Shown: piece after piece, positions 1 through 64,000 of the stretch
Layout of the letters: the number at the start of each line of letters is the position of its first letter
How positions within the stretch are numbered: the first letter of the stretch is position 1
DNA from: Rhodocytophaga rosea
Lineage (GTDB): Bacteria > Bacteroidota > Bacteroidia > Cytophagales > 172606-1
Reading direction: 5' to 3'
Assembly (NCBI RefSeq): GCF_010119975.1
Contig: NZ_CP048222.1
Span: 5,288,501-5,352,500, forward strand
DNA length: 64,000 bases
Notes under the pieces: generated by a model
Told to the model about the DNA's origin: nothing
Seen by the model: the letters and a program-made list of their open reading frames with translations, nothing else
The model's database searches: none
Position numbers and translations under genes: made by a program

Positions 1-1074
1 GGTATAGAGCAAAGAGGAGGTAAATCAAATGAAATAGAAGCCTTACGAAAGTGGAATACAGGGCTGGCAACTCATTTTCTTTTACAGGTTCCGGATAATA
101 ATCAGTCCTTGAGCAAAGAGCTGAAAGAACGGCTTGTATATGCGGCACAGATGGCAGAATTATATAAAGAAGATTCTTTGTTGCCAGAGCTTAGAAAATT
201 GTTTGCTTTCCGTAATGCTGGCGACGAAACAAGACATGCCGCTGCTGAAGCGCTCATATCCATAGCTCCGGAACATTATGCTATATGGATAGCCAACACA
301 CTTGATGATAACGAAGAAACAATAGCCATGCGCCAGCGGATGGCCAGAACACTAGCACAGTCAAAATTACCCAAAGTCAGGTCGTTGCTTGTAAGAAATA
401 TGAAAACAGCCCCCTATGAAGTGCAGGAGACAATAGCCGGTTTACTGGTAAGCGATACGACAGGAAAACCACAACTGATTAAATTAATCAGGCAGGGTGA
501 AGCACCAGCCCGAGTGTTAAAGTCCCGCAATGTAGAGGATCTTTTTCTGGCTGGCATACAACCAGAGCAAAAAAAAGAATTTGACCAGCTAACAGCCGGT
601 ATACTGCCCATTAGTGAAGAACGCCAGAAACTGATTGAAAAAAGAATAGCTGAATTTACCCCGGCAGGCAAAACAGCGGATATGGGGAAAGCAATATTTA
701 TCAAAAATTGCAGCATGTGCCACCAGATCGACAAAACAGGAGGATTAATTGGCCCGCAGCTGGACGGCATTGGAAACTGGGGCAGACACTCCCTGACCAC
801 TAAAATTCTAGACCCTAACCGGAACATTACCGAAAATTTCCGGATGTATAATATTACCTTAAAAAATGGTAAAATGGTATCTGGTCTTTACCGCAGGGAT
901 GAAGGACAATCGCTGGTGTTAGCAGATGTGTCTGGCAAGGAATTCTCTATCCCACAACAGAATATTCAGGAAAAGGTAGCTTCTCCCTATACATTGATGC
1001 CAGATCATTTCAGTACCACTATTTCTAAAGAAGACTTTGATGCCTTGCTGGTTTTTTTGTTACAGGAGAAATAA
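1..1074 (+). CDS. PVC-type heme-binding c-type cytochrome protein, C-terminal part (5' end outside window)
   Basis: The frame is open from base 1, so the gene starts upstream of the window; the TTG at 109 is only an internal codon. About 357 residues are visible. The first ~200 are helical and HEAT-like. They are followed by a c-type cytochrome domain with the heme motif CSMCH near residue 237 and, downstream, the pattern GPxLDGIGNW, ILDPNRNI and a methionine-bearing segment (TLMPDHF) that could supply the axial ligand. This arrangement matches the C-terminal domain of Planctomycete/Verrucomicrobia/Bacteroidota 'putative heme-binding' proteins (TIGR02603 type), usually fused to an N-terminal GSDH-like propeller. 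The role is probably periplasmic electron transfer linked to sugar oxidation; that is inference. The stop is TAA, 15 bp before the convergent dacB gene. Confidence 0.8.
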   Translation, partial: GIEQRGGKSNEIEALRKWNTGLATHFLLQVPDNNQSLSKELKERLVYAAQMAELYKEDSLLPELRKLFAFRNAGDETRHAAAEALISIAPEHYAIWIANTLDDNEETIAMRQRMARTLAQSKLPKVRSLLVRNMKTAPYEVQETIAGLLVSDTTGKPQLIKLIRQGEAPARVLKSRNVEDLFLAGIQPEQKKEFDQLTAGILPISEERQKLIEKRIAEFTPAGKTADMGKAIFIKNCSMCHQIDKTGGLIGPQLDGIGNWGRHSLTTKILDPNRNITENFRMYNITLKNGKMVSGLYRRDEGQSLVLADVSGKEFSIPQQNIQEKVASPYTLMPDHFSTTISKEDFDALLVFLLQEK

Positions 1075-1088
1075 ATAACAAGGTTCTC

Positions 1089-2618
1089 TTATGATAAGCC
1101 AGCCATCACTACCATGATGCGTTCTATCTTCTTTCGGATCTGGGCAGAGCTTTCACTGACATAATCGTTGGTAATAATGGCAAACGACATGAGTTCGCCG
1201 GATTTGTTATAATAGTAGCCGGAATAATTCATGACCCGTTCGAGTGTTCCTGTTTTAGCCCGTATATTCCCGGCTGCGGCTGTTCCTTTGCCTATATTTT
1301 TCATAGTACCCGATACACCGGCCACAGGCAATGAGTTATATAAGGGTGCAAAAATGGAATCTTTGGCGCACCAGTTTAATATATCAGTAAGCGTAGTAGC
1401 CCGGATAACATTAGTACGTGAAAGGCCACTTCCATCGCGCATAAAAAAACCATCGGTATGAATGCCTTTCTCTTTCCAGAACTTTACAATCGCCTCTGTT
1501 CCGCTGAATGTAGTACCATCTTTAAAGATATTTACGCCCAGGAGTTTTGCCATGGCTTCTGCATAGAGATTCATGCTTTTTAGGTTGGTTTCCTCTACAA
1601 TGGCAGAAAGGGGAGGAGATAGGTGTGCAAAAATCGGCTTGCGGTCTGTATTGATTTTCGTTTTCCGCATGCGTAAAAGCCTGGTAGAAATAGCCATCTG
1701 ACTTACCTTAATGCCTTTTTGAGTGAGTTTCTGCTGAAGTAAACCGGCACAGAATGTTACAGGATCTGGCAAGGACCCTCTGATATCAAATTCATTTACG
1801 CCAGCCGGAATGGTGCCCTGAATCTGCCGTAAATAGGTATAAGGAGCGCCATAAATATAGGCATTATCGCCAGAACCAGCTTTACCGGTAGTTACTTCAT
1901 TGATTATTTCTAACTGTTGCATAGGGGGCACTATACGCAGAATTCTGGCCGGATCACCTATTTTAGCCCCAGGTTTGAAATAGAGGGTATATAAGTTATC
2001 ATTAATATTTAATCCATACACAGGTGCGCCATAATAATTTCCTATATCAGACCATACCCATCCGCCCGGTGTTACGTTATCGTTATACATATCTCCATCT
2101 CCAATCACCGCCCCATTTACCTGGGTAATGCCAGCCTCCTTAATCTTATCTGCCCATACCTCCATCAATGGGCCGGTTGCCAGACTGCCTTTCACCTTAT
2201 CAGAACCCAGTACCGGATCTCCACCTCCCAGAATATAAATATTCCCTTTCAATACGCCATCTGTACCTAATACGCCATCATATTGTAATTCTGTTTTGAA
2301 AGTATACCCGGCACCAAGTACTGCCAGTGCGGTAGCCGTAGTGACTAATTTCAGATTAGAAGCAATGATTACACTTTTGTCACCATTGAATTCGTATATG
2401 ACTTTGCCTGTTTTGGATGATTTGAGCGAAAATGCAACTTGTCCATGTTTAATTGCCGGATCGTTAGCCAGGTCTTGTACAGCCGTTTGCAGATCACTCA
2501 GTGAAACAGCAACAGGCGGTTTTGAAGGAGTATCATTTTCGGGTGTCTGGGCACAGGCACAGATCAGAACAAAGGCCATACAACTATAACTGGCCAGTCG
2601 TTGAAAGGGAAAGCGCAT
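1089..2618 (-). CDS. dacB: D-alanyl-D-alanine carboxypeptidase/endopeptidase (PBP4, peptidase S13)
   Basis: This 509-aa exported serine peptidase trims or cross-cleaves peptidoglycan peptides. The three penicillin-binding motifs of family S13 are all present: SNLK near residue 87 (nucleophile Ser and Lys), SMN near 350, and KTGT near 455. A large insertion between the first two motifs is normal for PBP4. The N-terminus has a hydrophobic signal ending in ICAC, compatible with a lipoprotein signal or a type I signal. It is transcribed divergently from the helicase, with about 49 bp between the starts. The function is well supported; the lipoprotein status is less certain. Confidence 0.92.
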   Translation of the reverse strand: MRFPFQRLASYSCMAFVLICACAQTPENDTPSKPPVAVSLSDLQTAVQDLANDPAIKHGQVAFSLKSSKTGKVIYEFNGDKSVIIASNLKLVTTATALAVLGAGYTFKTELQYDGVLGTDGVLKGNIYILGGGDPVLGSDKVKGSLATGPLMEVWADKIKEAGITQVNGAVIGDGDMYNDNVTPGGWVWSDIGNYYGAPVYGLNINDNLYTLYFKPGAKIGDPARILRIVPPMQQLEIINEVTTGKAGSGDNAYIYGAPYTYLRQIQGTIPAGVNEFDIRGSLPDPVTFCAGLLQQKLTQKGIKVSQMAISTRLLRMRKTKINTDRKPIFAHLSPPLSAIVEETNLKSMNLYAEAMAKLLGVNIFKDGTTFSGTEAIVKFWKEKGIHTDGFFMRDGSGLSRTNVIRATTLTDILNWCAKDSIFAPLYNSLPVAGVSGTMKNIGKGTAAAGNIRAKTGTLERVMNYSGYYYNKSGELMSFAIITNDYVSESSAQIRKKIERIMVVMAGLS

Positions 2619-2667
2619 AAGGAAATCTAATAATTTTTATGTATCATACGAATTTTGTACAGGTTTT

Positions 2668-5600
2668 ATGCAAAAAATACTCAAGCACTATTTAAAGCGC
2701 CTCACCAACTTAAGTTCGAGCAATAAATCGCTGTTGCTGCTCACTTTGCCTGCCGGCCAGTTTTTTGATCTGAACGAACTTGATTTTTTAAACAATAAAC
2801 CTTCCTTTGAGCTTATTGCTCAGCTGATTGCCGGAAAAGAAAGCATCTATTTGTGTGATGGACAAGACAGCCGTTTTGACAAAGTAAATGAAGCCAGTAC
2901 CATATTAAAAAAAATCGACCGTACCGAAAATTTTATTGAAGAAGAACGGGGTGCCCGTGATTTATATGTGGGCTATCCGATGATCCGGGGCAAACTTTCC
3001 GATGGAACACTCATCCGCTGCCCTTTGCTGTTTTTTCCGGTAAGCCTGGAATTGCGGCAGAACCGCTGGATGCTTTTGCAGCGAACCGAAGAAGAAATTA
3101 CGCTCAATAAAAGTTTTTTGCTCGCCTATGCGTATTTTAATAACGTAACTATATCCGATGAGTGGATTGAAACGGGTTTTGCTGATTTTAATGCAGATAG
3201 CCGGATATTTCGTACCCAACTCTATGAATTGCTCAAACAAAGTCCGCTGGAAATAAACTTTAATCAGGATTTATTTACGGATAAACTTCAGTCATTTCAA
3301 CGGTTTTTAAAAGCAGACTTTGAGGCCCAGGAAAAAACCGGCGAACTTAAATTATTTCCGGAGGCAGTTTTGGGCATTTTTCCGCAGGCTGGTTCTTACC
3401 TGGTGCCCGATTACCAGATTCTCTTGCAGCAGAATGAGGTTCAAAGCCTGGAAGAGTTTTTTCTCACCAAACGCCAGGATACCACTACTGCATTACCTAT
3501 TAAGGAAGAACATACCTTTACCCCTTTTGCCATAGATGCTTCACAGGAGAATGCCATTAAGGCTATTAAAAGCGGCCAGTCGATGGTAATCCAGGGTCCT
3601 CCAGGAACCGGAAAATCGCAGTTGATCTGTAACCTGATCGCCGATTATATAGCCAGGGGTAAAAAAGTATTGCTGGTGTGCCAGAAAAGAGTAGCTCTGG
3701 ATGTAGTATACGACCGTTTGAAAGAATCTGGCTTAGCACAGTTTTCGGCTTTAGTACACGATTTTAAACACGACCGCAAAGCCATTTATGAGCAGATTGT
3801 ATCGCAAATTGATAAAATAGACGCCTATAAAGAGCAGAATAATAGCCTGGATGCCATTTTTCTGGAACGCACCTTTTTACAGGAAAGCCGCCAGATCGAT
3901 AAATTATCGCAGGAACTGGAAGAATTCCGGCAGGCGTTATTCGATGCTGCTGAATGCGGATTGTCGGTAAAGGAACTCTACCTAACCAGCGATATTACGG
4001 AGCCGCATCTTCCCCTGGATACCAACTACAGGCACTTTACTTTCGAAAATCTTTCTGATTTTTTGCAAAAATTAGGTTATTACCAGGCTTATGCCCGGCA
4101 GTTTGAAACGCAGGATTATCCGTTGAAAGACCGTATCTTCTTCATCAATTTTTCTTATACTGACCTGAGTGCTATCATACAAGCTATTTCGCAGGTATAT
4201 CCTTTCAAACAAAAAATAGAACAGGAAACAGAGAAAATCTGCGGTAAACCATTGTCCATTGATCAAACAGAAGCTTTGCAAACACAGGTGGAATCATTGC
4301 AAGCTTTTCTACATCTTTTTCAGAACCAGACTCAGTGGGATGTATTTCTGCAACTGCTTTCAAGCCGGAATCAGAAAGCTGGTGATGCAAGCTGGATAGA
4401 AACTACAGAACGTGAATTAACCAGTTATTTGCAAGGCGTAGGTATTGAAAAGACAATTGCCCCCGGTGAATTAGCTTTAAAGCATCAAAAGCTGGCAAAA
4501 GCCCGTTCAGCCCGGTCTGGATTGTTTAGCTGGTTATTCTGGCAATGGTTTTCCGGGGATAAAAAGGAGATAGAAACGTTGGCTACCGCTAATGGATTAG
4601 ACTTGCGCCAGGAAAATCTGGAAATCTTATCGCAAAAGATAGCCAACCGGATAGCAGCGGATGAATTGCTAGGACAGCTAAATGGGATTAGAACCATACA
4701 CAATCTGTATGAATTATCATTGGTTCAGGAATGGTTTGAGAATCAGAAAAAGGCTATTGAGGCGAAAAAAATGGCCGGGAAAATCCCTTTTTTACAACAA
4801 CATCCGGCTTTGTTGCAATTGCCATTGGTTGATTTTCAGGCGAAAATATCTGCGCTATATGCCTTAGTTGAAGAAACCGTTCATACAAAGAAACACTGGA
4901 AAAATTATCTGAGTGACAGCCAGATCAGCCGTTTACAGGAAAATCAGTCATTAGCCTCTATATTGATTCCAATTTTGCAAAACGATTTTGATAACCTGAG
5001 TGAGTTAGATCGCCTCAAAACGGAAATGTTACCAGTAGAACAGGAAATTACCTTTTCCTTATGGAAGTTCGCAGAAAATGAACCGCAGGAAACCGACATA
5101 GTCGCCTTATTTGATAATAGCTTACGGATCGCCTGGATCAACCATATTGAAAACAAATTTCCCATTCTAAGGACAGTTTCTACACTCAAACTAGAGCAGA
5201 CTGAAAAACAGTTGCAGGAAAGTATTCTCAAAAAGATGCAGACCGGGCAGGCAATAGCTTTACTTAAAGCCCGTGAGCAAACCTACCGGGATCTGGAATA
5301 TAACCGGCTTGGTAATCTGGTTACGTATAGGGAATTAAAACATCAGACCAGTAAAAAACGCCACATATGGCAAATGCGAAGATTGTTTTCAGCTTTTTCC
5401 GCAGAAATATTCCGCCTGATTCCCTGCTGGATGGCTTCTCCGGAATCTGTGTCAGCTATATTTCAGATGGAGCAATTATTTGATCTGGTAATATTTGATG
5501 AAGCTTCGCAGTGTTTTGCCGAGAGAGGAATTCCGGCTATTTACCGAGGGAATCAAATAGTAGTAACCGGAGACAGCCAGCAACTGCCACCGGGCGATAT

Positions 5601-6618
5601 TTACCGGGTCCGTTTTGAAGATACTACGGAAGATATACCAGAACTGGAAGTGGATTCATTGCTTGATCTGGCCGCACAATACTTCCCACAGATTCAGCTC
5701 AATGGACATTACCGCAGCCAGTCGCTGGAACTAATCGATTTTTCAAACAAGCATTTTTACAAAAATACCTTGCAACTGCTTCCAGACAGGCACCAGATTA
5801 ACAGCAGGGAGCCTGCCATACGGTATATTAAAGTTGAAGGTATCTGGCAGAATAATACCAATCAAATCGAAGCACAGGAAGTAGTAGAATGTGTGCATGA
5901 TCTGGCGAGCCGGTATCCGGAGAAAAGTATTGGTATTGTTACCTTCAATTTTATGCAGCAGCAACTCATTCAGGATTTGCTGGAAGAACAAGCACAGTCA
6001 ACAGGCAAAAGCTGGCCTGCCTCTCTTTTTGTGAAAAACATCGAAAATGTACAGGGAGACGAACGGGATATTATCATTTTCTCCATAGGCTACGCACCAG
6101 ATGCCAAAGGCAAACTAGCGATGCAATTTGGCAGCCTGAATATGCAGGGAGGAGAAAACCGGCTGAATGTAGCGGTTACCCGTGCCCGTGAACAGATTAT
6201 TATGATTAGTAGCATTCTGCCTGTCCAGTTGAAAACAGAGGATACGTTGCACAAAGGTCCTAAACTGCTCAAACAGTACCTGGAATATGCCTGGCAGGTG
6301 TCAGAAGGTGCGTATATCCCAATACCTAAACCAGTTGAAAATTTCCGGGCCAGTTTGCTGCTAAAAGACCAGTTGCCTGCATGGAGTGACAACCTGAAGA
6401 AAGAATTGCCTTTTGCCGATCTAACTGTGAAGCAACAGGATATGTACCACTCCTTGGTGCTTACCGATGATGATTTATACTTCCAGAGCCTTTCTACCAA
6501 AGACGCCCATGCGTATACACCATTTTTACTCAAAAAGAAAAACTGGCCTTTTGTACGAGTTTACAGCCGGGAATACTGGCGGGATAAACAAAAATTGCAA
6601 GAGAAGGTAGTTAAATAA
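2668..6618 (+). CDS. Large SF1 (Upf1/DNA2-like) helicase with AAA_11/AAA_12 halves
   Basis: The 1316-aa protein has a Walker A motif GPPGTGKS near residue 310, a Walker B/DEAA-like motif FDEASQ near 942, a TGDSQQLPP motif III shortly after, and a VTRAREQ motif VI near 1170. About 600 mostly helical residues separate the two RecA halves, as in large bacterial Upf1-like helicases of unknown role. The ~300-residue N-terminal domain is not a recognised nuclease, and no C-terminal nuclease motif is visible. It probably translocates on nucleic acid using ATP; whether it acts in repair, RNA metabolism or defence cannot be told. Its neighbours are not defence genes. Confidence 0.85.
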   Translation: MQKILKHYLKRLTNLSSSNKSLLLLTLPAGQFFDLNELDFLNNKPSFELIAQLIAGKESIYLCDGQDSRFDKVNEASTILKKIDRTENFIEEERGARDLYVGYPMIRGKLSDGTLIRCPLLFFPVSLELRQNRWMLLQRTEEEITLNKSFLLAYAYFNNVTISDEWIETGFADFNADSRIFRTQLYELLKQSPLEINFNQDLFTDKLQSFQRFLKADFEAQEKTGELKLFPEAVLGIFPQAGSYLVPDYQILLQQNEVQSLEEFFLTKRQDTTTALPIKEEHTFTPFAIDASQENAIKAIKSGQSMVIQGPPGTGKSQLICNLIADYIARGKKVLLVCQKRVALDVVYDRLKESGLAQFSALVHDFKHDRKAIYEQIVSQIDKIDAYKEQNNSLDAIFLERTFLQESRQIDKLSQELEEFRQALFDAAECGLSVKELYLTSDITEPHLPLDTNYRHFTFENLSDFLQKLGYYQAYARQFETQDYPLKDRIFFINFSYTDLSAIIQAISQVYPFKQKIEQETEKICGKPLSIDQTEALQTQVESLQAFLHLFQNQTQWDVFLQLLSSRNQKAGDASWIETTERELTSYLQGVGIEKTIAPGELALKHQKLAKARSARSGLFSWLFWQWFSGDKKEIETLATANGLDLRQENLEILSQKIANRIAADELLGQLNGIRTIHNLYELSLVQEWFENQKKAIEAKKMAGKIPFLQQHPALLQLPLVDFQAKISALYALVEETVHTKKHWKNYLSDSQISRLQENQSLASILIPILQNDFDNLSELDRLKTEMLPVEQEITFSLWKFAENEPQETDIVALFDNSLRIAWINHIENKFPILRTVSTLKLEQTEKQLQESILKKMQTGQAIALLKAREQTYRDLEYNRLGNLVTYRELKHQTSKKRHIWQMRRLFSAFSAEIFRLIPCWMASPESVSAIFQMEQLFDLVIFDEASQCFAERGIPAIYRGNQIVVTGDSQQLPPGDIYRVRFEDTTEDIPELEVDSLLDLAAQYFPQIQLNGHYRSQSLELIDFSNKHFYKNTLQLLPDRHQINSREPAIRYIKVEGIWQNNTNQIEAQEVVECVHDLASRYPEKSIGIVTFNFMQQQLIQDLLEEQAQSTGKSWPASLFVKNIENVQGDERDIIIFSIGYAPDAKGKLAMQFGSLNMQGGENRLNVAVTRAREQIIMISSILPVQLKTEDTLHKGPKLLKQYLEYAWQVSEGAYIPIPKPVENFRASLLLKDQLPAWSDNLKKELPFADLTVKQQDMYHSLVLTDDDLYFQSLSTKDAHAYTPFLLKKKNWPFVRVYSREYWRDKQKLQEKVVK

Positions 6619-6954
6619 TCATGATGATTATAGATTAGAAGATTTTTTGTTTAGCTATTGAATCATGGAGAAAAGCAGAGTGTGTTTAGTTTTTATTTAA
6701 TCACCACTGTTTATTTCAGATTTATATTCTGGGAAAGCTTCCATCTGATTCAAAGAATAGAAAATATCAGCCCGGAAATATCAAAAGAATGCCTGCTAAA
6801 AAATATAATGCGAAAGCAACAGTAATAAGACAAGCCTGGACAAGAGTTATAAATGCATATAAATGTATAATGATAAAGAACAAGCTGTTATTCATAGTAA
6901 ATAACAGCTTGTATGAGCTAATAAAGATGTAAATTAATTTTATGAGCTAAAAAA
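6619..6954. other. Intergenic region, 336 bp, AT-rich, no gene seen
   Basis: The region lies between two convergent genes (helicase and the 105-aa protein). The only structure I see is the hairpin at 6880-6912. There are no convincing open frames on either strand. Confidence 0.6.
6880..6912. terminator. Convergent-gene hairpin, likely terminator
   Basis: A perfect 12-bp inverted repeat (ACAAGCTGTTAT and its complement) has a 9-nt loop, between the ends of the helicase and the 105-aa gene. Read on the minus strand it is followed by a T-rich stretch, so it could stop transcription of the minus gene and possibly of the plus gene. Confidence 0.5.
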
Positions 6955-7272
6955 TTAGGGTTGGTCTTTGTGGAAGACTTTACCTGCCACCCCTTTGGCT
7001 CCATCCTTTAAATCTTCAAATTTATCTTTTGCTCCTTCTTTCAGATTTTCAAAGGTTTCTCCTACATCCTCTTTCAAATCCTGAATTTTATCTTTAACTA
7101 CCGCAAAGAAATTAAATTCCTGATCATTCATTAAGCCATCAACCTGGGAGCTTACAGAATCCGGTAATTTAGATTTTATAAAGTTTAAAGTTGCACTATA
7201 AGCAGCTTCAGCCTGTTCATGCGTAATACCGGCACTTGCGGCTATTTGAGTAACAATTTGATCGGGTTTCAT
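6955..7272 (-). CDS. Small helical protein with LEA-like amphipathic repeats
   Basis: The 105-aa protein has an N-terminal half (ITHEQAEAAY..., helical) that resembles short DUF2267/DUF2780-like segments. The C-terminal half is made of K/E/D-rich 11-residue repeats (EDVGETFENLK, EGAKDKFEDLK, DGAKGVAGK), as in LEA-type amphipathic helices. No signal peptide or membrane segment is seen. It lies 67 bp downstream of hemE's end region but in the same orientation, upstream being hemE's 3' side. The function is unknown; a stress or desiccation role would be inference from the repeats. Confidence 0.7.
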   Translation of the reverse strand: MKPDQIVTQIAASAGITHEQAEAAYSATLNFIKSKLPDSVSSQVDGLMNDQEFNFFAVVKDKIQDLKEDVGETFENLKEGAKDKFEDLKDGAKGVAGKVFHKDQP

Positions 7273-7339
7273 ATCTGATGTTGGTTAGTAATGTAAAGCA
7301 TGTATACTCAAAATCAGCGTAAGGAGTTGTTACAAAAGA

Positions 7340-8380
7340 CTAAAATTTAAACGCAGGTGAATATTCTTTCACGGTTTCAATAAAACATTTCACCTTATCC
7401 GGATCGGTATCCGGATATACGCCATGTCCTAGGTTAGCAATGTGGCGGTAAGGACCAAACGCCTGCAGCATTTTTTTTGTTTCGGTTTCGATCTGCTGAT
7501 AAGAAGCATATAGCACACATGGGTCTAAGTTACCCTGCAGGGTTTTATCTGGTCCCAGCAACGTTCTGGATTCTTCTATTTCCATATTCCAGTCCAGGCC
7601 AACAACCTGACAATCCAATGTCTTCATGGCAGTTCTCGCAAAAAAAGCACCTTTGGCAAACACTGTTTTTGGCACCTGCTGAATTGCATTACAAATCTGG
7701 GCAATATAGGGCAGCGAAAAAGTATGATATTGATCCGGAGCTAAAATGCCTGCCCATGAATCAAAAATCTGGATGATGTCTGCTCCGGCGGCTATCTGTC
7801 CTTGTAGGTAATCGATGGTGCTGTCGGTGATTTTCTGAAGTAGTAAATGGGAAAGTTCCGGTTCCGTATAAAGCATTTTTTTTGCTTTAGAGAAAGTTTT
7901 TGATCCTCCGCCTTCTACCATATAGGAAAAAATAGTCCAGGGGGCACCGGCAAAACCAATAAGCGGCACCCGTCCGTTTAGTTCTTTCTTCACAATCCGA
8001 ATTGCTTCCAGCACATAGCCCAGGTCTGTTGCTGCATCCGATATTCTTAAGTTATCAATATCAGCCCGGGTTTGAATGGTTTTAGGAAAATGAGGTCCCC
8101 GTTTCTCCTGCATTTCATAAGGTAATCCCATGGCTTCGGGAATTACCAGAATATCCGAAAATATAATAGCAGCATCTACCCCCAGAATATCCACCGGTTG
8201 AATAGTGACTTCTGCGGCCAGTTCCGGTGTGGTAGCCAGTTCAATAAAACCGCTTAGTTTTTCCCGTACTGCTCTGTATTCTGGTAAAATACGGCCGGCC
8301 TGACGCATCAGCCACACAGGGGTCCGTTCGGTTTTTTCACCACGGGCGGCTCGTAGCAGTAAATCATTTTTCAGTTGCAT
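7340..8380 (-). CDS. hemE: Uroporphyrinogen decarboxylase
   Basis: The 346-aa protein has the family's usual length. HemE decarboxylates the four acetate side chains of uroporphyrinogen III to give coproporphyrinogen III in cytosolic heme synthesis. The diagnostic N-terminal signature WLMRQAGR is near residue 24, the GFAGAPWT motif lies mid-protein, and the C-terminal NLGHGV motif is present. It stands alone on the minus strand, without other hem genes in view. Confidence 0.97.
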
Positions 8381-8439
8381 ACAGCAAATATAGACAAACC
8401 CTATAGCTTTGAAAACTTATAGCCTAGGTGTGTATTAGA

Positions 8440-8616
8440 TTAAAATATGTGGTGTTTGGGAGCAGAATTTTGTAAAGGTGGCAATGAATGTGAATCTCTG
8501 AAATAGAAAGCCTGAATGGCTACAAATATTCCAGTAAGTATAGCCATACTGGTGACAACTGGTGTAAACGTATCCCCACTTTTATTAGAAGAAGGGTTGT
8601 TTTTTATGTTTTTCAT
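8440..8616 (-). CDS. Possible small single-span membrane protein
   Basis: From the ATG at 8616 the frame encodes 58 aa: a polar N-terminus, one hydrophobic segment of about 20 residues (VVTSMAILTGIFVAIQAFYF), and a short polar tail. The same frame extends upstream to 8727, but that part overlaps the next gene and reads like a shadow. It starts 38 bp after the stop of the 76-aa repeat protein on the same strand, so the two may be co-transcribed. No family is recognised; it may not be a real gene. Confidence 0.4.
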   Translation of the reverse strand: MKNIKNNPSSNKSGDTFTPVVTSMAILTGIFVAIQAFYFRDSHSLPPLQNSAPKHHIF

Positions 8617-8654
8617 AGGCTTGTTTGACAGAATCGGGAATAACATTCTGAAGC

Positions 8655-8885
8655 TTATACATTTTTTTGCCAGGGTAAAACAGAATCCGGGCCGTAAATT
8701 CGTCCGTCTTTGTCTAAATCGATCCAATATTGTTTAGAATCCCACGGACCAAAAATTATATGATTTTCTACCCAGAACTTCATGTTATGCAGAGGTCCAT
8801 GAATATAATTCTTACTGATCCAATATTTTCCTGAGTCTTGTGGCCCTAGTATGCGTCGATTTTCTACCCAGTATCCAGTGTACAT
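8655..8885 (-). CDS. 76-aa protein of four 16-residue YW...GP repeats
   Basis: Almost the whole protein is four consecutive units of 16 residues, each starting with an aromatic-Trp pair (YWVEN, YWISK, FWVEN, YWIDL) and carrying a Gly-Pro (ILGP, IHGP, IFGP, IYGP). The regular spacing argues strongly that it is a real protein; each unit probably forms a beta-hairpin, as in MORN or WG-type repeats. No signal peptide or membrane segment is seen. No family is recognised with confidence, and a binding or structural role is only inference. Confidence 0.65.
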   Translation of the reverse strand: MYTGYWVENRRILGPQDSGKYWISKNYIHGPLHNMKFWVENHIIFGPWDSKQYWIDLDKDGRIYGPDSVLPWQKNV

Positions 8886-8945
8886 GTAGTTTGGTTTAGT
8901 TGTAACGAAGCTTATTAACCAAAAGATCGTTACTGCTTCATCTCG

Positions 8946-8967
8946 ATATTGTTCGTAAGAACAATAT
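8946..8967. repeat. Perfect 9-bp palindrome with GTAA loop
   Basis: ATATTGTTC-GTAA-GAACAATAT lies 61 bp upstream of the repeat protein's start on the minus strand. It could be an operator or a 5'-leader hairpin; there is no T-tract to support a terminator. Confidence 0.4.
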
Positions 8968-9015
8968 GTATACTACGAATCTTTTTTTAATTATCAGCAT
9001 GAAGGAGGGTAATAG

Positions 9016-9050
9016 TGGTAAGTTTTGTTAGGGAGCAACAAAACTTACCA
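9016..9050 (-). terminator. 14-bp hairpin downstream of the 86-aa membrane protein gene
   Basis: A perfect 14-bp inverted repeat (TGGTAAGTTTTGTT and its complement) has a 7-nt loop, 20 bp past the stop of the 9070-9330 gene. It has no strong T-tract, so termination is plausible but not certain. Confidence 0.5.
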
Positions 9051-9069
9051 TTTCATGAAAGCAGATAAA

Positions 9070-9330
9070 TTATAAAACAGCTTTGCTGCCTATTTGCCTA
9101 CTATAGTGGTAAACCTTTGGCGACTGTGTGTTGAGAGAAATCTGTTTTGCAGGCTTACTGATATTTATGCCTGTTTTTTCTTTATAAACAGGTTCTCTAC
9201 GTTTGGATGTATTGTTACAATACCCAAGGGCAACCCAAACGAGAATAAAAATAACGATAGTACCTAGGCATCCCCCTCCAAATTTTTTGGCGGCAGCACC
9301 CGCAATTAGGGCTCTGAAAAAATTGTTCAT
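9070..9330 (-). CDS. Small membrane protein with Gly-rich N-terminus
   Basis: The 86-aa protein starts MNNFFRALIAG, followed by a glycine-rich stretch (KKFGGGCLG), one transmembrane segment (IVIFILVWVALGYC) near residues 25-40, and a basic, polar tail. No family is recognised. It is bounded by hairpins on both sides, so it is probably monocistronic. Confidence 0.6.
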   Translation of the reverse strand: MNNFFRALIAGAAAKKFGGGCLGTIVIFILVWVALGYCNNTSKRREPVYKEKTGINISKPAKQISLNTQSPKVYHYSRQIGSKAVL

Positions 9331-9396
9331 GGCTATTGTTTATGGTTAGTTATAGTGGATAGTTCGTTTCAACGAATAAATGTCAAACAAGTTCTA

Positions 9397-9436
9397 CAAT
9401 AAAAAAGGCCTTTTTACAAAAAAGCCTTTTTTATTG
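9397..9436. terminator. Bidirectional rho-independent terminator
   Basis: A perfect 13-bp stem, CAATAAAAAAGGC against GCCTTTTTTATTG, has a 14-nt loop, with A/T tracts on both sides. It lies 60 bp past the stop of the Rof-like gene (minus strand) and upstream of the small membrane protein gene. Confidence 0.8.
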
Positions 9437-9495
9437 GAATGCATGTCTAAACTAATTCAAACGGATGTTATCTGGAGTAGCTTTACTTCTGGAAA

Positions 9496-10593
9496 TTAAT
9501 AGGCTGATCCATCAGGGGTACCTATCTCCCGGTGCTCGTCACCCAGCCAGTGTTCTGCCTGTGAACGGTCTTTGAAGTACCTGAGCCGCACTGAGTTTAC
9601 CGAAAACGAATGCAGGGTGTGTACCAGGGTATCGCAGGTTTCGGGCACCAGATCGGCCACTTTTACCAATCCGGCATCGAGCAGTACATCTTTATTTGGA
9701 AAAGCTGGTGCCATCAACGTGCCACTTTCATCTGGTTCGAGGGCTGTCAGGTCATTTAATAAGGTAAACGTGCCTCTCATTAAGGGGGCAATTCTGTTAA
9801 AATAACCTCCAATTTCCATTACATCTTCCTGGTCATCCCAGCTTTGAAAAGCCTTCACATACAACCTGTTTCTCATCCGGTCGGCTGTGAAGGAATAAAC
9901 GTCGTTTTCAGCTACCAGAAAGGGAGTTACGGAAGTAGTAAACCGGTGTACAAAATCCGATTCTTCATCCAGTTGCACCGGATATTCAGTAGCCGTATGA
10001 TCGGCAGGAATAGTTTCGCCCAGTAAATTATCCTCTACAAGCGGACTCTGGTGTAATTCGCTCTGGTATACTGCATCTGCCTGCTCTGCCACAGTACCTG
10101 CACTGCCAATATGAGAGATATCGCCTACAAAACGGTTGTCAGTGAGTTCGTCTGCTGGTTGTGTGGTGCCCATACTACGGTCGCCATGTTCGGTAAAACT
10201 GCTGTTGCCTATATTTTCAACAGGTGTACCTGCTGTAAAATCACTGGATGTAGTGGAAGTCTGGTTGAAAGCCATAGGCTGGTTATCGGTTCTATCAGCA
10301 GGTAACATGTCTTGCTGAAGCAGATCGAGGTCAACCTGGGGATGGCCTTCTGATTTTCCATTCACGTTTATAATACTATCCAGGCGGATCACCTGATTCT
10401 CGAGTTTGGCAAATTCCACATGGTCATGTGTATACAAATCCAGAATCCGGCTGATCATTTTGGTTTCTTCACCGTTTTCGTCACGGTATATAATTTCGCA
10501 AATCTGCTGGGTGGTAGCGCAGGCTTCTAATTCATCGTAGAAATCAGAGCTAATGGGCTTATACTGCTTGTTTGATTGGGGTTGGTTTTCCAT
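9496..10593 (-). CDS. Rof-like (Rho-binding antiterminator) domain fused to an STAS/SpoIIAA-like domain
   Basis: I chose the ATG at 10593 (365 aa); the longer frame starts upstream without a clear signal. Residues ~10-80 (YKPISSDFYDELEAC..., ending IRLDSIINVNG) closely follow the pattern of E. coli Rof, a small protein that binds Rho and inhibits termination (YQPI..DDYD.LE.AC...LRLDKI). A ~150-residue acidic, low-complexity linker follows. The last ~125 residues read like a SpoIIAA/STAS fold: YSFTADRMRNRLYVKAF, then LMRGTFTLLNDLTAL, then LLDAGLVKVADLV, ending FKDRSQAEHWL. Rof normally is ~85 aa, so a threefold-longer fusion is odd. Both domain assignments are by eye, Rof the stronger. A regulatory role is inference. 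Confidence 0.65.
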   Translation of the reverse strand: MENQPQSNKQYKPISSDFYDELEACATTQQICEIIYRDENGEETKMISRILDLYTHDHVEFAKLENQVIRLDSIINVNGKSEGHPQVDLDLLQQDMLPADRTDNQPMAFNQTSTTSSDFTAGTPVENIGNSSFTEHGDRSMGTTQPADELTDNRFVGDISHIGSAGTVAEQADAVYQSELHQSPLVEDNLLGETIPADHTATEYPVQLDEESDFVHRFTTSVTPFLVAENDVYSFTADRMRNRLYVKAFQSWDDQEDVMEIGGYFNRIAPLMRGTFTLLNDLTALEPDESGTLMAPAFPNKDVLLDAGLVKVADLVPETCDTLVHTLHSFSVNSVRLRYFKDRSQAEHWLGDEHREIGTPDGSAY

Positions 10594-10778
10594 AAGTTTA
10601 CTTTTTTGAGTTATACGCAATAGGTATGTCAAGGTAGGTACTGTATAGCAGGAGTCCGGCCTGTTTCCAGGCAGAAATAGGTAATTTGTTTCTTACCCTG
10701 ACTCCTCTCAAACAAAAAAGCATATGTACAGCTGATATCTAAATTTCAGCCAGATTCATTAGTTACAGACTTATCCTC

Positions 10779-11069
10779 TTAGCTCCTCTTGCCCGGATGT
10801 TTTTGCACACTGTTAGATAAGGCTTCCTGAATGCGTTCGTACAAGTTATAAAAGATATGCTTATCTGCCCGCTGGTAAATAGCATTTTTTAATTCCTGCT
10901 TCAATTCAAAGGCAAAATCGTCCAGCTCAGAGATAAAAATCAATAAAATAACGGCTGATTTCAGCAGTTGATTATAGGCTACAAGGTTCTTCTGTATGTT
11001 ACCTATCACCTGCTGCTCCGAAAAATAATGTTCAGCAAGCAGGGTATGTGTTAATTTATAGGAATCCAT
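10779..11069 (-). CDS. Hypothetical 96-aa helical protein
   Basis: The protein is all-helical in character, with a hydrophobic stretch (LLKSAVILLIFISELDDFAF) that is amphipathic rather than clearly membrane-spanning, and a basic C-terminus. It lies 185 bp upstream of the Rof-like gene on the same strand and may be co-transcribed with it. No family is recognised. Confidence 0.55.
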   Translation of the reverse strand: MDSYKLTHTLLAEHYFSEQQVIGNIQKNLVAYNQLLKSAVILLIFISELDDFAFELKQELKNAIYQRADKHIFYNLYERIQEALSNSVQKHPGKRS

Positions 11070-11250
11070 AGGATGTTCTGGTCAAAGGTTAGTATATATT
11101 GTACTATAAATAGCTGGTAAAGTTATATAAATTATAAAAATATTAATTATTATAAAAATCTGATATAATTTGGCCAGATACATATAATCCAACGAAGCCC
11201 GCCAGAAAAGGTTAGAGGCGAATAGGAAACTATGAATTGGGCATAACAAG

Positions 11251-11279
11251 AAAGCCTGACATATACTATGTCAGGCTTT
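11251..11279. terminator. Terminator hairpin after the desaturase gene
   Basis: A perfect 13-bp stem, AAAGCCTGACATA and its complement, has a 3-nt TAC loop and is flanked by T-rich sequence. It lies 26 bp past the desaturase stop on the minus strand and is symmetrical enough to work in both directions. Confidence 0.75.
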
Positions 11280-11304
11280 TCAGGCAAATAAGTGAATTAT
11301 CGTA

Positions 11305-12084
11305 TTAAGCGTTTACTACTTCTTTTGTTTTCAGAAAAACAGTGTTAGTGGCTTTCTTCTTAGGTAACTGAATAATTCCTATCAGATTAAATAATTTGAT
11401 TACTTGGTACGTAGGATCAATTTCGTACCATTTGTAAGCAAAGTTAGCCCGGTTACCATGCGTATGGTGATTATTGTGGAAACCTTCTCCCATCATAAAT
11501 ATATCTACCGGCATCAGGTTTCTGGAAGTATCTTTCACCTTGAAAGTAATATACCCGATTTTGTGAGCAAACCAGTTAATAATGGCACCATGGATCGGAG
11601 ACATCAGGAAATGGAAAGGCAATAATAAAAACCAGATCCAGGAAGGAGCAAAGGCAATGTAGAACAAGCTATACAAGGTTCCCCAGGCAATCCGTACCCA
11701 GCGCTGTGAAGCAAAATCATCGAAAGATTTCCAGTCAGGTACGTTTACCGTGAATTTAGCGTCTACTTCTACTTTTCTGGTCCGGATGGCATTATAAAAT
11801 GTATAGGTTTTCCACATCATATCGAAAATACCGGTGCTGTATTTGGGTGAGTGTGGATCTTCTTCAGTATCGGCAAAAGCATGGTGCATACGGTGCATCA
11901 CACCATAGGCATAGGCGCTCAGGTAATTAGAACCCTGGAATATAAAAGTGAGTACAAAAAATACCTTTTCCCAGCCTTTAGACATTGTAAATGCCCGGTG
12001 AGCTGCGTAACGGTGCAGGAAAAAAGTCTGGAAGAACAAGGAGCCATACCAGTGGATAGCAAAGAAGATTAATATAGCGATCAT
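11305..12084 (-). CDS. Acyl-lipid/acyl-CoA fatty acid desaturase (membrane di-iron)
   Basis: The 259-aa integral membrane enzyme inserts a double bond into fatty acyl chains, probably at delta-9. All three histidine boxes of the SCD/DesC-type desaturases are present: HRYAAH near residue 24, HRMHH near 64, and HNNHH near 205. Hydrophobic membrane segments surround them. It is slightly short but complete. It stands alone, upstream of a LytTR two-component pair on the same strand; control by that pair is possible but unproven. Confidence 0.9.
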   Translation of the reverse strand: MIAILIFFAIHWYGSLFFQTFFLHRYAAHRAFTMSKGWEKVFFVLTFIFQGSNYLSAYAYGVMHRMHHAFADTEEDPHSPKYSTGIFDMMWKTYTFYNAIRTRKVEVDAKFTVNVPDWKSFDDFASQRWVRIAWGTLYSLFYIAFAPSWIWFLLLPFHFLMSPIHGAIINWFAHKIGYITFKVKDTSRNLMPVDIFMMGEGFHNNHHTHGNRANFAYKWYEIDPTYQVIKLFNLIGIIQLPKKKATNTVFLKTKEVVNA

Positions 12085-12195
12085 ATGTTATTGCGTTTTG
12101 TTCAAATATTCCCTTTCCTGCTAAGAATACCCAACTAAATCAGACGACTGGTAGCCCTGCGTCGACGACCTGTAGAAATATCTAACCGGATGGTA

Positions 12196-12942
12196 TCAGG
12201 AATTAAGCCAGTCTTTGAAAATCTGCACCCGTTCGCGGCTTACAAACACCTCTTCCTCTTCAGGCGGCTGTAATTCCAGCTTCAGGCGGCCGTTAAAATG
12301 AGGATGAATTTTACGGATACAATCCAGGGAAATGAGCCTGCTGCGGCTGATGCGGTTAAAGCGTTTGGGATCTACCTGTTCGGTAATTTGATCGAGGGTA
12401 GATTCAATAATGTACTTATGATTGTCGAAGGTAAGAAGAAAGCTAAGTTTCTGTTCACTCTTGAAATAAGCAATATCAGCCGTTCGGATTACTGCCAGAC
12501 TATTGCCTTTTTTTACCAGAAAGCGTTCTTTAAAATCTTCCTTCGGCTTTTCCATACTAAACCTCAGGCCTTTTTTCAACAGCCGGTAGGTCTGGTTTTC
12601 GTATTTTTTGAGGGCAGCCCTCAGTTCATCTACATCTATGGGTTTGAGCAGGTAATCTATGCTGTTTTGTTTAAAGGCTTGTATGGCATACTGGCTGTAA
12701 GCCGTGGTATAAATAATAGGCGATTCAATAGGCAACTGCCGGAACAACTCAAAGCTTTCTTTGTCTTCCAGTTGTATGTCGGAGAAGATAAGGTCAGGCT
12801 CGGGATTAGTCCGGAACCACTTTAATCCACTTTCTACAGAAGGAAGAATAGCCACTACCTCAATGGACGCATCTATCTGGTGAAGCTGGAGGCTCAGCTT
12901 TTCGGCAGAAAAAAATTCATCTTCTATGATAACTACTTTCAT
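12196..12942 (-). CDS. LytTR-family response regulator
   Basis: The 248-aa protein has a receiver domain in residues 1-120, with the phospho-acceptor Asp near residue 55 (FSDIQLED) and the conserved Lys in LLKPIDV. A LytTR DNA-binding domain follows from about 140 to the end (FLVKKGNSL..., RFNRISRSRLISLDCI). Its ATG overlaps the kinase stop by 4 bp (ATGA), so the two are translationally coupled. Such pairs usually control a few genes; the target is not evident. Confidence 0.92.
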   Translation of the reverse strand: MKVVIIEDEFFSAEKLSLQLHQIDASIEVVAILPSVESGLKWFRTNPEPDLIFSDIQLEDKESFELFRQLPIESPIIYTTAYSQYAIQAFKQNSIDYLLKPIDVDELRAALKKYENQTYRLLKKGLRFSMEKPKEDFKERFLVKKGNSLAVIRTADIAYFKSEQKLSFLLTFDNHKYIIESTLDQITEQVDPKRFNRISRSRLISLDCIRKIHPHFNGRLKLELQPPEEEEVFVSRERVQIFKDWLNS

Positions 12943-13985
12943 TCTCCTTGTTGAATTTGAGGCAAACCTACCCGGAATACTTCCTTGGTATTTTCAATCA
13001 TAATTGATTTGCCAGTGACATATTTATACCTGGCTTCCAGATTTTTTAGCCCGATTCCGGTAGATTCTTCCTTATTCTCTTTTACATTCAGGTTATTTTC
13101 TACCCACAAGACATCGTCAGTCTGGTAAATCTGGAGCGCCAGAGGCTGGTCATTTGAGATACGGTTGTGTTTTACCGCATTTTCCACCAGCAATTGTACC
13201 GACATGGGGAGAACATAAAAATGAGTGTCTGGTAATTTTATATTCAGGATGACTTTGTTATAAAACCGCACGTTGAGTAAAAAACAATAGGCTTTTACCA
13301 CCTCAATTTCCTTGCTCAGCTTCACCTGTGTTTCTTCATTATGTTCCAGCACATAGCGGTATACCTGCGATAGTTTGGTAATAAACTGATCGGCTAGTAC
13401 TGGATCTTTATATACAATTCCACTAAGTACGCTTAAGCTGTTAAACAAAAAATGAGGGTCGAGTTGTTTTTTCAGGCCTTCTACCTTGGCAATGAGGTTT
13501 TCCTGACGTAGTCTTTCCTGTTCCAGCAGCGACTGTTTCCATTTGCCAAACAGAAAGGTACCCTCATTAAACGCAATAAATACCAGCGCCAGCAGAAAAG
13601 AAACAATAATGTTTTGAAGGATTACTCCTAGCGTAATATTGACAGCCGATACCAGGTAGCCATAGGTAAGAATACCAGCAATGAGCATCATCGAAGAAAA
13701 TACAAATATCCAGGCGATTTCGTGGGCCAGGTGTTTACCGATACTTTTCTCCCAGGGAACAAAGAACAAGACAAGCGCCTGAATCAGTTTGCTGCCTTCC
13801 CATATCACATAACTGGTAAGGGTAGCCACCAGAATAGAAAGCAGGTGTGCACTGGAACCCAGTTCTAAAGGAATGAAGAAAGTAGGAACCACAATACCAA
13901 AGGATAACGCTCCAAGCAAAGCCGTCCACCTGATGCGAAAGGTATATTTGAAACGTTCTTCCACCTGTATAGCTTTTGGATACAT
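12939..13985 (-). CDS. LytS/YehU-type sensor histidine kinase
   Basis: I chose the ATG at 13985, since the longer frame begins at a TTG at 14009. Four or five hydrophobic segments fill the first ~150 residues. A short coiled coil follows, then the His_kinase motif QLDPHFLFN near residue 176 (phospho-accepting His) and an ATPase domain with NAVKHN and GIGLKNL. It is the partner of the overlapping LytTR regulator. No extracellular sensing domain is obvious, so the signal may be a membrane state. Confidence 0.9.
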   Translation of the reverse strand: MYPKAIQVEERFKYTFRIRWTALLGALSFGIVVPTFFIPLELGSSAHLLSILVATLTSYVIWEGSKLIQALVLFFVPWEKSIGKHLAHEIAWIFVFSSMMLIAGILTYGYLVSAVNITLGVILQNIIVSFLLALVFIAFNEGTFLFGKWKQSLLEQERLRQENLIAKVEGLKKQLDPHFLFNSLSVLSGIVYKDPVLADQFITKLSQVYRYVLEHNEETQVKLSKEIEVVKAYCFLLNVRFYNKVILNIKLPDTHFYVLPMSVQLLVENAVKHNRISNDQPLALQIYQTDDVLWVENNLNVKENKEESTGIGLKNLEARYKYVTGKSIMIENTKEVFRVGLPQIQQGE

Positions 13986-14234
13986 ACCCTGGTAATAGAC
14001 GTGACACAATTAATTTAGGTGCAAATCTAATGAGAAAGCATTGGAATTATATAGTTAATACTATACGCTTACCTTGTCTGATGTGATAAAAGAAGATTAA
14101 AAACCCGGCTTATACATCAGGTAAACTCTTCAGAAATTCTTCCGTTTTATGCTCTAGCCTCTCAGCATAGATACTTTTCTGGCAGTGCCGATTCCTGATA
14201 CCACCGTTTTATTTATATATTTATTGTTACCCTT

Positions 14235-14657
14235 ATGGAAAAAATCAACTGTATTCTGTTAATTGATGATGATCCGGTTACTAATTATTTGCATGAAAGT
14301 TTAATACATTCTGTGTTGGAAACCGCACAGATTCTAATTGCCAGAAACGGCGAAGAAGGACTCAAATTAGTAGATAAAGGCTGTTCAGACGGAGAAGCAC
14401 CGGCGCTTATCCTGGTGGATCTGAATATGCCGGTAATGGATGGAATAGGCTTTTTGAAGCGCTACAAACAGTGGATTGAGCAGTATCCTTCCTCCTCGGT
14501 TGTCGCTGTATTAACCACTTCTACTAATCCCAGAGACATTGAAAAGGTAGCGCAACTTGAAATAGCGCCGCTGTTGCCCAAACCTTTGCAAGAGGAGCAT
14601 TTACAAACGCTGGTCGAAACCTACTGGCAACGAAAAAGCAGCCGAAGCAATCTTTAA
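14235..14657 (+). CDS. CheY-like single-domain response regulator
   Basis: This 140-aa protein is a receiver domain only: the acidic pair near residues 11-13 (LIDDDP), phospho-acceptor Asp near 61 (LVDLNMPVMDG), and a Lys in LLPKPL. There is no output domain. It leads a plus-strand signalling island (CheB-like, phytochrome, two further regulators), so it may take phosphate from one of those kinases, but the ~200-bp gap to the next gene means co-transcription is uncertain. Confidence 0.9.
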   Translation: MEKINCILLIDDDPVTNYLHESLIHSVLETAQILIARNGEEGLKLVDKGCSDGEAPALILVDLNMPVMDGIGFLKRYKQWIEQYPSSSVVAVLTTSTNPRDIEKVAQLEIAPLLPKPLQEEHLQTLVETYWQRKSSRSNL

Positions 14658-14854
14658 ATGTAGCAAATGCTTGATTTCAGCCAGTACCATATCAAGCGTT
14701 ATACCAACCAGGACAGCGTAATAAAAGTATACCTGTGAAAAATGTATTTTCAGTTAAAATGGATAATGCGTATTCATCAATTATGCAAAATGCTGACTAA
14801 CACCTATGTTAATAATAAATAACGAACAATAAGCAACGCTTTAGTATTATTTTC

Positions 14855-15457
14855 ATGTCCCAAGATAATTCATTTTATATGGTAGCCATAGGCATGTCAG
14901 CCGGAGGTTTTCCAGCCCTCGAAAAATTGATTGCTTCGCTGCCTGATCCGGTTCATGCCTGTTTCGTAATCATAGTACACTTACCCAAAGATAGCAAAAG
15001 CCGTATGGCTTCGCTGCTTTCTACCATCACCTATCTCCCAGTAAGCTGGGCTAAACAGGCCGAAAAACCTGAAACTAGCCATATATATGTATTGCCGCCC
15101 GGGTATCTGCTGACCATGCAAGAAGGCAACTTCCATCTGCAACCCAGAGCTGCTGACCAGAACATTAACCGGGCTGTTGATATATTTTTCACTTCATTGG
15201 CAAAAGAAGTCAAACAACGGGCGATCGGCATTATTTTATCAGGAAGCGGGTCTGATGGCCTGGAGGGCGTACAAGCAATCGAAGCCAACGGTGGTCTTGT
15301 GTTGGTACAACATCCGGCTACGGCTCAGTTTGAAAGCATGCCTGCCAATGTAGTAAATAACGATCATCCTGATTTTATTACATCTCCTGAAGGCATTGCC
15401 CATGCACTCAGGTGCCATTTGCAAATACCTCCTTTTCAATCCGCCAGCGAGAATTAA
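14855..15457 (+). CDS. Stand-alone CheB-type protein-glutamate methylesterase domain
   Basis: This 200-aa catalytic domain lacks the usual N-terminal receiver. The catalytic triad is visible: Ser15 in GMSAGG, His42 in VHLPKDSKSRM, and Asp134 in SGSGSDGLEG. Full-length chemotaxis CheB is ~350 aa with a REC domain, so this is the short form often found with hybrid kinases or CheR-like proteins. No cheR or MCP gene is in the window. Here it stands beside a bacteriophytochrome, so a role outside chemotaxis is likely, but that is inference. Confidence 0.88.
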   Translation: MSQDNSFYMVAIGMSAGGFPALEKLIASLPDPVHACFVIIVHLPKDSKSRMASLLSTITYLPVSWAKQAEKPETSHIYVLPPGYLLTMQEGNFHLQPRAADQNINRAVDIFFTSLAKEVKQRAIGIILSGSGSDGLEGVQAIEANGGLVLVQHPATAQFESMPANVVNNDHPDFITSPEGIAHALRCHLQIPPFQSASEN

Positions 15458-15675
15458 TAGATGTTTGCAGCTTAGTAAATCTATGCAAATGTACTCTTCT
15501 GCTTTTATTAGCAGGATAAAGCAATCGGACTAAAGGGCATCTCAATCTTTTTGAAAGGCCGTAAAAATAACTACTTTGTTCCGGAATACTTGTCCGGCAC
15601 TTTCTAATCTTTGTTTGGTTGAATAGAATCTATGCTTAGTGGTAAACGGTCTCGTTCAATATTATTTCTTTAAGT

Positions 15676-17955
15676 ATGAATACTAATCTTTCTTTTCAGC
15701 AGCCTCTTACCCTTGATAACTGCGACCGGGAACCCATCCATATTCCGGGCCTTATTCAACCACACGGTTTCTTACTGGTCGTAAGTGTACCTGACTGGAA
15801 AATTGTGCAGGTAAGCGCCAATACGAGTGAACACCTGTCAATAACTCCTGAGCAATTACCTGGAAAATCAATAACTGGTATATTGGGAGAGGCTTTTGCC
15901 CACACACTTACTACCTTTCTGGCATCAGAAAGGTCCGGGTTTTCTGTCCGCCGGGAAATTAAGCAGGTAGATTTGGCATTAGGAAAGTATCATGCAATTA
16001 TTCATCCCCATCCACATTTTTGGATACTGGAGTTTGAAGCGCTGGCAGACGAAGCAGAGATTGATTTCTCCTACCTGAATGGGATGTTAAGCCATCTACA
16101 ACAGGCAGGAACGCTTATTGAGTTTTGCCATACGGCTGCCTCCCAGATCCGTTTGCTTACCGGCTTTGACCGTGTAATGGTATACCGCTTCGATGAAGCC
16201 TACAATGGGGAAGTAATTGCAGAAGCCAGGCGGGAGGATTTAGAGCCTTTTTTAGGTTTGCATTATCCAGCCACTGATATTCCCAAACAAGCACGTGAGT
16301 TGTATGAGAAAAACTGGATTCGCTATATACGGGATGTACAGTACACATCTGTTCCCCTAGTTCCGGTAGAAAATCCACTCACAAAACAGCCGCTGGATAT
16401 GAGTTTTGCCGTATTGCGCAGCGTTTCGCCGATTCATATAGAATACCTGAAAAATATGGGTGTAGGTGCTTCTATGTCTATTTCTATATTGAAAGAGGGC
16501 AAACTCTGGGGCTTATTTGCCTGTCATCATTATGGGCCGCATGCCGTAAGTTACCTGTTGCGGAATACCTGTGAGTTTTTAGGGCGAACTTTTTCGATGA
16601 TGTTGCTGGAAAAAGAAAAACGGGAAGAAGCAGCCTATCACCTCCGCATCCGTTCTGTGCAAACCAAACTGCTGGAACAAATGTCACATATGGAAAATTC
16701 TTTGCAGGGATTAATAGCCGGAGAAACATCAGTAATGGATTTATTTGAAGTGGGCGGAGCAGCTTTATGTGTGGATGGAGAATGTTATTTGCTGGGCGAT
16801 ACTCCAGATAGAGAAGATGTCTTAACATTAACTTCATGGTTGTCTGCCCATGCTTACCAGGATGTATTTTATACAGATGCGCTGTCCACAATTAATCCGG
16901 CAGCGCATGCCTACCAGGATAGAGCAAGTGGATTACTGGCCATCACCCTTTCTAAAGTTCAGCAGGAATATTTATTGTGGTTCCGCCCGGAAGTAGTGCA
17001 AACCGTAACCTGGGCAGGCAATCCTGCTAAAGTAGCAGAAATCAGCGAGGATGGCTTGCGGTTATCTCCACGAAAGTCTTTTCAGTCATGGGTGCAGCAG
17101 GTAAAAGGAACGGCTTTGCCCTGGCATCCGGTAGAAATCAGGGTGGTAACCGAATTGCGCAATACCATTATTGATATGATTCTCAAAATTGCAGGCGAGC
17201 TAAAATTAAGAGCCGACCTGTTAATGCGCCTGAATATCGAACTGGAACAGAGTAATAACGAACTGGATTCTTTTGCCTATATCGCCTCCCATGATTTAAA
17301 AGAGCCCTTGCGGGGTATACACAATTACTCCCGGTTTTTACTGGAAGACTACGCCGATAAGCTGGATGAAAATGGCAAAAGTAAACTTCAAACCCTGGTC
17401 CGGTTGAGTACCCGCATGGACGAATTACTGGATTCCCTGCTGCATTTTTCCAGAGTAGGCCGGTTAGACCTCAACTTAAAACCAACCAATCTCAATCTGC
17501 TTCTGGAGGAAGTACTGGAAGAACTCCATTTGCGTATGGTGCAAACCGGTGCAAAAATAAGTATACAGCCTCACTTTCCGGTAGTAGACTGCGATCCCAT
17601 ACGGGTGAAAGAAGTGTTTGTTAACTTATTGACCAATGCCCTTAAATACAATGATAAGCCTAACAAGTGGATTGAGATAGGATGGATAAAAACAGAAAAT
17701 ATGCATGTATCTCCGGCAACACATGCTCCGTATACATTCTTCGTCCGGGATAATGGGATTGGTATTGCGGCGAAACATTTTGAAAATGTATTTAAAATTT
17801 TTAAACGCCTGCATACCCAGGATAAATTTGGCGGGGGTACTGGTGCCGGCTTAACCATTGTCCGGAAAATTATTGAACGCCACAGCGGCAAAATATGGCT
17901 GGAATCCGCTCCCGGAGAAGGCACTACTTTTTATTTCACGCTTACTTCCACATAA
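15676..17955 (+). CDS. bphP: Bacteriophytochrome histidine kinase (PAS-GAF-PHY-HisKA-HATPase)
   Basis: This 759-aa red/far-red photoreceptor kinase has the order PAS (~10-120), GAF (~140-310), PHY (~320-500), HisKA (~515-590), HATPase (~640-759). The biliverdin-attachment Cys is residue 16 in NCDREPIHIPG, as in bacterial phytochromes. The GAF has PATDIP near 198, where PASDIP is usual. The PHY tongue carries PRKSF near 465. The phospho-accepting His is near 539 in SHDLKEPL, and DNGIGI marks the ATP-binding domain. A response regulator begins 4 nt after its stop. No heme oxygenase (bphO) is in view, so biliverdin must come from elsewhere. Confidence 0.95.
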   Translation: MNTNLSFQQPLTLDNCDREPIHIPGLIQPHGFLLVVSVPDWKIVQVSANTSEHLSITPEQLPGKSITGILGEAFAHTLTTFLASERSGFSVRREIKQVDLALGKYHAIIHPHPHFWILEFEALADEAEIDFSYLNGMLSHLQQAGTLIEFCHTAASQIRLLTGFDRVMVYRFDEAYNGEVIAEARREDLEPFLGLHYPATDIPKQARELYEKNWIRYIRDVQYTSVPLVPVENPLTKQPLDMSFAVLRSVSPIHIEYLKNMGVGASMSISILKEGKLWGLFACHHYGPHAVSYLLRNTCEFLGRTFSMMLLEKEKREEAAYHLRIRSVQTKLLEQMSHMENSLQGLIAGETSVMDLFEVGGAALCVDGECYLLGDTPDREDVLTLTSWLSAHAYQDVFYTDALSTINPAAHAYQDRASGLLAITLSKVQQEYLLWFRPEVVQTVTWAGNPAKVAEISEDGLRLSPRKSFQSWVQQVKGTALPWHPVEIRVVTELRNTIIDMILKIAGELKLRADLLMRLNIELEQSNNELDSFAYIASHDLKEPLRGIHNYSRFLLEDYADKLDENGKSKLQTLVRLSTRMDELLDSLLHFSRVGRLDLNLKPTNLNLLLEEVLEELHLRMVQTGAKISIQPHFPVVDCDPIRVKEVFVNLLTNALKYNDKPNKWIEIGWIKTENMHVSPATHAPYTFFVRDNGIGIAAKHFENVFKIFKRLHTQDKFGGGTGAGLTIVRKIIERHSGKIWLESAPGEGTTFYFTLTST

Positions 17956-17959
17956 AACT

Positions 17960-18406
17960 TTGGAAAAAACACATATCAATAAAATACTCCTGGTAGAGGA
18001 TAGTGAAGAAGATTATACCGCTACTTTACGGGCCTTTGCCAAATCTTCCATCGAAAATCCGGTTTTTCGCTGTTCAGATGGCGACGAAGTACTGGATTAC
18101 CTGTACCGCCAGAATCAGTTTAAAGATCTGGTAGGTTCACCTTATCCGGTATTGATCCTGCTGGATTTAAATCTGCCGGCTACCGATGGTAAAACCGTGC
18201 TTTCGCAGATCAAACAGGATGAACTGCTTAAGAAAATTCCTGTCGTCATATTAAGTACTTCCCGTAACCAGACAGATGTGAATGATTGCTACCTGCTGGG
18301 TGCCAGCAGCTACATTGTGAAGGAAGCTGATTTTGACCACTTTACCCAAACCATTCAGGCTTTCAAACAATTCTGGCTCAAGACGGCATTATTGCCCGGA
18401 GCGTAA
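17960..18406 (+). CDS. Rcp1-like response regulator, TTG start
   Basis: From the TTG at 17960 the frame encodes 148 aa that begin right at the receiver domain (LEKTHINKILLVED). An upstream start at 17858 would overlap the phytochrome gene by ~100 bp and is not needed. Asp69 in LLDLNLPATDG is the phospho-acceptor, and the length and PV-rich motifs match Rcp1-type regulators that pair with phytochromes. It lies 4 nt after bphP and 8 nt before the next gene, so the three form one operon. Confidence 0.9.
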   Translation: MEKTHINKILLVEDSEEDYTATLRAFAKSSIENPVFRCSDGDEVLDYLYRQNQFKDLVGSPYPVLILLDLNLPATDGKTVLSQIKQDELLKKIPVVILSTSRNQTDVNDCYLLGASSYIVKEADFDHFTQTIQAFKQFWLKTALLPGA

Positions 18407-18414
18407 ACACCAAT

Positions 18415-19587
18415 ATGCAGGAAACAAAAAAAATACTCATTATCGAGGATAACGAAGAAGACCGGTATACCTTTAAGAGATATTTATCTACCCCTAATTG
18501 TGCCCAGATCGGTTCTTTCCAGGTGATTGAGACTTCATATGGAAATGCCGGGATCACGCTTTATAAAAACGAACAGCCTGATTGCGTATTACTGGATTTT
18601 TCCCTGCCAGATATGGATGGCCTGGAAGTATTAGAAAATCTGCGCAATAACAGCCAGCCAGATCAATTGTGTGTAATTTTGCTTACAGGCACCGGCAATG
18701 AAACCATTGCGGTAGAAGCTTTAAAAAATGGCGCTGCTGATTACCTGACCAAGGGAAAATTTACAGTCGAACGTTTTTGTCATGCCTTAGAAGGCGCCCT
18801 GGAAAAAACAGCCATCCGCCAGGAATTAGCCAGGCAGCGTGAATTGTTATATACGCAGAATGCACAATTAGAGCAGGCAAAGCAGGAACTGGAGCAAAAA
18901 ACCAGGCAACTGGAAATTTCTAATGCTGATTTGGAACGTTTTGCCTATGCCGCCTCCCACGATCTGCAAGAACCTTTGCGGACTGTAGAAGGATTTATCA
19001 AATTATTGCGCAATAAGTTCAAACAAAAACTGACTCCCGAAGCTGAAGAGTATATGGAATTCATGTCTGGCGCGACCACCCGGATGAAGGCGTTGATCGA
19101 AGGATTATTAGATTACTCCAAAGTGAGCGGGCAGGATGATAAACAGGAAGAAGTAAATTTGAAGCAGATCATCCTTCAGGTGAAAGAAAACTTACTGGTA
19201 AGTATCGAAAATGCTTCTGCGCAACTCATCGTAGGTAATTTACCCACAGTAAAAGCCAATCGGTGGCAAATGCTGCAACTTTTCCAGAACTTAATCGGGA
19301 ATGCCATAAAATTTAGAAGTGAACAGCCCTTAATTATTACCATTGCTGCCCAGCCAAAACCTGGTCAATGGGTTATTTCCGTTGGGGATACAGGGATTGG
19401 TATGGATATGAAGCATGCCCGGATGATTTTTGAGCCATTTAAAAAGCTGCATAGCCGGGACCAGTTTGAAGGAAGTGGTATCGGCCTGGCTACTTGCCAG
19501 AAAATTGTCGAAAATCATGGGGGGAGAATCTGGATTGAATCAACACTGGGCCAGGGGTCTACTTTTTATTTCACCCTACCTCAATAA
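18415..19587 (+). CDS. REC-HisKA-HATPase hybrid kinase
   Basis: The 390-aa protein starts with a receiver domain (phospho-acceptor Asp near residue 61, LLDFSLPDMDG), then a coiled coil (~145-175), HisKA with His near 182 (SHDLQEPL), and an ATPase with GDTGIGM and GSGIGLA. It has no membrane segment, so it is cytosolic and probably responds to the phospho-state of its own receiver. It is the last gene of the phytochrome operon, which suggests a phosphorelay from BphP through Rcp1-like and this kinase. Confidence 0.9.
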   Translation: MQETKKILIIEDNEEDRYTFKRYLSTPNCAQIGSFQVIETSYGNAGITLYKNEQPDCVLLDFSLPDMDGLEVLENLRNNSQPDQLCVILLTGTGNETIAVEALKNGAADYLTKGKFTVERFCHALEGALEKTAIRQELARQRELLYTQNAQLEQAKQELEQKTRQLEISNADLERFAYAASHDLQEPLRTVEGFIKLLRNKFKQKLTPEAEEYMEFMSGATTRMKALIEGLLDYSKVSGQDDKQEEVNLKQIILQVKENLLVSIENASAQLIVGNLPTVKANRWQMLQLFQNLIGNAIKFRSEQPLIITIAAQPKPGQWVISVGDTGIGMDMKHARMIFEPFKKLHSRDQFEGSGIGLATCQKIVENHGGRIWIESTLGQGSTFYFTLPQ

Positions 19588-19759
19588 GTATTATCTAATG
19601 CAAAGGCAGATGAGGAGAGGCAGCTGTATTTGGAGATATTTTGTATGCATGGGTAGCAATGCCAGCAATTTCTCATGGATTTTGCCAGAGGAGCAAAATT
19701 GTGCTTTTGCCTGTTTGTGAGTCCGTTACTAACCTTATCTATACGCCTGTTTTATCCCG

Positions 19760-20092
19760 TTAAATTTCTATATCGTCCACTTTAACATTTGCTATTGCCA
19801 TTACTTCGCAGAGAATATCGGTTATATAATATGTTTCCTCCGTGTCAAACTCAACCTTATCCCACTCATCCAGGTATGTCTGGATTTCATCTGTCATAGA
19901 TTTTGCAGGTTCATTCAACTTACTGACAACAAAATCAATAAACCTATTTACTTCCTGATTCATCTTGTGGCGTACATCATCGGAGGAAGGAATCAGTCCC
20001 CTCTTGTTCCAATCTTCTATTGGAAACTTATCTTTGGTTTTGAATAAATAAAGTTGTTCAGCTATGTTTTTTCTGATGTGATAATGCCCCAT
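19760..20092 (-). CDS. Hypothetical 110-aa protein (DUF4844-like)
   Basis: The protein is helical, acidic and without a signal peptide. Its central part (GLIPSSDDVRHKMNQEVNRFIDF) recalls Bacteroidota DUF4844 proteins, but I cannot confirm this. It stands alone on the minus strand downstream of the 71-aa gene. The function is unknown. Confidence 0.55.
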   Translation of the reverse strand: MGHYHIRKNIAEQLYLFKTKDKFPIEDWNKRGLIPSSDDVRHKMNQEVNRFIDFVVSKLNEPAKSMTDEIQTYLDEWDKVEFDTEETYYITDILCEVMAIANVKVDDIEI

Positions 20093-20169
20093 ATCTTTCC
20101 TATTACATTCCTTTTAAGGGTTTGACATATCAGACCGTTGATAGAGAGAAGTATGTATTTATAGTGTTG

Positions 20170-20385
20170 TTATTTTTTATATGGCTGCTTATCCCCTTCA
20201 AATTCAGTAATATATTCTCCCCAATGCATGAATTGATAATAAATTGACATGGCTAAACACAACATCGTTTTGCCTTCTTCATCTTGCCATATTTCATGTT
20301 TTAAGAAACTCATCTTTGTTTTCTGCTCCTGATGCTCAATTGCTTTGTACTTTGATTTATTCAATATCACATAACATACACTCAC
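20170..20385 (-). CDS. Small conserved-type protein, probably internally deleted
   Basis: The 71-aa frame begins with GTG overlapping the ankyrin gene's TGA; a second start (ATG at 20313) leaves 47 aa beginning MSFLKHEIWQDEEG. This start and the end MHWGEYITEFEGDKQPY resemble both ends of a ~80-aa family I recall (HEIWQDEEG.TMLCLAG ... SHFEAMT.YYxxM.WGEYTTEFE). Here TMLCLA is followed directly by MSIYYQFM, so a middle block of roughly 30 residues seems missing. Family recall is from memory and unchecked. It may be a decayed gene. Confidence 0.5.
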   Translation of the reverse strand: MSVCYVILNKSKYKAIEHQEQKTKMSFLKHEIWQDEEGKTMLCLAMSIYYQFMHWGEYITEFEGDKQPYKK

Positions 20386-20867
20386 ACCCGCTGCAAGAGT
20401 TCAATAGCTTGTTCGTTGCCTTGCTGGTAAGCTAAATCGAGAGCAGTAAGTCCCCGGCTTTCCCGGATGGATGTGTCAGCGCCATGGTCGAGCATGAGTT
20501 TTACGAGGTCATTGCGGCCAAATAAAGTAGCAAACATCAGGGCAGTACCTCCATTGCTATGTTGCAGATTCAGATCGGCACCATGGGTGATCAGCAGTCC
20601 GGCAATAGGGGCATATCCTTTGAAGCAAACGCCCATTAAGGCCGTATTCCCACTAAAATCAGGTATGTTTACATCGGCACCTGCTTTAAGTAATAGCTGG
20701 ACGGATTCCAGGTTTCCGTTATAACAGGCCAGAACCAGGGGTGTAAAGCCACGGCTATCCTGGGTGTTTATATCTGGCTTCTGGGCAAGCACTGTTTCCA
20801 GGAGTGTGATATCTCCAATTCGGGCCGCATGGAGAAGTGCTTCTGGCAGGCTGTTCATTTCGTACAT
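20382..20867 (-). CDS. Ankyrin-repeat protein
   Basis: The 161-aa protein consists of four to five ankyrin repeats of 33 residues (motifs DSRGFTPLVLACYNGN, DFSGNTALMGVCFKG, HSNGGTALMFATLFG, ESRGLTALDLAYQQG). There is no signal peptide or membrane segment. These repeats mediate protein-protein binding; the partner is unknown. The GTGA overlap suggests coupling to the small 71-aa gene that follows. Confidence 0.9.
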   Translation of the reverse strand: MYEMNSLPEALLHAARIGDITLLETVLAQKPDINTQDSRGFTPLVLACYNGNLESVQLLLKAGADVNIPDFSGNTALMGVCFKGYAPIAGLLITHGADLNLQHSNGGTALMFATLFGRNDLVKLMLDHGADTSIRESRGLTALDLAYQQGNEQAIELLQRV

Positions 20868-20982
20868 AGCTGTAAGGTGTTATGGTGAGCTTAACCTGCG
20901 TAAGGTACTATTTTTGGCTGAAATTCCGGAGTATTATATACCTGAATGTACTTCGTTTATAAAACCCATGGCTAATAATAGC

Positions 20983-21612
20983 TTAAATAATGCCTGGCCA
21001 TTTGTCAGGTCTGGCATACGATAAGCGTCCAAGAAGCTGGGTACTATAATAGGCATCCAGTCCGGTACAAGCCAGCACGCCGGCCTTTTCCAGGGCTACA
21101 AATCCATCCCTATGCACCAGATTATCAGCCATCTCAATGTACTGTAGGCTGCCAATAAGAAGAATAGTGCCGTTAATTTTGATATCAATCCTTTCTTCCA
21201 GCTGCATACCTATTTTTACAACGGCTTCCTGCACAAAGGGCGCTTTACAATTTTGTGTAAACTGTTCTGTAAAACCCACAGCCGTAAATTCAGAGATAGT
21301 AGTTTCATATTTGGCTGAGGTCTGGTGAGCCTTTTCATAGTCAGAGGTAGGTACATAGTTGAGGGTGTATACTTTCGAATCCAGTATATTTGTTAAGGTA
21401 TCTCTTTTTACGGTATCTGGCCGGAAGAGTAATCCATACATGGCCGGATTTGCCCCAATATGTAAAATGGAATTAAAAATGGCCAGATTAGAATGGCCAT
21501 TGGTGGAGATGGTGCCTACTAACACGGCTTGCTTAAATCCGGCTAAAGAGTTGATAAAGGTAGCCCGGTAACGTTGCTCCAGACTTTTAATGTCGTCCTG
21601 TGTAAAGATCAT
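20983..21612 (-). CDS. Flavin reductase-like FMN-binding protein
   Basis: This 209-aa protein of the flavin reductase/flavoredoxin family has a split-barrel FMN-binding fold. The start (ITQ-like FTQDDIKSLEQRYRATFINSLAGFK) and the segment HSNLAIFNSILHIGANPAMYGLLFRP are typical. The conserved TVKRDTLTNI and HQTSAKY parts follow. It probably binds FMN and reduces a small substrate or acts as a ferric/flavin reductase; the substrate is unknown. Confidence 0.85.
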   Translation of the reverse strand: MIFTQDDIKSLEQRYRATFINSLAGFKQAVLVGTISTNGHSNLAIFNSILHIGANPAMYGLLFRPDTVKRDTLTNILDSKVYTLNYVPTSDYEKAHQTSAKYETTISEFTAVGFTEQFTQNCKAPFVQEAVVKIGMQLEERIDIKINGTILLIGSLQYIEMADNLVHRDGFVALEKAGVLACTGLDAYYSTQLLGRLSYARPDKWPGII

Positions 21613-21826
21613 GGGTGATAAAATAGGATATAATGGGTAATCAAAGTAACAGCCAATCTTCAGCCGCTTATTACAGGTTCATAACTCACTGAATAATCAG
21701 ACAAATCCTGTTGCTGTGAGATAAACAACTATTGGTGCCATTTGTTATAGCTGGTAGTCAGCTGTTTCCTTTTTTACAGTCACAACCAAATCAAATTGCT
21801 TGCGTAGCAGTGATAAACTTTCAATT

Positions 21827-22780
21827 ATGGCTTCCAGGTCTTTTTTTCGCCGTCATCCCATTATCAGTATATTATTAGTCTTACTACTGGTGAGCGGAAT
21901 CGGCGTATTTGTTTTCTTTCAGACTACCTCTAAGGAAGAACTGGTAGCCAAAGGCAAAACCATGGTCATGCCCGATCTGAAAAGCATTAAGTTTGCGGTA
22001 GACGAAATCACAGCCGATTCCCTGAAAGGCAAAGTAACCCTGCGCATCAATAACTCGCTGCCGATGACCATTGATATAGACAGCCTACAGTATAAGATAG
22101 CGATGGAAGGCGATACGGTTACCAAAGGGTATAGCCGCGAAGGTATACGCATTAACGCAAATGCCAACGACGAAATTACCGTACCTATTCGTACGAATAT
22201 CAAATTGTTCCGGCAAAAAGTATTTTCGCTTCAGGGAGACAGTGCCGAAGTAGCTGTTCATGCCGTATTATTTAACCATTTTCCTGTTGTTGGTACCAAA
22301 GACATTCCGCTTAGTTTTACCCGTAAGGTATATATTCCCAGGCTTCCCAAAATCGAGGTAGAAGAGGTAGACATATCCAAACTTACTTTTAAAGGCGGTA
22401 CACTCATGGTGAAGTTAAAAGTGACCAATTACAGTGAGATGGCTTTTACTGTAAATGGATTTGAATACCGTTTCCAGATGAGTGATAATATTAATCTGAA
22501 AGGCACTAGTAACCAGAAACTGAATCTGAAGAAAAAAGGTGAAGAAAGCATTACTGTTCCCGTTGATTTGAAAATGGACCAGCTGGGAGAGGCCGTTTGG
22601 GAAATGATATTCAAAAGCGATGATACCCCCTATACCATGAGTGGTAACCTTCATATCCAGACGGAATCTGCCTTAGGTAAATTTGATTATGGTTTTCAGA
22701 CTTCCGGCACCTTGAAAGAATTGAAAGAAACGGCTAAAGACATCTCCAAAGATGTGAAAGAACTAAAGGGCAAAAAGTAA
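21827..22780 (+). CDS. LEA14-like (WHy domain) protein
   Basis: I chose the ATG at 21827; the longer frame starts at a TTG. One N-terminal transmembrane anchor (IISILLVLLLVSGIGVFVFF) is followed by two LEA type 2 beta-sandwich domains (about residues 45-165 and 170-290). The C-terminus is Lys-rich. The protein is probably anchored in the inner membrane facing the periplasm. LEA14-type proteins are linked with stress tolerance or lipid transport; neither is shown here. Confidence 0.75.
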   Translation: MASRSFFRRHPIISILLVLLLVSGIGVFVFFQTTSKEELVAKGKTMVMPDLKSIKFAVDEITADSLKGKVTLRINNSLPMTIDIDSLQYKIAMEGDTVTKGYSREGIRINANANDEITVPIRTNIKLFRQKVFSLQGDSAEVAVHAVLFNHFPVVGTKDIPLSFTRKVYIPRLPKIEVEEVDISKLTFKGGTLMVKLKVTNYSEMAFTVNGFEYRFQMSDNINLKGTSNQKLNLKKKGEESITVPVDLKMDQLGEAVWEMIFKSDDTPYTMSGNLHIQTESALGKFDYGFQTSGTLKELKETAKDISKDVKELKGKK

Positions 22781-22873
22781 GTTGCCGCCATTGACAGGTT
22801 ATCAACATACTCTTTAAAATAAACTTACTGCTACTACTTGCGTATAATTCAGAGTTAACCAACCCGAAAAATC

Positions 22874-23104
22874 ATGAACCCAGACAACGAAAATACACCG
22901 CTTGGTGAAAACGAAGACCAGTTTACAGAAGGGAGCTATCAGTCGATTAAAAAAGCAGAAGAGCAGGACAAAGAAGATACGGAAGAGTCAAAGCCTGCGA
23001 AAGATAGTTTCAAAACGATAACAGATATCCAGAACGATACCGATCCTGGTAATTCATCTGAAGATGTAGCCAGAGAACAAGGCCCTTACGGCGTACAGGA
23101 ATAG
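22874..23104 (+). CDS. Small acidic hydrophilic protein
   Basis: The 76-aa protein is strongly acidic and charged (rich in E, D, K, N), with no hydrophobic segment, and is probably disordered. It starts with a clear ATG and ends just before a strong terminator, so it is a likely gene. No family is recognised. Confidence 0.6.
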   Translation: MNPDNENTPLGENEDQFTEGSYQSIKKAEEQDKEDTEESKPAKDSFKTITDIQNDTDPGNSSEDVAREQGPYGVQE

Positions 23105-23127
23105 ATCAGAATTATTCATAACCGAAT

Positions 23128-23156
23128 AAAGGCTTTGCTTAACCCGCAAAGCCTTT
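23128..23156 (+). terminator. Rho-independent terminator
   Basis: An 11-bp perfect stem, AAAGGCTTTGC and its complement, has a 7-nt loop, followed by TTTAGTTTTGCTTTT. It lies 23 bp after the stop of the 76-aa gene. Confidence 0.8.
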
Positions 23157-23230
23157 TAGTTTTGCTTTTATATCACCACTCGTTTTATACTCTTACTACC
23201 TAATACTCACTATTTAATACTTGTATACGT

Positions 23231-24145
23231 ATGGATTTCGGCAAGCTTTCCAGCATTGAAGCTGTAGATTTTACCCTTCCGCCAGATGCGGTTGCCACCA
23301 GCCGGGTACTATCAAAACACGTTTTACAAAATCCGGGAAAACCTGCCATATACATTGGGTGTCCGATCTGGGCGAGTAAAGAATGGGCAGGAAAAATTTA
23401 TCCGGCAAGCGCCAAAGAGAAAGATTATCTGTATCATTATTCCCGCCAGTTTAATACCATAGAACTCAATACTACCCATTACCGGATTCCGGATGCTGAA
23501 ACCATCGAACGCTGGAAACAAACTGCATCCAAAGGATTTACCTATTGCCCTAAATTTCCACAAGTGATTAGCCATGAACGGCAGCTGGAAGATGCAGAAA
23601 ATCTCACCATGGAATTTTGTAATTCTATTCAGGGATTAGGCGATGCCTTAGGTATTCCATTTTTGCAACTACCGCCTTATTTTATGCCCAGGCAATTGCC
23701 AGTGCTGAAAGCGTATCTGGATAATTTTCCTAAACATATTCCTCTAGCCATAGAATTCCGCCATCCCGACTGGTTTGCAAATACTCCCGAATCATCGGCT
23801 GCCTTTGCTTTACTCGAAAAACAAGGTGTAACTGCTGTACTTACTGATGTTGCCGGCAGGAGGGATGTATTACACCAGAGATTAACCACACCAGTAGCCA
23901 TGATCCGGTTTGTGGGCCATAACCTGCATCCAACAGATTATACCCGGATCGATGCCTGGATCGAGCGGATTCTTTCCTGGATAAAGCAGGGCTTACAAAC
24001 CGTGTATTTTTTTGTGCATGAACCCGATAATATTACTTCTCCAGAGTTGGTGTTGTACCTGATTAAGCAGTTAAATCAACAAGGCGATTTCCAGATTGCT
24101 CCTCCCAGAATATTTCCAAAAGCGGTACAGGGCAGTTTGTTTTAA
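23231..24145 (+). CDS. DUF72 family protein (YecE-like)
   Basis: The 304-aa protein matches DUF72: GCPIWASKEWAGKIYP near residue 38, then FNTIELNTTHYRIP, LPPYFMP and the C-terminal YFFVHEPDN. The fold is a TIM barrel. The function of the family is not settled. An AT-rich repeated motif lies just upstream of the start. Confidence 0.9.
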   Translation: MDFGKLSSIEAVDFTLPPDAVATSRVLSKHVLQNPGKPAIYIGCPIWASKEWAGKIYPASAKEKDYLYHYSRQFNTIELNTTHYRIPDAETIERWKQTASKGFTYCPKFPQVISHERQLEDAENLTMEFCNSIQGLGDALGIPFLQLPPYFMPRQLPVLKAYLDNFPKHIPLAIEFRHPDWFANTPESSAAFALLEKQGVTAVLTDVAGRRDVLHQRLTTPVAMIRFVGHNLHPTDYTRIDAWIERILSWIKQGLQTVYFFVHEPDNITSPELVLYLIKQLNQQGDFQIAPPRIFPKAVQGSLF

Positions 24146-24301
24146 GTGTTAGCCATTCCTCTCCACAAAAATAATCTTCCGAGTTTCTAATCTTTCAATT
24201 TTCCATTCCTGGAACAACTCTCTCCTGAAAAGTCCGTACTGTAAATACATAACCAGGTTGCTTACTGGCAACTTTTAAAACTATATTAAATCCGAACCAC
24301 T

Positions 24302-25822
24302 ATGCAGCAACACTTAAAATCTGTCTGGTTGCAAACCTCACAGGCTCCTTCTGCGCATCTCCTTATTTCCGATCTGGAAGCTGATATCATTGTGATCGGC
24401 GCAGGTATTACCGGCCTGACTACTGCATATTTGCTTACCAAACAGGGCAAAAAAGTAATTGTACTCGAATCCGATAGGATTGGTTCCGGGGTAACTGCTT
24501 TCAGCACCGGACACCTAACCGCTTCCATAGACGCAGATTATTCATTCATTTCCTCCAGAATCGGTAAAGACACAGCAAAACAGGTAGCAACTTCTATGCA
24601 GGAAGCTATTTCTAAAATAGAAGAAATTTGCCGGGAGGAGAATATTGATTGTGGTTTTGTGCGCTTATCCGCTTACCAGTATACCGAAGACAATAAACAG
24701 GTGAAAGAACTGGCAGACGAAGCGCAGGCCAGTGAAGAAGCAGGACTAGAGGTACGGCTGGGCGACCAGATTCCCCTGGATTTTCCGGTGAAAAAAATGT
24801 TTGAAATTAAAAATCAGGCCGAATTTAATGCCCTGCAGTTCATTCATGGTCTGGCTAATTGTATAGTCAGGGATGGTGGACAGATCTTTGAAAATGCCCA
24901 TGTAACTGATGTAGATGATAGCGAACCTTGTGTGGTAACAACTGATACTGGCTTTCAACTACGTGCCCGTCAGGTGGTGCTGGCTACCCATACACCCATT
25001 CAGTTTAATATTACCCAGGCAGAAATGCTTCCTTACCGCTCGTATGTGCTTGCTTTGAAACTGAATGGAAAGCAAATTCCTAAAGGTTTGTACTGGGATA
25101 TGCTGGAACATTATCATTACATCCGCACCTATGAATATAATGGAGAAAACTACCTGATCGTAGGCGGCGAAGATCACAAAGTAGGCAAAGACAAGTTTGA
25201 TGAGAATGAAGCCTTTGACAGACTTGAAAATTATGCAAGGCCGAAATTTGGCAATTTAGCTATTTCGCACCGGTGGTCGGCACAGCATTTTATGTCAGCT
25301 GATGGATTGCCATATATCGGAAAAAGCCCGTTTGGAAAGAATAAATTTATTGCCACAGGCTTTGCAGGAGACGGACTTACGTTTGGCGTAGTGTCTGCCG
25401 TGCTGCTTACTGATTTGCTTACCGGCAAAACACATCCCTGGGCAGATTTGTATTCACCTTCCAGAGCTAATATTATTGCTTCTGCCAGAGACTGGGCTGA
25501 AGAAAATCTCACTACGATGTACCGCTATGTCAAAGACAGGCTCACTACCGATGCCGGCGATGTAGTAGAAGTACCCAGGGGAGAAGGCCGGATTATCCGT
25601 ATGAAAGGGCAGCAGGTAGCCGTTTACCGCGATGAACAGGATCAGGTACATGCCCATTCAGCGGTTTGTACTCATATGGGCTGTATTGTTCAGTGGAACG
25701 ATTCTGAAAAAAGCTGGGATTGCCCTTGTCACGGAGCCAGGTTCGATGCCCAGGGACAGGTTATTACTGGTCCGGCTGTAAAAGCGTTAACGCCATTTAC
25801 GATAGAAATGCAGGCTAAATAA
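24302..25822 (+). CDS. FAD-dependent oxidoreductase fused to a Rieske [2Fe-2S] domain
   Basis: In this 506-aa protein an N-terminal DAO-type FAD domain has the dinucleotide motif VIGAGITGLTTAYLL near residue 32 and an ATGFAGDGLTFG end. From about residue 420 a Rieske domain carries both cluster-binding motifs, CTHMGC and CPCHG, spaced normally. The two cores are joined in one frame. The FAD domain probably oxidises an amine or a related small molecule and passes electrons through the cluster. The substrate is unknown. Confidence 0.92.
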   Translation: MQQHLKSVWLQTSQAPSAHLLISDLEADIIVIGAGITGLTTAYLLTKQGKKVIVLESDRIGSGVTAFSTGHLTASIDADYSFISSRIGKDTAKQVATSMQEAISKIEEICREENIDCGFVRLSAYQYTEDNKQVKELADEAQASEEAGLEVRLGDQIPLDFPVKKMFEIKNQAEFNALQFIHGLANCIVRDGGQIFENAHVTDVDDSEPCVVTTDTGFQLRARQVVLATHTPIQFNITQAEMLPYRSYVLALKLNGKQIPKGLYWDMLEHYHYIRTYEYNGENYLIVGGEDHKVGKDKFDENEAFDRLENYARPKFGNLAISHRWSAQHFMSADGLPYIGKSPFGKNKFIATGFAGDGLTFGVVSAVLLTDLLTGKTHPWADLYSPSRANIIASARDWAEENLTTMYRYVKDRLTTDAGDVVEVPRGEGRIIRMKGQQVAVYRDEQDQVHAHSAVCTHMGCIVQWNDSEKSWDCPCHGARFDAQGQVITGPAVKALTPFTIEMQAK

Positions 25823-26172
25823 AGATACTTATTAGTTATTTGAGAGGAATTAAGTTAACGGATAGTAATTTATAAGTAGGCACAAAGTTTTCTTTGTGCC
25901 TTTCAGTTTATAGCCTTTCTAAAGCAAGCGGTTATAAATAAGATAAAATAATTAGGATAGATTTAATCTAATTTATATTGAGCAAGTACACTAATAAACC
26001 ATAATAACAAAGTTTATATGGCAGTTGCGAGAAAATAGGGTGATAGGCTAGGTGCTTTGCAAATTTTATGTATGTTTTTTCGAAAGAAGGGTGTGAAAAG
26101 ATGGGAACGTTCGTGATTATAATTAACTTTGATTTGGACTATTTTGAGTTATTCCCAAAAAACTATTAATAA
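25823..26172. other. Intergenic region, 350 bp
   Basis: The region holds the terminator at 25879-25900 and AT-rich sequence before the M1 peptidase gene. No further gene is seen. Confidence 0.6.
25879..25900 (+). terminator. Rho-independent terminator
   Basis: A 9-bp perfect stem, GGCACAAAG and its complement, has a TTTT loop, followed by TTTCAGTTT. It lies 57 bp after the FAD-Rieske gene. Confidence 0.75.
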
Positions 26173-28488
26173 ATGAAGAGAATATTTATATGGATATTTG
26201 CTCTGGTTGTTTTTAAAGCAGTAGCACAACAAGAGTACCAGCCAGCTAATTCCAAGTTTGAACAATTAGGTACCATGCTGCCTACCCCCAATTCTTACCG
26301 TAGCGCTTCCGGTGTGCCTGGTCCTGATTACTGGCAGCAAAAAGCCGATTATGATATCAAGGTAGAACTAAATGACGAAAAACAGCATATCACTGGTTCG
26401 GAAGTAATCACTTATACTAATTTTTCCCCGGATGAACTAACTTACCTATGGGTACAATTAGACCAGAACCTGTTTTCAAAAGATTCTGATACCTACAAAA
26501 CAGAAACCGGTACTCTCAGCGAAAGCATGTCGTTTGACAAACTTAATTTTGTAACCCGGGAAGCTTTTGACGGAGGCTATAAGATCACTTCGGTACGGGA
26601 AAAATCTGGCGGTAAACTTAAATATACCATTAATAAAACCATGATGCGGGTTGATCTGCCTAAGCCCTTAAAACCAAACAGTACTTTTTCCTTTGCCATC
26701 GACTGGAACTATAATATCAACGACCAGAAAAAATTAGGTGGCCGCACTGGCTTTGAATACTTTCCAAAAGATAAAAATTACTTATATGAAATTGCCCAGT
26801 GGTTTCCCAGAATGGCTGTATATGACGATGTGTATGGCTGGCAGCACAAGCAATTTCTGGGGCAGGGAGAGTTTGCCTTGCCATTTGGCGATTATAAGGT
26901 AGCCATTACCGTACCTTCCGATCATATCGTAGCGGCTACTGGCGAATTGCAGAATTCAGCACAGGTATTATCTAAAGCACAACTGAGCCGCATAGAAAAA
27001 GCAAAGAATTCAAAAGATCCGGTAGTAATTGTGACACAGGCAGAAGCGGAACAGGCAGAAAAAGGCAAACCTACGGGCAAAAAAACCTGGATATATGCCG
27101 CTAAAAACGTGCGTGATTTTGCCTGGGCCAGTTCACGCAAGTTCATCTGGGATGCCAAACAGGTAAACATTGCCGGAAAAAAAGTATGGGCGATGTCCTA
27201 TTATCCTAAAGAAGGCAATCCGTTATGGGGACAATATTCTACCAGAGTGGTAGAACATACCCTGCGTGTCTACTCCGAACATACGATCGATTATCCTTAT
27301 CCGGTTGCGATCTCCGTACATGGGCCGGTATTTGGCATGGAATATCCTATGATTTGTTTTAATGGCGGCCGTCCGGAATCAGATGGAACCTATTCTGAAC
27401 AAACTAAATACGCCATGATTTCTGTGATTATCCATGAAGTAGGCCATAATTTCTTCCCCATGATTGTAAACTCAGATGAGCGTCAATGGAGCTGGATGGA
27501 TGAGGGCTTGAATAGCTTTTGCCAGTTCCTGGCTGAACAGGAATGGCAGCGCAATTATCCTTCCCGCCGGGGTGAACCTTACAAAATTGTGCCTTACATG
27601 AAAAGTGCTCCTTCTGCGCTTGTGCCGATTATGACTAATTCCGAGCAAATTATGCAATTTGGTGCCAATGCTTATGGAAAGCCAGCCACTGGCCTGAATA
27701 TTTTGCGGGAAACCATTATGGGCCGGGAGTTATTCGATTATGCCTTTAAAGAATATGCCCGTAGGTGGGCATTCAAACATCCGCATCCGGCCGACTTTTT
27801 CCGTACCATGGAAGATGCCTCCAGCGTAGACCTGGACTGGTTCTGGAGAGGATGGTTTTACAGCACCAATCCGGTGGAAATTTCTCTGGAGGATGTACAA
27901 TCTTATACAATCAATACCAGAAATCCGGAGGTAGAAAAGCCGCTCGCTAAAGCCAGTGCCAATCCGAAAACATACAGCCAGATGCAGAATGAAAAAATGT
28001 TAGATAGTACCTTGCTGGAAAAAAATCCGTCTATTGCAGATTTTTATAATTCCTACGATCCCAATCAGGTTACCGCCGAAGACAAAGCCAGATATGAGAA
28101 GTATTACAATTCACTCACTGCCGAAGAGAAGGCATTGGTTGATTCAGGCTTAAATTTCTATGTTCTGAATTTTAAAAATAACGGTGGACTAATAATGCCG
28201 TTAATTATTAAAATGGATTTTGCTGATGGTACGGATCAAGTTGTACGGATTCCGGCAGAAGTATGGCGCTTGAATAATACACAGGTAAATAAAGTTATAT
28301 TCACGGAAAAACCAGTAATACAATTTACTTTAGATCCCTATCTGGAAACAGCTGATATTGATACAGAAAATAATTCATTTCCCAGAAAACCTTCGCCTTC
28401 CAGATTCCAGTTGTTCAAGCAACAGCAAGTAGCACCTAAAAATCCTATGCAACAAAAAGAAGCTGCAGGTCAGATGAACCGTAAATAG
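26173..28488 (+). CDS. Secreted M1-family metallopeptidase
   Basis: The 771-aa zinc peptidase of the M1 (aminopeptidase N/leukotriene A4 hydrolase) family has the zinc site HEVGH near residue 422 followed 19 residues on by Glu in WMDEG, the standard HExxH-X18-E spacing. A GMEYP motif precedes it, as the family's GxMEN counterpart. A signal peptide (MKRIFIWIFALVVFKAVAQ) marks it as exported. It likely trims extracellular or periplasmic peptides. Confidence 0.93.
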   Translation: MKRIFIWIFALVVFKAVAQQEYQPANSKFEQLGTMLPTPNSYRSASGVPGPDYWQQKADYDIKVELNDEKQHITGSEVITYTNFSPDELTYLWVQLDQNLFSKDSDTYKTETGTLSESMSFDKLNFVTREAFDGGYKITSVREKSGGKLKYTINKTMMRVDLPKPLKPNSTFSFAIDWNYNINDQKKLGGRTGFEYFPKDKNYLYEIAQWFPRMAVYDDVYGWQHKQFLGQGEFALPFGDYKVAITVPSDHIVAATGELQNSAQVLSKAQLSRIEKAKNSKDPVVIVTQAEAEQAEKGKPTGKKTWIYAAKNVRDFAWASSRKFIWDAKQVNIAGKKVWAMSYYPKEGNPLWGQYSTRVVEHTLRVYSEHTIDYPYPVAISVHGPVFGMEYPMICFNGGRPESDGTYSEQTKYAMISVIIHEVGHNFFPMIVNSDERQWSWMDEGLNSFCQFLAEQEWQRNYPSRRGEPYKIVPYMKSAPSALVPIMTNSEQIMQFGANAYGKPATGLNILRETIMGRELFDYAFKEYARRWAFKHPHPADFFRTMEDASSVDLDWFWRGWFYSTNPVEISLEDVQSYTINTRNPEVEKPLAKASANPKTYSQMQNEKMLDSTLLEKNPSIADFYNSYDPNQVTAEDKARYEKYYNSLTAEEKALVDSGLNFYVLNFKNNGGLIMPLIIKMDFADGTDQVVRIPAEVWRLNNTQVNKVIFTEKPVIQFTLDPYLETADIDTENNSFPRKPSPSRFQLFKQQQVAPKNPMQQKEAAGQMNRK

Positions 28489-28572
28489 GAGTTGCTATCT
28501 TTTGAGAAACAAATGTGTTTTCTGGTGTCGGATGAAATAAATTTTTAGTAATATTGCAACTCAAAATTAGCT

Positions 28573-28645
28573 CGGGGTGTAGCGCAGCCTGGTAGCGTAC
28601 TTGCATGGGGTGCAAGGGTCGTGGGTTCAAATCCCGCCACCCCGA
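28573..28645 (+). tRNA. tRNA-Pro (anticodon GGG)
   Basis: The sequence folds into a standard cloverleaf: acceptor CGGGGTG/CACCCCG, D arm with AGCCTGGTA, anticodon stem CTTGC/GCAAG around the loop ATGGGGT (anticodon GGG, reading CCC), and T arm with TTCAAAT. The discriminator base is A and no CCA is encoded. It lies 84 bp after the M1 gene. Confidence 0.93.
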
Positions 28646-28648
28646 CAT

Positions 28649-28685
28649 ACAAAACGGCTTACTTTTTATAAGTAAGCCGTTTTGT
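28649..28685. terminator. Strong terminator after tRNA-Pro
   Basis: A 16-bp perfect stem, ACAAAACGGCTTACTT and its complement, has a TTTAT loop; the descending arm ends in TTTTGT. It begins 3 bases after the tRNA, and could also stop the minus-strand operon arriving from the other side. Confidence 0.85.
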
Positions 28686-28769
28686 ATTTATACAGTATTC
28701 TCTAAAATTAAAATATGATCTCTTCGATACGCACGAGTTTGAGCCATATTTGAATAACTGTATTAGTAA

Positions 28770-31700
28770 TTACTTCTTACTCAAATCTTTTATCCGGATA
28801 TTTCTGAACCACAAGGCAGAGCCATGGCCCAGGAAACCAATATAGCCTTTGTCACGCATAATGCCGGGATGTTCTTTTTTATCCATGGGTCCTTTTTTAC
28901 GGGCTTCGGTAAGGTCTCCATCCAGAATGGTAGTTCCGTTTAGTACCACTTTTATTTTAGAGCCTTTCACAGTCACTTCTTGCACATTCCATTCTCCTAC
29001 AGGTTTTAAAAATCCACGTTTAGCCGGTAGTACTCCATACACTGAACCATGATATTGATAGGGTTCCAGCTTCTTATACATATCCGCTTCATTATCCAGA
29101 ATCTGTAATTCCATGCCACAATAGGCAGCATCGCAATCTAAGGGCGCACGGATACCTAAGCCATTATTGGCATCAGGGGTAAGTTTAAATTCAAAGCGGA
29201 ACACAAAATCGCTGTATTCATCCTTGGTATATAAATTCCCTTTGCCGCCTCTGTCCGGATACACAGCTATGGTGCCTTCTTCTACTACATAATCGGTTAA
29301 ATTGCCCATCCAGCTGTGCATATTGGTACCATCGAAAAGGATTTTAAAGCCCTCTTTCTTTTCCGCTGCACTTAATTGAAAAGGTGCCGGACGAGTGATC
29401 TCCCGGACATAAATATCCCGGTAAGCTACCCTTGAACCATGTGCCTGCAATTCGATCTGCTCCTCTGGGAAAATAGGTGAATTCCGGTCCCAATAGTTTT
29501 CCAGCGTAACATTATCCGTTACCAGTTCGCCATTCAAATACACAGTTACCCGGTCGCCTTTCATCAAAATGCGGAACGTATTCCATTCATCCAGGGGATT
29601 ATCGGCGACTTTCAGAGGTTTGCTCATATGCTTCTGGTTATTATATAAACCGCCTGAACCTACCTGTGCACTATCCTTCACACGGGAAGTATCCCATATC
29701 TGCACTTGTGGGGTACCCCGTAAATAAATACCTGCATCTCCATCTTTATTCCCATCATCAAAGATTTTCCAGTCCACGAACATTTCGAAATCGCCGTATT
29801 TTTTTACGGTAGCCAGGTTATTTCCATGACCAGTAAATAAGAGTTCGCCGTTTTCTACTTTCCAGCCGCTGCGCATTTCTTCATCTGCTTTCGCTTGCTC
29901 CTGAGCCAGAGTTTTTGCATCCATCTTACTCCGTTTGATTGGATCAGCCACCAGGCCTTTCCAGCCGGTTAAGTCTTTGCCATTGAACAAAGGTACAAAT
30001 CCTTCTCCCTGTGGCATTTCAGCCAGGAATTTGCGCATGGATTCTTTCTGATATTCACTGTCCTGACCTTTTAATACCTCAATGGTTTTGTTGAGCAGGT
30101 CACGTACGATGGTTCCATAATAAGCTTTATCAGACAAGGCGATATTCATTACGGCATTGGCGGCTTCCTGCTGTACCTCCGCATCATCGAGATATTTTCC
30201 GGCAAATATCAGGGCAGGAAAGGTCTTATTATTTTCTATTTCTCTGAGTATTAATTTTTTCTGCTCCGCAGTTTTGGCGGCTTGCATGGCATTGCGCAAC
30301 ATGAGTAATTTCTGGTCAGGTGCATAGCTGGCTAACTTTACAGCGTTGATATATCCTTTCAATGCCTGGTCCAGGTAAGCACTCTCGGCAGGTTGTTGAA
30401 TGATCTTATATAAGGCTGGAGCAGCCGTTACATCTGACCATTGAGATAAAGCGTCTACGGCAGCTGTTTTGGTAGCAGCATCTCCACTAGCAAATGCATT
30501 AGCCACAGCACTTAATGCACTTTTTCCGCCAATGCTTGCCAGTACAGTAAAATAGAGAGGCTTTTTATCTGCAGACACCTTCTCCATTTGCTGTAATATC
30601 AAACTAGCCTGTTGTGACTGGTCGCCTGTAGTACGGGTGGCTTCGATAATGGCTTTCTGAACGGCTTGTACTTCTTCGGGATGTGAAGTTTCATTGAGTA
30701 AAGCAAATAATTGAGGTAAGTTCTCTTTTGCTACCATTGTGGCTAGTGCCTGTAAAGCGGCCATCCGGACGTTGGTATTAGTATTTTTTACATAAGTAAA
30801 TACCTCATTCACTTTTTCATGGGCAGCACGCGCACCCAGAACCTGCAGTAGAGCTGCCTGTGCTGTTGTCGGCATATTAGGTAATGCAGCCGCTACACTC
30901 GAGATAATACCATTCCCTTTCATAATCAGCAATGCCTCTTTTACAGCAGCTATTTCTTCTGCATTGCCTTTCTTCATCGTTCCTAATAAGTCGGCTAATA
31001 CTTTTTCTTGTCCTAATCTTCCGGCGGCTCCGATCGCAGCTATTTTTACCTGGCTGTTTTTACTTTTCATTGCCTTTAACACCGCAGGCAAGGCGGCTTC
31101 TGCACCATTTTTACCCAGCATGGTTATAACTTCTGCCTGTACGTCTGGCTGGGCTTTTTTTAATGATGCTACCCACATATTGGTAGTGGCTGGTGTGATA
31201 TAAGATGCGGCAAATTGTAAGGCGGCAGCTCTGTATTCCAGATTTTTATCTGCAGAAGCTTCCAGTAACCAAGGCATGCTCTTCTCGGCCTTGATGGTTG
31301 TAAGTAATTTGAGTGCAGCCGTTCTGGTATGAATCTGGTTTTCTTCTTTGGCTGTATTCAACAGTGTTTGAGCCATTTTTTCGGCTTGTGCTTGATTTCC
31401 TGTTTCTGTCAGTCGCTGAATATACCGTACATAAGCCGCCATGGTATTGGTGTTGTCGTACACAAACTTGCTTTCCTGGGCAGCTTTTGTCAGAATGGCT
31501 TCAGAAGATGGATCGGCTATATTCGCCAGGGCATACAGGGCAAGCTTCTTCAGCTTTGGATCTTCATTGCTGACTAAAGGCGTAATAACACCTACGGCTT
31601 CCTTATACCTGCTGTCGCCCAAAGCTTCTACTAAGGATAAGCGGCAGGAACCTTGTGCATTTTGTAAGGCGTTTAGCAATACTTTATTGGCAGCCGCAGA

Positions 31701-32207
31701 ATTTACTTTGATCAATGCCCTGGCTGCAGGATCACACAAACGCTCGTCCTGTAAATAGGCTTGCAGACAAGGAATGGCTTCGTCTTTGCCAATACGTTGT
31801 AACTGGCGGATGATAAATTCTTTATTTTCCTTGTCTGTCAATTTCTCCAATGCCTGACAATAGGCACGGGCACTCATTTGCCTTACATCTTCTTTACCAG
31901 ATTGCATCACATAATAAGAAAAGCTGCCAAGGGCGTACTCTAGCGCGGTATTATCGCCTTTGCCTACCGGAGAAAGTTTAGTAGCTATTTCTACCAAACC
32001 AGCCTCACCCATTCCGGCCATTTCATTCATACTGGCAGATAATTCTTTGGCATCCTTTGCCGGCATTTGTGAAAGCAAAGAGGAAACTTTAGCAGGTAGA
32101 GTATTTTGATCATTTCTTTGCTGGGCTTGCTGCTGCGCCATTACCCCACCATTTAGTACAATGGCGACTAAAAGCACAGGTATTATTCTATATACTTTAG
32201 ATATCAC
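28770..32207 (-). CDS. Secreted HEAT-repeat protein with two DUF1080 domains
   Basis: The 1145-aa protein starts with GTG and a signal peptide (cleaved near GGVMAQ). Residues ~40-720 are HEAT-type helical repeats. Two DUF1080 (3-keto-disaccharide hydrolase, concanavalin-like) domains follow at about 739-945 (FVPLFNGKDLTGW) and 950-1145 (FKILFDGTNMHSW). The tandem fusion with HEAT repeats is larger than the usual single-domain DUF1080 protein. It lies 49 bp after the Gfo/Idh gene, so the two form an operon, likely for oxidising and cleaving disaccharides through the 3-keto route. Confidence 0.88.
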   Translation of the reverse strand: MISKVYRIIPVLLVAIVLNGGVMAQQQAQQRNDQNTLPAKVSSLLSQMPAKDAKELSASMNEMAGMGEAGLVEIATKLSPVGKGDNTALEYALGSFSYYVMQSGKEDVRQMSARAYCQALEKLTDKENKEFIIRQLQRIGKDEAIPCLQAYLQDERLCDPAARALIKVNSAAANKVLLNALQNAQGSCRLSLVEALGDSRYKEAVGVITPLVSNEDPKLKKLALYALANIADPSSEAILTKAAQESKFVYDNTNTMAAYVRYIQRLTETGNQAQAEKMAQTLLNTAKEENQIHTRTAALKLLTTIKAEKSMPWLLEASADKNLEYRAAALQFAASYITPATTNMWVASLKKAQPDVQAEVITMLGKNGAEAALPAVLKAMKSKNSQVKIAAIGAAGRLGQEKVLADLLGTMKKGNAEEIAAVKEALLIMKGNGIISSVAAALPNMPTTAQAALLQVLGARAAHEKVNEVFTYVKNTNTNVRMAALQALATMVAKENLPQLFALLNETSHPEEVQAVQKAIIEATRTTGDQSQQASLILQQMEKVSADKKPLYFTVLASIGGKSALSAVANAFASGDAATKTAAVDALSQWSDVTAAPALYKIIQQPAESAYLDQALKGYINAVKLASYAPDQKLLMLRNAMQAAKTAEQKKLILREIENNKTFPALIFAGKYLDDAEVQQEAANAVMNIALSDKAYYGTIVRDLLNKTIEVLKGQDSEYQKESMRKFLAEMPQGEGFVPLFNGKDLTGWKGLVADPIKRSKMDAKTLAQEQAKADEEMRSGWKVENGELLFTGHGNNLATVKKYGDFEMFVDWKIFDDGNKDGDAGIYLRGTPQVQIWDTSRVKDSAQVGSGGLYNNQKHMSKPLKVADNPLDEWNTFRILMKGDRVTVYLNGELVTDNVTLENYWDRNSPIFPEEQIELQAHGSRVAYRDIYVREITRPAPFQLSAAEKKEGFKILFDGTNMHSWMGNLTDYVVEEGTIAVYPDRGGKGNLYTKDEYSDFVFRFEFKLTPDANNGLGIRAPLDCDAAYCGMELQILDNEADMYKKLEPYQYHGSVYGVLPAKRGFLKPVGEWNVQEVTVKGSKIKVVLNGTTILDGDLTEARKKGPMDKKEHPGIMRDKGYIGFLGHGSALWFRNIRIKDLSKK

Positions 32208-32256
32208 GGTTTATTATGAGTTAAGGAAGTTTAAAATTGGGTGAATATGCAATTAA

Positions 32257-33528
32257 TTAGATGGTCCAGTCGGCACGCATGGGTTGATCGATTAAGCGGT
32301 TGGCGCCTTCATCATCAATAAATACTTGTTTTACCGGATCAAATTTTAGGGAACGGCCTACACGTAAGGCAGCTAGTCCCATATTCACCAGCGTACAGGA
32401 ACGATAACCATTTGCTTCATTTAGGGCAAATTTCCTGCGTTTTTTAACTGCTTCTACAAAATCTGTTTGTTGTGGTTCGGGATCAGGAAAGGCAGCCAGC
32501 TTTTTTTCAAGATCAGGTATATCGGAACGGAAATCTGCATAGAGTTTTCCTTTGGGGCCTTCGATATACGCTACGTTTTCATCCTTGGCTTCTCCATCCA
32601 GCACTATTTTACAGCCATCCTCGTAGGTATATTCAATTCTGCGCCAGGTACCTACCGCATCGGTATGTTGTTGAGGGGCGTCAATTTCTACGGAAACCGG
32701 GCTTGTTTCATCTTTTCCCAGGAAATACTGAATAGGGTCGAGGTAATGCTGGCCCATATCACCCAAACCGCCTCCATCGTAATCCCAATAGCCACGGAAG
32801 GTACCATGAACCCGGTGCGCATTATAGGGCTTATAGGGGGCAGGACCTAGCCACCTGTTATAATCGAGTTCTGGCGGAACGGGCATCGGTTCTAAATTGG
32901 TTTTTCCTACCCAGTAAAATTTCCAGTCGAAGCCGGTATGTTTACTTACCGTCACTTTCAGAGGCCAGCCTAACAGTCCGCTTTCTACCAGTTTTTTAAT
33001 GGGTTTTACCGGCGTACGCATGCCATAAAAAATATCTTCAAAACGAAACCAGGTATTTAAGCGGAAAATTCGTCCGTGTTGCTGTACGGCTTCTACTACC
33101 CGTTTGCCTTCTCCAATGGTGCGGGTCATGGGTTTTTCACACCATATATCTTTTCCGGCTCTGGCTGCATCTGCCGCCATAATGCCATGCCAGTGGGGTG
33201 GGGTAGCGATGTGTACAATATCTACTTCCGACAGCTGGATGAGTTCGCGGTAATCAGTAAAGGTTTTCACCCCTTTGCCCACCATTTCTGCCGCTTTTTT
33301 CAGATGATTCTGGTCTACATCACACACAGCTACTACTCTGGTGCCTGCATAGGGAATATGCCCCTTGCCCATAGAACCTACGCCAATAATGGCTTTGGTC
33401 AGCTGGTCGCTGGGAGCCAGGTATCCTTTGCCGCCCAACACAAAGCGCGGAACAATGGTAAAGGCTGTAAGTGCTGCCGCAGATTTCTTTAAAAACTGTC
33501 TTCTTGAATTACTGTTATCTGACTTCAT
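32257..33528 (-). CDS. Gfo/Idh/MocA family oxidoreductase with Tat signal
   Basis: The 423-aa NAD(P)-type sugar oxidoreductase starts with a twin-arginine signal (SRRQFLKKSAAALTAFTIVP). The Rossmann motif IGVGSMGKGH is near residue 50, and EKPMTR lies mid-protein, with the catalytic-type Lys. Bacteroidota have many such exported members acting on sugars. It is the first gene of the operon with the HEAT/DUF1080 gene. Confidence 0.92.
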   Translation of the reverse strand: MKSDNSNSRRQFLKKSAAALTAFTIVPRFVLGGKGYLAPSDQLTKAIIGVGSMGKGHIPYAGTRVVAVCDVDQNHLKKAAEMVGKGVKTFTDYRELIQLSEVDIVHIATPPHWHGIMAADAARAGKDIWCEKPMTRTIGEGKRVVEAVQQHGRIFRLNTWFRFEDIFYGMRTPVKPIKKLVESGLLGWPLKVTVSKHTGFDWKFYWVGKTNLEPMPVPPELDYNRWLGPAPYKPYNAHRVHGTFRGYWDYDGGGLGDMGQHYLDPIQYFLGKDETSPVSVEIDAPQQHTDAVGTWRRIEYTYEDGCKIVLDGEAKDENVAYIEGPKGKLYADFRSDIPDLEKKLAAFPDPEPQQTDFVEAVKKRRKFALNEANGYRSCTLVNMGLAALRVGRSLKFDPVKQVFIDDEGANRLIDQPMRADWTI

Positions 33529-33833
33529 GAAGGATTAGGTATATGAATGTAAAGTTTGCTTTGAATAAAGGGTTTAAGTTAAACTAAATTATTTATTAAG
33601 ACAGGAATAGTGGTTCAAAAAGTATAATTACTCACAAAAATAGAAATAGGCGGCTGGGAAGTGAATCAGCCTTTTGTGTTTTTTGAATAAAATAACTGCC
33701 TTTCTCTTTTCATATATCACACTTTACTCTGGATAGCAAATAGAATTATAGAAAATAAAAAACCGCTTAATTTCTAAAATCAAGCGGTTTTTCTTAACTT
33801 TTGACAATAGTATTTTAGCTACACTCCCACAAA
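33529..33833. other. Intergenic region, 305 bp
   Basis: AT-rich sequence holding the terminator of the five-gene cluster at 33758-33792 and the promoter region of the Gfo/Idh operon. No gene is seen. Confidence 0.6.
33758..33792 (-). terminator. Terminator of the large five-gene cluster
   Basis: An 11-bp perfect stem, AAAAACCGCTT and its complement, has a 13-nt loop; read on the minus strand it ends AAGCGGTTTTTTATTTTC. It lies 42 bp past the stop of the 582-aa gene, marking the end of the cluster. Confidence 0.82.
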
Positions 33834-35582
33834 TTACTCAGCCTGATCAAATTGTAAACCGCTGCTTTGGAGATGGCGGCCAATACTTTTCTCTCTGGAC
33901 AGCCAGGTGATAGTACGGCCATCAAACCAACGGGCTCTGCGCCAGGCTTGTTTTACAGTGATACCAGTAGTTGGAATTTCTTCTTCCTGGATGTCATAAT
34001 GGCGTTTCTCATCGGTTACACTCCGCAAAATATCAGTCCTGGGACGGATACGGGTTGGCGCAAAATCTCCGACAAAACGGGGCATATTCGCTCGGCGGAA
34101 CACAATCTGCTCATTAGCGGCATTAGGCCGTATGGGAATAAAAGGTATCCAGTGTGGAGGCACCGTACTTCCAATCTGGTAAGTGAATGGGGCACTTATA
34201 TCTGGCATAGGAGTACTAGTAGTGTTTCCGGCTAATTTCTCTAACCAGCTTTCCAGGCGTAAAGCAGCACTCTGGCCATCCATTCCTTCGCCTAGTCCAT
34301 TCGGAACCACCATTTCTACGCCCCACACTAAATTGGCCATTTCATCCCTTATAAAGTGAATTTCTTCCAGTGTATCGCTTTGTAGAAAATGATTAGTTAC
34401 CGGAGGTAGATACAACCACCCTTTAGGCGTAGGCACGGCTGGTGAAGTAATTTGAAACAGTTCCCAGTTTTCATTTTGAGGAACCGGATTGATATACGAT
34501 TGTACACCAAACACATCTGTTACCCGCATACTTCTTACCTGTGCTAGATGTCCTACTGGCAAAGTTAGGGGAGTAAGCAGCCAGTCATTACTATACAAAA
34601 GGCTAAATTCTGACAATAATAGTAGGCCAAGGTCTGTTTTACGGGCTTGCAGATTGCTGAGGTCAAGGGTACTATCTTCAAATTCCCACCACCTGGCCCG
34701 TGGCATGGAAGGAAATGAGACAGGTGTGGGAATAAATGTATTACGGTGTATGGTAATCTGGCTTGCATCCAGGCCGTCAGAAAGTGTTTGTTGTGCAATA
34801 GCTTGTTCCCACGAAAAACTATCCATATTCTGGCCATTGTACTCCGGCATGTGAAGCGTAGCGGCAGTATTGTCTGGTAAAATGGCTGAAATTGTTGCCC
34901 TGTATTCCAGCCTACCAGCATCCCAGCAGGTGTTAGTTTGCGGACCGGCAATACCTATACGATTGTTTACCCATTGTACCCATTTACTGCCTGTCTCATT
35001 CACCACAGAATCTGCCTGTGGAAGGAAATCAGAAGCTTTACGGGTTTGTAATTCTTTATAGAGCAAGGCTCCGTCTACCATCCGGCCATTGCTCAACGCA
35101 ACTACTATCTGACTGTACGGTTCATAACTATAAGCGGAGAGCTCAGAGCTGCCAGATTCATAAGTTAGGGAGGGTGCTTTAAATTGCAAAAGGGGATTTT
35201 GCCGGAATACTTCCCATGCCTGACCTTTATTGGCGTTTATCAGCATTTTTTGCCACATACGTCCGGCTTCCAGGCGAAGGGAGAGGTCAAAAGAGGGAGC
35301 AAGTTGTTCTGTTTGTGCATTGATGGGTTTTTCCTCTGCTTTGTAGGTAGAAGCCGCATTCTGGCCAGATCCCATGAAGCGTTGCAGGGGAGTACTGGTG
35401 GTAACTACATGCGTAAAGGCGGCCATACCAGCATCTTCTGCCTTAAATTCACCGAGTTGCCACTGGCGGGCTAACAGCCACAATGGATCATGAATTTCAC
35501 AGCGTAAAGCTTCGGCAATGTCATTACTGCTTGGTATCGGCCGTAATTTTTCCCATATGAGTAAGGCGCTATTATCTGGCAT
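33834..35582 (-). CDS. Cluster protein A: 582-aa conserved-type protein of unknown function
   Basis: No named family is recognised, but the protein has distinctive motifs: IHDPLWLLARQWQLGEF near residue 28, then EDAG; RARWWEFED near 290; the hydrophobic LLLLSEFSLLYSNDWLLTPLTLP near 320; RDEMANLVWGVE near 405; PHWIPFIP near 480; and a C-terminus ending SSGLQFDQ. I recall the same motifs in hypothetical proteins of other phyla that sit in similar clusters; this is from memory. There is no signal peptide or clear membrane segment, so it is cytosolic or exported by another route. It is last in the cluster, 388 bp from gene B, with a dispersed repeat between. Confidence 0.85.
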   Translation of the reverse strand: MPDNSALLIWEKLRPIPSSNDIAEALRCEIHDPLWLLARQWQLGEFKAEDAGMAAFTHVVTTSTPLQRFMGSGQNAASTYKAEEKPINAQTEQLAPSFDLSLRLEAGRMWQKMLINANKGQAWEVFRQNPLLQFKAPSLTYESGSSELSAYSYEPYSQIVVALSNGRMVDGALLYKELQTRKASDFLPQADSVVNETGSKWVQWVNNRIGIAGPQTNTCWDAGRLEYRATISAILPDNTAATLHMPEYNGQNMDSFSWEQAIAQQTLSDGLDASQITIHRNTFIPTPVSFPSMPRARWWEFEDSTLDLSNLQARKTDLGLLLLSEFSLLYSNDWLLTPLTLPVGHLAQVRSMRVTDVFGVQSYINPVPQNENWELFQITSPAVPTPKGWLYLPPVTNHFLQSDTLEEIHFIRDEMANLVWGVEMVVPNGLGEGMDGQSAALRLESWLEKLAGNTTSTPMPDISAPFTYQIGSTVPPHWIPFIPIRPNAANEQIVFRRANMPRFVGDFAPTRIRPRTDILRSVTDEKRHYDIQEEEIPTTGITVKQAWRRARWFDGRTITWLSREKSIGRHLQSSGLQFDQAE

Positions 35583-35663
35583 AATGAGGTTCAGTTTTAG
35601 GATGCGTTCAGAGATAAGTAAATTACTATATATGTATGGTTAGCTGTTATAAAGTTGAGTTCC

Positions 35664-35868
35664 TGCGCCGTCTTACTTTTCTTTTGCATGCCCAAAAGAA
35701 AAGTAACAAAAGATTCTCAAGCATGCGAATGCGAAGAGAACCAATGTAGTTGTGGCATCACCAACAAAGCCTGTTTTACGCCAGATAAAATCATCGCACA
35801 ATTCTCCGGCCTTCGCACAAGGCTAAAACCGGCCACACTGTTGCTGCACCACCCACCGCACTTTTGCT
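35664..35868. repeat. 205-bp dispersed repeat, copy 1
   Basis: The element is more than 85-90 percent identical by eye to 58281-58484, same orientation, with sharp ends (TGCGCCG... to ...ACTTTTGCT). It opens with a perfect 14-bp hairpin (TTACTTTTCTTTTG at 35673-35686 and its complement at 35693-35706, loop CATGCC). It fills the gap between cluster genes A and B. A short open frame inside (MPKRKVTKDS...) is probably not a gene. Confidence 0.85.
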
Positions 35869-35970
35869 TTGTCTAAATCTGCAAAATCATCTTAATGATA
35901 TATTTAGAACAGCTCGATTATAAGCACCAATATTTTCTTTATACTTAGTACTCACAACTTAATACTACCA

Positions 35971-38900
35971 TTACACAGGTTCTACTACCGGTGTTTGCTG
36001 GTTTTCAGGCATAAATGGCATTACTATAGCTGGCAATACCTGAGAAAGCCCTGCATGGCTGGTCCGGATATGTTCTGGTGTAACCAACCGTTTCTTTGCC
36101 ATTTCCAAGGCATCGTTAACAGCACCCAGTAAAAATTCCCAGTTCCAGTTCTCGCTTTCTACTGGTGTTACAGCCAATAGCATGGTTTGCGGAGGTTCTG
36201 TATTGGGTTGATTGTACTGAAAAGCTACACCGGTATCAATATTTTTCTCAGGAATCCACTCCGGCCATTCATCAATGATAAATCCTGAAAAAACGGTATT
36301 TGCCTGAAAAGTGGATGGTAATTCCAGCAGCAGCGATAAACTGGCTCGTTCTTCTGGTTTGGTATCTGGAGGTAGGAGGCCACCAATCCAGGGCTGTTTG
36401 TTGCCTGGGAAGAAGGGGAATTGCATCACAGCGGGTGAAGCGGATGTTTCCGTCGAATCAAGGACTTCGCTTAATAATTTAGATTGGCGGTAGGACCGCA
36501 AAGGTTTCCGGACTAAGGCCGCTTCACGTATCCATTCATCAATAACTGGTACATCTGCATTCTCAATGAGTTGCCTGTTTGTATAACAGGTATTTACTTC
36601 TGCTAGATTCTCCAAAGTTATATCCGGATAGAGGGATATGGTTTTGCCAAATAAAATATTCGCCGTTTCCTGTATAGTTTTAAATGCTGTTTCCCCATTG
36701 CCAGTGGCTGGAATCGTAGTGAGTATGGATTGAGCTTTCTGTAAACGGCTTTCCAGTTCATTGGCAATCGTTTTTGCTTTTATTAGCAGATATTTTGCCG
36801 TTTCCTGGTTTACTAGCATCATTCCTTCTGAAGTGCTAGTTTCTATGCCGTATTGCCAGGCTTTTAACAAGGCTTGTAATAATTCTTTGATGATGGGTTG
36901 TAGTGCTGTTTCTGCTTGTGCTTGTTCCAGAGCTGTTTGTAATAAAGATGCTTGCTTGCGCAGCTGTTGAATAAGATTGGGTAGGCTACTGTCAGTAGAA
37001 ATATGCTTGATAAGAGCGGTTTTTAGCCGGCTTACATCTGTTTTATCACTGGCAGCAGCCCGTTTATCAGGCAGTAAAAAATCATTTGCACTAATAGGCC
37101 TGCTTTCACTGATTATTCGACGAAGGCCTGCTACCAGACTGCTGATTTCAAATATGCTCACTTCAGACCCTGTAAAGCCACTACGGTCTTTAAAATCAAT
37201 ACTAAAACCGGGTGTATTCAATAAAATTTCTGAACCAAACTTATTTATCGCAACAGATTGTACATAAAATGCCAGTGGGCTTTGGTCTGCTTCGGTAAAT
37301 GTTCCCGGCAAAGCATACAATAGATCAATAGGTTCAATGGCTACTTCTGAAAGTTTGATTTTTTCCTGTCTTCCATCCAGCAGTTTTATAGAAACAGTAA
37401 TGCTGGCAGGTGCAGGTAACTGAAGGCTCAGCCAATGATTCAGGTCAGGAGCGAGCAACGAACGAGGACTGCCAGTTGCTGTCCATCCTGGGACATTGGC
37501 AGTGGGTAGATTTTGTTTGAACACCACACCTACCCGGTGAGTAATGGCATTTCCTTTTAGCGGCGTACGCACTACATCCGGAAGAATCACTTGTCCACCA
37601 CTATTCAAGATGCGCAATGCAGCAGCAGCTCTGTCTTTATTGCCGTTGGCCATTTGGTATACACTTTCGGTGAGCAGCAGATCACTCAGGGCATCTAAAT
37701 AATCCTCAATGGTTTGGGCAATCTCGTTGATTTTTTTGGTCGTATTGGTATCAGTTGGAGTAATGCCAGGAATGCCGCTAAGCCAGCCGGTTGGATTCGC
37801 TCTCCTGCTGTTGAGTAGTCGCAAGCCATCTATAGTGGTAAGTGGCGAAGGACTTTGTCCGTTGGATTCTGTCCGCTGGATGGGAAATGCTTTGCGAAGG
37901 TCATACAGAAACCGGTCGAGCTGCCTTTCGTGCAAGAGCCGCTCAAAATAATAGCCCAGTAACTCACCAACCGAAGCACCCTGTTGCATGCCTTCCAGTA
38001 ACTGAAGTGCCTGTCGGATACGGGGCGAATTGAGTTGGATGGCTACCAATGCCGTCTGGTTATCGGCCTGATGGTTTAAATATCCGCTTCGTAAAATGGC
38101 GGCGGCAGTCGCATGAGCAGTAGAAGGGGCATGAATAAATCCATCACTTTGTACCTGGTTGGTCGAAGTATTGGGTTCTACATGTCCGGTGACAGTATTG
38201 AGCCGGATATTGGGGGAGAATGTTTCTCCAATATAGAAAAATGCTTTTTCCCAGCTATTACCAGCCGGATCGATGCCACTCTGACGGGCGGCCTCAGAAT
38301 GTATCAGTGGAATGGCAGCTGCCTCCATGTTTTCGGGTACTGCCGGAATATATTCAGGGGCTTCTTCTACCAGAACTATACTCGGATTCAGATTGGGTTT
38401 TAAGCCCAGTAGATACCCAAATGCGCCTAGGTATAAACCTTGCGGTTTTGCTTTTCGCTGTTTGAGCAACCGTTGATATACAATGCCTTCTATCCATGCA
38501 TCCAGCCGGTGACTGCAAAGGTCTAAATGTTCGGTAAATAAGTGTTCTATGCGTTTAACAGGTACCTGACTGAAATATTCTGCTGCTTTTGTAACATCAC
38601 TTAACACAGGAACCTGCGCCTGTTGCCTATTGGCATTCAGCCAGTCGGATAGGGGAGTAGTACCAGTGGTTGGAGTAGGTGTAGCAAAATAGAGGCGGCG
38701 GTCTACTTCTAACTCAAAAGGTGTAGTCAACCCATATCTCTCAATAATAGGCTGGTAGCCCTGATGCAGCTTATTATCGGCAGCTAAAGCAAGCGGATTG
38801 ATCGCTAATTTGCCTGTATGTAAGTGTTGCGCTTCAAAGTCTTTTACTTTCAGCAGCCACAAACCTGGATTGGTTTCTGCCAGATGAATGCCGTCTTCCA

Positions 38901-41145
38901 GATAAGCCCGCAATACGGCCTGCCTGGCCAGAACCGCAAACACAGATAGGGTAGCGTTGCTGAGTTCAGGTCCATCACCGGCTGGAATATTGGTTAGGTT
39001 GTGGTTCCAGATGTCAGTCATGTTCCCTTGTGAGAGAAATTCCAGATAATTCCAGGACTTGCCAGCAATACGCTCTAATAATTGATTTTCTGTGATGGGA
39101 AATTTATCTAGTAGTATGCGGCGCACCTTCTGACTGGTGGTACTATAGGCACCGACAATGGAAGAAAAAAAAGCTGTATTGAGTCCCAGGCTGGCGAGCT
39201 GCCGGCTGAAGAGGGCAGGGCTAAAATCCGGATCTGAGTTTAGTTCAGTAGGTAATTCCGGGTTTGGCTGCGCTGCCTGCATGACCTGCTGAAGTTGGAT
39301 ACCTGCCAGCCACTGCTTTTGTAAAGCTGCTGCCGAAGGACTCACATTCAACATCTCAAAAAACTGGTCATCCAGTCCTGAGCCGCCTACATTGTTTACT
39401 GTTCTTACCTGTTGTGTGAAGGTTTGCCACTGAGTATTGAGTTTGGATAAGAAAAGTGTCCATACCTGTGAAGCAAAGCTATCTTCTTCGCTTAGATTCT
39501 CGGTAGGATATAGCCAGTGGGCATAGGAAGAAACCGGAATAATGCCATAAGGTTGCCGGTTTACCCGCAACACAGGTAAAGTGCCCCGGCCGCTTACATG
39601 GTTTATGAAAAAATGGCGGGCTTGCTCCCTGGAAGCTTCGTCCAGATCTGGTGTGAAAAATTGTAATAAATAATATCCCCAGGTAGCCGGCCAAAGCATC
39701 TGGTTCATCAACATGGCTTCACTCAGGTCGGTGCAGTGGCCATTTGGAATGCGAAAATCAGGTTTAAGACCTAAGGCTTTTTTTAACCTGGATTCATCCG
39801 TTTCAAGAGAGTTTGCCGGAGCTGGCAACCATTGGGATTGAAAATACAGATTCGCATCTTGTTCCCGCTTGTTAAATGCTGATTTCTGGCCTTCGAAGTT
39901 ATTGGTAGGAGTGCCTTTAGGTAAAATTCCAAGTCCTTCTTCCTTAAATAAATGATTCTCCAGTAATTCATTTATCAAACGGGCACCTTCAACATCATCT
40001 ACCGAGAGTTTTGCACCTACCACCAGGATTTTATCCACGCCCTCGCTGAATTCAGGATTGGCATTCAGATCAATCCGGATGCCTAAACCTAATTTTTCAG
40101 CCTCCTCAAAATCATGTATCCAGCGCAGATATTCTGGAGTCTGGATATTGGTACCCTTTTGAGTCATACCTGAATCTTTGTTTGAATCGAAGGGATCATG
40201 GGTAGGATCAAGGCCAAGCACCAGAGGTTCAGGAATGAGATTACCTGTAAATTCTTTGAATGTGCCATCTTTATATAGGCGCACGGTAAATCGTTCCGGT
40301 AGCAAACGGGTGATAGGAGGGTAGGTATAAGAACCATCTTTCAAGGAACGCTGGGCAGCAAATTGTGGTGGATTGGGTAAAGGTTTATCCGGAGAGAAAT
40401 TAGTGGGCAGTGTATTACGGATGATCCAGGCGGCTCTGGCAGGCATTACTGTAGTGGAAAGCTGGAACCAGGCTTCTTTTACATCGGTGCCAGTACCAAT
40501 ATTTTTCCAGAACTGTGTTCCGGCTTCCCATTCCCCTGGTTGTAAAAACCGTTCCAGTCCTTCCAGAAATACATCGTCAGGATAAATGCGGATGCGCAGT
40601 TCCCGGTTGTCAATTTTCCGCTTGATGAAGTTGCCGCTTTTAGGTTTCCACGTCTCAAAGGGTTGGAGGAATGATACATCTGAGGTGTGAAAAGGAGGTG
40701 CCATATAGGTCGTTACTCCTTCTTCATCTTGGTCAAAACCCATTATCCGGAACCGGTCGCCACCCAAACCCAGGAGTGCAAACATATCTACGGTATCCGC
40801 TACGGTAAGCTTGCGAACTACATGCTGTACAGTCAGGTACCTTGCTTCCAGACGGACGGGAAGGAGCAGAAATGGTACATCGGATGGTATTTGTGTCAAT
40901 AATGCCTGGGGTGCTCCTTCACTGTCTAACTGGCTGATGGCGGCTTGTAGCTCAGTAAGTGCCTGATTGCTGGCGGTCTGTTTTTGCTTTATATCTTCCG
41001 GTGTGGGCATTGGGGTAGTACCGGTGGCAATCCCTTGCTGGGAAAGCGACCATTCTTGCAATGCCTGATAATAAGCCAGCTCAGCTTTGTTGTAGGCATC
41101 CCTTTTCTGCCTGATTTGCTCCTGAAGTGTTTTAATATTTTCCAT
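35971..41145 (-). CDS. Cluster protein B: 1724-aa protein of unknown function
   Basis: The N-terminus is a coiled coil (about 1-85). Then come FLLLPVRLEARY near 105, ELRIRIYPDDVFLE near 195, RAAWIIRNTLPTN near 245, PERFTVRLYKDG near 290, the motif GTPTNNF near 415, and a long mostly helical/beta body. The C-terminus has DEWPEWIP, TGVAFQYNQP and LLLAVTPVESENW, then helical ending LPAIVMPFMP. There is no signal peptide. I recall the same motifs in large hypothetical proteins clustered with A- and C-like genes elsewhere (memory, unchecked). Gene C's stop is 3 nt upstream of its ATG (TAA-TCT-ATG), so translation is coupled. Confidence 0.88.
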   Translation of the reverse strand: MENIKTLQEQIRQKRDAYNKAELAYYQALQEWSLSQQGIATGTTPMPTPEDIKQKQTASNQALTELQAAISQLDSEGAPQALLTQIPSDVPFLLLPVRLEARYLTVQHVVRKLTVADTVDMFALLGLGGDRFRIMGFDQDEEGVTTYMAPPFHTSDVSFLQPFETWKPKSGNFIKRKIDNRELRIRIYPDDVFLEGLERFLQPGEWEAGTQFWKNIGTGTDVKEAWFQLSTTVMPARAAWIIRNTLPTNFSPDKPLPNPPQFAAQRSLKDGSYTYPPITRLLPERFTVRLYKDGTFKEFTGNLIPEPLVLGLDPTHDPFDSNKDSGMTQKGTNIQTPEYLRWIHDFEEAEKLGLGIRIDLNANPEFSEGVDKILVVGAKLSVDDVEGARLINELLENHLFKEEGLGILPKGTPTNNFEGQKSAFNKREQDANLYFQSQWLPAPANSLETDESRLKKALGLKPDFRIPNGHCTDLSEAMLMNQMLWPATWGYYLLQFFTPDLDEASREQARHFFINHVSGRGTLPVLRVNRQPYGIIPVSSYAHWLYPTENLSEEDSFASQVWTLFLSKLNTQWQTFTQQVRTVNNVGGSGLDDQFFEMLNVSPSAAALQKQWLAGIQLQQVMQAAQPNPELPTELNSDPDFSPALFSRQLASLGLNTAFFSSIVGAYSTTSQKVRRILLDKFPITENQLLERIAGKSWNYLEFLSQGNMTDIWNHNLTNIPAGDGPELSNATLSVFAVLARQAVLRAYLEDGIHLAETNPGLWLLKVKDFEAQHLHTGKLAINPLALAADNKLHQGYQPIIERYGLTTPFELEVDRRLYFATPTPTTGTTPLSDWLNANRQQAQVPVLSDVTKAAEYFSQVPVKRIEHLFTEHLDLCSHRLDAWIEGIVYQRLLKQRKAKPQGLYLGAFGYLLGLKPNLNPSIVLVEEAPEYIPAVPENMEAAAIPLIHSEAARQSGIDPAGNSWEKAFFYIGETFSPNIRLNTVTGHVEPNTSTNQVQSDGFIHAPSTAHATAAAILRSGYLNHQADNQTALVAIQLNSPRIRQALQLLEGMQQGASVGELLGYYFERLLHERQLDRFLYDLRKAFPIQRTESNGQSPSPLTTIDGLRLLNSRRANPTGWLSGIPGITPTDTNTTKKINEIAQTIEDYLDALSDLLLTESVYQMANGNKDRAAAALRILNSGGQVILPDVVRTPLKGNAITHRVGVVFKQNLPTANVPGWTATGSPRSLLAPDLNHWLSLQLPAPASITVSIKLLDGRQEKIKLSEVAIEPIDLLYALPGTFTEADQSPLAFYVQSVAINKFGSEILLNTPGFSIDFKDRSGFTGSEVSIFEISSLVAGLRRIISESRPISANDFLLPDKRAAASDKTDVSRLKTALIKHISTDSSLPNLIQQLRKQASLLQTALEQAQAETALQPIIKELLQALLKAWQYGIETSTSEGMMLVNQETAKYLLIKAKTIANELESRLQKAQSILTTIPATGNGETAFKTIQETANILFGKTISLYPDITLENLAEVNTCYTNRQLIENADVPVIDEWIREAALVRKPLRSYRQSKLLSEVLDSTETSASPAVMQFPFFPGNKQPWIGGLLPPDTKPEERASLSLLLELPSTFQANTVFSGFIIDEWPEWIPEKNIDTGVAFQYNQPNTEPPQTMLLAVTPVESENWNWEFLLGAVNDALEMAKKRLVTPEHIRTSHAGLSQVLPAIVMPFMPENQQTPVVEPV

Positions 41146-41148
41146 AGA

Positions 41149-43965
41149 TTAGAGTTTTACCAGGCGGGAAGCAGGTACAAATAACATAAATGGTTTCTGA
41201 TACAACATAGCTGCCACCCGGTCGGAACGTTCGCTAGTGTATCTGGGTAGGGATTTAAATCCTGCGGAAGAAGCATTGATACAGCTATTCTCAGGCACTT
41301 CATTACTGATGGCTGGCCAGGAAGGATCGGCTGTGCTTTCGTCTATATCCATTCCGAAATGGATGTCGCCAGCCCGTTCTTTCAACACAAAAAACCATCC
41401 TGGTGAGCTGGGGTTTCCAATGGCCTCTTCTACAGATAAATTAAAGCCAATCAGTCGGATATCTGGTTCGATTTGAGCGGTAAACAGAGGATATTGTATA
41501 GCAGTATCGCCGGTACCGGCTTGCTTCATGAATACTTCTGTATTGGGATATTTTTTCAGTAGATCACCTCTTACCAGAATGACAATCTTTTCTTTCACTT
41601 TCCCATCAGGCGGATGCGAACCCAAAGCTGAAACTCCCCAGGTAGAAATTGCCTTGATATCTTTAAAAGCTTCCGGGTTATTTTCAGCCTCCTCAGTATC
41701 CCGTACATCCCAGAACTGACGGAAAGCGGTAGTATTCAAAGGAGCCGGAAATTCCCGCCACAGGTATTCCCGGGAGAGTTCATGGTTTAAACCCACCATA
41801 TACGACTCAATAAAAGAGGGATTGGTTTCTAACATAGTCACCCGGTTGACGGGAATAGAATCGATTCCGGGCAGAATATAATCGGTGGAACGTTCGGCTA
41901 AAGGCCGGTACATCGGTTCAGGAAATTGCGGAAAATGAGAGAAAGCAGCCGCACTGGTTCGCGAAAAAGTAGACGTAGCTGGCAAAATGCTTTGCAAACG
42001 GGCAGTAATAGTAAGGGCTGGGTTGATCTGGCTGGCTATGCTGTTATACAACATATCAGAAGGGGGTATCGGAGCCGTCATAATGCTGGTGAATTGTACA
42101 TAGGGCATCAGTGCACTTAAAGCCTGTTTACATGCCGCAATGCCAACAAATCCCTGTGCTTTCAGGAAATTATTTTTAAGCAGAAAGATAGGTCTGATCC
42201 TGCGGCCTCTGATGGGTTCCAGGGTCTCGTTTGGCAAACCCTCCAGAAAAGATACGATATTGCCCAGGCTGTTATGCAATACATTTTTAGGCGGTGCCAC
42301 CGTTAGCGCTATTTCAAAGAAACGCCCGGTGTTCACCTGTTTATTCAGCCGGCGAACTAAAGGACCTCCTGGCCTGGTGATTTTGGTAAAAGAGCGGGAA
42401 TAAGCCGAAGGCACAGGTTTCTGCTGAAGGGTAGCCGCAAAACTTTTATTATCCACCACCAGGGATGCATGCAATGGGTTCATAAAGGCCAGCGTGCGGA
42501 AAGTATTTTCCGTAACATTTTGCGTAGACTGGGCTTGCAGCAGCGGCTCAATCCGTTTTTGAAACAAACGCTGGCTTACTTCCAGCGAATAATGCCACCG
42601 TTTTACTACTTGCTGGGTTCCCTGCGATTGACTGAGCTGGTCCCAGGCCCGGTCCATATAGGTTTCCTGGTCTTTTTGCACCACCGCTGTACCCTGGCTT
42701 GCCGCCACCCGGAAGGCTGGATTTAAGTTTAACTGGGTATACCAATCCTGGTTAGCCGCCGGATTAACTTTAGGAGGATTATTTCTGTAAAAACTTCCAT
42801 ACAAAGGCGGTACGATGATGGGATCATCTTCAATATTGCTGTCTTCGAAAAAGGGATTTTGCGGCGATGGTGCTGGTGGATTTGATGCATCCTGAACCAC
42901 AGGTACACCCAGATTCAGCAGATCAGATATATTTTTGACAAAAGTTTTATCCTCTGCTTCAGAGCTATCTGTAATAGGGACATCTGCCGTTTGCTTCAAA
43001 GGTTTCAACGCACTCTGCAGAGGTATAGCGCCTGTGGTGCCGGTATACTGAAGTCCCCAACCAGGCTTACGAATATCCATCATCCGGCTATTTTGAGCCT
43101 TCAATAAGGCCTGTTCCTCTGCTTCACTTAAAGGAGCCAGCCGGCTTGCCAGTGATTCAAAATCTCCGGCGGTACTAGTCACAAATTCCCATTCATAATA
43201 CACCGGAAATACCTTTGATCCGCTTTCTGATGCTGCCCAGGAAGGTGCTGCATTGGCAATCGCCTGAATGGTTTCTATATCTTTTCCCAATCCTGCTAAT
43301 CGTCCTTTTTCAAATGCCGGAATCAGGAAAGCAGTGTACCTGGTTCCGGGTTGCAGCCTCCGGGGACATACCAATCTGGAACAGCCCATATTAGGATTCT
43401 GATCGAGCATAGCATCTACCATTTGCCGTTTCTCGGCTGGAGTATTACCTTCTACCGCAAAATTCAGATGGGTATGTGCCCAGGCCCAGGTAGTATCCGG
43501 CGCAGGAAAAGCTGTTTGTAGTGCAGCGCTGTTAATTTCAATAGCAGGCAGACTTGTTTCCGTGGGACTATGCCGCACAAATTCCTCCTCACGGAGGGCG
43601 GTCAGCCATAACCAGGGAGACAGTTTTCCGGTGGCTGGCAAAAAAGGAGAATAACGCCAGGGAAAATCTTCATCATAAAATTCAATGGCACACAAAAAAT
43701 TATCCTCAAAATCCCGTACACCTGCCCTGGGGATGGTCCGGACAATGGCTCTCCGGTCAATGCCTGAAATATCACCCGGGCCGTATACCTGTACTTTCCT
43801 TTCTACCAAGGCTGGCGTTTCTCCGTCTCCAATGGCTTGTAGGTTCAGCGACACGCTAAGCGGGGCTTTTTCAGCTATACTGGTGGTATCAGCCAGATTA
43901 ATAATTCCTCTGCGGAGCCAGGGTAGAAATGAATAATTTGCCGGGGCATTTGGATCAAGAGGCAT
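41149..43965 (-). CDS. Cluster protein C: 938-aa protein of unknown function
   Basis: The N-terminus has FLPWLRRGI near residue 12, then VYGPGDISGIDRRAIVRTIPRAGV (about 60-85), FEDNFLCAIEFYDEDFPWRYSP and LSPWLWLTALREEEF. Near the C-terminus are REFPAPL, GWFFVLKERAGDIHFGMD, and RVAAMLYQKPFMLFVPASRL. No named family is known to me; the motif set recurs in similar clusters I recall from other phyla. There is no signal peptide or membrane segment. It is coupled to gene B by a 3-nt gap. The 594-bp gap upstream to gene D carries a related hairpin element. Confidence 0.87.
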   Translation of the reverse strand: MPLDPNAPANYSFLPWLRRGIINLADTTSIAEKAPLSVSLNLQAIGDGETPALVERKVQVYGPGDISGIDRRAIVRTIPRAGVRDFEDNFLCAIEFYDEDFPWRYSPFLPATGKLSPWLWLTALREEEFVRHSPTETSLPAIEINSAALQTAFPAPDTTWAWAHTHLNFAVEGNTPAEKRQMVDAMLDQNPNMGCSRLVCPRRLQPGTRYTAFLIPAFEKGRLAGLGKDIETIQAIANAAPSWAASESGSKVFPVYYEWEFVTSTAGDFESLASRLAPLSEAEEQALLKAQNSRMMDIRKPGWGLQYTGTTGAIPLQSALKPLKQTADVPITDSSEAEDKTFVKNISDLLNLGVPVVQDASNPPAPSPQNPFFEDSNIEDDPIIVPPLYGSFYRNNPPKVNPAANQDWYTQLNLNPAFRVAASQGTAVVQKDQETYMDRAWDQLSQSQGTQQVVKRWHYSLEVSQRLFQKRIEPLLQAQSTQNVTENTFRTLAFMNPLHASLVVDNKSFAATLQQKPVPSAYSRSFTKITRPGGPLVRRLNKQVNTGRFFEIALTVAPPKNVLHNSLGNIVSFLEGLPNETLEPIRGRRIRPIFLLKNNFLKAQGFVGIAACKQALSALMPYVQFTSIMTAPIPPSDMLYNSIASQINPALTITARLQSILPATSTFSRTSAAAFSHFPQFPEPMYRPLAERSTDYILPGIDSIPVNRVTMLETNPSFIESYMVGLNHELSREYLWREFPAPLNTTAFRQFWDVRDTEEAENNPEAFKDIKAISTWGVSALGSHPPDGKVKEKIVILVRGDLLKKYPNTEVFMKQAGTGDTAIQYPLFTAQIEPDIRLIGFNLSVEEAIGNPSSPGWFFVLKERAGDIHFGMDIDESTADPSWPAISNEVPENSCINASSAGFKSLPRYTSERSDRVAAMLYQKPFMLFVPASRLVKL

Positions 43966-44559
43966 AGCGATTCAGTGGTTAATGAAACATTCAATCAGTT
44001 TATTCTAACCTGATTGTTTCTAAATTTTGACAATCAAATTGTTTTTTGTTCACTGGCTTGTATTTTAATTCCCTTACGCCGTCCTTACTTTCTTTGTCAT
44101 TGCTACAAAGAAAGTAAGCAAAGAAAAATCTAGAGAAAACAATGCTTCCTCGCTCAGGGCCTACGCATTGCCCGCTGTTTTTTCGGGCCATCACGCATAG
44201 AATTTTTGTTTTATTATCTATTAAAAATGATCTAACTTAATTCTGATCTACATCTCCTTACCCTGAAATAAAAGACAAAATGCACATTTCCGATAACAGC
44301 TTTTGCAGGAGCCACCTTATACAACCTTTGGGTCAGCACTGGCCTTGTGCGGGTTGTATAGAGGGGCGGATGTAAAAGCGGGGCCTCTCCGGCCCTGGAG
44401 GAGAAATGTCTCTGCTCAAAACAATCATTCTAGTAGACATCCTAATTTTATATTAGTATTGGAATAATTTAAAATAGGTAATACATGTTTATCTCAAAAT
44501 AAATGACTGACATACAGTAAATTACTAATAACGAACAACCAGCAACTAACAACGATTTG
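43966..44559. other. Intergenic region, 594 bp, carrying hairpin element and palindromes
   Basis: The region between cluster genes C and D. It holds the hairpin element at 44085-44117, a longer GC-richer stretch (about 44280-44410) with an inverted pair TATACAACC (44318-44326) and GGTTGTATA (44352-44360), and a repeated AT-rich motif at 44525-44555. No gene is seen. Confidence 0.65.
44085..44117. repeat. Hairpin related to the 205-bp repeat family
   Basis: TTACTTTCTTTGT and its exact complement have a 7-nt loop, preceded by CGCCGTCC and followed by a K/A-rich stretch. The same layout (CGCCGTC, then a TTACTTT hairpin, then AAAGA) begins the repeats at 35664 and 58281, so this looks like a diverged member of one family. 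Confidence 0.7.
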
Positions 44560-47500
44560 TTAAGGCACCGCTTCTACCAGAGGTAATACACTCAGGACTT
44601 TTTGCGGATTTTTTTGCTTTATATCGGCTAGTTGTTGCCAGGCCAACGCTGCACTGGTGACAGCTGGTATTTCGGTTGCTTTCAGCGTTCCTTGTTCGGC
44701 AATCACATATTTTTCTGCGATGGTTTGTAAGGCTACAGGTTTCGCCTTGGGTGCTTGCCCTAATGCTGAATTGGCCAGGGTACTGTTTCGCAGGCTGTGT
44801 GCAAAACTCCGGATGGTTTCCAACCCTTTTACATCTGGTAAAGGAGTTGTAGGCTCTTCACCCAATGTTTTGGTTTCATAAGTAAAAGGCTGTGTAGTTA
44901 ACTCGTCATCGAACATTACAGCATCTAATCCTTCAAAGCTGAGGCCGGAATCAAACAGTTCATATGATGGCGTACTCAATTGCAGTTCTTCACTCATGTC
45001 AATAAACTGAGCCGAAGCGAAATGATTTTTTACCTTACCGGCAGGTATGTCATTGTTATTTGTATCCTTGAGTGCGAGCCTGAAGGTATTCGCACCTTGT
45101 GGCTGGCGGCCACTGAATTTATCAACCCGTACTTCCAGGGGCACTGTTGTCTGGCGGACAGATAAGAGTTCATTGGGATGCAGCGTAAGCAGGGTAGAAT
45201 CAGCCGCTTTTTTCAAATGCTTCCGCAAGGTTACAGACAGATGAGTTTTGCCTGTGGCCCGTTCCCAGTTGGCATCATTGGATAGATCATCGGCCAGTAA
45301 GGGCAGAATGCGTACTTTCTCCAGACGGGCTTCATCTTCTTCACCCCAGGTTTCGTTGAGAGATACCGTTTTGCTGAATATCCAGACTTTCAGTTTCAGG
45401 CTGCCTTCAATATGCCAGGGGGAAGGTCCGCTGAACGTGCCATTTACTTCAATGGAAGCAAAATCATAGCCTTTCCAGGATGCTGCCAGCAGGAAGTGTA
45501 CATCTGTTTCGAATCGGAATGGGCTGAGCTGGAACAAAGCATCAAAGGATAGTTCTCCCCGGATGCCGACACCCCATTTTTTGAACACAAACAAACCAGC
45601 TACACCAAACTGAATGGTATTGGAAGTAACAGCTAAATAGCAAGACACCGTAATGCTAGGATTGCCAGAACGCAGGATGATCTGGAGCCTTCGCATTTTT
45701 GCCGGTAATTGCAGGGCAGGCGGCTGAAACCTGGGATGAAACCCGCCAATGGTAATGGCAAAATCCGGGTTATCACCATATTTAATGCGCAGGGCCATAT
45801 CTCCCTCCAGCTTCATGCCCAGCAATTTGGACTGGAATAAAGCCGCATCCAGGCTGATGAATTTTTTATCAAAATCTATGGCGGCCACAAAATTGACTTG
45901 TAACTGCAAGGCTTTAATTTCCTTACCGGCCACTTTCCTGGTTATTTCCGAACGGATTATGCCAATCAGCGCCAGTCGTACAGGTTCCGGGAATTCGATG
46001 ATCAAGCCCAGTTCGATGGTAATAATACTTTTCGGACCCCAGGCCAGTTGAGCCATCAACCCAAACGTATATTGCCCATCGGCAGCAGGGAAGAACTGGT
46101 TGATTTTGGTGAGGATGGTATATACATTTTTCAGCGGATCTTTGGGAAAAAGAATATCATCAATGTCATTCTTTTGAATCCCTTCCTGTATTTTTTGTAA
46201 TTCTATCCGACGGTGAATACCTATTAACCCGCCTACGCCGGTGAGCGAAAATCCCAATCCCAGTTGAATGGCTGGAAATTCAGCGCTGATGATTAAAAGA
46301 AATGAGTAACCGGGTTGCCCACTGGGAAGCCGGGTTTGAATAATTCCTAAGGCTTTAACATTGATTTTATTTTTGATGCTCAGTTGAGCAACCCCGAAAT
46401 ATTCGCCTTTATCTTCATCTATGTACAGATAGCCACCGCCTGTTACCACTTTGGCATTGATCTCGATGCCTACGCCGTTAGGTGGTTTAAAATCAAAGTC
46501 TGCATCAAAAATACCCAGATTTCCTGCTTCGTCTTTCGGTGGGCTTTTCAGCAACAAGCGCATGCCTATCTTATCAAGTTCGATATTTACCGGACCTAAT
46601 TCAGCACGGCCCGCCACCGACGCATAGAGCATCCACTGGTTGGCATCGGTTATTTTGCGGAAACCCAGTTGCAAAGAGGGCAAGGAGAATTTGCTGACTT
46701 TTTTGTTGAGCGGAATTACAATTTCTCCGCCACCGCCTCCTTCCAGGTAAAAGCCCCGTTCATTGAAATATCCTGCTGCCAGGTCAAACAGAACAGCAAT
46801 GCCTTTTTCAGGGAGTATTTTTTGCAGAAAGGAATCTCCATCGCCGGGTAATAAATAAAATCCCGATTGGCTCAGGCTGGCTTTAATATCTGCTTTTTTC
46901 GACTGATTGCTGATATCGAGTAAAGCCCGGAGATCAATTTTTCCTAACTCAAGCCGGGTGCCTTCTTCCGTACCTATTACGTAAGCCGGATTATTTTCTT
47001 TATCGTTCTCAGGTTCGGTCTTACCCTTGTGTGCCGCAATCTCTACCAACAAATTACCAGATACACCTGGAGGGAGGTCTACGCCATCCGGACCAAAACT
47101 GAAACTATCCAGGCCGCCACTCAGGTTAAATGTCCATTGCCATTTTCCAAACTCCCGGTTAAATTGTTTGTCTGTCCGGTTATCATCGTCGAGGTAAAAA
47201 ATCTGGGGAGATACGATAATATTCTGGTCCTGTCTTCTTAAGCTAAGCGCCAGCTCAACATTTTTGCCAACCGGAAACCAGGTGGTTAAAGTTTGAGAGA
47301 ATTCCTGTAGTTTATCCTCAGTTAAGGCAATCGCATCGCTATGCCGGTAGCCATAAAAAGCATTCAGATACAGACTTAAGAGTAAATCCCGTAACCTGAT
47401 TAATAGTTTGTCATCAGGTGGTACCGGGCCAGCCATCCGCAGCAAAGAGCCGGAAGAAGTATCGTTTTTAAAATAATGCTCTTTTAAGGCAGCTACCGGA

Positions 47501-48096
47501 TCACGGAAAAAAGCATCCAGGCCATCTTTATTAAACTGTATGCCCCGGTAAGGATAGCGGATGATACGTCCCGAAGTGTCTTTTTCTGGTTCGTTGACTT
47601 CATTTTCGCTTCCTACACTCACCCAGTTTAACAAGCGATACAGTTGAATAGACGATGGAACAAGAATGGCATGTCCTCTCAGAATTACCTGTTGCATGAC
47701 ATGCAGCAAGAGTTCACTTTTGTCGATATCGATTCCATTTTCTGCGCCTGCCAGCTCGAATACAGCCTTGCATTTTTTGTATTCATCAAACACCTGTTTG
47801 AGTAGTTTAAAACCTGCTTTTACTGCACTCCAGGATTTCCATTTGGTAGGCCATTGCTCCCGCACCGATTCATAGACCGTTCTGGTGCTTCTGGTTACTT
47901 CCACTACTTTGTCGAAAGTGGTTACGCCTTCGGTATTGGGTTTATCCATATCCCCCAGGTCATACCCAGACATATACACAAATTCCATGATCAGCTTTTC
48001 CGACGACAGTAATCCGATCACCAGGTCCAGAAAAACCAGAAAGTCTTCATTGGCGGACCGGTTTTCGATAAAAGTATCTTTCTCTTGTTCTGCCAT
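44560..48096 (-). CDS. Cluster protein D: DUF6603-like protein, ~1178 aa
   Basis: I chose the ATG at 48096; the longer frame at 48138 overlaps gene E. One nucleotide separates gene E's TAA from this ATG (TAA-c-ATG). Residues 1-300 are helical. From about 300 the protein is beta-rich, with a DUF6603-type core: GGGYLYIDEDKGEYFGVAQL, PAIQLGLGFSLTGVGGLIGIHR near 615-640, and ILFPKDPLKNVYTIL followed by TFGLMAQLAWGPKSIITIELGLIIE. The C-terminal ~200 residues are mixed. No signal peptide is seen. DUF6603 is of unknown function; the assignment is by recall. Confidence 0.85.
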   Translation of the reverse strand: MAEQEKDTFIENRSANEDFLVFLDLVIGLLSSEKLIMEFVYMSGYDLGDMDKPNTEGVTTFDKVVEVTRSTRTVYESVREQWPTKWKSWSAVKAGFKLLKQVFDEYKKCKAVFELAGAENGIDIDKSELLLHVMQQVILRGHAILVPSSIQLYRLLNWVSVGSENEVNEPEKDTSGRIIRYPYRGIQFNKDGLDAFFRDPVAALKEHYFKNDTSSGSLLRMAGPVPPDDKLLIRLRDLLLSLYLNAFYGYRHSDAIALTEDKLQEFSQTLTTWFPVGKNVELALSLRRQDQNIIVSPQIFYLDDDNRTDKQFNREFGKWQWTFNLSGGLDSFSFGPDGVDLPPGVSGNLLVEIAAHKGKTEPENDKENNPAYVIGTEEGTRLELGKIDLRALLDISNQSKKADIKASLSQSGFYLLPGDGDSFLQKILPEKGIAVLFDLAAGYFNERGFYLEGGGGGEIVIPLNKKVSKFSLPSLQLGFRKITDANQWMLYASVAGRAELGPVNIELDKIGMRLLLKSPPKDEAGNLGIFDADFDFKPPNGVGIEINAKVVTGGGYLYIDEDKGEYFGVAQLSIKNKINVKALGIIQTRLPSGQPGYSFLLIISAEFPAIQLGLGFSLTGVGGLIGIHRRIELQKIQEGIQKNDIDDILFPKDPLKNVYTILTKINQFFPAADGQYTFGLMAQLAWGPKSIITIELGLIIEFPEPVRLALIGIIRSEITRKVAGKEIKALQLQVNFVAAIDFDKKFISLDAALFQSKLLGMKLEGDMALRIKYGDNPDFAITIGGFHPRFQPPALQLPAKMRRLQIILRSGNPSITVSCYLAVTSNTIQFGVAGLFVFKKWGVGIRGELSFDALFQLSPFRFETDVHFLLAASWKGYDFASIEVNGTFSGPSPWHIEGSLKLKVWIFSKTVSLNETWGEEDEARLEKVRILPLLADDLSNDANWERATGKTHLSVTLRKHLKKAADSTLLTLHPNELLSVRQTTVPLEVRVDKFSGRQPQGANTFRLALKDTNNNDIPAGKVKNHFASAQFIDMSEELQLSTPSYELFDSGLSFEGLDAVMFDDELTTQPFTYETKTLGEEPTTPLPDVKGLETIRSFAHSLRNSTLANSALGQAPKAKPVALQTIAEKYVIAEQGTLKATEIPAVTSAALAWQQLADIKQKNPQKVLSVLPLVEAVP

Positions 48097-48097
48097 G

Positions 48098-51000
48098 TTA
48101 CAAAGTATTTGGGGTGGGCTTTGTGTATTGAAGATCATCGGCGGCCATGGCTACCTTGTATCTGGTGAGGGCATGAGGCGTTAAACCGCTGGTGCTAGTT
48201 TGTTCTTTTAGGGGTACTTCTGCCACCACCCATATGGTTTGGCTTACCGTTCTCCGGATTTTTACTGTACTATTCTGTACATGGGCTTGTGCCTGCGAAT
48301 CAGCTTTACCCCGTTTTAGCTGGCTGCAGGTGAGTTCAGTATCATTGCCTGCCTGTGTTTTTGTTTCCAGCACATATATGATTTCCTGGTCGATGATAGC
48401 GAAAAAAGGCGCTTGTGGAAACGTTTTACCCTGTGCCAGTATGATGGTAAACGATTCTGCCTTGGTATCCAGGGCTTGTACCAGTTTACCTTCGCCTTCC
48501 CAGTCGATGGTGATAGAGGCAAAATTGCTGCGGCGGATAATTTCAGAAGAAGGCGCTTGCTGCCGGGCAAAATGGAAATGAGAAATGGTATTAAAATTCT
48601 CTACTTTTTTTTCTTTGGTTCCCCGGATAAAATCAATGCGGTACATCCATTCCGGCTTTGGAATTTTTACTTCCGGATGAATTTTATGATTGGGAAGTAG
48701 AATGGGATTTTGGGTGATCAGGCCGGGTTTGTAATTGGGAAACCAGCGGGTCCGTAATACAATCTCGTCTTTTTTAGCTTTGTCCAGCGTTTGAGGGGCT
48801 TTGGCATATCCCACTACAACTTCTGGCTCCGGCAAACGTTGGGTATTGCTTCCCAGATCGGTAAATTCATAGCCCAGCAGATCGAGTTTTAGTTTTTTCC
48901 AGGCACTGGCTTCATTTTTCATTCCACTGGCGGTTAGGTGGGCGACAACCATTTCATGCGCTTTGGTTTGCTCGGTTTCGAAAGGTTTATCGGCCCAATA
49001 CGCCAGGCGGCCTGCATAAGTAAAATGCACATCTCCGGATAAGATCACCACCCGGTTTTCGCTTTTTGCTTCCGGCTGTGTTTTGGCAGTCCGTACTGCC
49101 AGGAGGCTCAAAAATGTTTCGAATAGCTTCGAACTCACTTCCCAGGAATCGGCCTGGTCGGGATCATAAGCGGCCATTTCCCAGCGGTTTCCCGAATAAC
49201 CGGTAAAATAATGCGCCAGTGGCAAAGCCACACCACTCAGATAATTGCGGAACAGCGGAATGGTGACCACATTGCAGGGAGAAATAACAAACGTGATTTC
49301 TTTGGGTATATCGCTGAAAGGGGGCGGCAGTACAACCGGTTCTGGCATCTGCTCTTTCAAAGATTTGGCACTGATGTGTTCGGCTGCCCCATACAAAGAA
49401 CCTGGGAAACTGCGGAAGGTACGGGCATCGAGCACCAGCACTTCATATTTGGGATGACTTACCTGGTAATGCCAGCTGAGCGGCTGAGTAAAAATTTCCG
49501 GGAAAGTATCTCCTGAACCAATGCTGCGGTATTTGGCGGCCTGTATTTTATCCGGAATTTTGAGGAGGTTGGCAATGATCTTTTCATTGGCTTCGTCACT
49601 ATAATTGTTGCCAATCCAGGCAGACAAGGCATTGAGTAATTTTTTTCCGGCACTTTCACCTGTTTCAAAACGCTCTGGTGTATTGCCCCAGGCCTGAAAA
49701 ACCGCATACGCAGCCAGACCATTCTGAAGTACCCGACGTCCCATAGGTTTGCTATACACCCGGTGTACCCATTCCCGCGTCATATGCCAGTCGTCTGTTA
49801 CCTCATGGTCGTCGAACATCATGTAGGTGGCAATATTGGCCAGGACTCTTCTCACTTTTTTCAGTTCGGAAGCAAAAATTACCAGGTTCATCATTTCCGT
49901 AAAGTCACGGATTACCATCCGGAAACGCTTTAGTTCATAAGCTAATTCTACGTAGGCTTTCTTTTGTGCCTGGCTAACCTCTTCATCTGATAATTTCTTA
50001 ATATACCGGCTTTCAATGGAAGAAATCTTGCTGATGCCGCTTTCCAGTTTCTGCAACAGGCTATCGTCATCCTCATTTTTAGCAGCCATGGAATGTTTCA
50101 CCGCCCATTTTTTGGAAGCTTCCGCCCGGAAAAACGAAGGCCATAATACATCTGACCAGTTGAGCAGGTACAAGCCAAAAAAGTCTGACAAGGAAAACAG
50201 ATGAAACCGGGAAGTAGGCGTAAACCCGCACAGGTCATGAATATAGTCTGGCGTATCCAGGTTGTCGGTGAGTTCAGGCGGATCTAAGGTAGTTTGTGTA
50301 TATTCTTTGAGCAGGTCAATAAAGCTTTTGCGTTGATTATTGATGATAAATTCCTTTACTTTATGCATGTGCCCTCTTTCCCCCGGAATGATCTCTGCCG
50401 GACAAACATCGGCTTCGCCATCATCTTTGCTCCGCATTTTTTCAGGGGATTTGTAGCCCCCATTAGCTTCTTTTCCACTCATCAATGTATTGCCTACATC
50501 AATATAGAGGTGTTCTAATACTTCGTTGGCTTCATCGGCATAGATCTGGTCGCCACTGAGATATAGCTGCTGCGGACGGTTGGTTTTCCAGGTTTGTTGC
50601 AACAGGGTATCTAAGGCTGGCAGCGCATCGTATGCATCATTGGTCATATTGCGGCAGGAACTATGGATGAGGTGAACTTTATTGAGATCCAGGGAAGGCA
50701 GCTGGAAAGAAGGTAATTTTTCATCTGGATAAGTGATTTCTGCCGGTATGTTTGCTGTACTGAGTACTCCCTGTGCTAACAAATCCTGACCACCAATAGT
50801 AAGGGTGTAGAAATAGGTATTTCCGTATTGCAGTTGTTTCTCTGGAGCAATAGGTTTAGCTGTAACGGCTGCTATATGCAGATTGGTACCTAGTTTAACC
50901 GTTTGCAAATTGCCAGTTAAAATGGTGCTGCCTGCCACATTATTAGCATCTTCCACTACAGATAAGACTACTTCTTTGGCTTCTTTCAAGGCTACCCAAA

Positions 51001-51373
51001 CCGTAACGGCTCCAGGTTCCGCCTTCCGAACCATAGGTCCGCTGAGAATCAAGGGTAATTCGGCAATATTTAAAGGCTGGACCGATTGCTGTAATATCTG
51101 GCTAATGCCTGTAATGGTATTGTTTGTATCTTTTGTGACCAGCGGAGAGTCCGAGCAAATAGAGAAAATATGTTGAATGACTTCCTTCAACCCTTTCTTC
51201 TCCTCATCTATTCTTTTTTTCTCTTTATCGGATAGATTGCCGGATTCAATCGCAGAAAACTTTTGCTGCAGACTTTCATGCAGGTTGCGCTGTTCCGCTT
51301 CAGCAATTTTATCATTCGCAAAACCGGTGTTGAGAAGTGTTTCCAGGTAGCTGATATATCTGCTGTATTTCAT
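48098..51373 (-). CDS. Cluster protein E: PhoD-like metallophosphatase/phosphodiesterase
   Basis: In this 1091-aa protein a helical N-terminal stretch (1-100) and a beta domain (ILSGPMVRKAEPGAVTVWVAL) precede a PhoD/calcineurin-like core: HSSCRNM near 235, LSGDQIYADE near 268, MMFDDHEVTDDW near 517, and LSGDVHFTYAGRLAYW near 778. These supply the metal-binding Asp, Asn/His residues. The C-terminal ~250 residues are beta-rich with no known domain. There is no Tat or Sec signal, unlike secreted PhoD. The substrate is unknown. It is the first gene of the cluster; the 588 bp upstream probably hold its promoter. Confidence 0.87.
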   Translation of the reverse strand: MKYSRYISYLETLLNTGFANDKIAEAEQRNLHESLQQKFSAIESGNLSDKEKKRIDEEKKGLKEVIQHIFSICSDSPLVTKDTNNTITGISQILQQSVQPLNIAELPLILSGPMVRKAEPGAVTVWVALKEAKEVVLSVVEDANNVAGSTILTGNLQTVKLGTNLHIAAVTAKPIAPEKQLQYGNTYFYTLTIGGQDLLAQGVLSTANIPAEITYPDEKLPSFQLPSLDLNKVHLIHSSCRNMTNDAYDALPALDTLLQQTWKTNRPQQLYLSGDQIYADEANEVLEHLYIDVGNTLMSGKEANGGYKSPEKMRSKDDGEADVCPAEIIPGERGHMHKVKEFIINNQRKSFIDLLKEYTQTTLDPPELTDNLDTPDYIHDLCGFTPTSRFHLFSLSDFFGLYLLNWSDVLWPSFFRAEASKKWAVKHSMAAKNEDDDSLLQKLESGISKISSIESRYIKKLSDEEVSQAQKKAYVELAYELKRFRMVIRDFTEMMNLVIFASELKKVRRVLANIATYMMFDDHEVTDDWHMTREWVHRVYSKPMGRRVLQNGLAAYAVFQAWGNTPERFETGESAGKKLLNALSAWIGNNYSDEANEKIIANLLKIPDKIQAAKYRSIGSGDTFPEIFTQPLSWHYQVSHPKYEVLVLDARTFRSFPGSLYGAAEHISAKSLKEQMPEPVVLPPPFSDIPKEITFVISPCNVVTIPLFRNYLSGVALPLAHYFTGYSGNRWEMAAYDPDQADSWEVSSKLFETFLSLLAVRTAKTQPEAKSENRVVILSGDVHFTYAGRLAYWADKPFETEQTKAHEMVVAHLTASGMKNEASAWKKLKLDLLGYEFTDLGSNTQRLPEPEVVVGYAKAPQTLDKAKKDEIVLRTRWFPNYKPGLITQNPILLPNHKIHPEVKIPKPEWMYRIDFIRGTKEKKVENFNTISHFHFARQQAPSSEIIRRSNFASITIDWEGEGKLVQALDTKAESFTIILAQGKTFPQAPFFAIIDQEIIYVLETKTQAGNDTELTCSQLKRGKADSQAQAHVQNSTVKIRRTVSQTIWVVAEVPLKEQTSTSGLTPHALTRYKVAMAADDLQYTKPTPNTL

Positions 51374-51961
51374 AGAAACCGGATTTTAGGTTCAACTATA
51401 AAGTGGAAATGACTTGTATCGTTTCCGGAGAAGCGCTTTTTGATGCTTTCGAAAACAGCTCACATTCTTTTAAGTATGATTGCCTGAGAATGGCAGAGCA
51501 GAATAAGCGGTATTAGAAATTATATTCCTTTGGATGGTGCGGATATAATTTAGCTCAAGCGTATGTATCTATTAAACTTGGCAACAAAAGGCAGTAAGTA
51601 ATCGCCATTTGCAGGATAAGACAGCGTTAAAAATTAGTCTCCTTGCTCATTTGTTGGTAAACAGGTTTGAAAAAGGTTAACAAGAGATTTTGAAAAAAAT
51701 TAATGAGCTGGCGACCCATGATTAGAAAGTAATAGAAATTCTTTGTAAAAAGCAATATGTATCCGAAAAAGATACTGTTTATTATTGATACGGATGGAAA
51801 TAAATACAAGGTGAAGGAAGTTTTTCGAAAAAGGTACTGCCCTTCCGACGAAGGAAGAATCTCTTAATGTGAGTGTTCAAAAGATTCCTTCTTCGTCGGA
51901 AGGACTACAGAAAAACCGAATAACTTATTAAACCCTGTAATAATAACAATGAACCAAAAAC
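51374..51961. other. Intergenic region, 588 bp, upstream of the five-gene cluster
   Basis: AT-rich sequence, which presumably contains the cluster promoter near 51374-51440. A TATAGTTG box on the minus strand is close to, but not exactly, the Bacteroidota -7 element. It holds the strong palindrome at 51841-51903. No gene is seen. Confidence 0.55.
51841..51903. repeat. Long interrupted palindrome
   Basis: Two 22-bp arms (CCTTCCGACGAAG... and ...CTTCGTCGGAAGG) pair with two mismatches around a 19-nt loop. It is a strong hairpin in either direction and recalls REP-like intergenic palindromes of many bacteria. It could end the VF530 gene's transcript or be a mobile repeat. Confidence 0.65.
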
Positions 51962-52183
51962 TCAGGATTCACCGATGCTTTGCAGATACAGGTCTTCTAC
52001 TTTTTTTCTGGCCCAGGGTGTTTTCCGGAGAAAGGTTAAACTCGACTTAATACTCGGATCGTGCGTAAAACAGCGTATGTTGATCTGATGGCCCAAAGCC
52101 TCCCAGCCATAGCGTTTGACTAACTCAGTGAGTATCATTTCCAGGGTTTTGCCATGCAGGGGATTATTTGGTTGCGTTTCCAT
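51962..52183 (-). CDS. VF530 family DNA-binding protein (DUF2132)
   Basis: The 73-aa protein matches the VF530 family: [25 protein letters not shown], then [26 protein letters not shown]. The family has a double-headed helical fold and is thought to bind DNA; its role is unknown. It lies 9 bp after the DUF5071 gene on the same strand. Confidence 0.88.
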
Positions 52184-52192
52184 TGATAGTGC

Positions 52193-52597
52193 TTAAGTCT
52201 GACTTTTTAGTTTATTCATTATTTTACTAGCTACTTCCTGTACCTCTTCCTCCTTTTCTCCCTGAGTTGGAAAATAAGCGATTTGCTCGATTTCTTGTAA
52301 CAGCCTTGGCTCAATGGGTTTGATAGTATTTATTCCAAATGCATATAAACACCAATATTTCCATACTTCATCTTTTCCTCTCAATATGGCAATAATATCA
52401 TCGGTTAAATAATCTGACATAGTTAGCAGATAATCAGCCATTGGGGTAGCAACTGGCCAATTAATGTCTTGTAACCATTCAAGTAGCTGAGGAACAATTG
52501 GTTTGATCTCTTGATAAGAGTATTGATATAACTTCTCCACTGCCTCAATGTCTGTCTTATTTTTTGGTATTAATTCTTTCAGTGTTATATGAGACAT
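52193..52597 (-). CDS. DUF5071 family protein
   Basis: The 134-aa protein is all helical, with IPKNKTDIEAVEKL at the start, the motif LLEWLQDINWPVA near 40, and WKYWCLYAFG near 83, typical of DUF5071 (HEAT-like). No catalytic residues are known and the function is unknown. It runs into the VF530 gene with a 9-bp gap. Confidence 0.8.
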   Translation of the reverse strand: MSHITLKELIPKNKTDIEAVEKLYQYSYQEIKPIVPQLLEWLQDINWPVATPMADYLLTMSDYLTDDIIAILRGKDEVWKYWCLYAFGINTIKPIEPRLLQEIEQIAYFPTQGEKEEEVQEVASKIMNKLKSQT

Positions 52598-52687
52598 GAG
52601 AGTTGATATAAATGTAAAACTGATTACTATATATTAAAACATAATTAAAAACTATCCCAGAAACCGAGTTTGAATTTTACTCAATTC

Positions 52688-53128
52688 TCATAATCCCTCA
52701 ATACTTTTATGCGTAATCACGTTCCCTGTGTCATCAAGCGGTGTATATGGATTGTACGCTACTTCTAAAATATTGCCTTCTACATCTGAGAAATAAAAAA
52801 ATAAGCCGCCGAAGGGTGGTTCCATGGGTTCTTTAATAATATGTACGTTTACGCTTTTAAGCTTGTAGTATAATTCCATCACCTCTTCTTTGGAACGTAC
52901 ATTGTAAGCGAGTGTAAATAAACTTTTTCCATGTTCGTTGAAGGGAATGCCAATAAAGTCGGATAATGCTTTCCGGTCGAACAGGCTGAGTAAAAAGCCA
53001 TTGAATTTATAAAAAACCATATCCTGGTTTTCTACCACTGGCTGCCAGCCAAGTATTTCGGTATAAAAGCTCCGCATCGCCGATAAGTTGATGGCACCTA
53101 TGGTAATTACACTTAATCTGGGTTCCAT
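52688..53128 (-). CDS. VOC family protein (glyoxalase/bleomycin resistance fold)
   Basis: The 146-aa protein shows the beta-alpha-beta pair of the VOC fold: LSVITIGAINLSAMRSFYTEILGW at the start, DMVFYKFNGFLLSLFDR, and PFGGLFFYFSDVEGNILEVAYNP at the end. It may bind a metal and act on a small molecule; substrate unknown. It starts 10 bp after the macro-domain gene. Confidence 0.87.
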   Translation of the reverse strand: MEPRLSVITIGAINLSAMRSFYTEILGWQPVVENQDMVFYKFNGFLLSLFDRKALSDFIGIPFNEHGKSLFTLAYNVRSKEEVMELYYKLKSVNVHIIKEPMEPPFGGLFFYFSDVEGNILEVAYNPYTPLDDTGNVITHKSIEGL

Positions 53129-53138
53129 ATTTTTTATT

Positions 53139-53837
53139 TTATTTAAATTTATTGAGTTTTTCCGGCAAAACCCACTTGGCTCCTAAGGCATACGGGGCAA
53201 CTGCCGGATGTATGGCTGTTTTATATCCTTCACCTAAAATGCTGGCAATCGCTGTTTTCATCTGTTCGGCTGCTTCCTGAAAAGGCATACCTCCCACGCC
53301 AGTACATAAACTTGATAGCACGATATGTCTGATGGGATGTGTTGCAGAACGGTTATGTTTGACTATGGCTACTAAGACTGCCCGCATCGCTAAATAGGCA
53401 TTAATTGTTTTTCCTACATTACCAGGAATCCGCATGGTAGGGGCAACGATTATAAAGGGAAACTGTGGGTGATTCATGGCGATAATGCTGGCTACACCAA
53501 CTGGTAGTTCACCGAAGTATTCTTCCCTGATGAGTTGCTGCACTTTCTGTTGCGCCTGCCCGGCAAAAAAATCGTCAATCGCTTTATCCAAGCCTCCGCC
53601 CATATCTCCAAAACTATTGGCCGGACTTACCAGCGCATCTGCCGAAAGGTGAAGAAGATTTCCTAAGAGAATTTCTACGCTGCTTTCCTGGGCAAAAACG
53701 TCAGCAAAGACTTTGGCTATGTCTTTATTTAAGTCGCAAATGCTGATTCTCAACTCGTCTTTGGCCAAATCTTTTCCAAAAGGTTTGAGCGTATCTACCT
53801 TCATACGTTTAAAGAACCGGTAAATCTTTGATAGCAT
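53139..53837 (-). CDS. Macro domain protein
   Basis: I chose the ATG at 53837; the longer frame (53870) starts inside a repeated AT-rich motif, and a further start lies at 53804. The macro domain spans about residues 50-230: NLLHLSADALVSPANSFGDMGGGLDKAI binds ADP-ribose-type ligands, and VLSSLCTGVGGMPFQEAA the diphosphate end. It probably binds or removes ADP-ribose marks. It lies in a minus-strand run with VOC, DUF5071 and VF530 genes. Confidence 0.88.
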   Translation of the reverse strand: MLSKIYRFFKRMKVDTLKPFGKDLAKDELRISICDLNKDIAKVFADVFAQESSVEILLGNLLHLSADALVSPANSFGDMGGGLDKAIDDFFAGQAQQKVQQLIREEYFGELPVGVASIIAMNHPQFPFIIVAPTMRIPGNVGKTINAYLAMRAVLVAIVKHNRSATHPIRHIVLSSLCTGVGGMPFQEAAEQMKTAIASILGEGYKTAIHPAVAPYALGAKWVLPEKLNKFK

Positions 53838-53866
53838 ATTTCTAATAACGAACAACCAACAACTAA

Positions 53867-54091
53867 TCAATATTTAGGCATAATGGGCTGGTGTTTTCCA
53901 TCGTCGAAGTAGGGCAGGATGGTGAATCGTTTGCTTTTCAGTTTGGAGTTTCCTTCTCTGAGTTCACTTTCCAGAAGACTGGCGGCTTCTCTCTGATGCA
54001 AAAATGTTAACTCTTCCATACCAAATAAATCTTGTGTATCAGCAAGCACTACTGAACCGTTGGAGGTAATTTCAAATAGGGCGAAAGTCAT
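53867..54091 (-). CDS. Hypothetical 74-aa protein
   Basis: MTFALFEITSNGSVVLADTQD and a basic middle suggest a small beta-rich domain. It has no signal peptide or membrane segment. It directly precedes the macro gene on the same strand (stop 29 bp before the chosen macro start), so it is probably in the same operon. No family is recognised. Confidence 0.6.
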   Translation of the reverse strand: MTFALFEITSNGSVVLADTQDLFGMEELTFLHQREAASLLESELREGNSKLKSKRFTILPYFDDGKHQPIMPKY

Positions 54092-54202
54092 AGAGGTTGT
54101 TTAAGATTGAAGCAGTAGAAAATGTCACCAACAACAGACACCATAATGGTTTCAACCTGAGGCTATGTACTTGGCGAGCCTTGTTGTTATTGGTGAAGGG
54201 TA

Positions 54203-54790
54203 TTAGTAGTTATTATTTTTAATTATCTTTTTTCTTTCTTTTTTGCTCATTTTTGCCAATTCTTGATTATAATACGCATTAAGACCGGCATGAAACTCTT
54301 TTCTCCAATCTTTTCCATTTTTTTCTGTTAAGTGATTCTCCATTTGATTGTTAAATACACCTATTGCATAGTATACATTCTCTGAAATCCATTTTGTGCC
54401 TAGAATATCAATGTATCTGACTTGGTACTTAGCTGCATATTGATTAAAAATCCCTAGTACTTTACCCCTATTATTGTATCCGGTCAGTAGTATCAAGGTA
54501 TTTGTCTCAATATATCTTGAAGCAATGTCGATCACCCTTTTGTAGATTAAACTTGTTTCAGGAATATCTGTCTCATTGGCTTGTAACAAATAAAGACAAA
54601 TGGCCAAAGAGTTTAAGGGAAAATACTTCTTTTCTAACGTCTGAATAGCTGAGTCAGAAGGTAAATTTGTAAATTGTTTTGATATGAGTTGAACATGATA
54701 CGCTCTATCTACATCTTCACACTCAGATTGAGCCTGGAGTAAATAACCTAGCAGTATAAATAATGTCGCAAAAAGAATCCTTTTTATCAT
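54203..54790 (-). CDS. Secreted hypothetical protein, 195 aa
   Basis: A signal peptide (MIKRILFATLFILLGYLLQAQ) is followed by a mostly helical domain with conserved-looking aromatic residues and a Lys-rich C-terminus. No family is recognised. The IS630 element starts 22 bp upstream of its ATG, so its own promoter has probably been displaced or altered. Confidence 0.65.
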   Translation of the reverse strand: MIKRILFATLFILLGYLLQAQSECEDVDRAYHVQLISKQFTNLPSDSAIQTLEKKYFPLNSLAICLYLLQANETDIPETSLIYKRVIDIASRYIETNTLILLTGYNNRGKVLGIFNQYAAKYQVRYIDILGTKWISENVYYAIGVFNNQMENHLTEKNGKDWRKEFHAGLNAYYNQELAKMSKKERKKIIKNNNY

Positions 54791-54843
54791 TTTTTTATAA
54801 CTAAGTAAGAGTACACAATTAAGTATAAGATTTTGGCAAATTG

Positions 54844-54851
54844 TATCTTTG
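54844..54851 (+). promoter_or_regulatory. TANNTTTG box 3 nt before the IS630 transposase ATG
   Basis: TATCTTTG matches the Bacteroidota -7 element. It ends 3 nt before the ATG at 54855, which would give a leaderless mRNA. No -33 TTTG is found at the expected 19-nt spacing. Confidence 0.4.
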
Positions 54852-54854
54852 CTT

Positions 54855-55286
54855 ATGCGTTATATCAAGAAGATTACAGACAAGCAAAAACAAGACTTAG
54901 AGAAGATTCATAAAGATAGTAAAAGTTATCAGGAACGTAACCGTTGCCAATGTATACTGTTATCCAATCAAGGCTATCAAGTACAGAAGTTAGCAAGCAT
55001 TTTTCAAGTAAGTCAGTTAAGTATTTATAAGTGGTTTGATCGCTTTGAGAAAACAGGTGTGGTAGGGTTAAAGAACCAAAAAGGGAAAGGCAGAAAACCC
55101 ATCCTTACTACCAGTAATGCTACCCATGTTGAAGTAGTGGAAAATAGCATAGAGAAAGAAAAACAACAACTTAAATTAGCTAAGCGAGAGATAGAAGCTA
55201 AATTAGGCACGGCTATGAGTGAGATGACCTTGAAGCGGTTTTTAAAAAAATTGACTACCGATGGAAACGTTTCCGTAAATGGATAA
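54855..55286 (+). CDS. IS630 transposase, first frame (HTH part)
   Basis: The 143-aa frame starts MRYIKKITDKQ and contains a helix-turn-helix (SYQERNRCQCILLSNQGYQVQKLASIFQ...), with a second HTH-like part (WFDRFEKTGVVGLKNQ). This is the DNA-binding N-terminal half of the transposase. It ends out of frame with the catalytic half; the A_AAA_AAA at 55244-55250 probably directs a -1 shift to make the fused protein. Confidence 0.88.
   Translation: MRYIKKITDKQKQDLEKIHKDSKSYQERNRCQCILLSNQGYQVQKLASIFQVSQLSIYKWFDRFEKTGVVGLKNQKGKGRKPILTTSNATHVEVVENSIEKEKQQLKLAKREIEAKLGTAMSEMTLKRFLKKLTTDGNVSVNG
55244..55250 (+). promoter_or_regulatory. Slippery heptamer A_AAA_AAA for -1 frameshift
   Basis: In the zero frame the codons read TTA-AAA-AAA, so the heptamer A_AAA_AAA is exactly placed for tandem slippage. 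After a -1 shift the reading enters the catalytic frame as ...LTTDYRWKRFRKW, which makes sense as continuous protein. Confidence 0.75.
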
Positions 55287-55291
55287 AGCCA

Positions 55292-55900
55292 TTGCAAAAC
55301 AAAGAAGCATATGAGCAGAAAGTCAAGCGATTACATGCTTTGCTTTATTTGGCACAGACAGGCAGTATAGATTTATATTTTGGAGACGAATCAGGGTTTT
55401 GCCTTACCCCTTGTGTACCTTATGGATGGATCAAAAAAGGCGAACACGCCCCTATTTTATCCCAAAGAAGTACAAGGATAAATGTATTTGGCTTGTTAAG
55501 TACAAATAATGAGTTGCTTACTTATCAGAAAAGTGGGAGTCTAAACGCTGACTTTATCATTGAATGTGTAGAGGCCTTCTCAACATCTATTTCCAAGTTT
55601 ACTGTCATAGTCTTAGACAACGCCTCCTGGCATACATGTGGCCTATGGGAAGTCAAAAAAGAAGAATGGGAACAGAAAGGATTATACATCTTTTTGCTGC
55701 CTAAGTATAGTCCTCATCTTAACAGGATCGAACGATTTTGGAAGCAGGTGAAATATCATTGGCTCAAAGCCGAAGACTATCTGTCTGTAGAAGCGCTTAA
55801 GGAGGCACTTTATACCATCTTTTCAGGATTGGGTACTTACTTTAAACTTGATTTTAAAAAACTTGAAGTAGATGAAAATATTATACTTAATTGTGTTTAA
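55292..55900 (+). CDS. IS630 transposase, second frame (DDE catalytic part)
   Basis: The 202-aa DDE domain has catalytic Asp in FGDESGF, Asp in VLDNASWH, and Glu in NRIERFWKQ. Its real N-terminus is made by frameshifting from the upstream frame; the ATG-like start at 55292 is only where the open frame begins to count. The last codons overlap the right inverted repeat. It looks intact, so the element may still be active. Confidence 0.88.
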   Translation: MQNKEAYEQKVKRLHALLYLAQTGSIDLYFGDESGFCLTPCVPYGWIKKGEHAPILSQRSTRINVFGLLSTNNELLTYQKSGSLNADFIIECVEAFSTSISKFTVIVLDNASWHTCGLWEVKKEEWEQKGLYIFLLPKYSPHLNRIERFWKQVKYHWLKAEDYLSVEALKEALYTIFSGLGTYFKLDFKKLEVDENIILNCV

Positions 55901-56016
55901 TTACTTAATTACTTACTAAGATAAAAATAATACTACCTAAAAAACGAATTCAACTGCTTACTATTTCATAATTGCACTCTCAATACCTACTAATATTCAC
56001 TACTTAATCCTCATAC

Positions 56017-57018
56017 TTATCTGCGGCTTCCGGCCTTCATCGGCTGATACATCATGAGTTGATTAATAACCTGGGTAATTTGTGCAACAGGCATTTTTTC
56101 TACGAGATGAAAATGGCCTGTTTTTGTAGTATCCCAGCGGTTGTATCCACTAGGCAAGGTAACGATCCGGCCAGGTTTTAGTTCATAATAGGGTTCTACG
56201 CCTTTAATGCCTACCAATACGGCTGTCTGGTCCCAGCTCATGCGGCCTTCTTTGTCTTCCGCAGCTTTCGGAATACTGATGCGGAACACATCTTTTACCG
56301 GACTATTCTTGATCTGAGGATTGTTAATCAACGGTAAACCAGTTTTGATTTTCTGTCCAATTTCAAAGCCTGAAAAAATAATTTCGGTAGGCCAGGCAGC
56401 AAATGTTTTCACAGAAGCCGTAGAATCCCGGTGTACATTATATTCCTTGCCTTCGGGAAACTTTCCGGCCATACTCACCAGCCTTTTTACTTTTTTGCTC
56501 ACCAGTTCCTTGCCCGATAGTTTGGAGTATTTATCCGGTTTGGATTCCAGCAGGTTGGCCAGATTCGTCAGAAAACCTATCGTAACGATGGTGACACTAT
56601 TATCTGCTTGTTTGGCAAGTACCTGCCGGTAAATTTCCACGGACTCCGGTACTTCGGCATTAGATTTTACTTTGTGTGGATATCTGGCTACAATCGTATC
56701 CGACCAGCCCTGAAAATCCCGGTCGGTAACGGCATTGCCTTTGGGTACGCCAATGGGTATATTCGGACGGCCAAAATAGGTATTATACACACTTAGCACC
56801 GGAGCCACATTTGCATATTTACTGCTGGCTACCGTAGCCAGAATAGTCGCTTGTCCGCTATCGGCGAGGGCATGGAGCATAGTAATAGCGCCCACATCGT
56901 CGTAATCCGGACCAATATCCGTATCAAAAATAACAGGCACCGGGGCAGACTTGGTTTGGGCTTGCATTGATGCTAAGCCAAAGAACAGATAAAGAATACA
57001 CAGCGTTAGTATTTTCAT
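56017..57018 (-). CDS. Inosine-uridine-type nucleoside hydrolase, secreted
   Basis: I chose the ATG at 57018 (333 aa) with a signal peptide (MKILTLCILYLFFGLASMQAQ); the longer frame runs into the ISAs1 end. The metal/substrate site DTDIGPDYDDVGA is near residue 28. The enzyme cleaves nucleosides into base and ribose in the periplasm. An ISAs1 element begins 26 bp upstream, so the original promoter was probably pushed away. Ribokinase stands beyond that element, fitting a nucleoside-to-ribose-phosphate path. Confidence 0.88.
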   Translation of the reverse strand: MKILTLCILYLFFGLASMQAQTKSAPVPVIFDTDIGPDYDDVGAITMLHALADSGQATILATVASSKYANVAPVLSVYNTYFGRPNIPIGVPKGNAVTDRDFQGWSDTIVARYPHKVKSNAEVPESVEIYRQVLAKQADNSVTIVTIGFLTNLANLLESKPDKYSKLSGKELVSKKVKRLVSMAGKFPEGKEYNVHRDSTASVKTFAAWPTEIIFSGFEIGQKIKTGLPLINNPQIKNSPVKDVFRISIPKAAEDKEGRMSWDQTAVLVGIKGVEPYYELKPGRIVTLPSGYNRWDTTKTGHFHLVEKMPVAQITQVINQLMMYQPMKAGSRR

Positions 57019-57033
57019 ATTAGTAATAAATGT

Positions 57034-57044
57034 AAAACAAAAGT
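57034..57044 (+). repeat. Left target-site duplication of the ISAs1 element
   Basis: AAAACAAAAGT occurs at 57034-57044 and again at 58208-58218, immediately outside the inverted repeats. ISAs1 elements usually make 8-10 bp duplications, so 11 bp may include a chance match. Confidence 0.75.
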
Positions 57045-57085
57045 AGGGTTTCCGCACCAAAGATAGAGAAAAAGGAAAGAGGGGC

Positions 57086-57093
57086 TAACTTTG
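57086..57093 (+). promoter_or_regulatory. TANNTTTG box 3 nt before the ISAs1 transposase ATG
   Basis: TAACTTTG ends 3 nt before the ATG at 57097, the same arrangement as in the IS630 element. No -33 TTTG is found at 19-nt spacing. It suggests a leaderless transcript. Confidence 0.4.
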
Positions 57094-57096
57094 TGC

Positions 57097-58188
57097 ATGG
57101 AACTTAAAAAGATACTAAACAAAGTAGCTGATTTTCGGGTGCAAGGCCGCTGCTTACATCTATTAGCAGATATTTTAGGCTTAGTTTTATGTGGGGTAAT
57201 AGCCGATTGTGATGACTTTGACGAGATAGCAGATTATGGCAAAGATAATACAGCGTTTCTGCAGCAAGAACTAGGATTAAGTTTTGTTAATGGTATACCT
57301 TCTGCTGACACTTTAAATCGGGTGATCAGACACCTGGATAGCCATAGTTTGGAGCAATGCTTCAAAGCGTGTGTAGCTGGCTTCTCCTTAGCAGGCAAGC
57401 AGGTATGTATAGATGGCAAAGAATTGAGAGGTACTATACCTGCAGGCAAAAAGCATGCTTTGGTTCGTATGGTCAATGTATGGGTAGAGGAACATAGCTT
57501 AAGCTTTGGACAAGTAGCCGTAGAAGCCAAGAGTAATGAGATTACAACTATTCCTGCTTTATTAGATACCCTTGATTGCAAAGGTAGTATCATTACTATA
57601 GATGCTATTGCTTGTCAGCAGGCAATTGTAGAAAAGATCAGGGATAAGCAAGCCCATTATGTGATTGCCCTAAAGGCTAATCAAGGTGTACTCTATGAGC
57701 AGGTAGCCCATTTTATGCAAATCAATAAGTCTGCTCTCGCTTTTAATCAGCAACTAGATAAAGCCCATGGCAGAGGAGAAGAACGTAGGGTATATATTGC
57801 TCAATGCATTGATTTGGTAGAGGAAAAGGAAAAATGGCAGGACTTACATACTTTAGTCATGGTAGAAAGAAAACGCATTATAGCAGGCAAAAAGCAAGAA
57901 CAAACCCTGTTCTATATAAGCAGTTTAACAGATACAGACCCTGCCTTGTACAGCCGCTACATAAGAGGCCATTGGGCGATAGAGAATGGCTTGCATTGGC
58001 AACTAGATGTTACCTTTAGGGAAGATGAGGCTAAAGTCAGGAAAGATAAAGGACCCATCAATCTGCATCTGATTAGAAAGTGGTCTTTGCATCTGCTCAA
58101 AAAAGAGCCTTCTTGCGTGAGTGTCAAACGGAAAAGAAAAAAAGCTAACAGAGACACTAATTTCCTGTTAGCTATTCTTAAAACTTAA
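57097..58188 (+). CDS. ISAs1-family transposase
   Basis: From the ATG at 57097 the protein is 363 aa. It has the N-terminal associated domain (LADILGLVLCGVIADCDDFDEIADYG) and a DDE domain with IDGKELRGT (Asp), TIDAIACQ (Asp) and WQLDVTFREDEA (Glu region). It is intact, with no frameshift. Confidence 0.92.
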   Translation: MELKKILNKVADFRVQGRCLHLLADILGLVLCGVIADCDDFDEIADYGKDNTAFLQQELGLSFVNGIPSADTLNRVIRHLDSHSLEQCFKACVAGFSLAGKQVCIDGKELRGTIPAGKKHALVRMVNVWVEEHSLSFGQVAVEAKSNEITTIPALLDTLDCKGSIITIDAIACQQAIVEKIRDKQAHYVIALKANQGVLYEQVAHFMQINKSALAFNQQLDKAHGRGEERRVYIAQCIDLVEEKEKWQDLHTLVMVERKRIIAGKKQEQTLFYISSLTDTDPALYSRYIRGHWAIENGLHWQLDVTFREDEAKVRKDKGPINLHLIRKWSLHLLKKEPSCVSVKRKRKKANRDTNFLLAILKT

Positions 58189-58207
58189 TATTTAGTGCGG
58201 AAACCCT

Positions 58208-58218
58208 AAAACAAAAGT
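58208..58218 (+). repeat. Right target-site duplication of the ISAs1 element
   Basis: AAAACAAAAGT, identical to 57034-57044, directly follows the right inverted repeat. Confidence 0.75.
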
Positions 58219-58280
58219 GAATTTGGAGTACTACTACTTAAAGAATATTAGATTCAGGTAAATATGCCGATTTTGATACT

Positions 58281-58484
58281 TGCGCCGTCTTACTTTTCTT
58301 TTGCATGCCCAAAAGAAAAGTAACAAAAGATTCTCGAGCATGTGAATGCGAAGAGAACCAACACAGTTGTGGCAGCACCAACAAAGCCTGTTTTACGCCA
58401 GATAAAATCATCGCACAAACCTCCGGCTTACCCACAGGCCAAAACCGGCCACACTGTTGCTGCACCATCCACCGCACTCTTGCT
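58281..58484. repeat. 205-bp dispersed repeat, copy 2
   Basis: This is the second copy of the element at 35664-35868, same orientation, 204 bp, more than 85-90 percent identical by eye. The leading hairpin (TTACTTTTCTTTTG at 58290-58303 and its complement at 58310-58323) is perfect and conserved. It lies between ISAs1 and ribokinase. Confidence 0.85.
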
Positions 58485-58559
58485 AGATTCATAGTAATAA
58501 AATTCAAGTAAATAGATTAAAAACTCCGAATTCAGGTTAAAATATATAAGGGATTCATA

Positions 58560-59471
58560 CTAATTTTTCATTTCATGCAGGTACGGCGCAGATGCCTGGG
58601 CACCCATCCTGGTAACAGAAATAGCTGCCGCTCTACAGGCAAATTCAACCGCTGCAATCAACGGTTGTTCATTGGCAAGTGCAACGGCTAAAGCGCCATT
58701 AAAGACATCACCAGCGGCAGTAGTATCTACTGGTTCTACTTTGGGAGCCGCTATGAGTCTGGAGGTAGCACCGTTGTATACAAAAGCACCTTTGCTGCCC
58801 ATCGTAATTACTACCTGGCTAACTCCTTTCTCTTGCAAAGCCTGGGCAGCTTTAGCGGCACTTGCTTCATCGGTCACCTGGATGCCGGTTAAAATTTCAG
58901 CTTCTGTTTCGTTGGGAGTGATCAGGTACAAATCCCGGAATACTTCTTCCGGCAAAGCCTGCGCAGGTGCCGGATTTATAATTACTTTTTTGCCCAGCTT
59001 CTGCATCTGATGAATGGCGTACGTAACCGTGGAAATGGGAATTTCGAGTTGCAATAAAATTACCTCAGCTTTGCTTATAAGTACCTGTGCTGTGTCAATA
59101 TCCCTTTCGGTTAGCTGTGCATTGGCACCTGGAGCAACAGCAATTACATTTTCGCCTTTGGCATCTACCAATATCAGTGCTACTCCGGAAGGATGCCCGG
59201 CATCAATATGGATACAAGAAGTATCAATCCCTTCTCTGGCAAACTGTTCGATGGCTTGTTTTCCGAATACATCATTCCCGGTTCTGGCAATAAACACTAC
59301 TTCACCACCCAGTCTGGCGGCGGCAACCGCCTGATTGGCTCCTTTTCCGCCGGGAAACATATAAAACTGGCCACCCAGAATGGTTTCTCCGGGCAAAGGA
59401 AGTTTGTCAGACTTTACCACCATATCTGTATTAGAACTCCCAATCACAATAATCTTTTCAGGCATAGGCAT
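58560..59471 (-). CDS. rbsK: Ribokinase
   Basis: The 303-aa protein of the PfkB family phosphorylates D-ribose to ribose-5-phosphate. Diagnostic parts are GGKGANQAVAAARLGG near residue 37 and TAAGDVFNGALAVAL near 250, where the Asp is the catalytic base. An NPAPAQALP motif lies mid-protein. Two ATGs are at the start (MPMPEK). It stands downstream of ISAs1 and the 205-bp repeat, which separate it from the nucleoside hydrolase on the same strand. Confidence 0.94.
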   Translation of the reverse strand: MPMPEKIIVIGSSNTDMVVKSDKLPLPGETILGGQFYMFPGGKGANQAVAAARLGGEVVFIARTGNDVFGKQAIEQFAREGIDTSCIHIDAGHPSGVALILVDAKGENVIAVAPGANAQLTERDIDTAQVLISKAEVILLQLEIPISTVTYAIHQMQKLGKKVIINPAPAQALPEEVFRDLYLITPNETEAEILTGIQVTDEASAAKAAQALQEKGVSQVVITMGSKGAFVYNGATSRLIAAPKVEPVDTTAAGDVFNGALAVALANEQPLIAAVEFACRAAAISVTRMGAQASAPYLHEMKN

Positions 59472-59749
59472 TCAATAGATGAGGCTATAAATTATATGTT
59501 TCTTTGGAAGCGTACAATTAAAATTTCATTCTTACCGATTTTGACCTTTGTTGATGACTCAAAATTTTTGACCTCAAACTTGGGTTCGGATATTTGCACA
59601 GAAAATGAAAAGACAGGAACATTTACTAGCAGAGGTACAAAATTTCGGGTTTTTTGGATAAATTGCTGAAATATTATGTGCCCAGTCTTATTGCAGAATA
59701 TCGCCTCCCGAAAGCTAATTTTTGACTCAAATTTTCTATATACTATTCA

Positions 59750-62700
59750 ATGAACTACTCCTATTCTCTGGTCTATTCTGTTAAAAAGCGTAATCAATGG
59801 CTTATTGAAAAACACACCACTGCTATACTTTCCATGCTACTGTTGTTAAGCTTGTTTTCCTGCCAAAGCAATGAGCCAAAAAAAGCACTGGTTTTATTGA
59901 AATCCGGAGCTGATCAGGCAGCTTCGTTAAGTACACTTCAAAAAGTGAGCAGTGAGCTGAAAATTCAGGTAGATACTACCACTCAACCGGCATATGTGAA
60001 TGAAGATTCTTTGAGTAAATACGCCTCTGTTGTATTCTTAAATCTTCCTCTGGATACATTGGAGTATGTGCAACAAGCCGATTTAGAGCGTTTTATTCAG
60101 GCTGGCGGTGGGCTACTGGCTATCAATGCTGCTAAAGATACGGTTCGCAACTGGCCATGGTATGAGCAGGTAAATGGAGAAAGACTAAAAGCATCACAAG
60201 CTTCTTGGAAAAAAGAATCTGCTGGCGGACGGATATTTTTTGCACAGATTGCTGGGAAAGATGCCAATATAAAGTTAAAAGAGGGTTTAGGAGATTTGAT
60301 ACCTGAAGGACTCGAATTTGTAACAAATAACGCTAAACTTGATTTTGCTAAAGCTACCACCGAAAGGGTACCGGAATCTAATCGCTTTGTCATGGAGGTG
60401 CTGGATACGTATATGTATGAGCCGATGGAAATGGTGATCTTTAAAGATGGCCGGGTATTGTATCTGGAACGCCGGGGTGATGTAAAACTATATGATCCAA
60501 CAACCAAGAAAACCAGAGTGATAGCTAAATTCGATGTAAGCATCACCGGTAATTATGAAGATGGTATGCTGGGTGTGGCGCTTGATCCCAATTATGAACA
60601 GAACAACTGGATTTATATCAACTATTCCCCGGCCGGCAAGGTGCCCAAGCAAAATGTATCCAGGTTTGAAATGAAGGGCGACAGTTTGATTCTAAGTTCT
60701 GAGAAGATCGTACTGGAAATTCCTACGCAACGGGAAACCTGCTGTCATTCCGGCGGGCACCTGGAATTTGGTCCGAATGGCGATTTGTACATTTCTACCG
60801 GTGATAATACCAGTTCCAAAGAATCGGATGGCTTTACACCGATTGATGAACGTCCTGGCCGGGCACCTTTCGATGCGCAGAAATCTTCCGGCAATACCCA
60901 TGACTTAAGGGGAAAAATCCTGCGCATTCACCCCGAACCCAATGGCACTTATACTATTCCTAATGGAAATCTATTTCCCAAAGATGGCTCTCAGGGAAAA
61001 CCAGAAATTTATGTGATGGGTACCCGGAATGCCTTCCGTTTCACTATAGATGATCATAATGGATTTGTATACTGGGGCGATGTAGGTCCGGATGGAGGCG
61101 TGAGCAATGAACGCGGGCCCCAAAGCCATGATGAATGGAACCAGGCAAGAAAACCAGGCAATTACGGATGGCCGTATTTTGTAGCCGATAATAAAGCCTA
61201 CGCTGATTTTGATTTTGCCACCAATAAGATCGGCCCCACATTTAATCCGGAACGTCCGGAAAATCTGTCACCCAATAATACTGGTAGCAAAATATTGCCA
61301 CCTGCTCAAAAGCCGATGATCTGGTATCCGTATGGTGAATCCAAAGAGTTTCCAAGTCTGGGCAAAGGTTCCAGAAGTGCGATGGCTGGACCAGTGTATT
61401 ACTATGATGATTTCAAAAATGCTACTACCAAATTCCCAAAATATTTCGATAAAAAGCTCTTTATTTATGAATGGGCCCGTAGCTGGGTAAAAGTCGTTTC
61501 GTTTGACAAAGATGTAAATCTGGCGAAAATCGAGCCTTTCCTGCCGGAGCAGGAATGGTACAAACCCATCGACATGAAATTTGGCGCAGATGGTTCTTTG
61601 TATGTATTGCAGTATGGGGCTAATTATTTTGAGCACAACCCGGATTCCCGTCTGGTAAAAATTACCTATGTGGAGGGCAACCGTGAACCCAAAGCCGAAC
61701 TGATTGCCGATAAAACCGTAGGCGCTGCGCCACTTACCGTAAAGTTATCTGCTGAAAAATCATTCGACTACGACCGCAATGATAAATTAACCTACGCCTG
61801 GGAAACTGGCGAAGGCTCTCAAAGCAGTAATAGTGCGCAAACAACTGTTACTTACGCCAAACCAGGTATTTACCGCCCGAAAGTAACGGTAACAGATAGT
61901 GAAGGAAAAAAAGCACAAGCCGAAGTAGAAGTAAAAGTAGGTAATGAACCACCGCAAGTAGCCATTGACCTGAATGGAGCCAATCAATCTTTCTATTTCG
62001 ATAACCAGCCCCTCACCTACAAAGTAAATATCACAGATAAAGAAGATGGTACCCTGCAAATCGGCATCGACCCATCGGCCGTATTTGTGTCATTCGACTA
62101 CTTGAAAGAAGGAAAAGACCTGGCATTACTTGAATCCAATACCCAGATGACTGGCGGTGTTCAGTTCCTGCAAGGCAAAACTTTGATCGCTAACAGTGAT
62201 TGCAAATCCTGCCATAACCTGGATCAGAAATCCATTGGTCCGAGCTATAAAGAAGTTGCGGTACGCTATAAAGGTAAAAATGCCCAGGAGATGCTGGCGG
62301 AGAAAATTCTGAAAGGCGGCAATGGCAACTGGGGAAAAAACATGATGGCAGCACATCCGCAGCACAACAAGCAGGAAGCTACACAGATGGTGAATTATAT
62401 ATTATCGCTGAGTGAAGAAAACAAAGCCCTGCCGCTGGAAGGTACGTTTACTACGGCTGAGCATACTCAAACAAAAACGGCTGGCTCCTATGTGATCCGG
62501 GCGAGTTATACGGATAAAGGCAATCCAGTGGTGGGCAATCTCACTACCAGTAAAATTCTGGTATTGCGCCATCCGAAGGTAGAAGCCGAAGATTTTGAAC
62601 TCTCCCAGAATGCAGGCCGGCGGCACGTTGATGGCAATGATCTCTCCTTTGTAGGGGATATACAGAATGGCTCTTATATTGGCTTTAAAAATATAGACCT

Positions 62701-62986
62701 GACTGGCATTACTAAGCTTGTATTCCATGGGTTATCCCCTGTGACAGGCAGCAAAATTGAAGTAAGAATAGATGCTCCCAATGGTGAACTTATTGCTACC
62801 GCAGATTTTCCTCAGAATACAAGCCAGGAAAGGGAAAAGATAGATTCCATCACAGCTCCGGTTAGCAATCCAGGTGGCCAGCACGACCTGTATTTCGTAT
62901 TCCGTAACCCAGCTGTGAAAGAGAACATCGTCTTTCTGGACTGGATCTATTTTGATGGAGGCAAAGGCCCGATTCCGACGCAGTAA
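59750..62986 (+). CDS. Multidomain lipoprotein: ThuA-like, PQQ-type sugar dehydrogenase, PKD, cytochrome c, CBM-like
   Basis: The 1078-aa protein has a lipobox LFSC near residue 40, so it is probably anchored in the outer membrane. In order: a ThuA-like domain (~45-190), a glucose/sorbosone dehydrogenase beta-propeller (~215-640, with GGHLEFGPNGDLY and GTRNAFRF), a PKD domain (~645-730), a c-type cytochrome (CKSCH near 818), and a CBM6-like domain (~945-1078). Such fusions are common in Bacteroidota; the propeller oxidises sugars and the heme passes electrons on. A strong terminator follows 27 bp later. Confidence 0.92.
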   Translation: MNYSYSLVYSVKKRNQWLIEKHTTAILSMLLLLSLFSCQSNEPKKALVLLKSGADQAASLSTLQKVSSELKIQVDTTTQPAYVNEDSLSKYASVVFLNLPLDTLEYVQQADLERFIQAGGGLLAINAAKDTVRNWPWYEQVNGERLKASQASWKKESAGGRIFFAQIAGKDANIKLKEGLGDLIPEGLEFVTNNAKLDFAKATTERVPESNRFVMEVLDTYMYEPMEMVIFKDGRVLYLERRGDVKLYDPTTKKTRVIAKFDVSITGNYEDGMLGVALDPNYEQNNWIYINYSPAGKVPKQNVSRFEMKGDSLILSSEKIVLEIPTQRETCCHSGGHLEFGPNGDLYISTGDNTSSKESDGFTPIDERPGRAPFDAQKSSGNTHDLRGKILRIHPEPNGTYTIPNGNLFPKDGSQGKPEIYVMGTRNAFRFTIDDHNGFVYWGDVGPDGGVSNERGPQSHDEWNQARKPGNYGWPYFVADNKAYADFDFATNKIGPTFNPERPENLSPNNTGSKILPPAQKPMIWYPYGESKEFPSLGKGSRSAMAGPVYYYDDFKNATTKFPKYFDKKLFIYEWARSWVKVVSFDKDVNLAKIEPFLPEQEWYKPIDMKFGADGSLYVLQYGANYFEHNPDSRLVKITYVEGNREPKAELIADKTVGAAPLTVKLSAEKSFDYDRNDKLTYAWETGEGSQSSNSAQTTVTYAKPGIYRPKVTVTDSEGKKAQAEVEVKVGNEPPQVAIDLNGANQSFYFDNQPLTYKVNITDKEDGTLQIGIDPSAVFVSFDYLKEGKDLALLESNTQMTGGVQFLQGKTLIANSDCKSCHNLDQKSIGPSYKEVAVRYKGKNAQEMLAEKILKGGNGNWGKNMMAAHPQHNKQEATQMVNYILSLSEENKALPLEGTFTTAEHTQTKTAGSYVIRASYTDKGNPVVGNLTTSKILVLRHPKVEAEDFELSQNAGRRHVDGNDLSFVGDIQNGSYIGFKNIDLTGITKLVFHGLSPVTGSKIEVRIDAPNGELIATADFPQNTSQEREKIDSITAPVSNPGGQHDLYFVFRNPAVKENIVFLDWIYFDGGKGPIPTQ

Positions 62987-63904
62987 TCATGTAGTATAGA
63001 ATGTGGTATAATTAACCAAGGAATGCAGAATGAAGGTCTAAATCTCTCATTTTGCATTCCTTGGTTGTTTTTATATAGTAGCTAATACCGGTATAAGAGT
63101 TAAAGTCTTGATATTGATAACAGACAGAATGTTCCTGATTGAACCTTTTTTAAGTTAATTTTTAGCAATTTTTACCCCTAAACGTCTAAAATAAGCAAAA
63201 TACAGTCAGAAGTTGCCAAAATAGAGGGAGTTTTTGAGATTGAAATAAATATTTTTGTAAAATATTGTACTATACTTATTTATATACGCTTTAAAGTATT
63301 CTACAACTGTCAAGCAGGTCTTTAAAAAGACTAAGGATAAAGTCTATACACACTTTCAAACGGATACACTTTTGAAGAAGTATTAAAAAGCAATCAGCCT
63401 ATTCGGTTTACTTCAGATAACCAGAATAACATACTAAACTCTTTAAAATATCATCTTTTATCTGTATCAATAATCACGCATCGGTATCATATAAGCCAAG
63501 ATATATTCAATAAAAAATATTGCATTTCTAATATATGATTTCACATTTCCTATATAGATCTTAGTATGGAAGCGCAGAGTGACTTTTGTAGTTAAGGAAC
63601 ATGTTATATTTCTGGTAGAAAGAGGTAGGGAGATGTCTGCAGAAGTATTCAGAAGACAAGATATACTCCGCTTTGGCCGGTATAATAATGCCTGATATTT
63701 TCATTTAGCTGGCCCTATTCTGAAGGCTCAGTTTAATACCAATAAGTAAAAGCAAAATACCAGGTTACTAATAAATAAAGGTGAAATAGTTTTTGTATTA
63801 CTAAATAAGGAGTGCAGTGATAAATTTACCTGCATTCTTTATTTCTTTCAATTGGTAACTTCACTTTGTTGCAGAGTATAACTCAAAGAAGCATCTTTAT
63901 ATGG
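62987..63904. other. Intergenic region, 918 bp, AT-rich, no gene seen
   Basis: After the terminator at 63014-63066 there is no convincing gene. An open stretch (around 63330-63530, no ATG) is probably chance. The region is the largest gene-poor stretch in the window. Confidence 0.6.
63014..63066 (+). terminator. Terminator of the sugar dehydrogenase gene
   Basis: A 20-bp stem with one G-U wobble, AACCAAGGAATGCAGAATGA, has a 13-nt loop and is followed by GTTTTTATATAG. It is the longest hairpin stem seen in the window outside the palindromes. Confidence 0.85.
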
Positions 63905-64000
63905 ATGTTGAAGAAAGAATGGATAATACCTCTCATTCGCTTTTCTGCTGTCTGCATTTTTTGTGCGGCCTGTAAAAACACAACTGAAACAGATCTAACT
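63905..64000 (+). CDS. Start of a lipoprotein gene (3' end outside window)
   Basis: The ATG at 63905 opens a frame to the window end (32 codons). The sequence MLKKEWIIPLIRF is followed by a hydrophobic stretch and a lipobox-like FCAAC, then KNTTETDLT, so it is probably a lipoprotein signal. The rest lies outside the window, so the function cannot be told. A nearby ATG at 63901 leads to a stop after 24 codons. Confidence 0.55.
   Translation, partial: MLKKEWIIPLIRFSAVCIFCAACKNTTETDLT

What the first reader, a model, noticed from the sequence alone, without database searches (positions are those of the whole stretch)
33834..51373. Five-gene cluster of giant proteins (A-E): candidate undescribed system
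Seen: five large minus-strand genes (582, 1724, 938, ~1178, 1091 aa) fill ~17.5 kb, with two near-abutting junctions and a terminator at the end. Only E (PhoD-like phosphatase) and D (DUF6603-like) fit a family; A, B and C do not, yet they carry sharp motifs (e.g. HDPLWLLARQWQLGEF, GTPTNNF, YGPGDISGIDRRAIVRT). Known by recall only: similar motif sets appear together in hypothetical proteins of other phyla. None has a signal peptide. Inference: the five proteins form a conserved machine or particle with a phosphodiesterase subunit.
Basis: partly seen in the sequence, partly recalled or inferred. Interest (0 to 1): 0.85.

Follow-up and report, generated by a model that had tools for sequence, protein, structure and literature searches.

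The report
Giant-protein operon with interchangeable enzyme
Bacteria and archaea from many phyla share an unexplained block of four very large proteins, nearly always in the same gene order, next to an enzyme that is swapped for another kind from lineage to lineage, which suggests a new modular molecular device.

Summary
In detail: five minus-strand genes (A 582, B 1724, C 938, D 1178-1192, E 1091 aa) lie at the stated coordinates. D is DUF6603, E is PhoD-like; A, B and C match no Pfam, NCBIfam, PHROG or PADLOC family and no solved structure. The conserved unit is D-C-B-A: 65 of 80 related loci show it complete, in that order, on one strand; 12 run into contig ends, one has B and A fused, two break the order. 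They span 11 phyla; haloarchaeal plasmids carry it too. In samples from two phyla A never occurs without D (6 of 6 genomes; 16 of 16 copies). E is not core: the gene upstream of D is an interchangeable enzyme (PhoD, subtilase, trypsin-like, M64 peptidase, phospholipase D, patatin, tyrosinase, galactose-oxidase-like), mostly without a signal peptide by a crude test. Enzyme type follows the D tree better than the C tree; three Nitrospirota loci have two D genes, with a subtilase-like gene between them, before one C-B-A. My reading: D is an enzyme-specific carrier on a C-B-A scaffold that puts the enzyme to work outside the cell. The modular anatomy is shown; particle, export and target are inferred. 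The searched papers do not describe it.

The parts
48098..51373 (-). E: slot enzyme, PhoD-like phosphatase/phosphodiesterase, 1091 aa, motifs GDQIY (274), DDHE (521), GDVH (780) kept; no obvious signal peptide
   Evidence: Pfam PF09423 38.1 bits, cut-off 27; motif scan; crude hydropathy test; slot comparison
44560..48138 (-). D: DUF6603 protein; helical N-terminal part, then a long amphipathic antiparallel beta-meander (about residues 283-931); proposed enzyme-specific carrier; start probably at 48096 (1178 aa)
   Evidence: PF20248 398 bits; AlphaFold2 model, mean pLDDT 76.5, pTM 0.52; strand polarity against shuffles
41149..43965 (-). C: core protein, 938 aa, unnamed family; N-terminal third shared with C' of a second architecture
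   Evidence: Pfam scan of 49 members: one stray match in one member; hhalign C/C' prob 96.5, E 8.8e-10
35971..41145 (-). B: core protein, 1724 aa, unnamed family; fused to A in L052
   Evidence: Pfam scan of 28 members: seven families, each in one member only; fusion
33834..35582 (-). A: last core protein, 582 aa, unnamed family; N-terminal motif HDPLWLLARQWQLGEF lies in a low-confidence stretch of the monomer model
   Evidence: Pfam scan of 51 members: three families, each in one member only; model mean pLDDT 80.0; no fold match
33757..33793 (-). terminator-like hairpin (17 pairs, T tail) 40 bp after A
   Evidence: the number of such sites in the region is not above shuffles

Best explanation
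A modular enzyme-delivery scaffold. D (DUF6603) is a dedicated carrier for the enzyme encoded just upstream of it (PhoD-like E here); C, B and A form the common scaffold on which the enzyme-D module is mounted. Everything is made in the cytoplasm without classical signal peptides, and the loaded assembly acts outside the producing cell, by lysis or an unknown export route, on envelope or extracellular substrates. Shown: the conserved D-C-B-A unit, the interchangeable enzyme with active-site motifs mostly kept, no signal-peptide-like N-terminus in most of them (crude test), enzyme type tracking D, D genes doubled together with an enzyme gene, one B-A fusion. Inferred: physical assembly, cargo role of D, release, target.
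For: Order: 65 of 80 related loci hold complete D-C-B-A; 18 of the 80 have PhoD-type E in front; all matched genes of a locus are on one strand. Of the 15 incomplete loci 12 are cut by a contig end and L052 is a B-A fusion. Co-occurrence: A genomes are a subset of D genomes in two samples (6 of 296 Bacteroidota; 14 of 200 of an actinobacterial family), and 16 of 16 A copies of the second sample lie 7.8-11.3 kb downstream of a D on the same strand. Slot: 58 of 70 D copies with at least 600 bp upstream have a same-strand gene of over 200 residues there, 49 of 58 overlapping D or at most 20 bp away; enzyme families; active-site motifs. Enzyme type changes 11 times on the D tree, 16 on the C tree, about 24 when shuffled, 45 loci. 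L061 has phospholipase D-D1-subtilase-like-D2-C-B-A; L053 and L070 show D1-subtilase-like-D2; the D1 copies are nearest to the D of another phospholipase D locus, and the D of a Chloroflexota phospholipase D locus is nearer to D1 than to D2. Crude signal-peptide-like N-termini in loci under 52% GC: A 0 of 23, B 0 of 27, C 0 of 25, E 0 of 7, D 3 of 26, other slot genes 2 of 14 (both doubtful as slot enzymes), against 26 of 67 neighbouring genes. Binding or tail-fibre domains occur in single members or neighbours: lectin, FG-GAP, peptidoglycan-binding, lamin tail; S74 chaperone in L103 (over cut-off), L099 and L107 (just below); Tail Collar near L107 and, by pattern only, in L116.
Against: Two of 80 loci break the order: in L075 a different gene follows C, in L030 a different frame follows B and no A is seen in the 1 kb left. 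No structural relative of a delivery particle was found: A has no fold match, and D only resembles beta-barrel and other meander sheets loosely. Apart from slot and insert genes no flanking family recurs in more than 6 of 94 loci, so no common export, lysis or immunity gene shows; most flanking genes were not identified. 12 of 70 D copies have no slot gene, 8 of the 12 in Actinomycetota. Several slot proteins match nothing in Pfam. The phospholipase D type needs 3 changes for 4 rows on the D tree, little better than chance (23 of 500 shuffles as low). Tail-fibre domains appear in few loci.
Confidence: 0.42

Rival explanations
1. An intracellular conflict or defence system: A-D sense an intruder and unleash the slot enzyme inside the cell, with D holding it inactive until then.
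For: Proteases, patatin, phospholipase D and metallo-beta-lactamase folds are also common effectors of anti-phage systems (recalled). Distribution is patchy (C in 4 of 59 relatives; A in 6 of 296) and some copies sit on plasmids. The L019 subtilase matches PADLOC subtilase and IetS models.
Against: A-E match no PADLOC model. Tyrosinase, galactose-oxidase-like and PhoD enzymes are not usual cell-killing effectors (recalled). No nucleotide-sensing domain was matched in A-D.
Confidence: 0.22
2. A non-classical secretion or surface-display device: D's amphipathic beta-meander forms a conduit or lipid-facing sheet and C-B-A hold the enzyme on the cell surface.
For: The best structural resemblances of D include outer-membrane barrels, ushers and the lipid-binding sheet of ApoB. 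D strands are strongly two-faced: mean contrast 3.10 against 1.56 in shuffles, maximum 2.21 of 1000.
Against: D-C-B-A occurs in Actinomycetota, Bacillota and archaea, which lack the kind of outer membrane that such barrels sit in (general knowledge). No classical signal peptide by the crude test. Similarity is loose (rmsd mostly 10-13 A) and may be only a common arrangement.
Confidence: 0.18
3. A large cytosolic enzyme complex for polymer or secondary metabolism, in which A-D are scaffolding or substrate-binding subunits.
For: Phosphatase, lipase, tyrosinase and galactose-oxidase-like enzymes could all modify polymers.
Against: Peptidases of three kinds fill the slot; apart from slot and insert genes no flanking family recurs in more than 6 of 94 loci.
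Confidence: 0.1

Closest known systems
DUF6603 (Pfam PF20248)
   Same: D is a clear member (398 bits, cut-off 27).
   Different: Only D is covered. The name describes no function, and no paper in the searched library mentions DUF6603 or PF20248.
PhoD-like phosphatases (PF09423)
   Same: E passes the cut-off and keeps three active-site motifs.
   Different: E is 1091 aa, has no obvious signal peptide and sits in an interchangeable slot; secreted PhoD enzymes carry a Tat signal (recalled).
Contractile injection systems, tailocins, phage tails
   Same: Works-like comparison only: cytosolic assembly without signal peptides and interchangeable effectors (recalled for those systems); S74 or Tail Collar genes at some loci. 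Carriers of A have a sheath gene somewhere more often than others: 4 of 6 against 71 of 290, p 0.04, and 11 of 14 against 75 of 186, p 0.009, not corrected for genome size or kinship.
   Different: A-E match no PHROG; 12 of 38 and 4 of 8 carrier genomes have no sheath match at E 0.001.
Tc toxin and Rhs cocoon systems
   Same: Giant proteins with an interchangeable enzymatic part (recalled).
   Different: No RHS or Tc family matched in A-E; in the rows shown by the fold searches only one Tc chain appears, at Z 3.3 for A.

Membership tests
DUF6603 | score above Pfam gathering cut-off over most of the model | tested here: met
   398.4 bits, profile 2-501 of 502
PhoD-like phosphatase | score above cut-off and active-site motifs | tested here: met
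   38.1 against 27 bits; GDQIY, DDHE, GDVH present (the motifs are recalled)
Contractile injection system / phage tail | sheath, tube, baseplate or other tail protein among A-E | tested here: not met
   0 of 5 proteins match a PHROG at E 0.1; the genome's own contractile locus lies about 4.2 Mb away
Contractile injection system / phage tail | dependence on such a system elsewhere in the genome | tested here: not met
   no sheath match at E 0.001 in 12 of 38 and 4 of 8 carrier genomes
Contractile injection system / phage tail | structural similarity of the core proteins to tail proteins | tested here: inconclusive
   A and D only; B and C were not modelled
Known anti-phage defence systems (PADLOC) | match to a system protein model | tested here: not met
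   0 of 5 for A-E
Tc / Rhs systems | RHS repeats or Tc families | tested here: not met
   no such Pfam family among hits at E 1
Outer-membrane beta-barrel (for D) | signal peptide and closed barrel fold | tested here: inconclusive
   no classical signal peptide seen, but the crude test flags D, whose most hydrophobic stretch begins at residue 33; barrel rows at rmsd mostly 10-13 A
Sec/Tat-secreted enzymes (for the slot) | cleavable signal peptide | tested here: not met
   crude hydropathy test only, loci under 52% GC: E homologues 0 of 7, other slot genes 2 of 14; window E not flagged

The most novel reading that the evidence does not exclude
A new kind of programmable protein machine, with no detected sequence relation to phage tails, type VI, Tc or Rhs systems and shared by Bacteria and Archaea, in which a DUF6603 protein is a cargo-specific adaptor: changing the enzyme-D module re-arms a common C-B-A body, and one body can carry two different enzymes.
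Probability: 0.35. Interest if true: 0.93.

Novelty: categorically new. Interest (0 to 1): 0.82.

Why it matters
A collection with one genome per species yields 484 loci that carry a relative of C, and the 80 examined show about 13 kb of conserved coding capacity for four giant proteins with no name beyond one DUF, in bacteria and archaea. The enzyme slot makes the function testable: swap the enzyme or the D gene and see which pairs assemble. If it is a delivery scaffold, it would be a modular way to bring proteases, lipases or oxidases to a target without signal peptides, present in both prokaryotic domains.

Tried and rejected
Viral origin: C found in 0 loci of viral contigs. B has one 'phage' record (H14/L018, marked UNVERIFIED, from stool, no annotation), which holds C, B and A and a piece of D at its start; I treat it as a cellular contig, an inference.

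Fixed five-gene system with E: rejected, see slot.

E's C-terminal 105 residues looked to me like a phage tail domain (recalled); tblastn against phages found nothing at E 1.

Solved structures: single-sequence searches with A, B, C, E and the N-terminal part of D of L020 gave none. Profiles of C gave none at E 5, of A only 3kdq (E 0.12) and 9u9i (E 1.3), of D mostly helical designed proteins on its N-terminal helices (best E 6e-4), of B only weak rows (best E 0.04): taken as composition.

Structure matches: D rows (best Foldseek E 1.2e-4; TM to the query at most 0.15 in the rows shown; best VIA Z 14.4, rmsd 9.9 A over 251 residues) were not taken as homology. A: best Foldseek E 0.21, best VIA Z 4.0, best viral E 0.028.

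B against B' of the second architecture: no relation seen by hhalign (prob 0.1).

Rows dropped: the tree comparison used 61 rows (60 of 80 loci plus the window) in which each of A-D is one frame; the slot comparison used 45 loci with an assigned slot family. The genome scan kept the best 80 of 484 confirmed loci, so counts on loci favour closer relatives. ORFs were called by a simple script; starts in GC-rich genomes are unsure (slot genes were allowed to overlap D by up to 400 bp), and the signal-peptide test used only 26 loci under 52% GC. Slot families come from BLAST clusters; Pfam identities were checked on representatives only. Family c0 joins subtilases and trypsin-like proteases through a shared C-terminal domain.

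Literature: seven full-text searches, for DUF6603, PF20248, four motif strings and four word combinations. Searches listed 3 and 1 papers, of which I saw the listing with the start of the abstract; the others listed none. No paper was opened. Subscription journals are mostly missing and preprints are not held, so 'not described' is limited to this library.

Full report
What is there. The five minus-strand genes are as described. E is a PhoD-like phosphatase and D a DUF6603 protein; A, B and C have no Pfam or NCBIfam match over a cut-off, no PHROG, no PADLOC model and no convincing solved relative. Scanning homologues one by one (51 of A, 28 of B, 49 of C) gives only Pfam matches in single members, so these are three large families without a name in the libraries searched.

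Spread. tblastn with C finds 13 plasmid records from Streptomyces, Nocardia, Gemmatirosa, Rhizobium, Paraburkholderia and four haloarchaea. A profile scan of a one-genome-per-species collection confirmed 484 of 493 candidate loci, a lower bound because exact peptide patterns seed it; the best 80 were kept. They fall in 11 phyla, one of them archaeal. Viral contigs gave none.

A fixed core. In these 80 loci the matched genes read (E)-D-C-B-A along the transcript, on one strand: D-C-B-A complete in 65 (17 of them with PhoD-type E in front), the rest partial. Twelve of the 15 partial loci are cut by a contig end. L052 has B and A fused in one 2168-residue frame. Two are true exceptions: in L030 a different frame follows B, with 1 kb of contig left, and in L075 a different gene follows C. 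In L024 B is broken into three frames. The 14 seed loci keep the order; L018 is cut at its start, and L020 and L021 end inside A. In a sample of 296 Bacteroidota genomes A occurs in 6, strong C in the same 6 (two more have weak C matches), and D over its cut-off in 12 including those 6. In 200 genomes of an actinobacterial family A occurs in 14, all 14 with D (21 of 200), and 16 of 16 A copies lie 7.8-11.3 kb downstream of a D on the same strand. Distances in the A, C and D trees correlate (Spearman 0.89, 0.71, 0.75; 61 rows; 0 of 500 permutations as high), though shared ancestry alone would also do this.

A second architecture. The other six D-bearing Bacteroidota genomes (seven loci, L103-L109) have D' followed by a shorter protein that matches the C profile in 5 of 7 and, in 5 of 7, by a different large protein in place of B. 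C and C' are related (probability 96.5, E 8.8e-10, about 200 N-terminal columns); B and B' are not detectably so. At the A position L103 has a protein with an S74 tail-fibre chaperone domain; Tail Collar genes lie near L107 (Pfam) and in L116 (pattern); slot genes there include metallo-beta-lactamase folds (L103, L107) and DUF4135 (L109).

The slot. Of 70 D copies with at least 600 bp upstream, 58 have a same-strand gene of over 200 residues in front, 49 of them overlapping D or within 20 bp. Pfam names for representatives: PhoD; subtilase (L019, L048); trypsin-like (L015); M64 peptidase (L031 over the cut-off, L044 under it); phospholipase D (L026); galactose-oxidase-like (L041); tyrosinase (L100, with a galactose-oxidase-like gene before it); patatin (L095); DUF2515 (L045); several match nothing. 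Simple motif scans find HExxH in 9 of 10 M64-type proteins, at least one HKD motif in 5 of 5 phospholipase D-type, a subtilase or trypsin motif in 10 of 14 c0-type, and all three PhoD motifs in 15 of 21 PhoD-type, so most are probably active. Subtilase and trypsin-like slot proteins share a C-terminal domain with a W[HN]RxxGP motif, which also occurs as a small stand-alone gene. The twelve D copies without a slot gene include eight from Actinomycetota.

Enzyme and D belong together. On 45 loci the slot type needs 11 changes on the D tree and 16 on the C tree, against about 24 for shuffled labels. In three Nitrospirota loci (L053, L061, L070) two D genes precede one C-B-A, with a c0-type gene between them that keeps subtilase His and Ser motifs in all three; in L061 a phospholipase D-type gene precedes D1, in L053 a cut-off piece of the same family does, in L070 none is seen. 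The D1 copies are nearest to the D of another phospholipase D locus (L086, also Nitrospirota), and the D of the Chloroflexota phospholipase D locus L026 is nearer to them than to D2. Against this, the phospholipase D type as a whole needs 3 changes for 4 rows on the D tree. These are quick FastTree trees, so single placements are unsure.

Transfer. The contig of the same-genus genome G001 (1105908 bases) has the length of that of Rhodocytophaga aerolata L035, so the window is probably from that genus (inference). Yet the window's C is 48% identical to Pollutibacter soli and 47% to a Bacteroidota bin, only 33% to L035, and L035 carries a c0-type slot gene with a trypsin-like motif instead of PhoD. 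This suggests horizontal movement.

Structure. D (mean pLDDT 76.5, pTM 0.52, 43 sequences): helical N-terminal part, then a long antiparallel beta-meander. Strands are two-faced: mean hydropathy contrast 3.10 against 1.56 in shuffles (maximum 2.21 of 1000). Resemblance to barrels, ushers and ApoB is loose. A (mean pLDDT 80.0, 51 sequences) has no fold match. Its conserved residues 30-52 are modelled with low confidence, which would fit a segment ordered only by a partner (inference).

How it may work. The simplest reading of a fixed four-gene body, an interchangeable enzyme, co-varying D and doubled enzyme-D units is that D carries the enzyme and C-B-A are the body. Because the enzymes mostly lack signal peptides by a crude test (2 of 14 non-PhoD slot genes flagged, both doubtful; PhoD type 0 of 7; neighbours 26 of 67) and several loci add binding or tail-fibre domains, I favour a loaded assembly that acts outside the cell. 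Export and target are not shown. Sheath genes are more frequent in carriers of A (4 of 6 against 71 of 290; 11 of 14 against 75 of 186), but many carriers have none, and genome size and kinship were not corrected, so I do not build on this.

Novelty. Searches for DUF6603, PF20248 and motif strings returned no paper in the library. The library lacks most subscription journals.

Noticed in passing
window 43966-44559: 594-bp gap between C and D, where many relatives have genes that touch or overlap; no ORF of 120 aa or more in it.
   Followed up: partly
L021, L030, L035 (stand-alone genes of 138-140 aa); L019, L048, L069, L073 (C-terminal): Domain of about 100 residues with a W[HN]RxxGP motif, not matched in Pfam in the representatives scanned, shared by slot subtilases and trypsin-like proteases and also encoded alone.
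   Followed up: partly
L053, L055, L058, L059, L061, L063, L066, L074, L086 between C and B: Nine loci, mostly Nitrospirota, insert a 269-345-residue gene between C and B; the one scanned (L053) has only weak coiled-coil-type Pfam matches.
   Followed up: partly
L044, L047, L050, L067, L068, L076, L089 between D and C: Actinomycetota loci often have a further gene between D and C: a same-strand one, kelch repeats in L050, or an opposite-strand one, no Pfam match in L047.
   Followed up: partly
G000:C1:1092000-1111999 (L114): The genome has its own contractile injection locus (sheath by Pfam; spike, PAAR-like and base genes by eye), about 4.2 Mb from the window.
   Followed up: partly
window 28573-28646; 55292-55900: A tRNA-Pro gene and an ORF that reads like a DDE transposase (by eye) flank the wider region; possible sign of mobility.
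   Followed up: no
window 33834-51373: G+C of the cluster is about 0.44-0.48 against about 0.39-0.44 in most of the window.
   Followed up: no
MT835531.1 (L018): A stool scaffold deposited as an unverified phage carries C, B and A; probably a cellular contig.
   Followed up: partly
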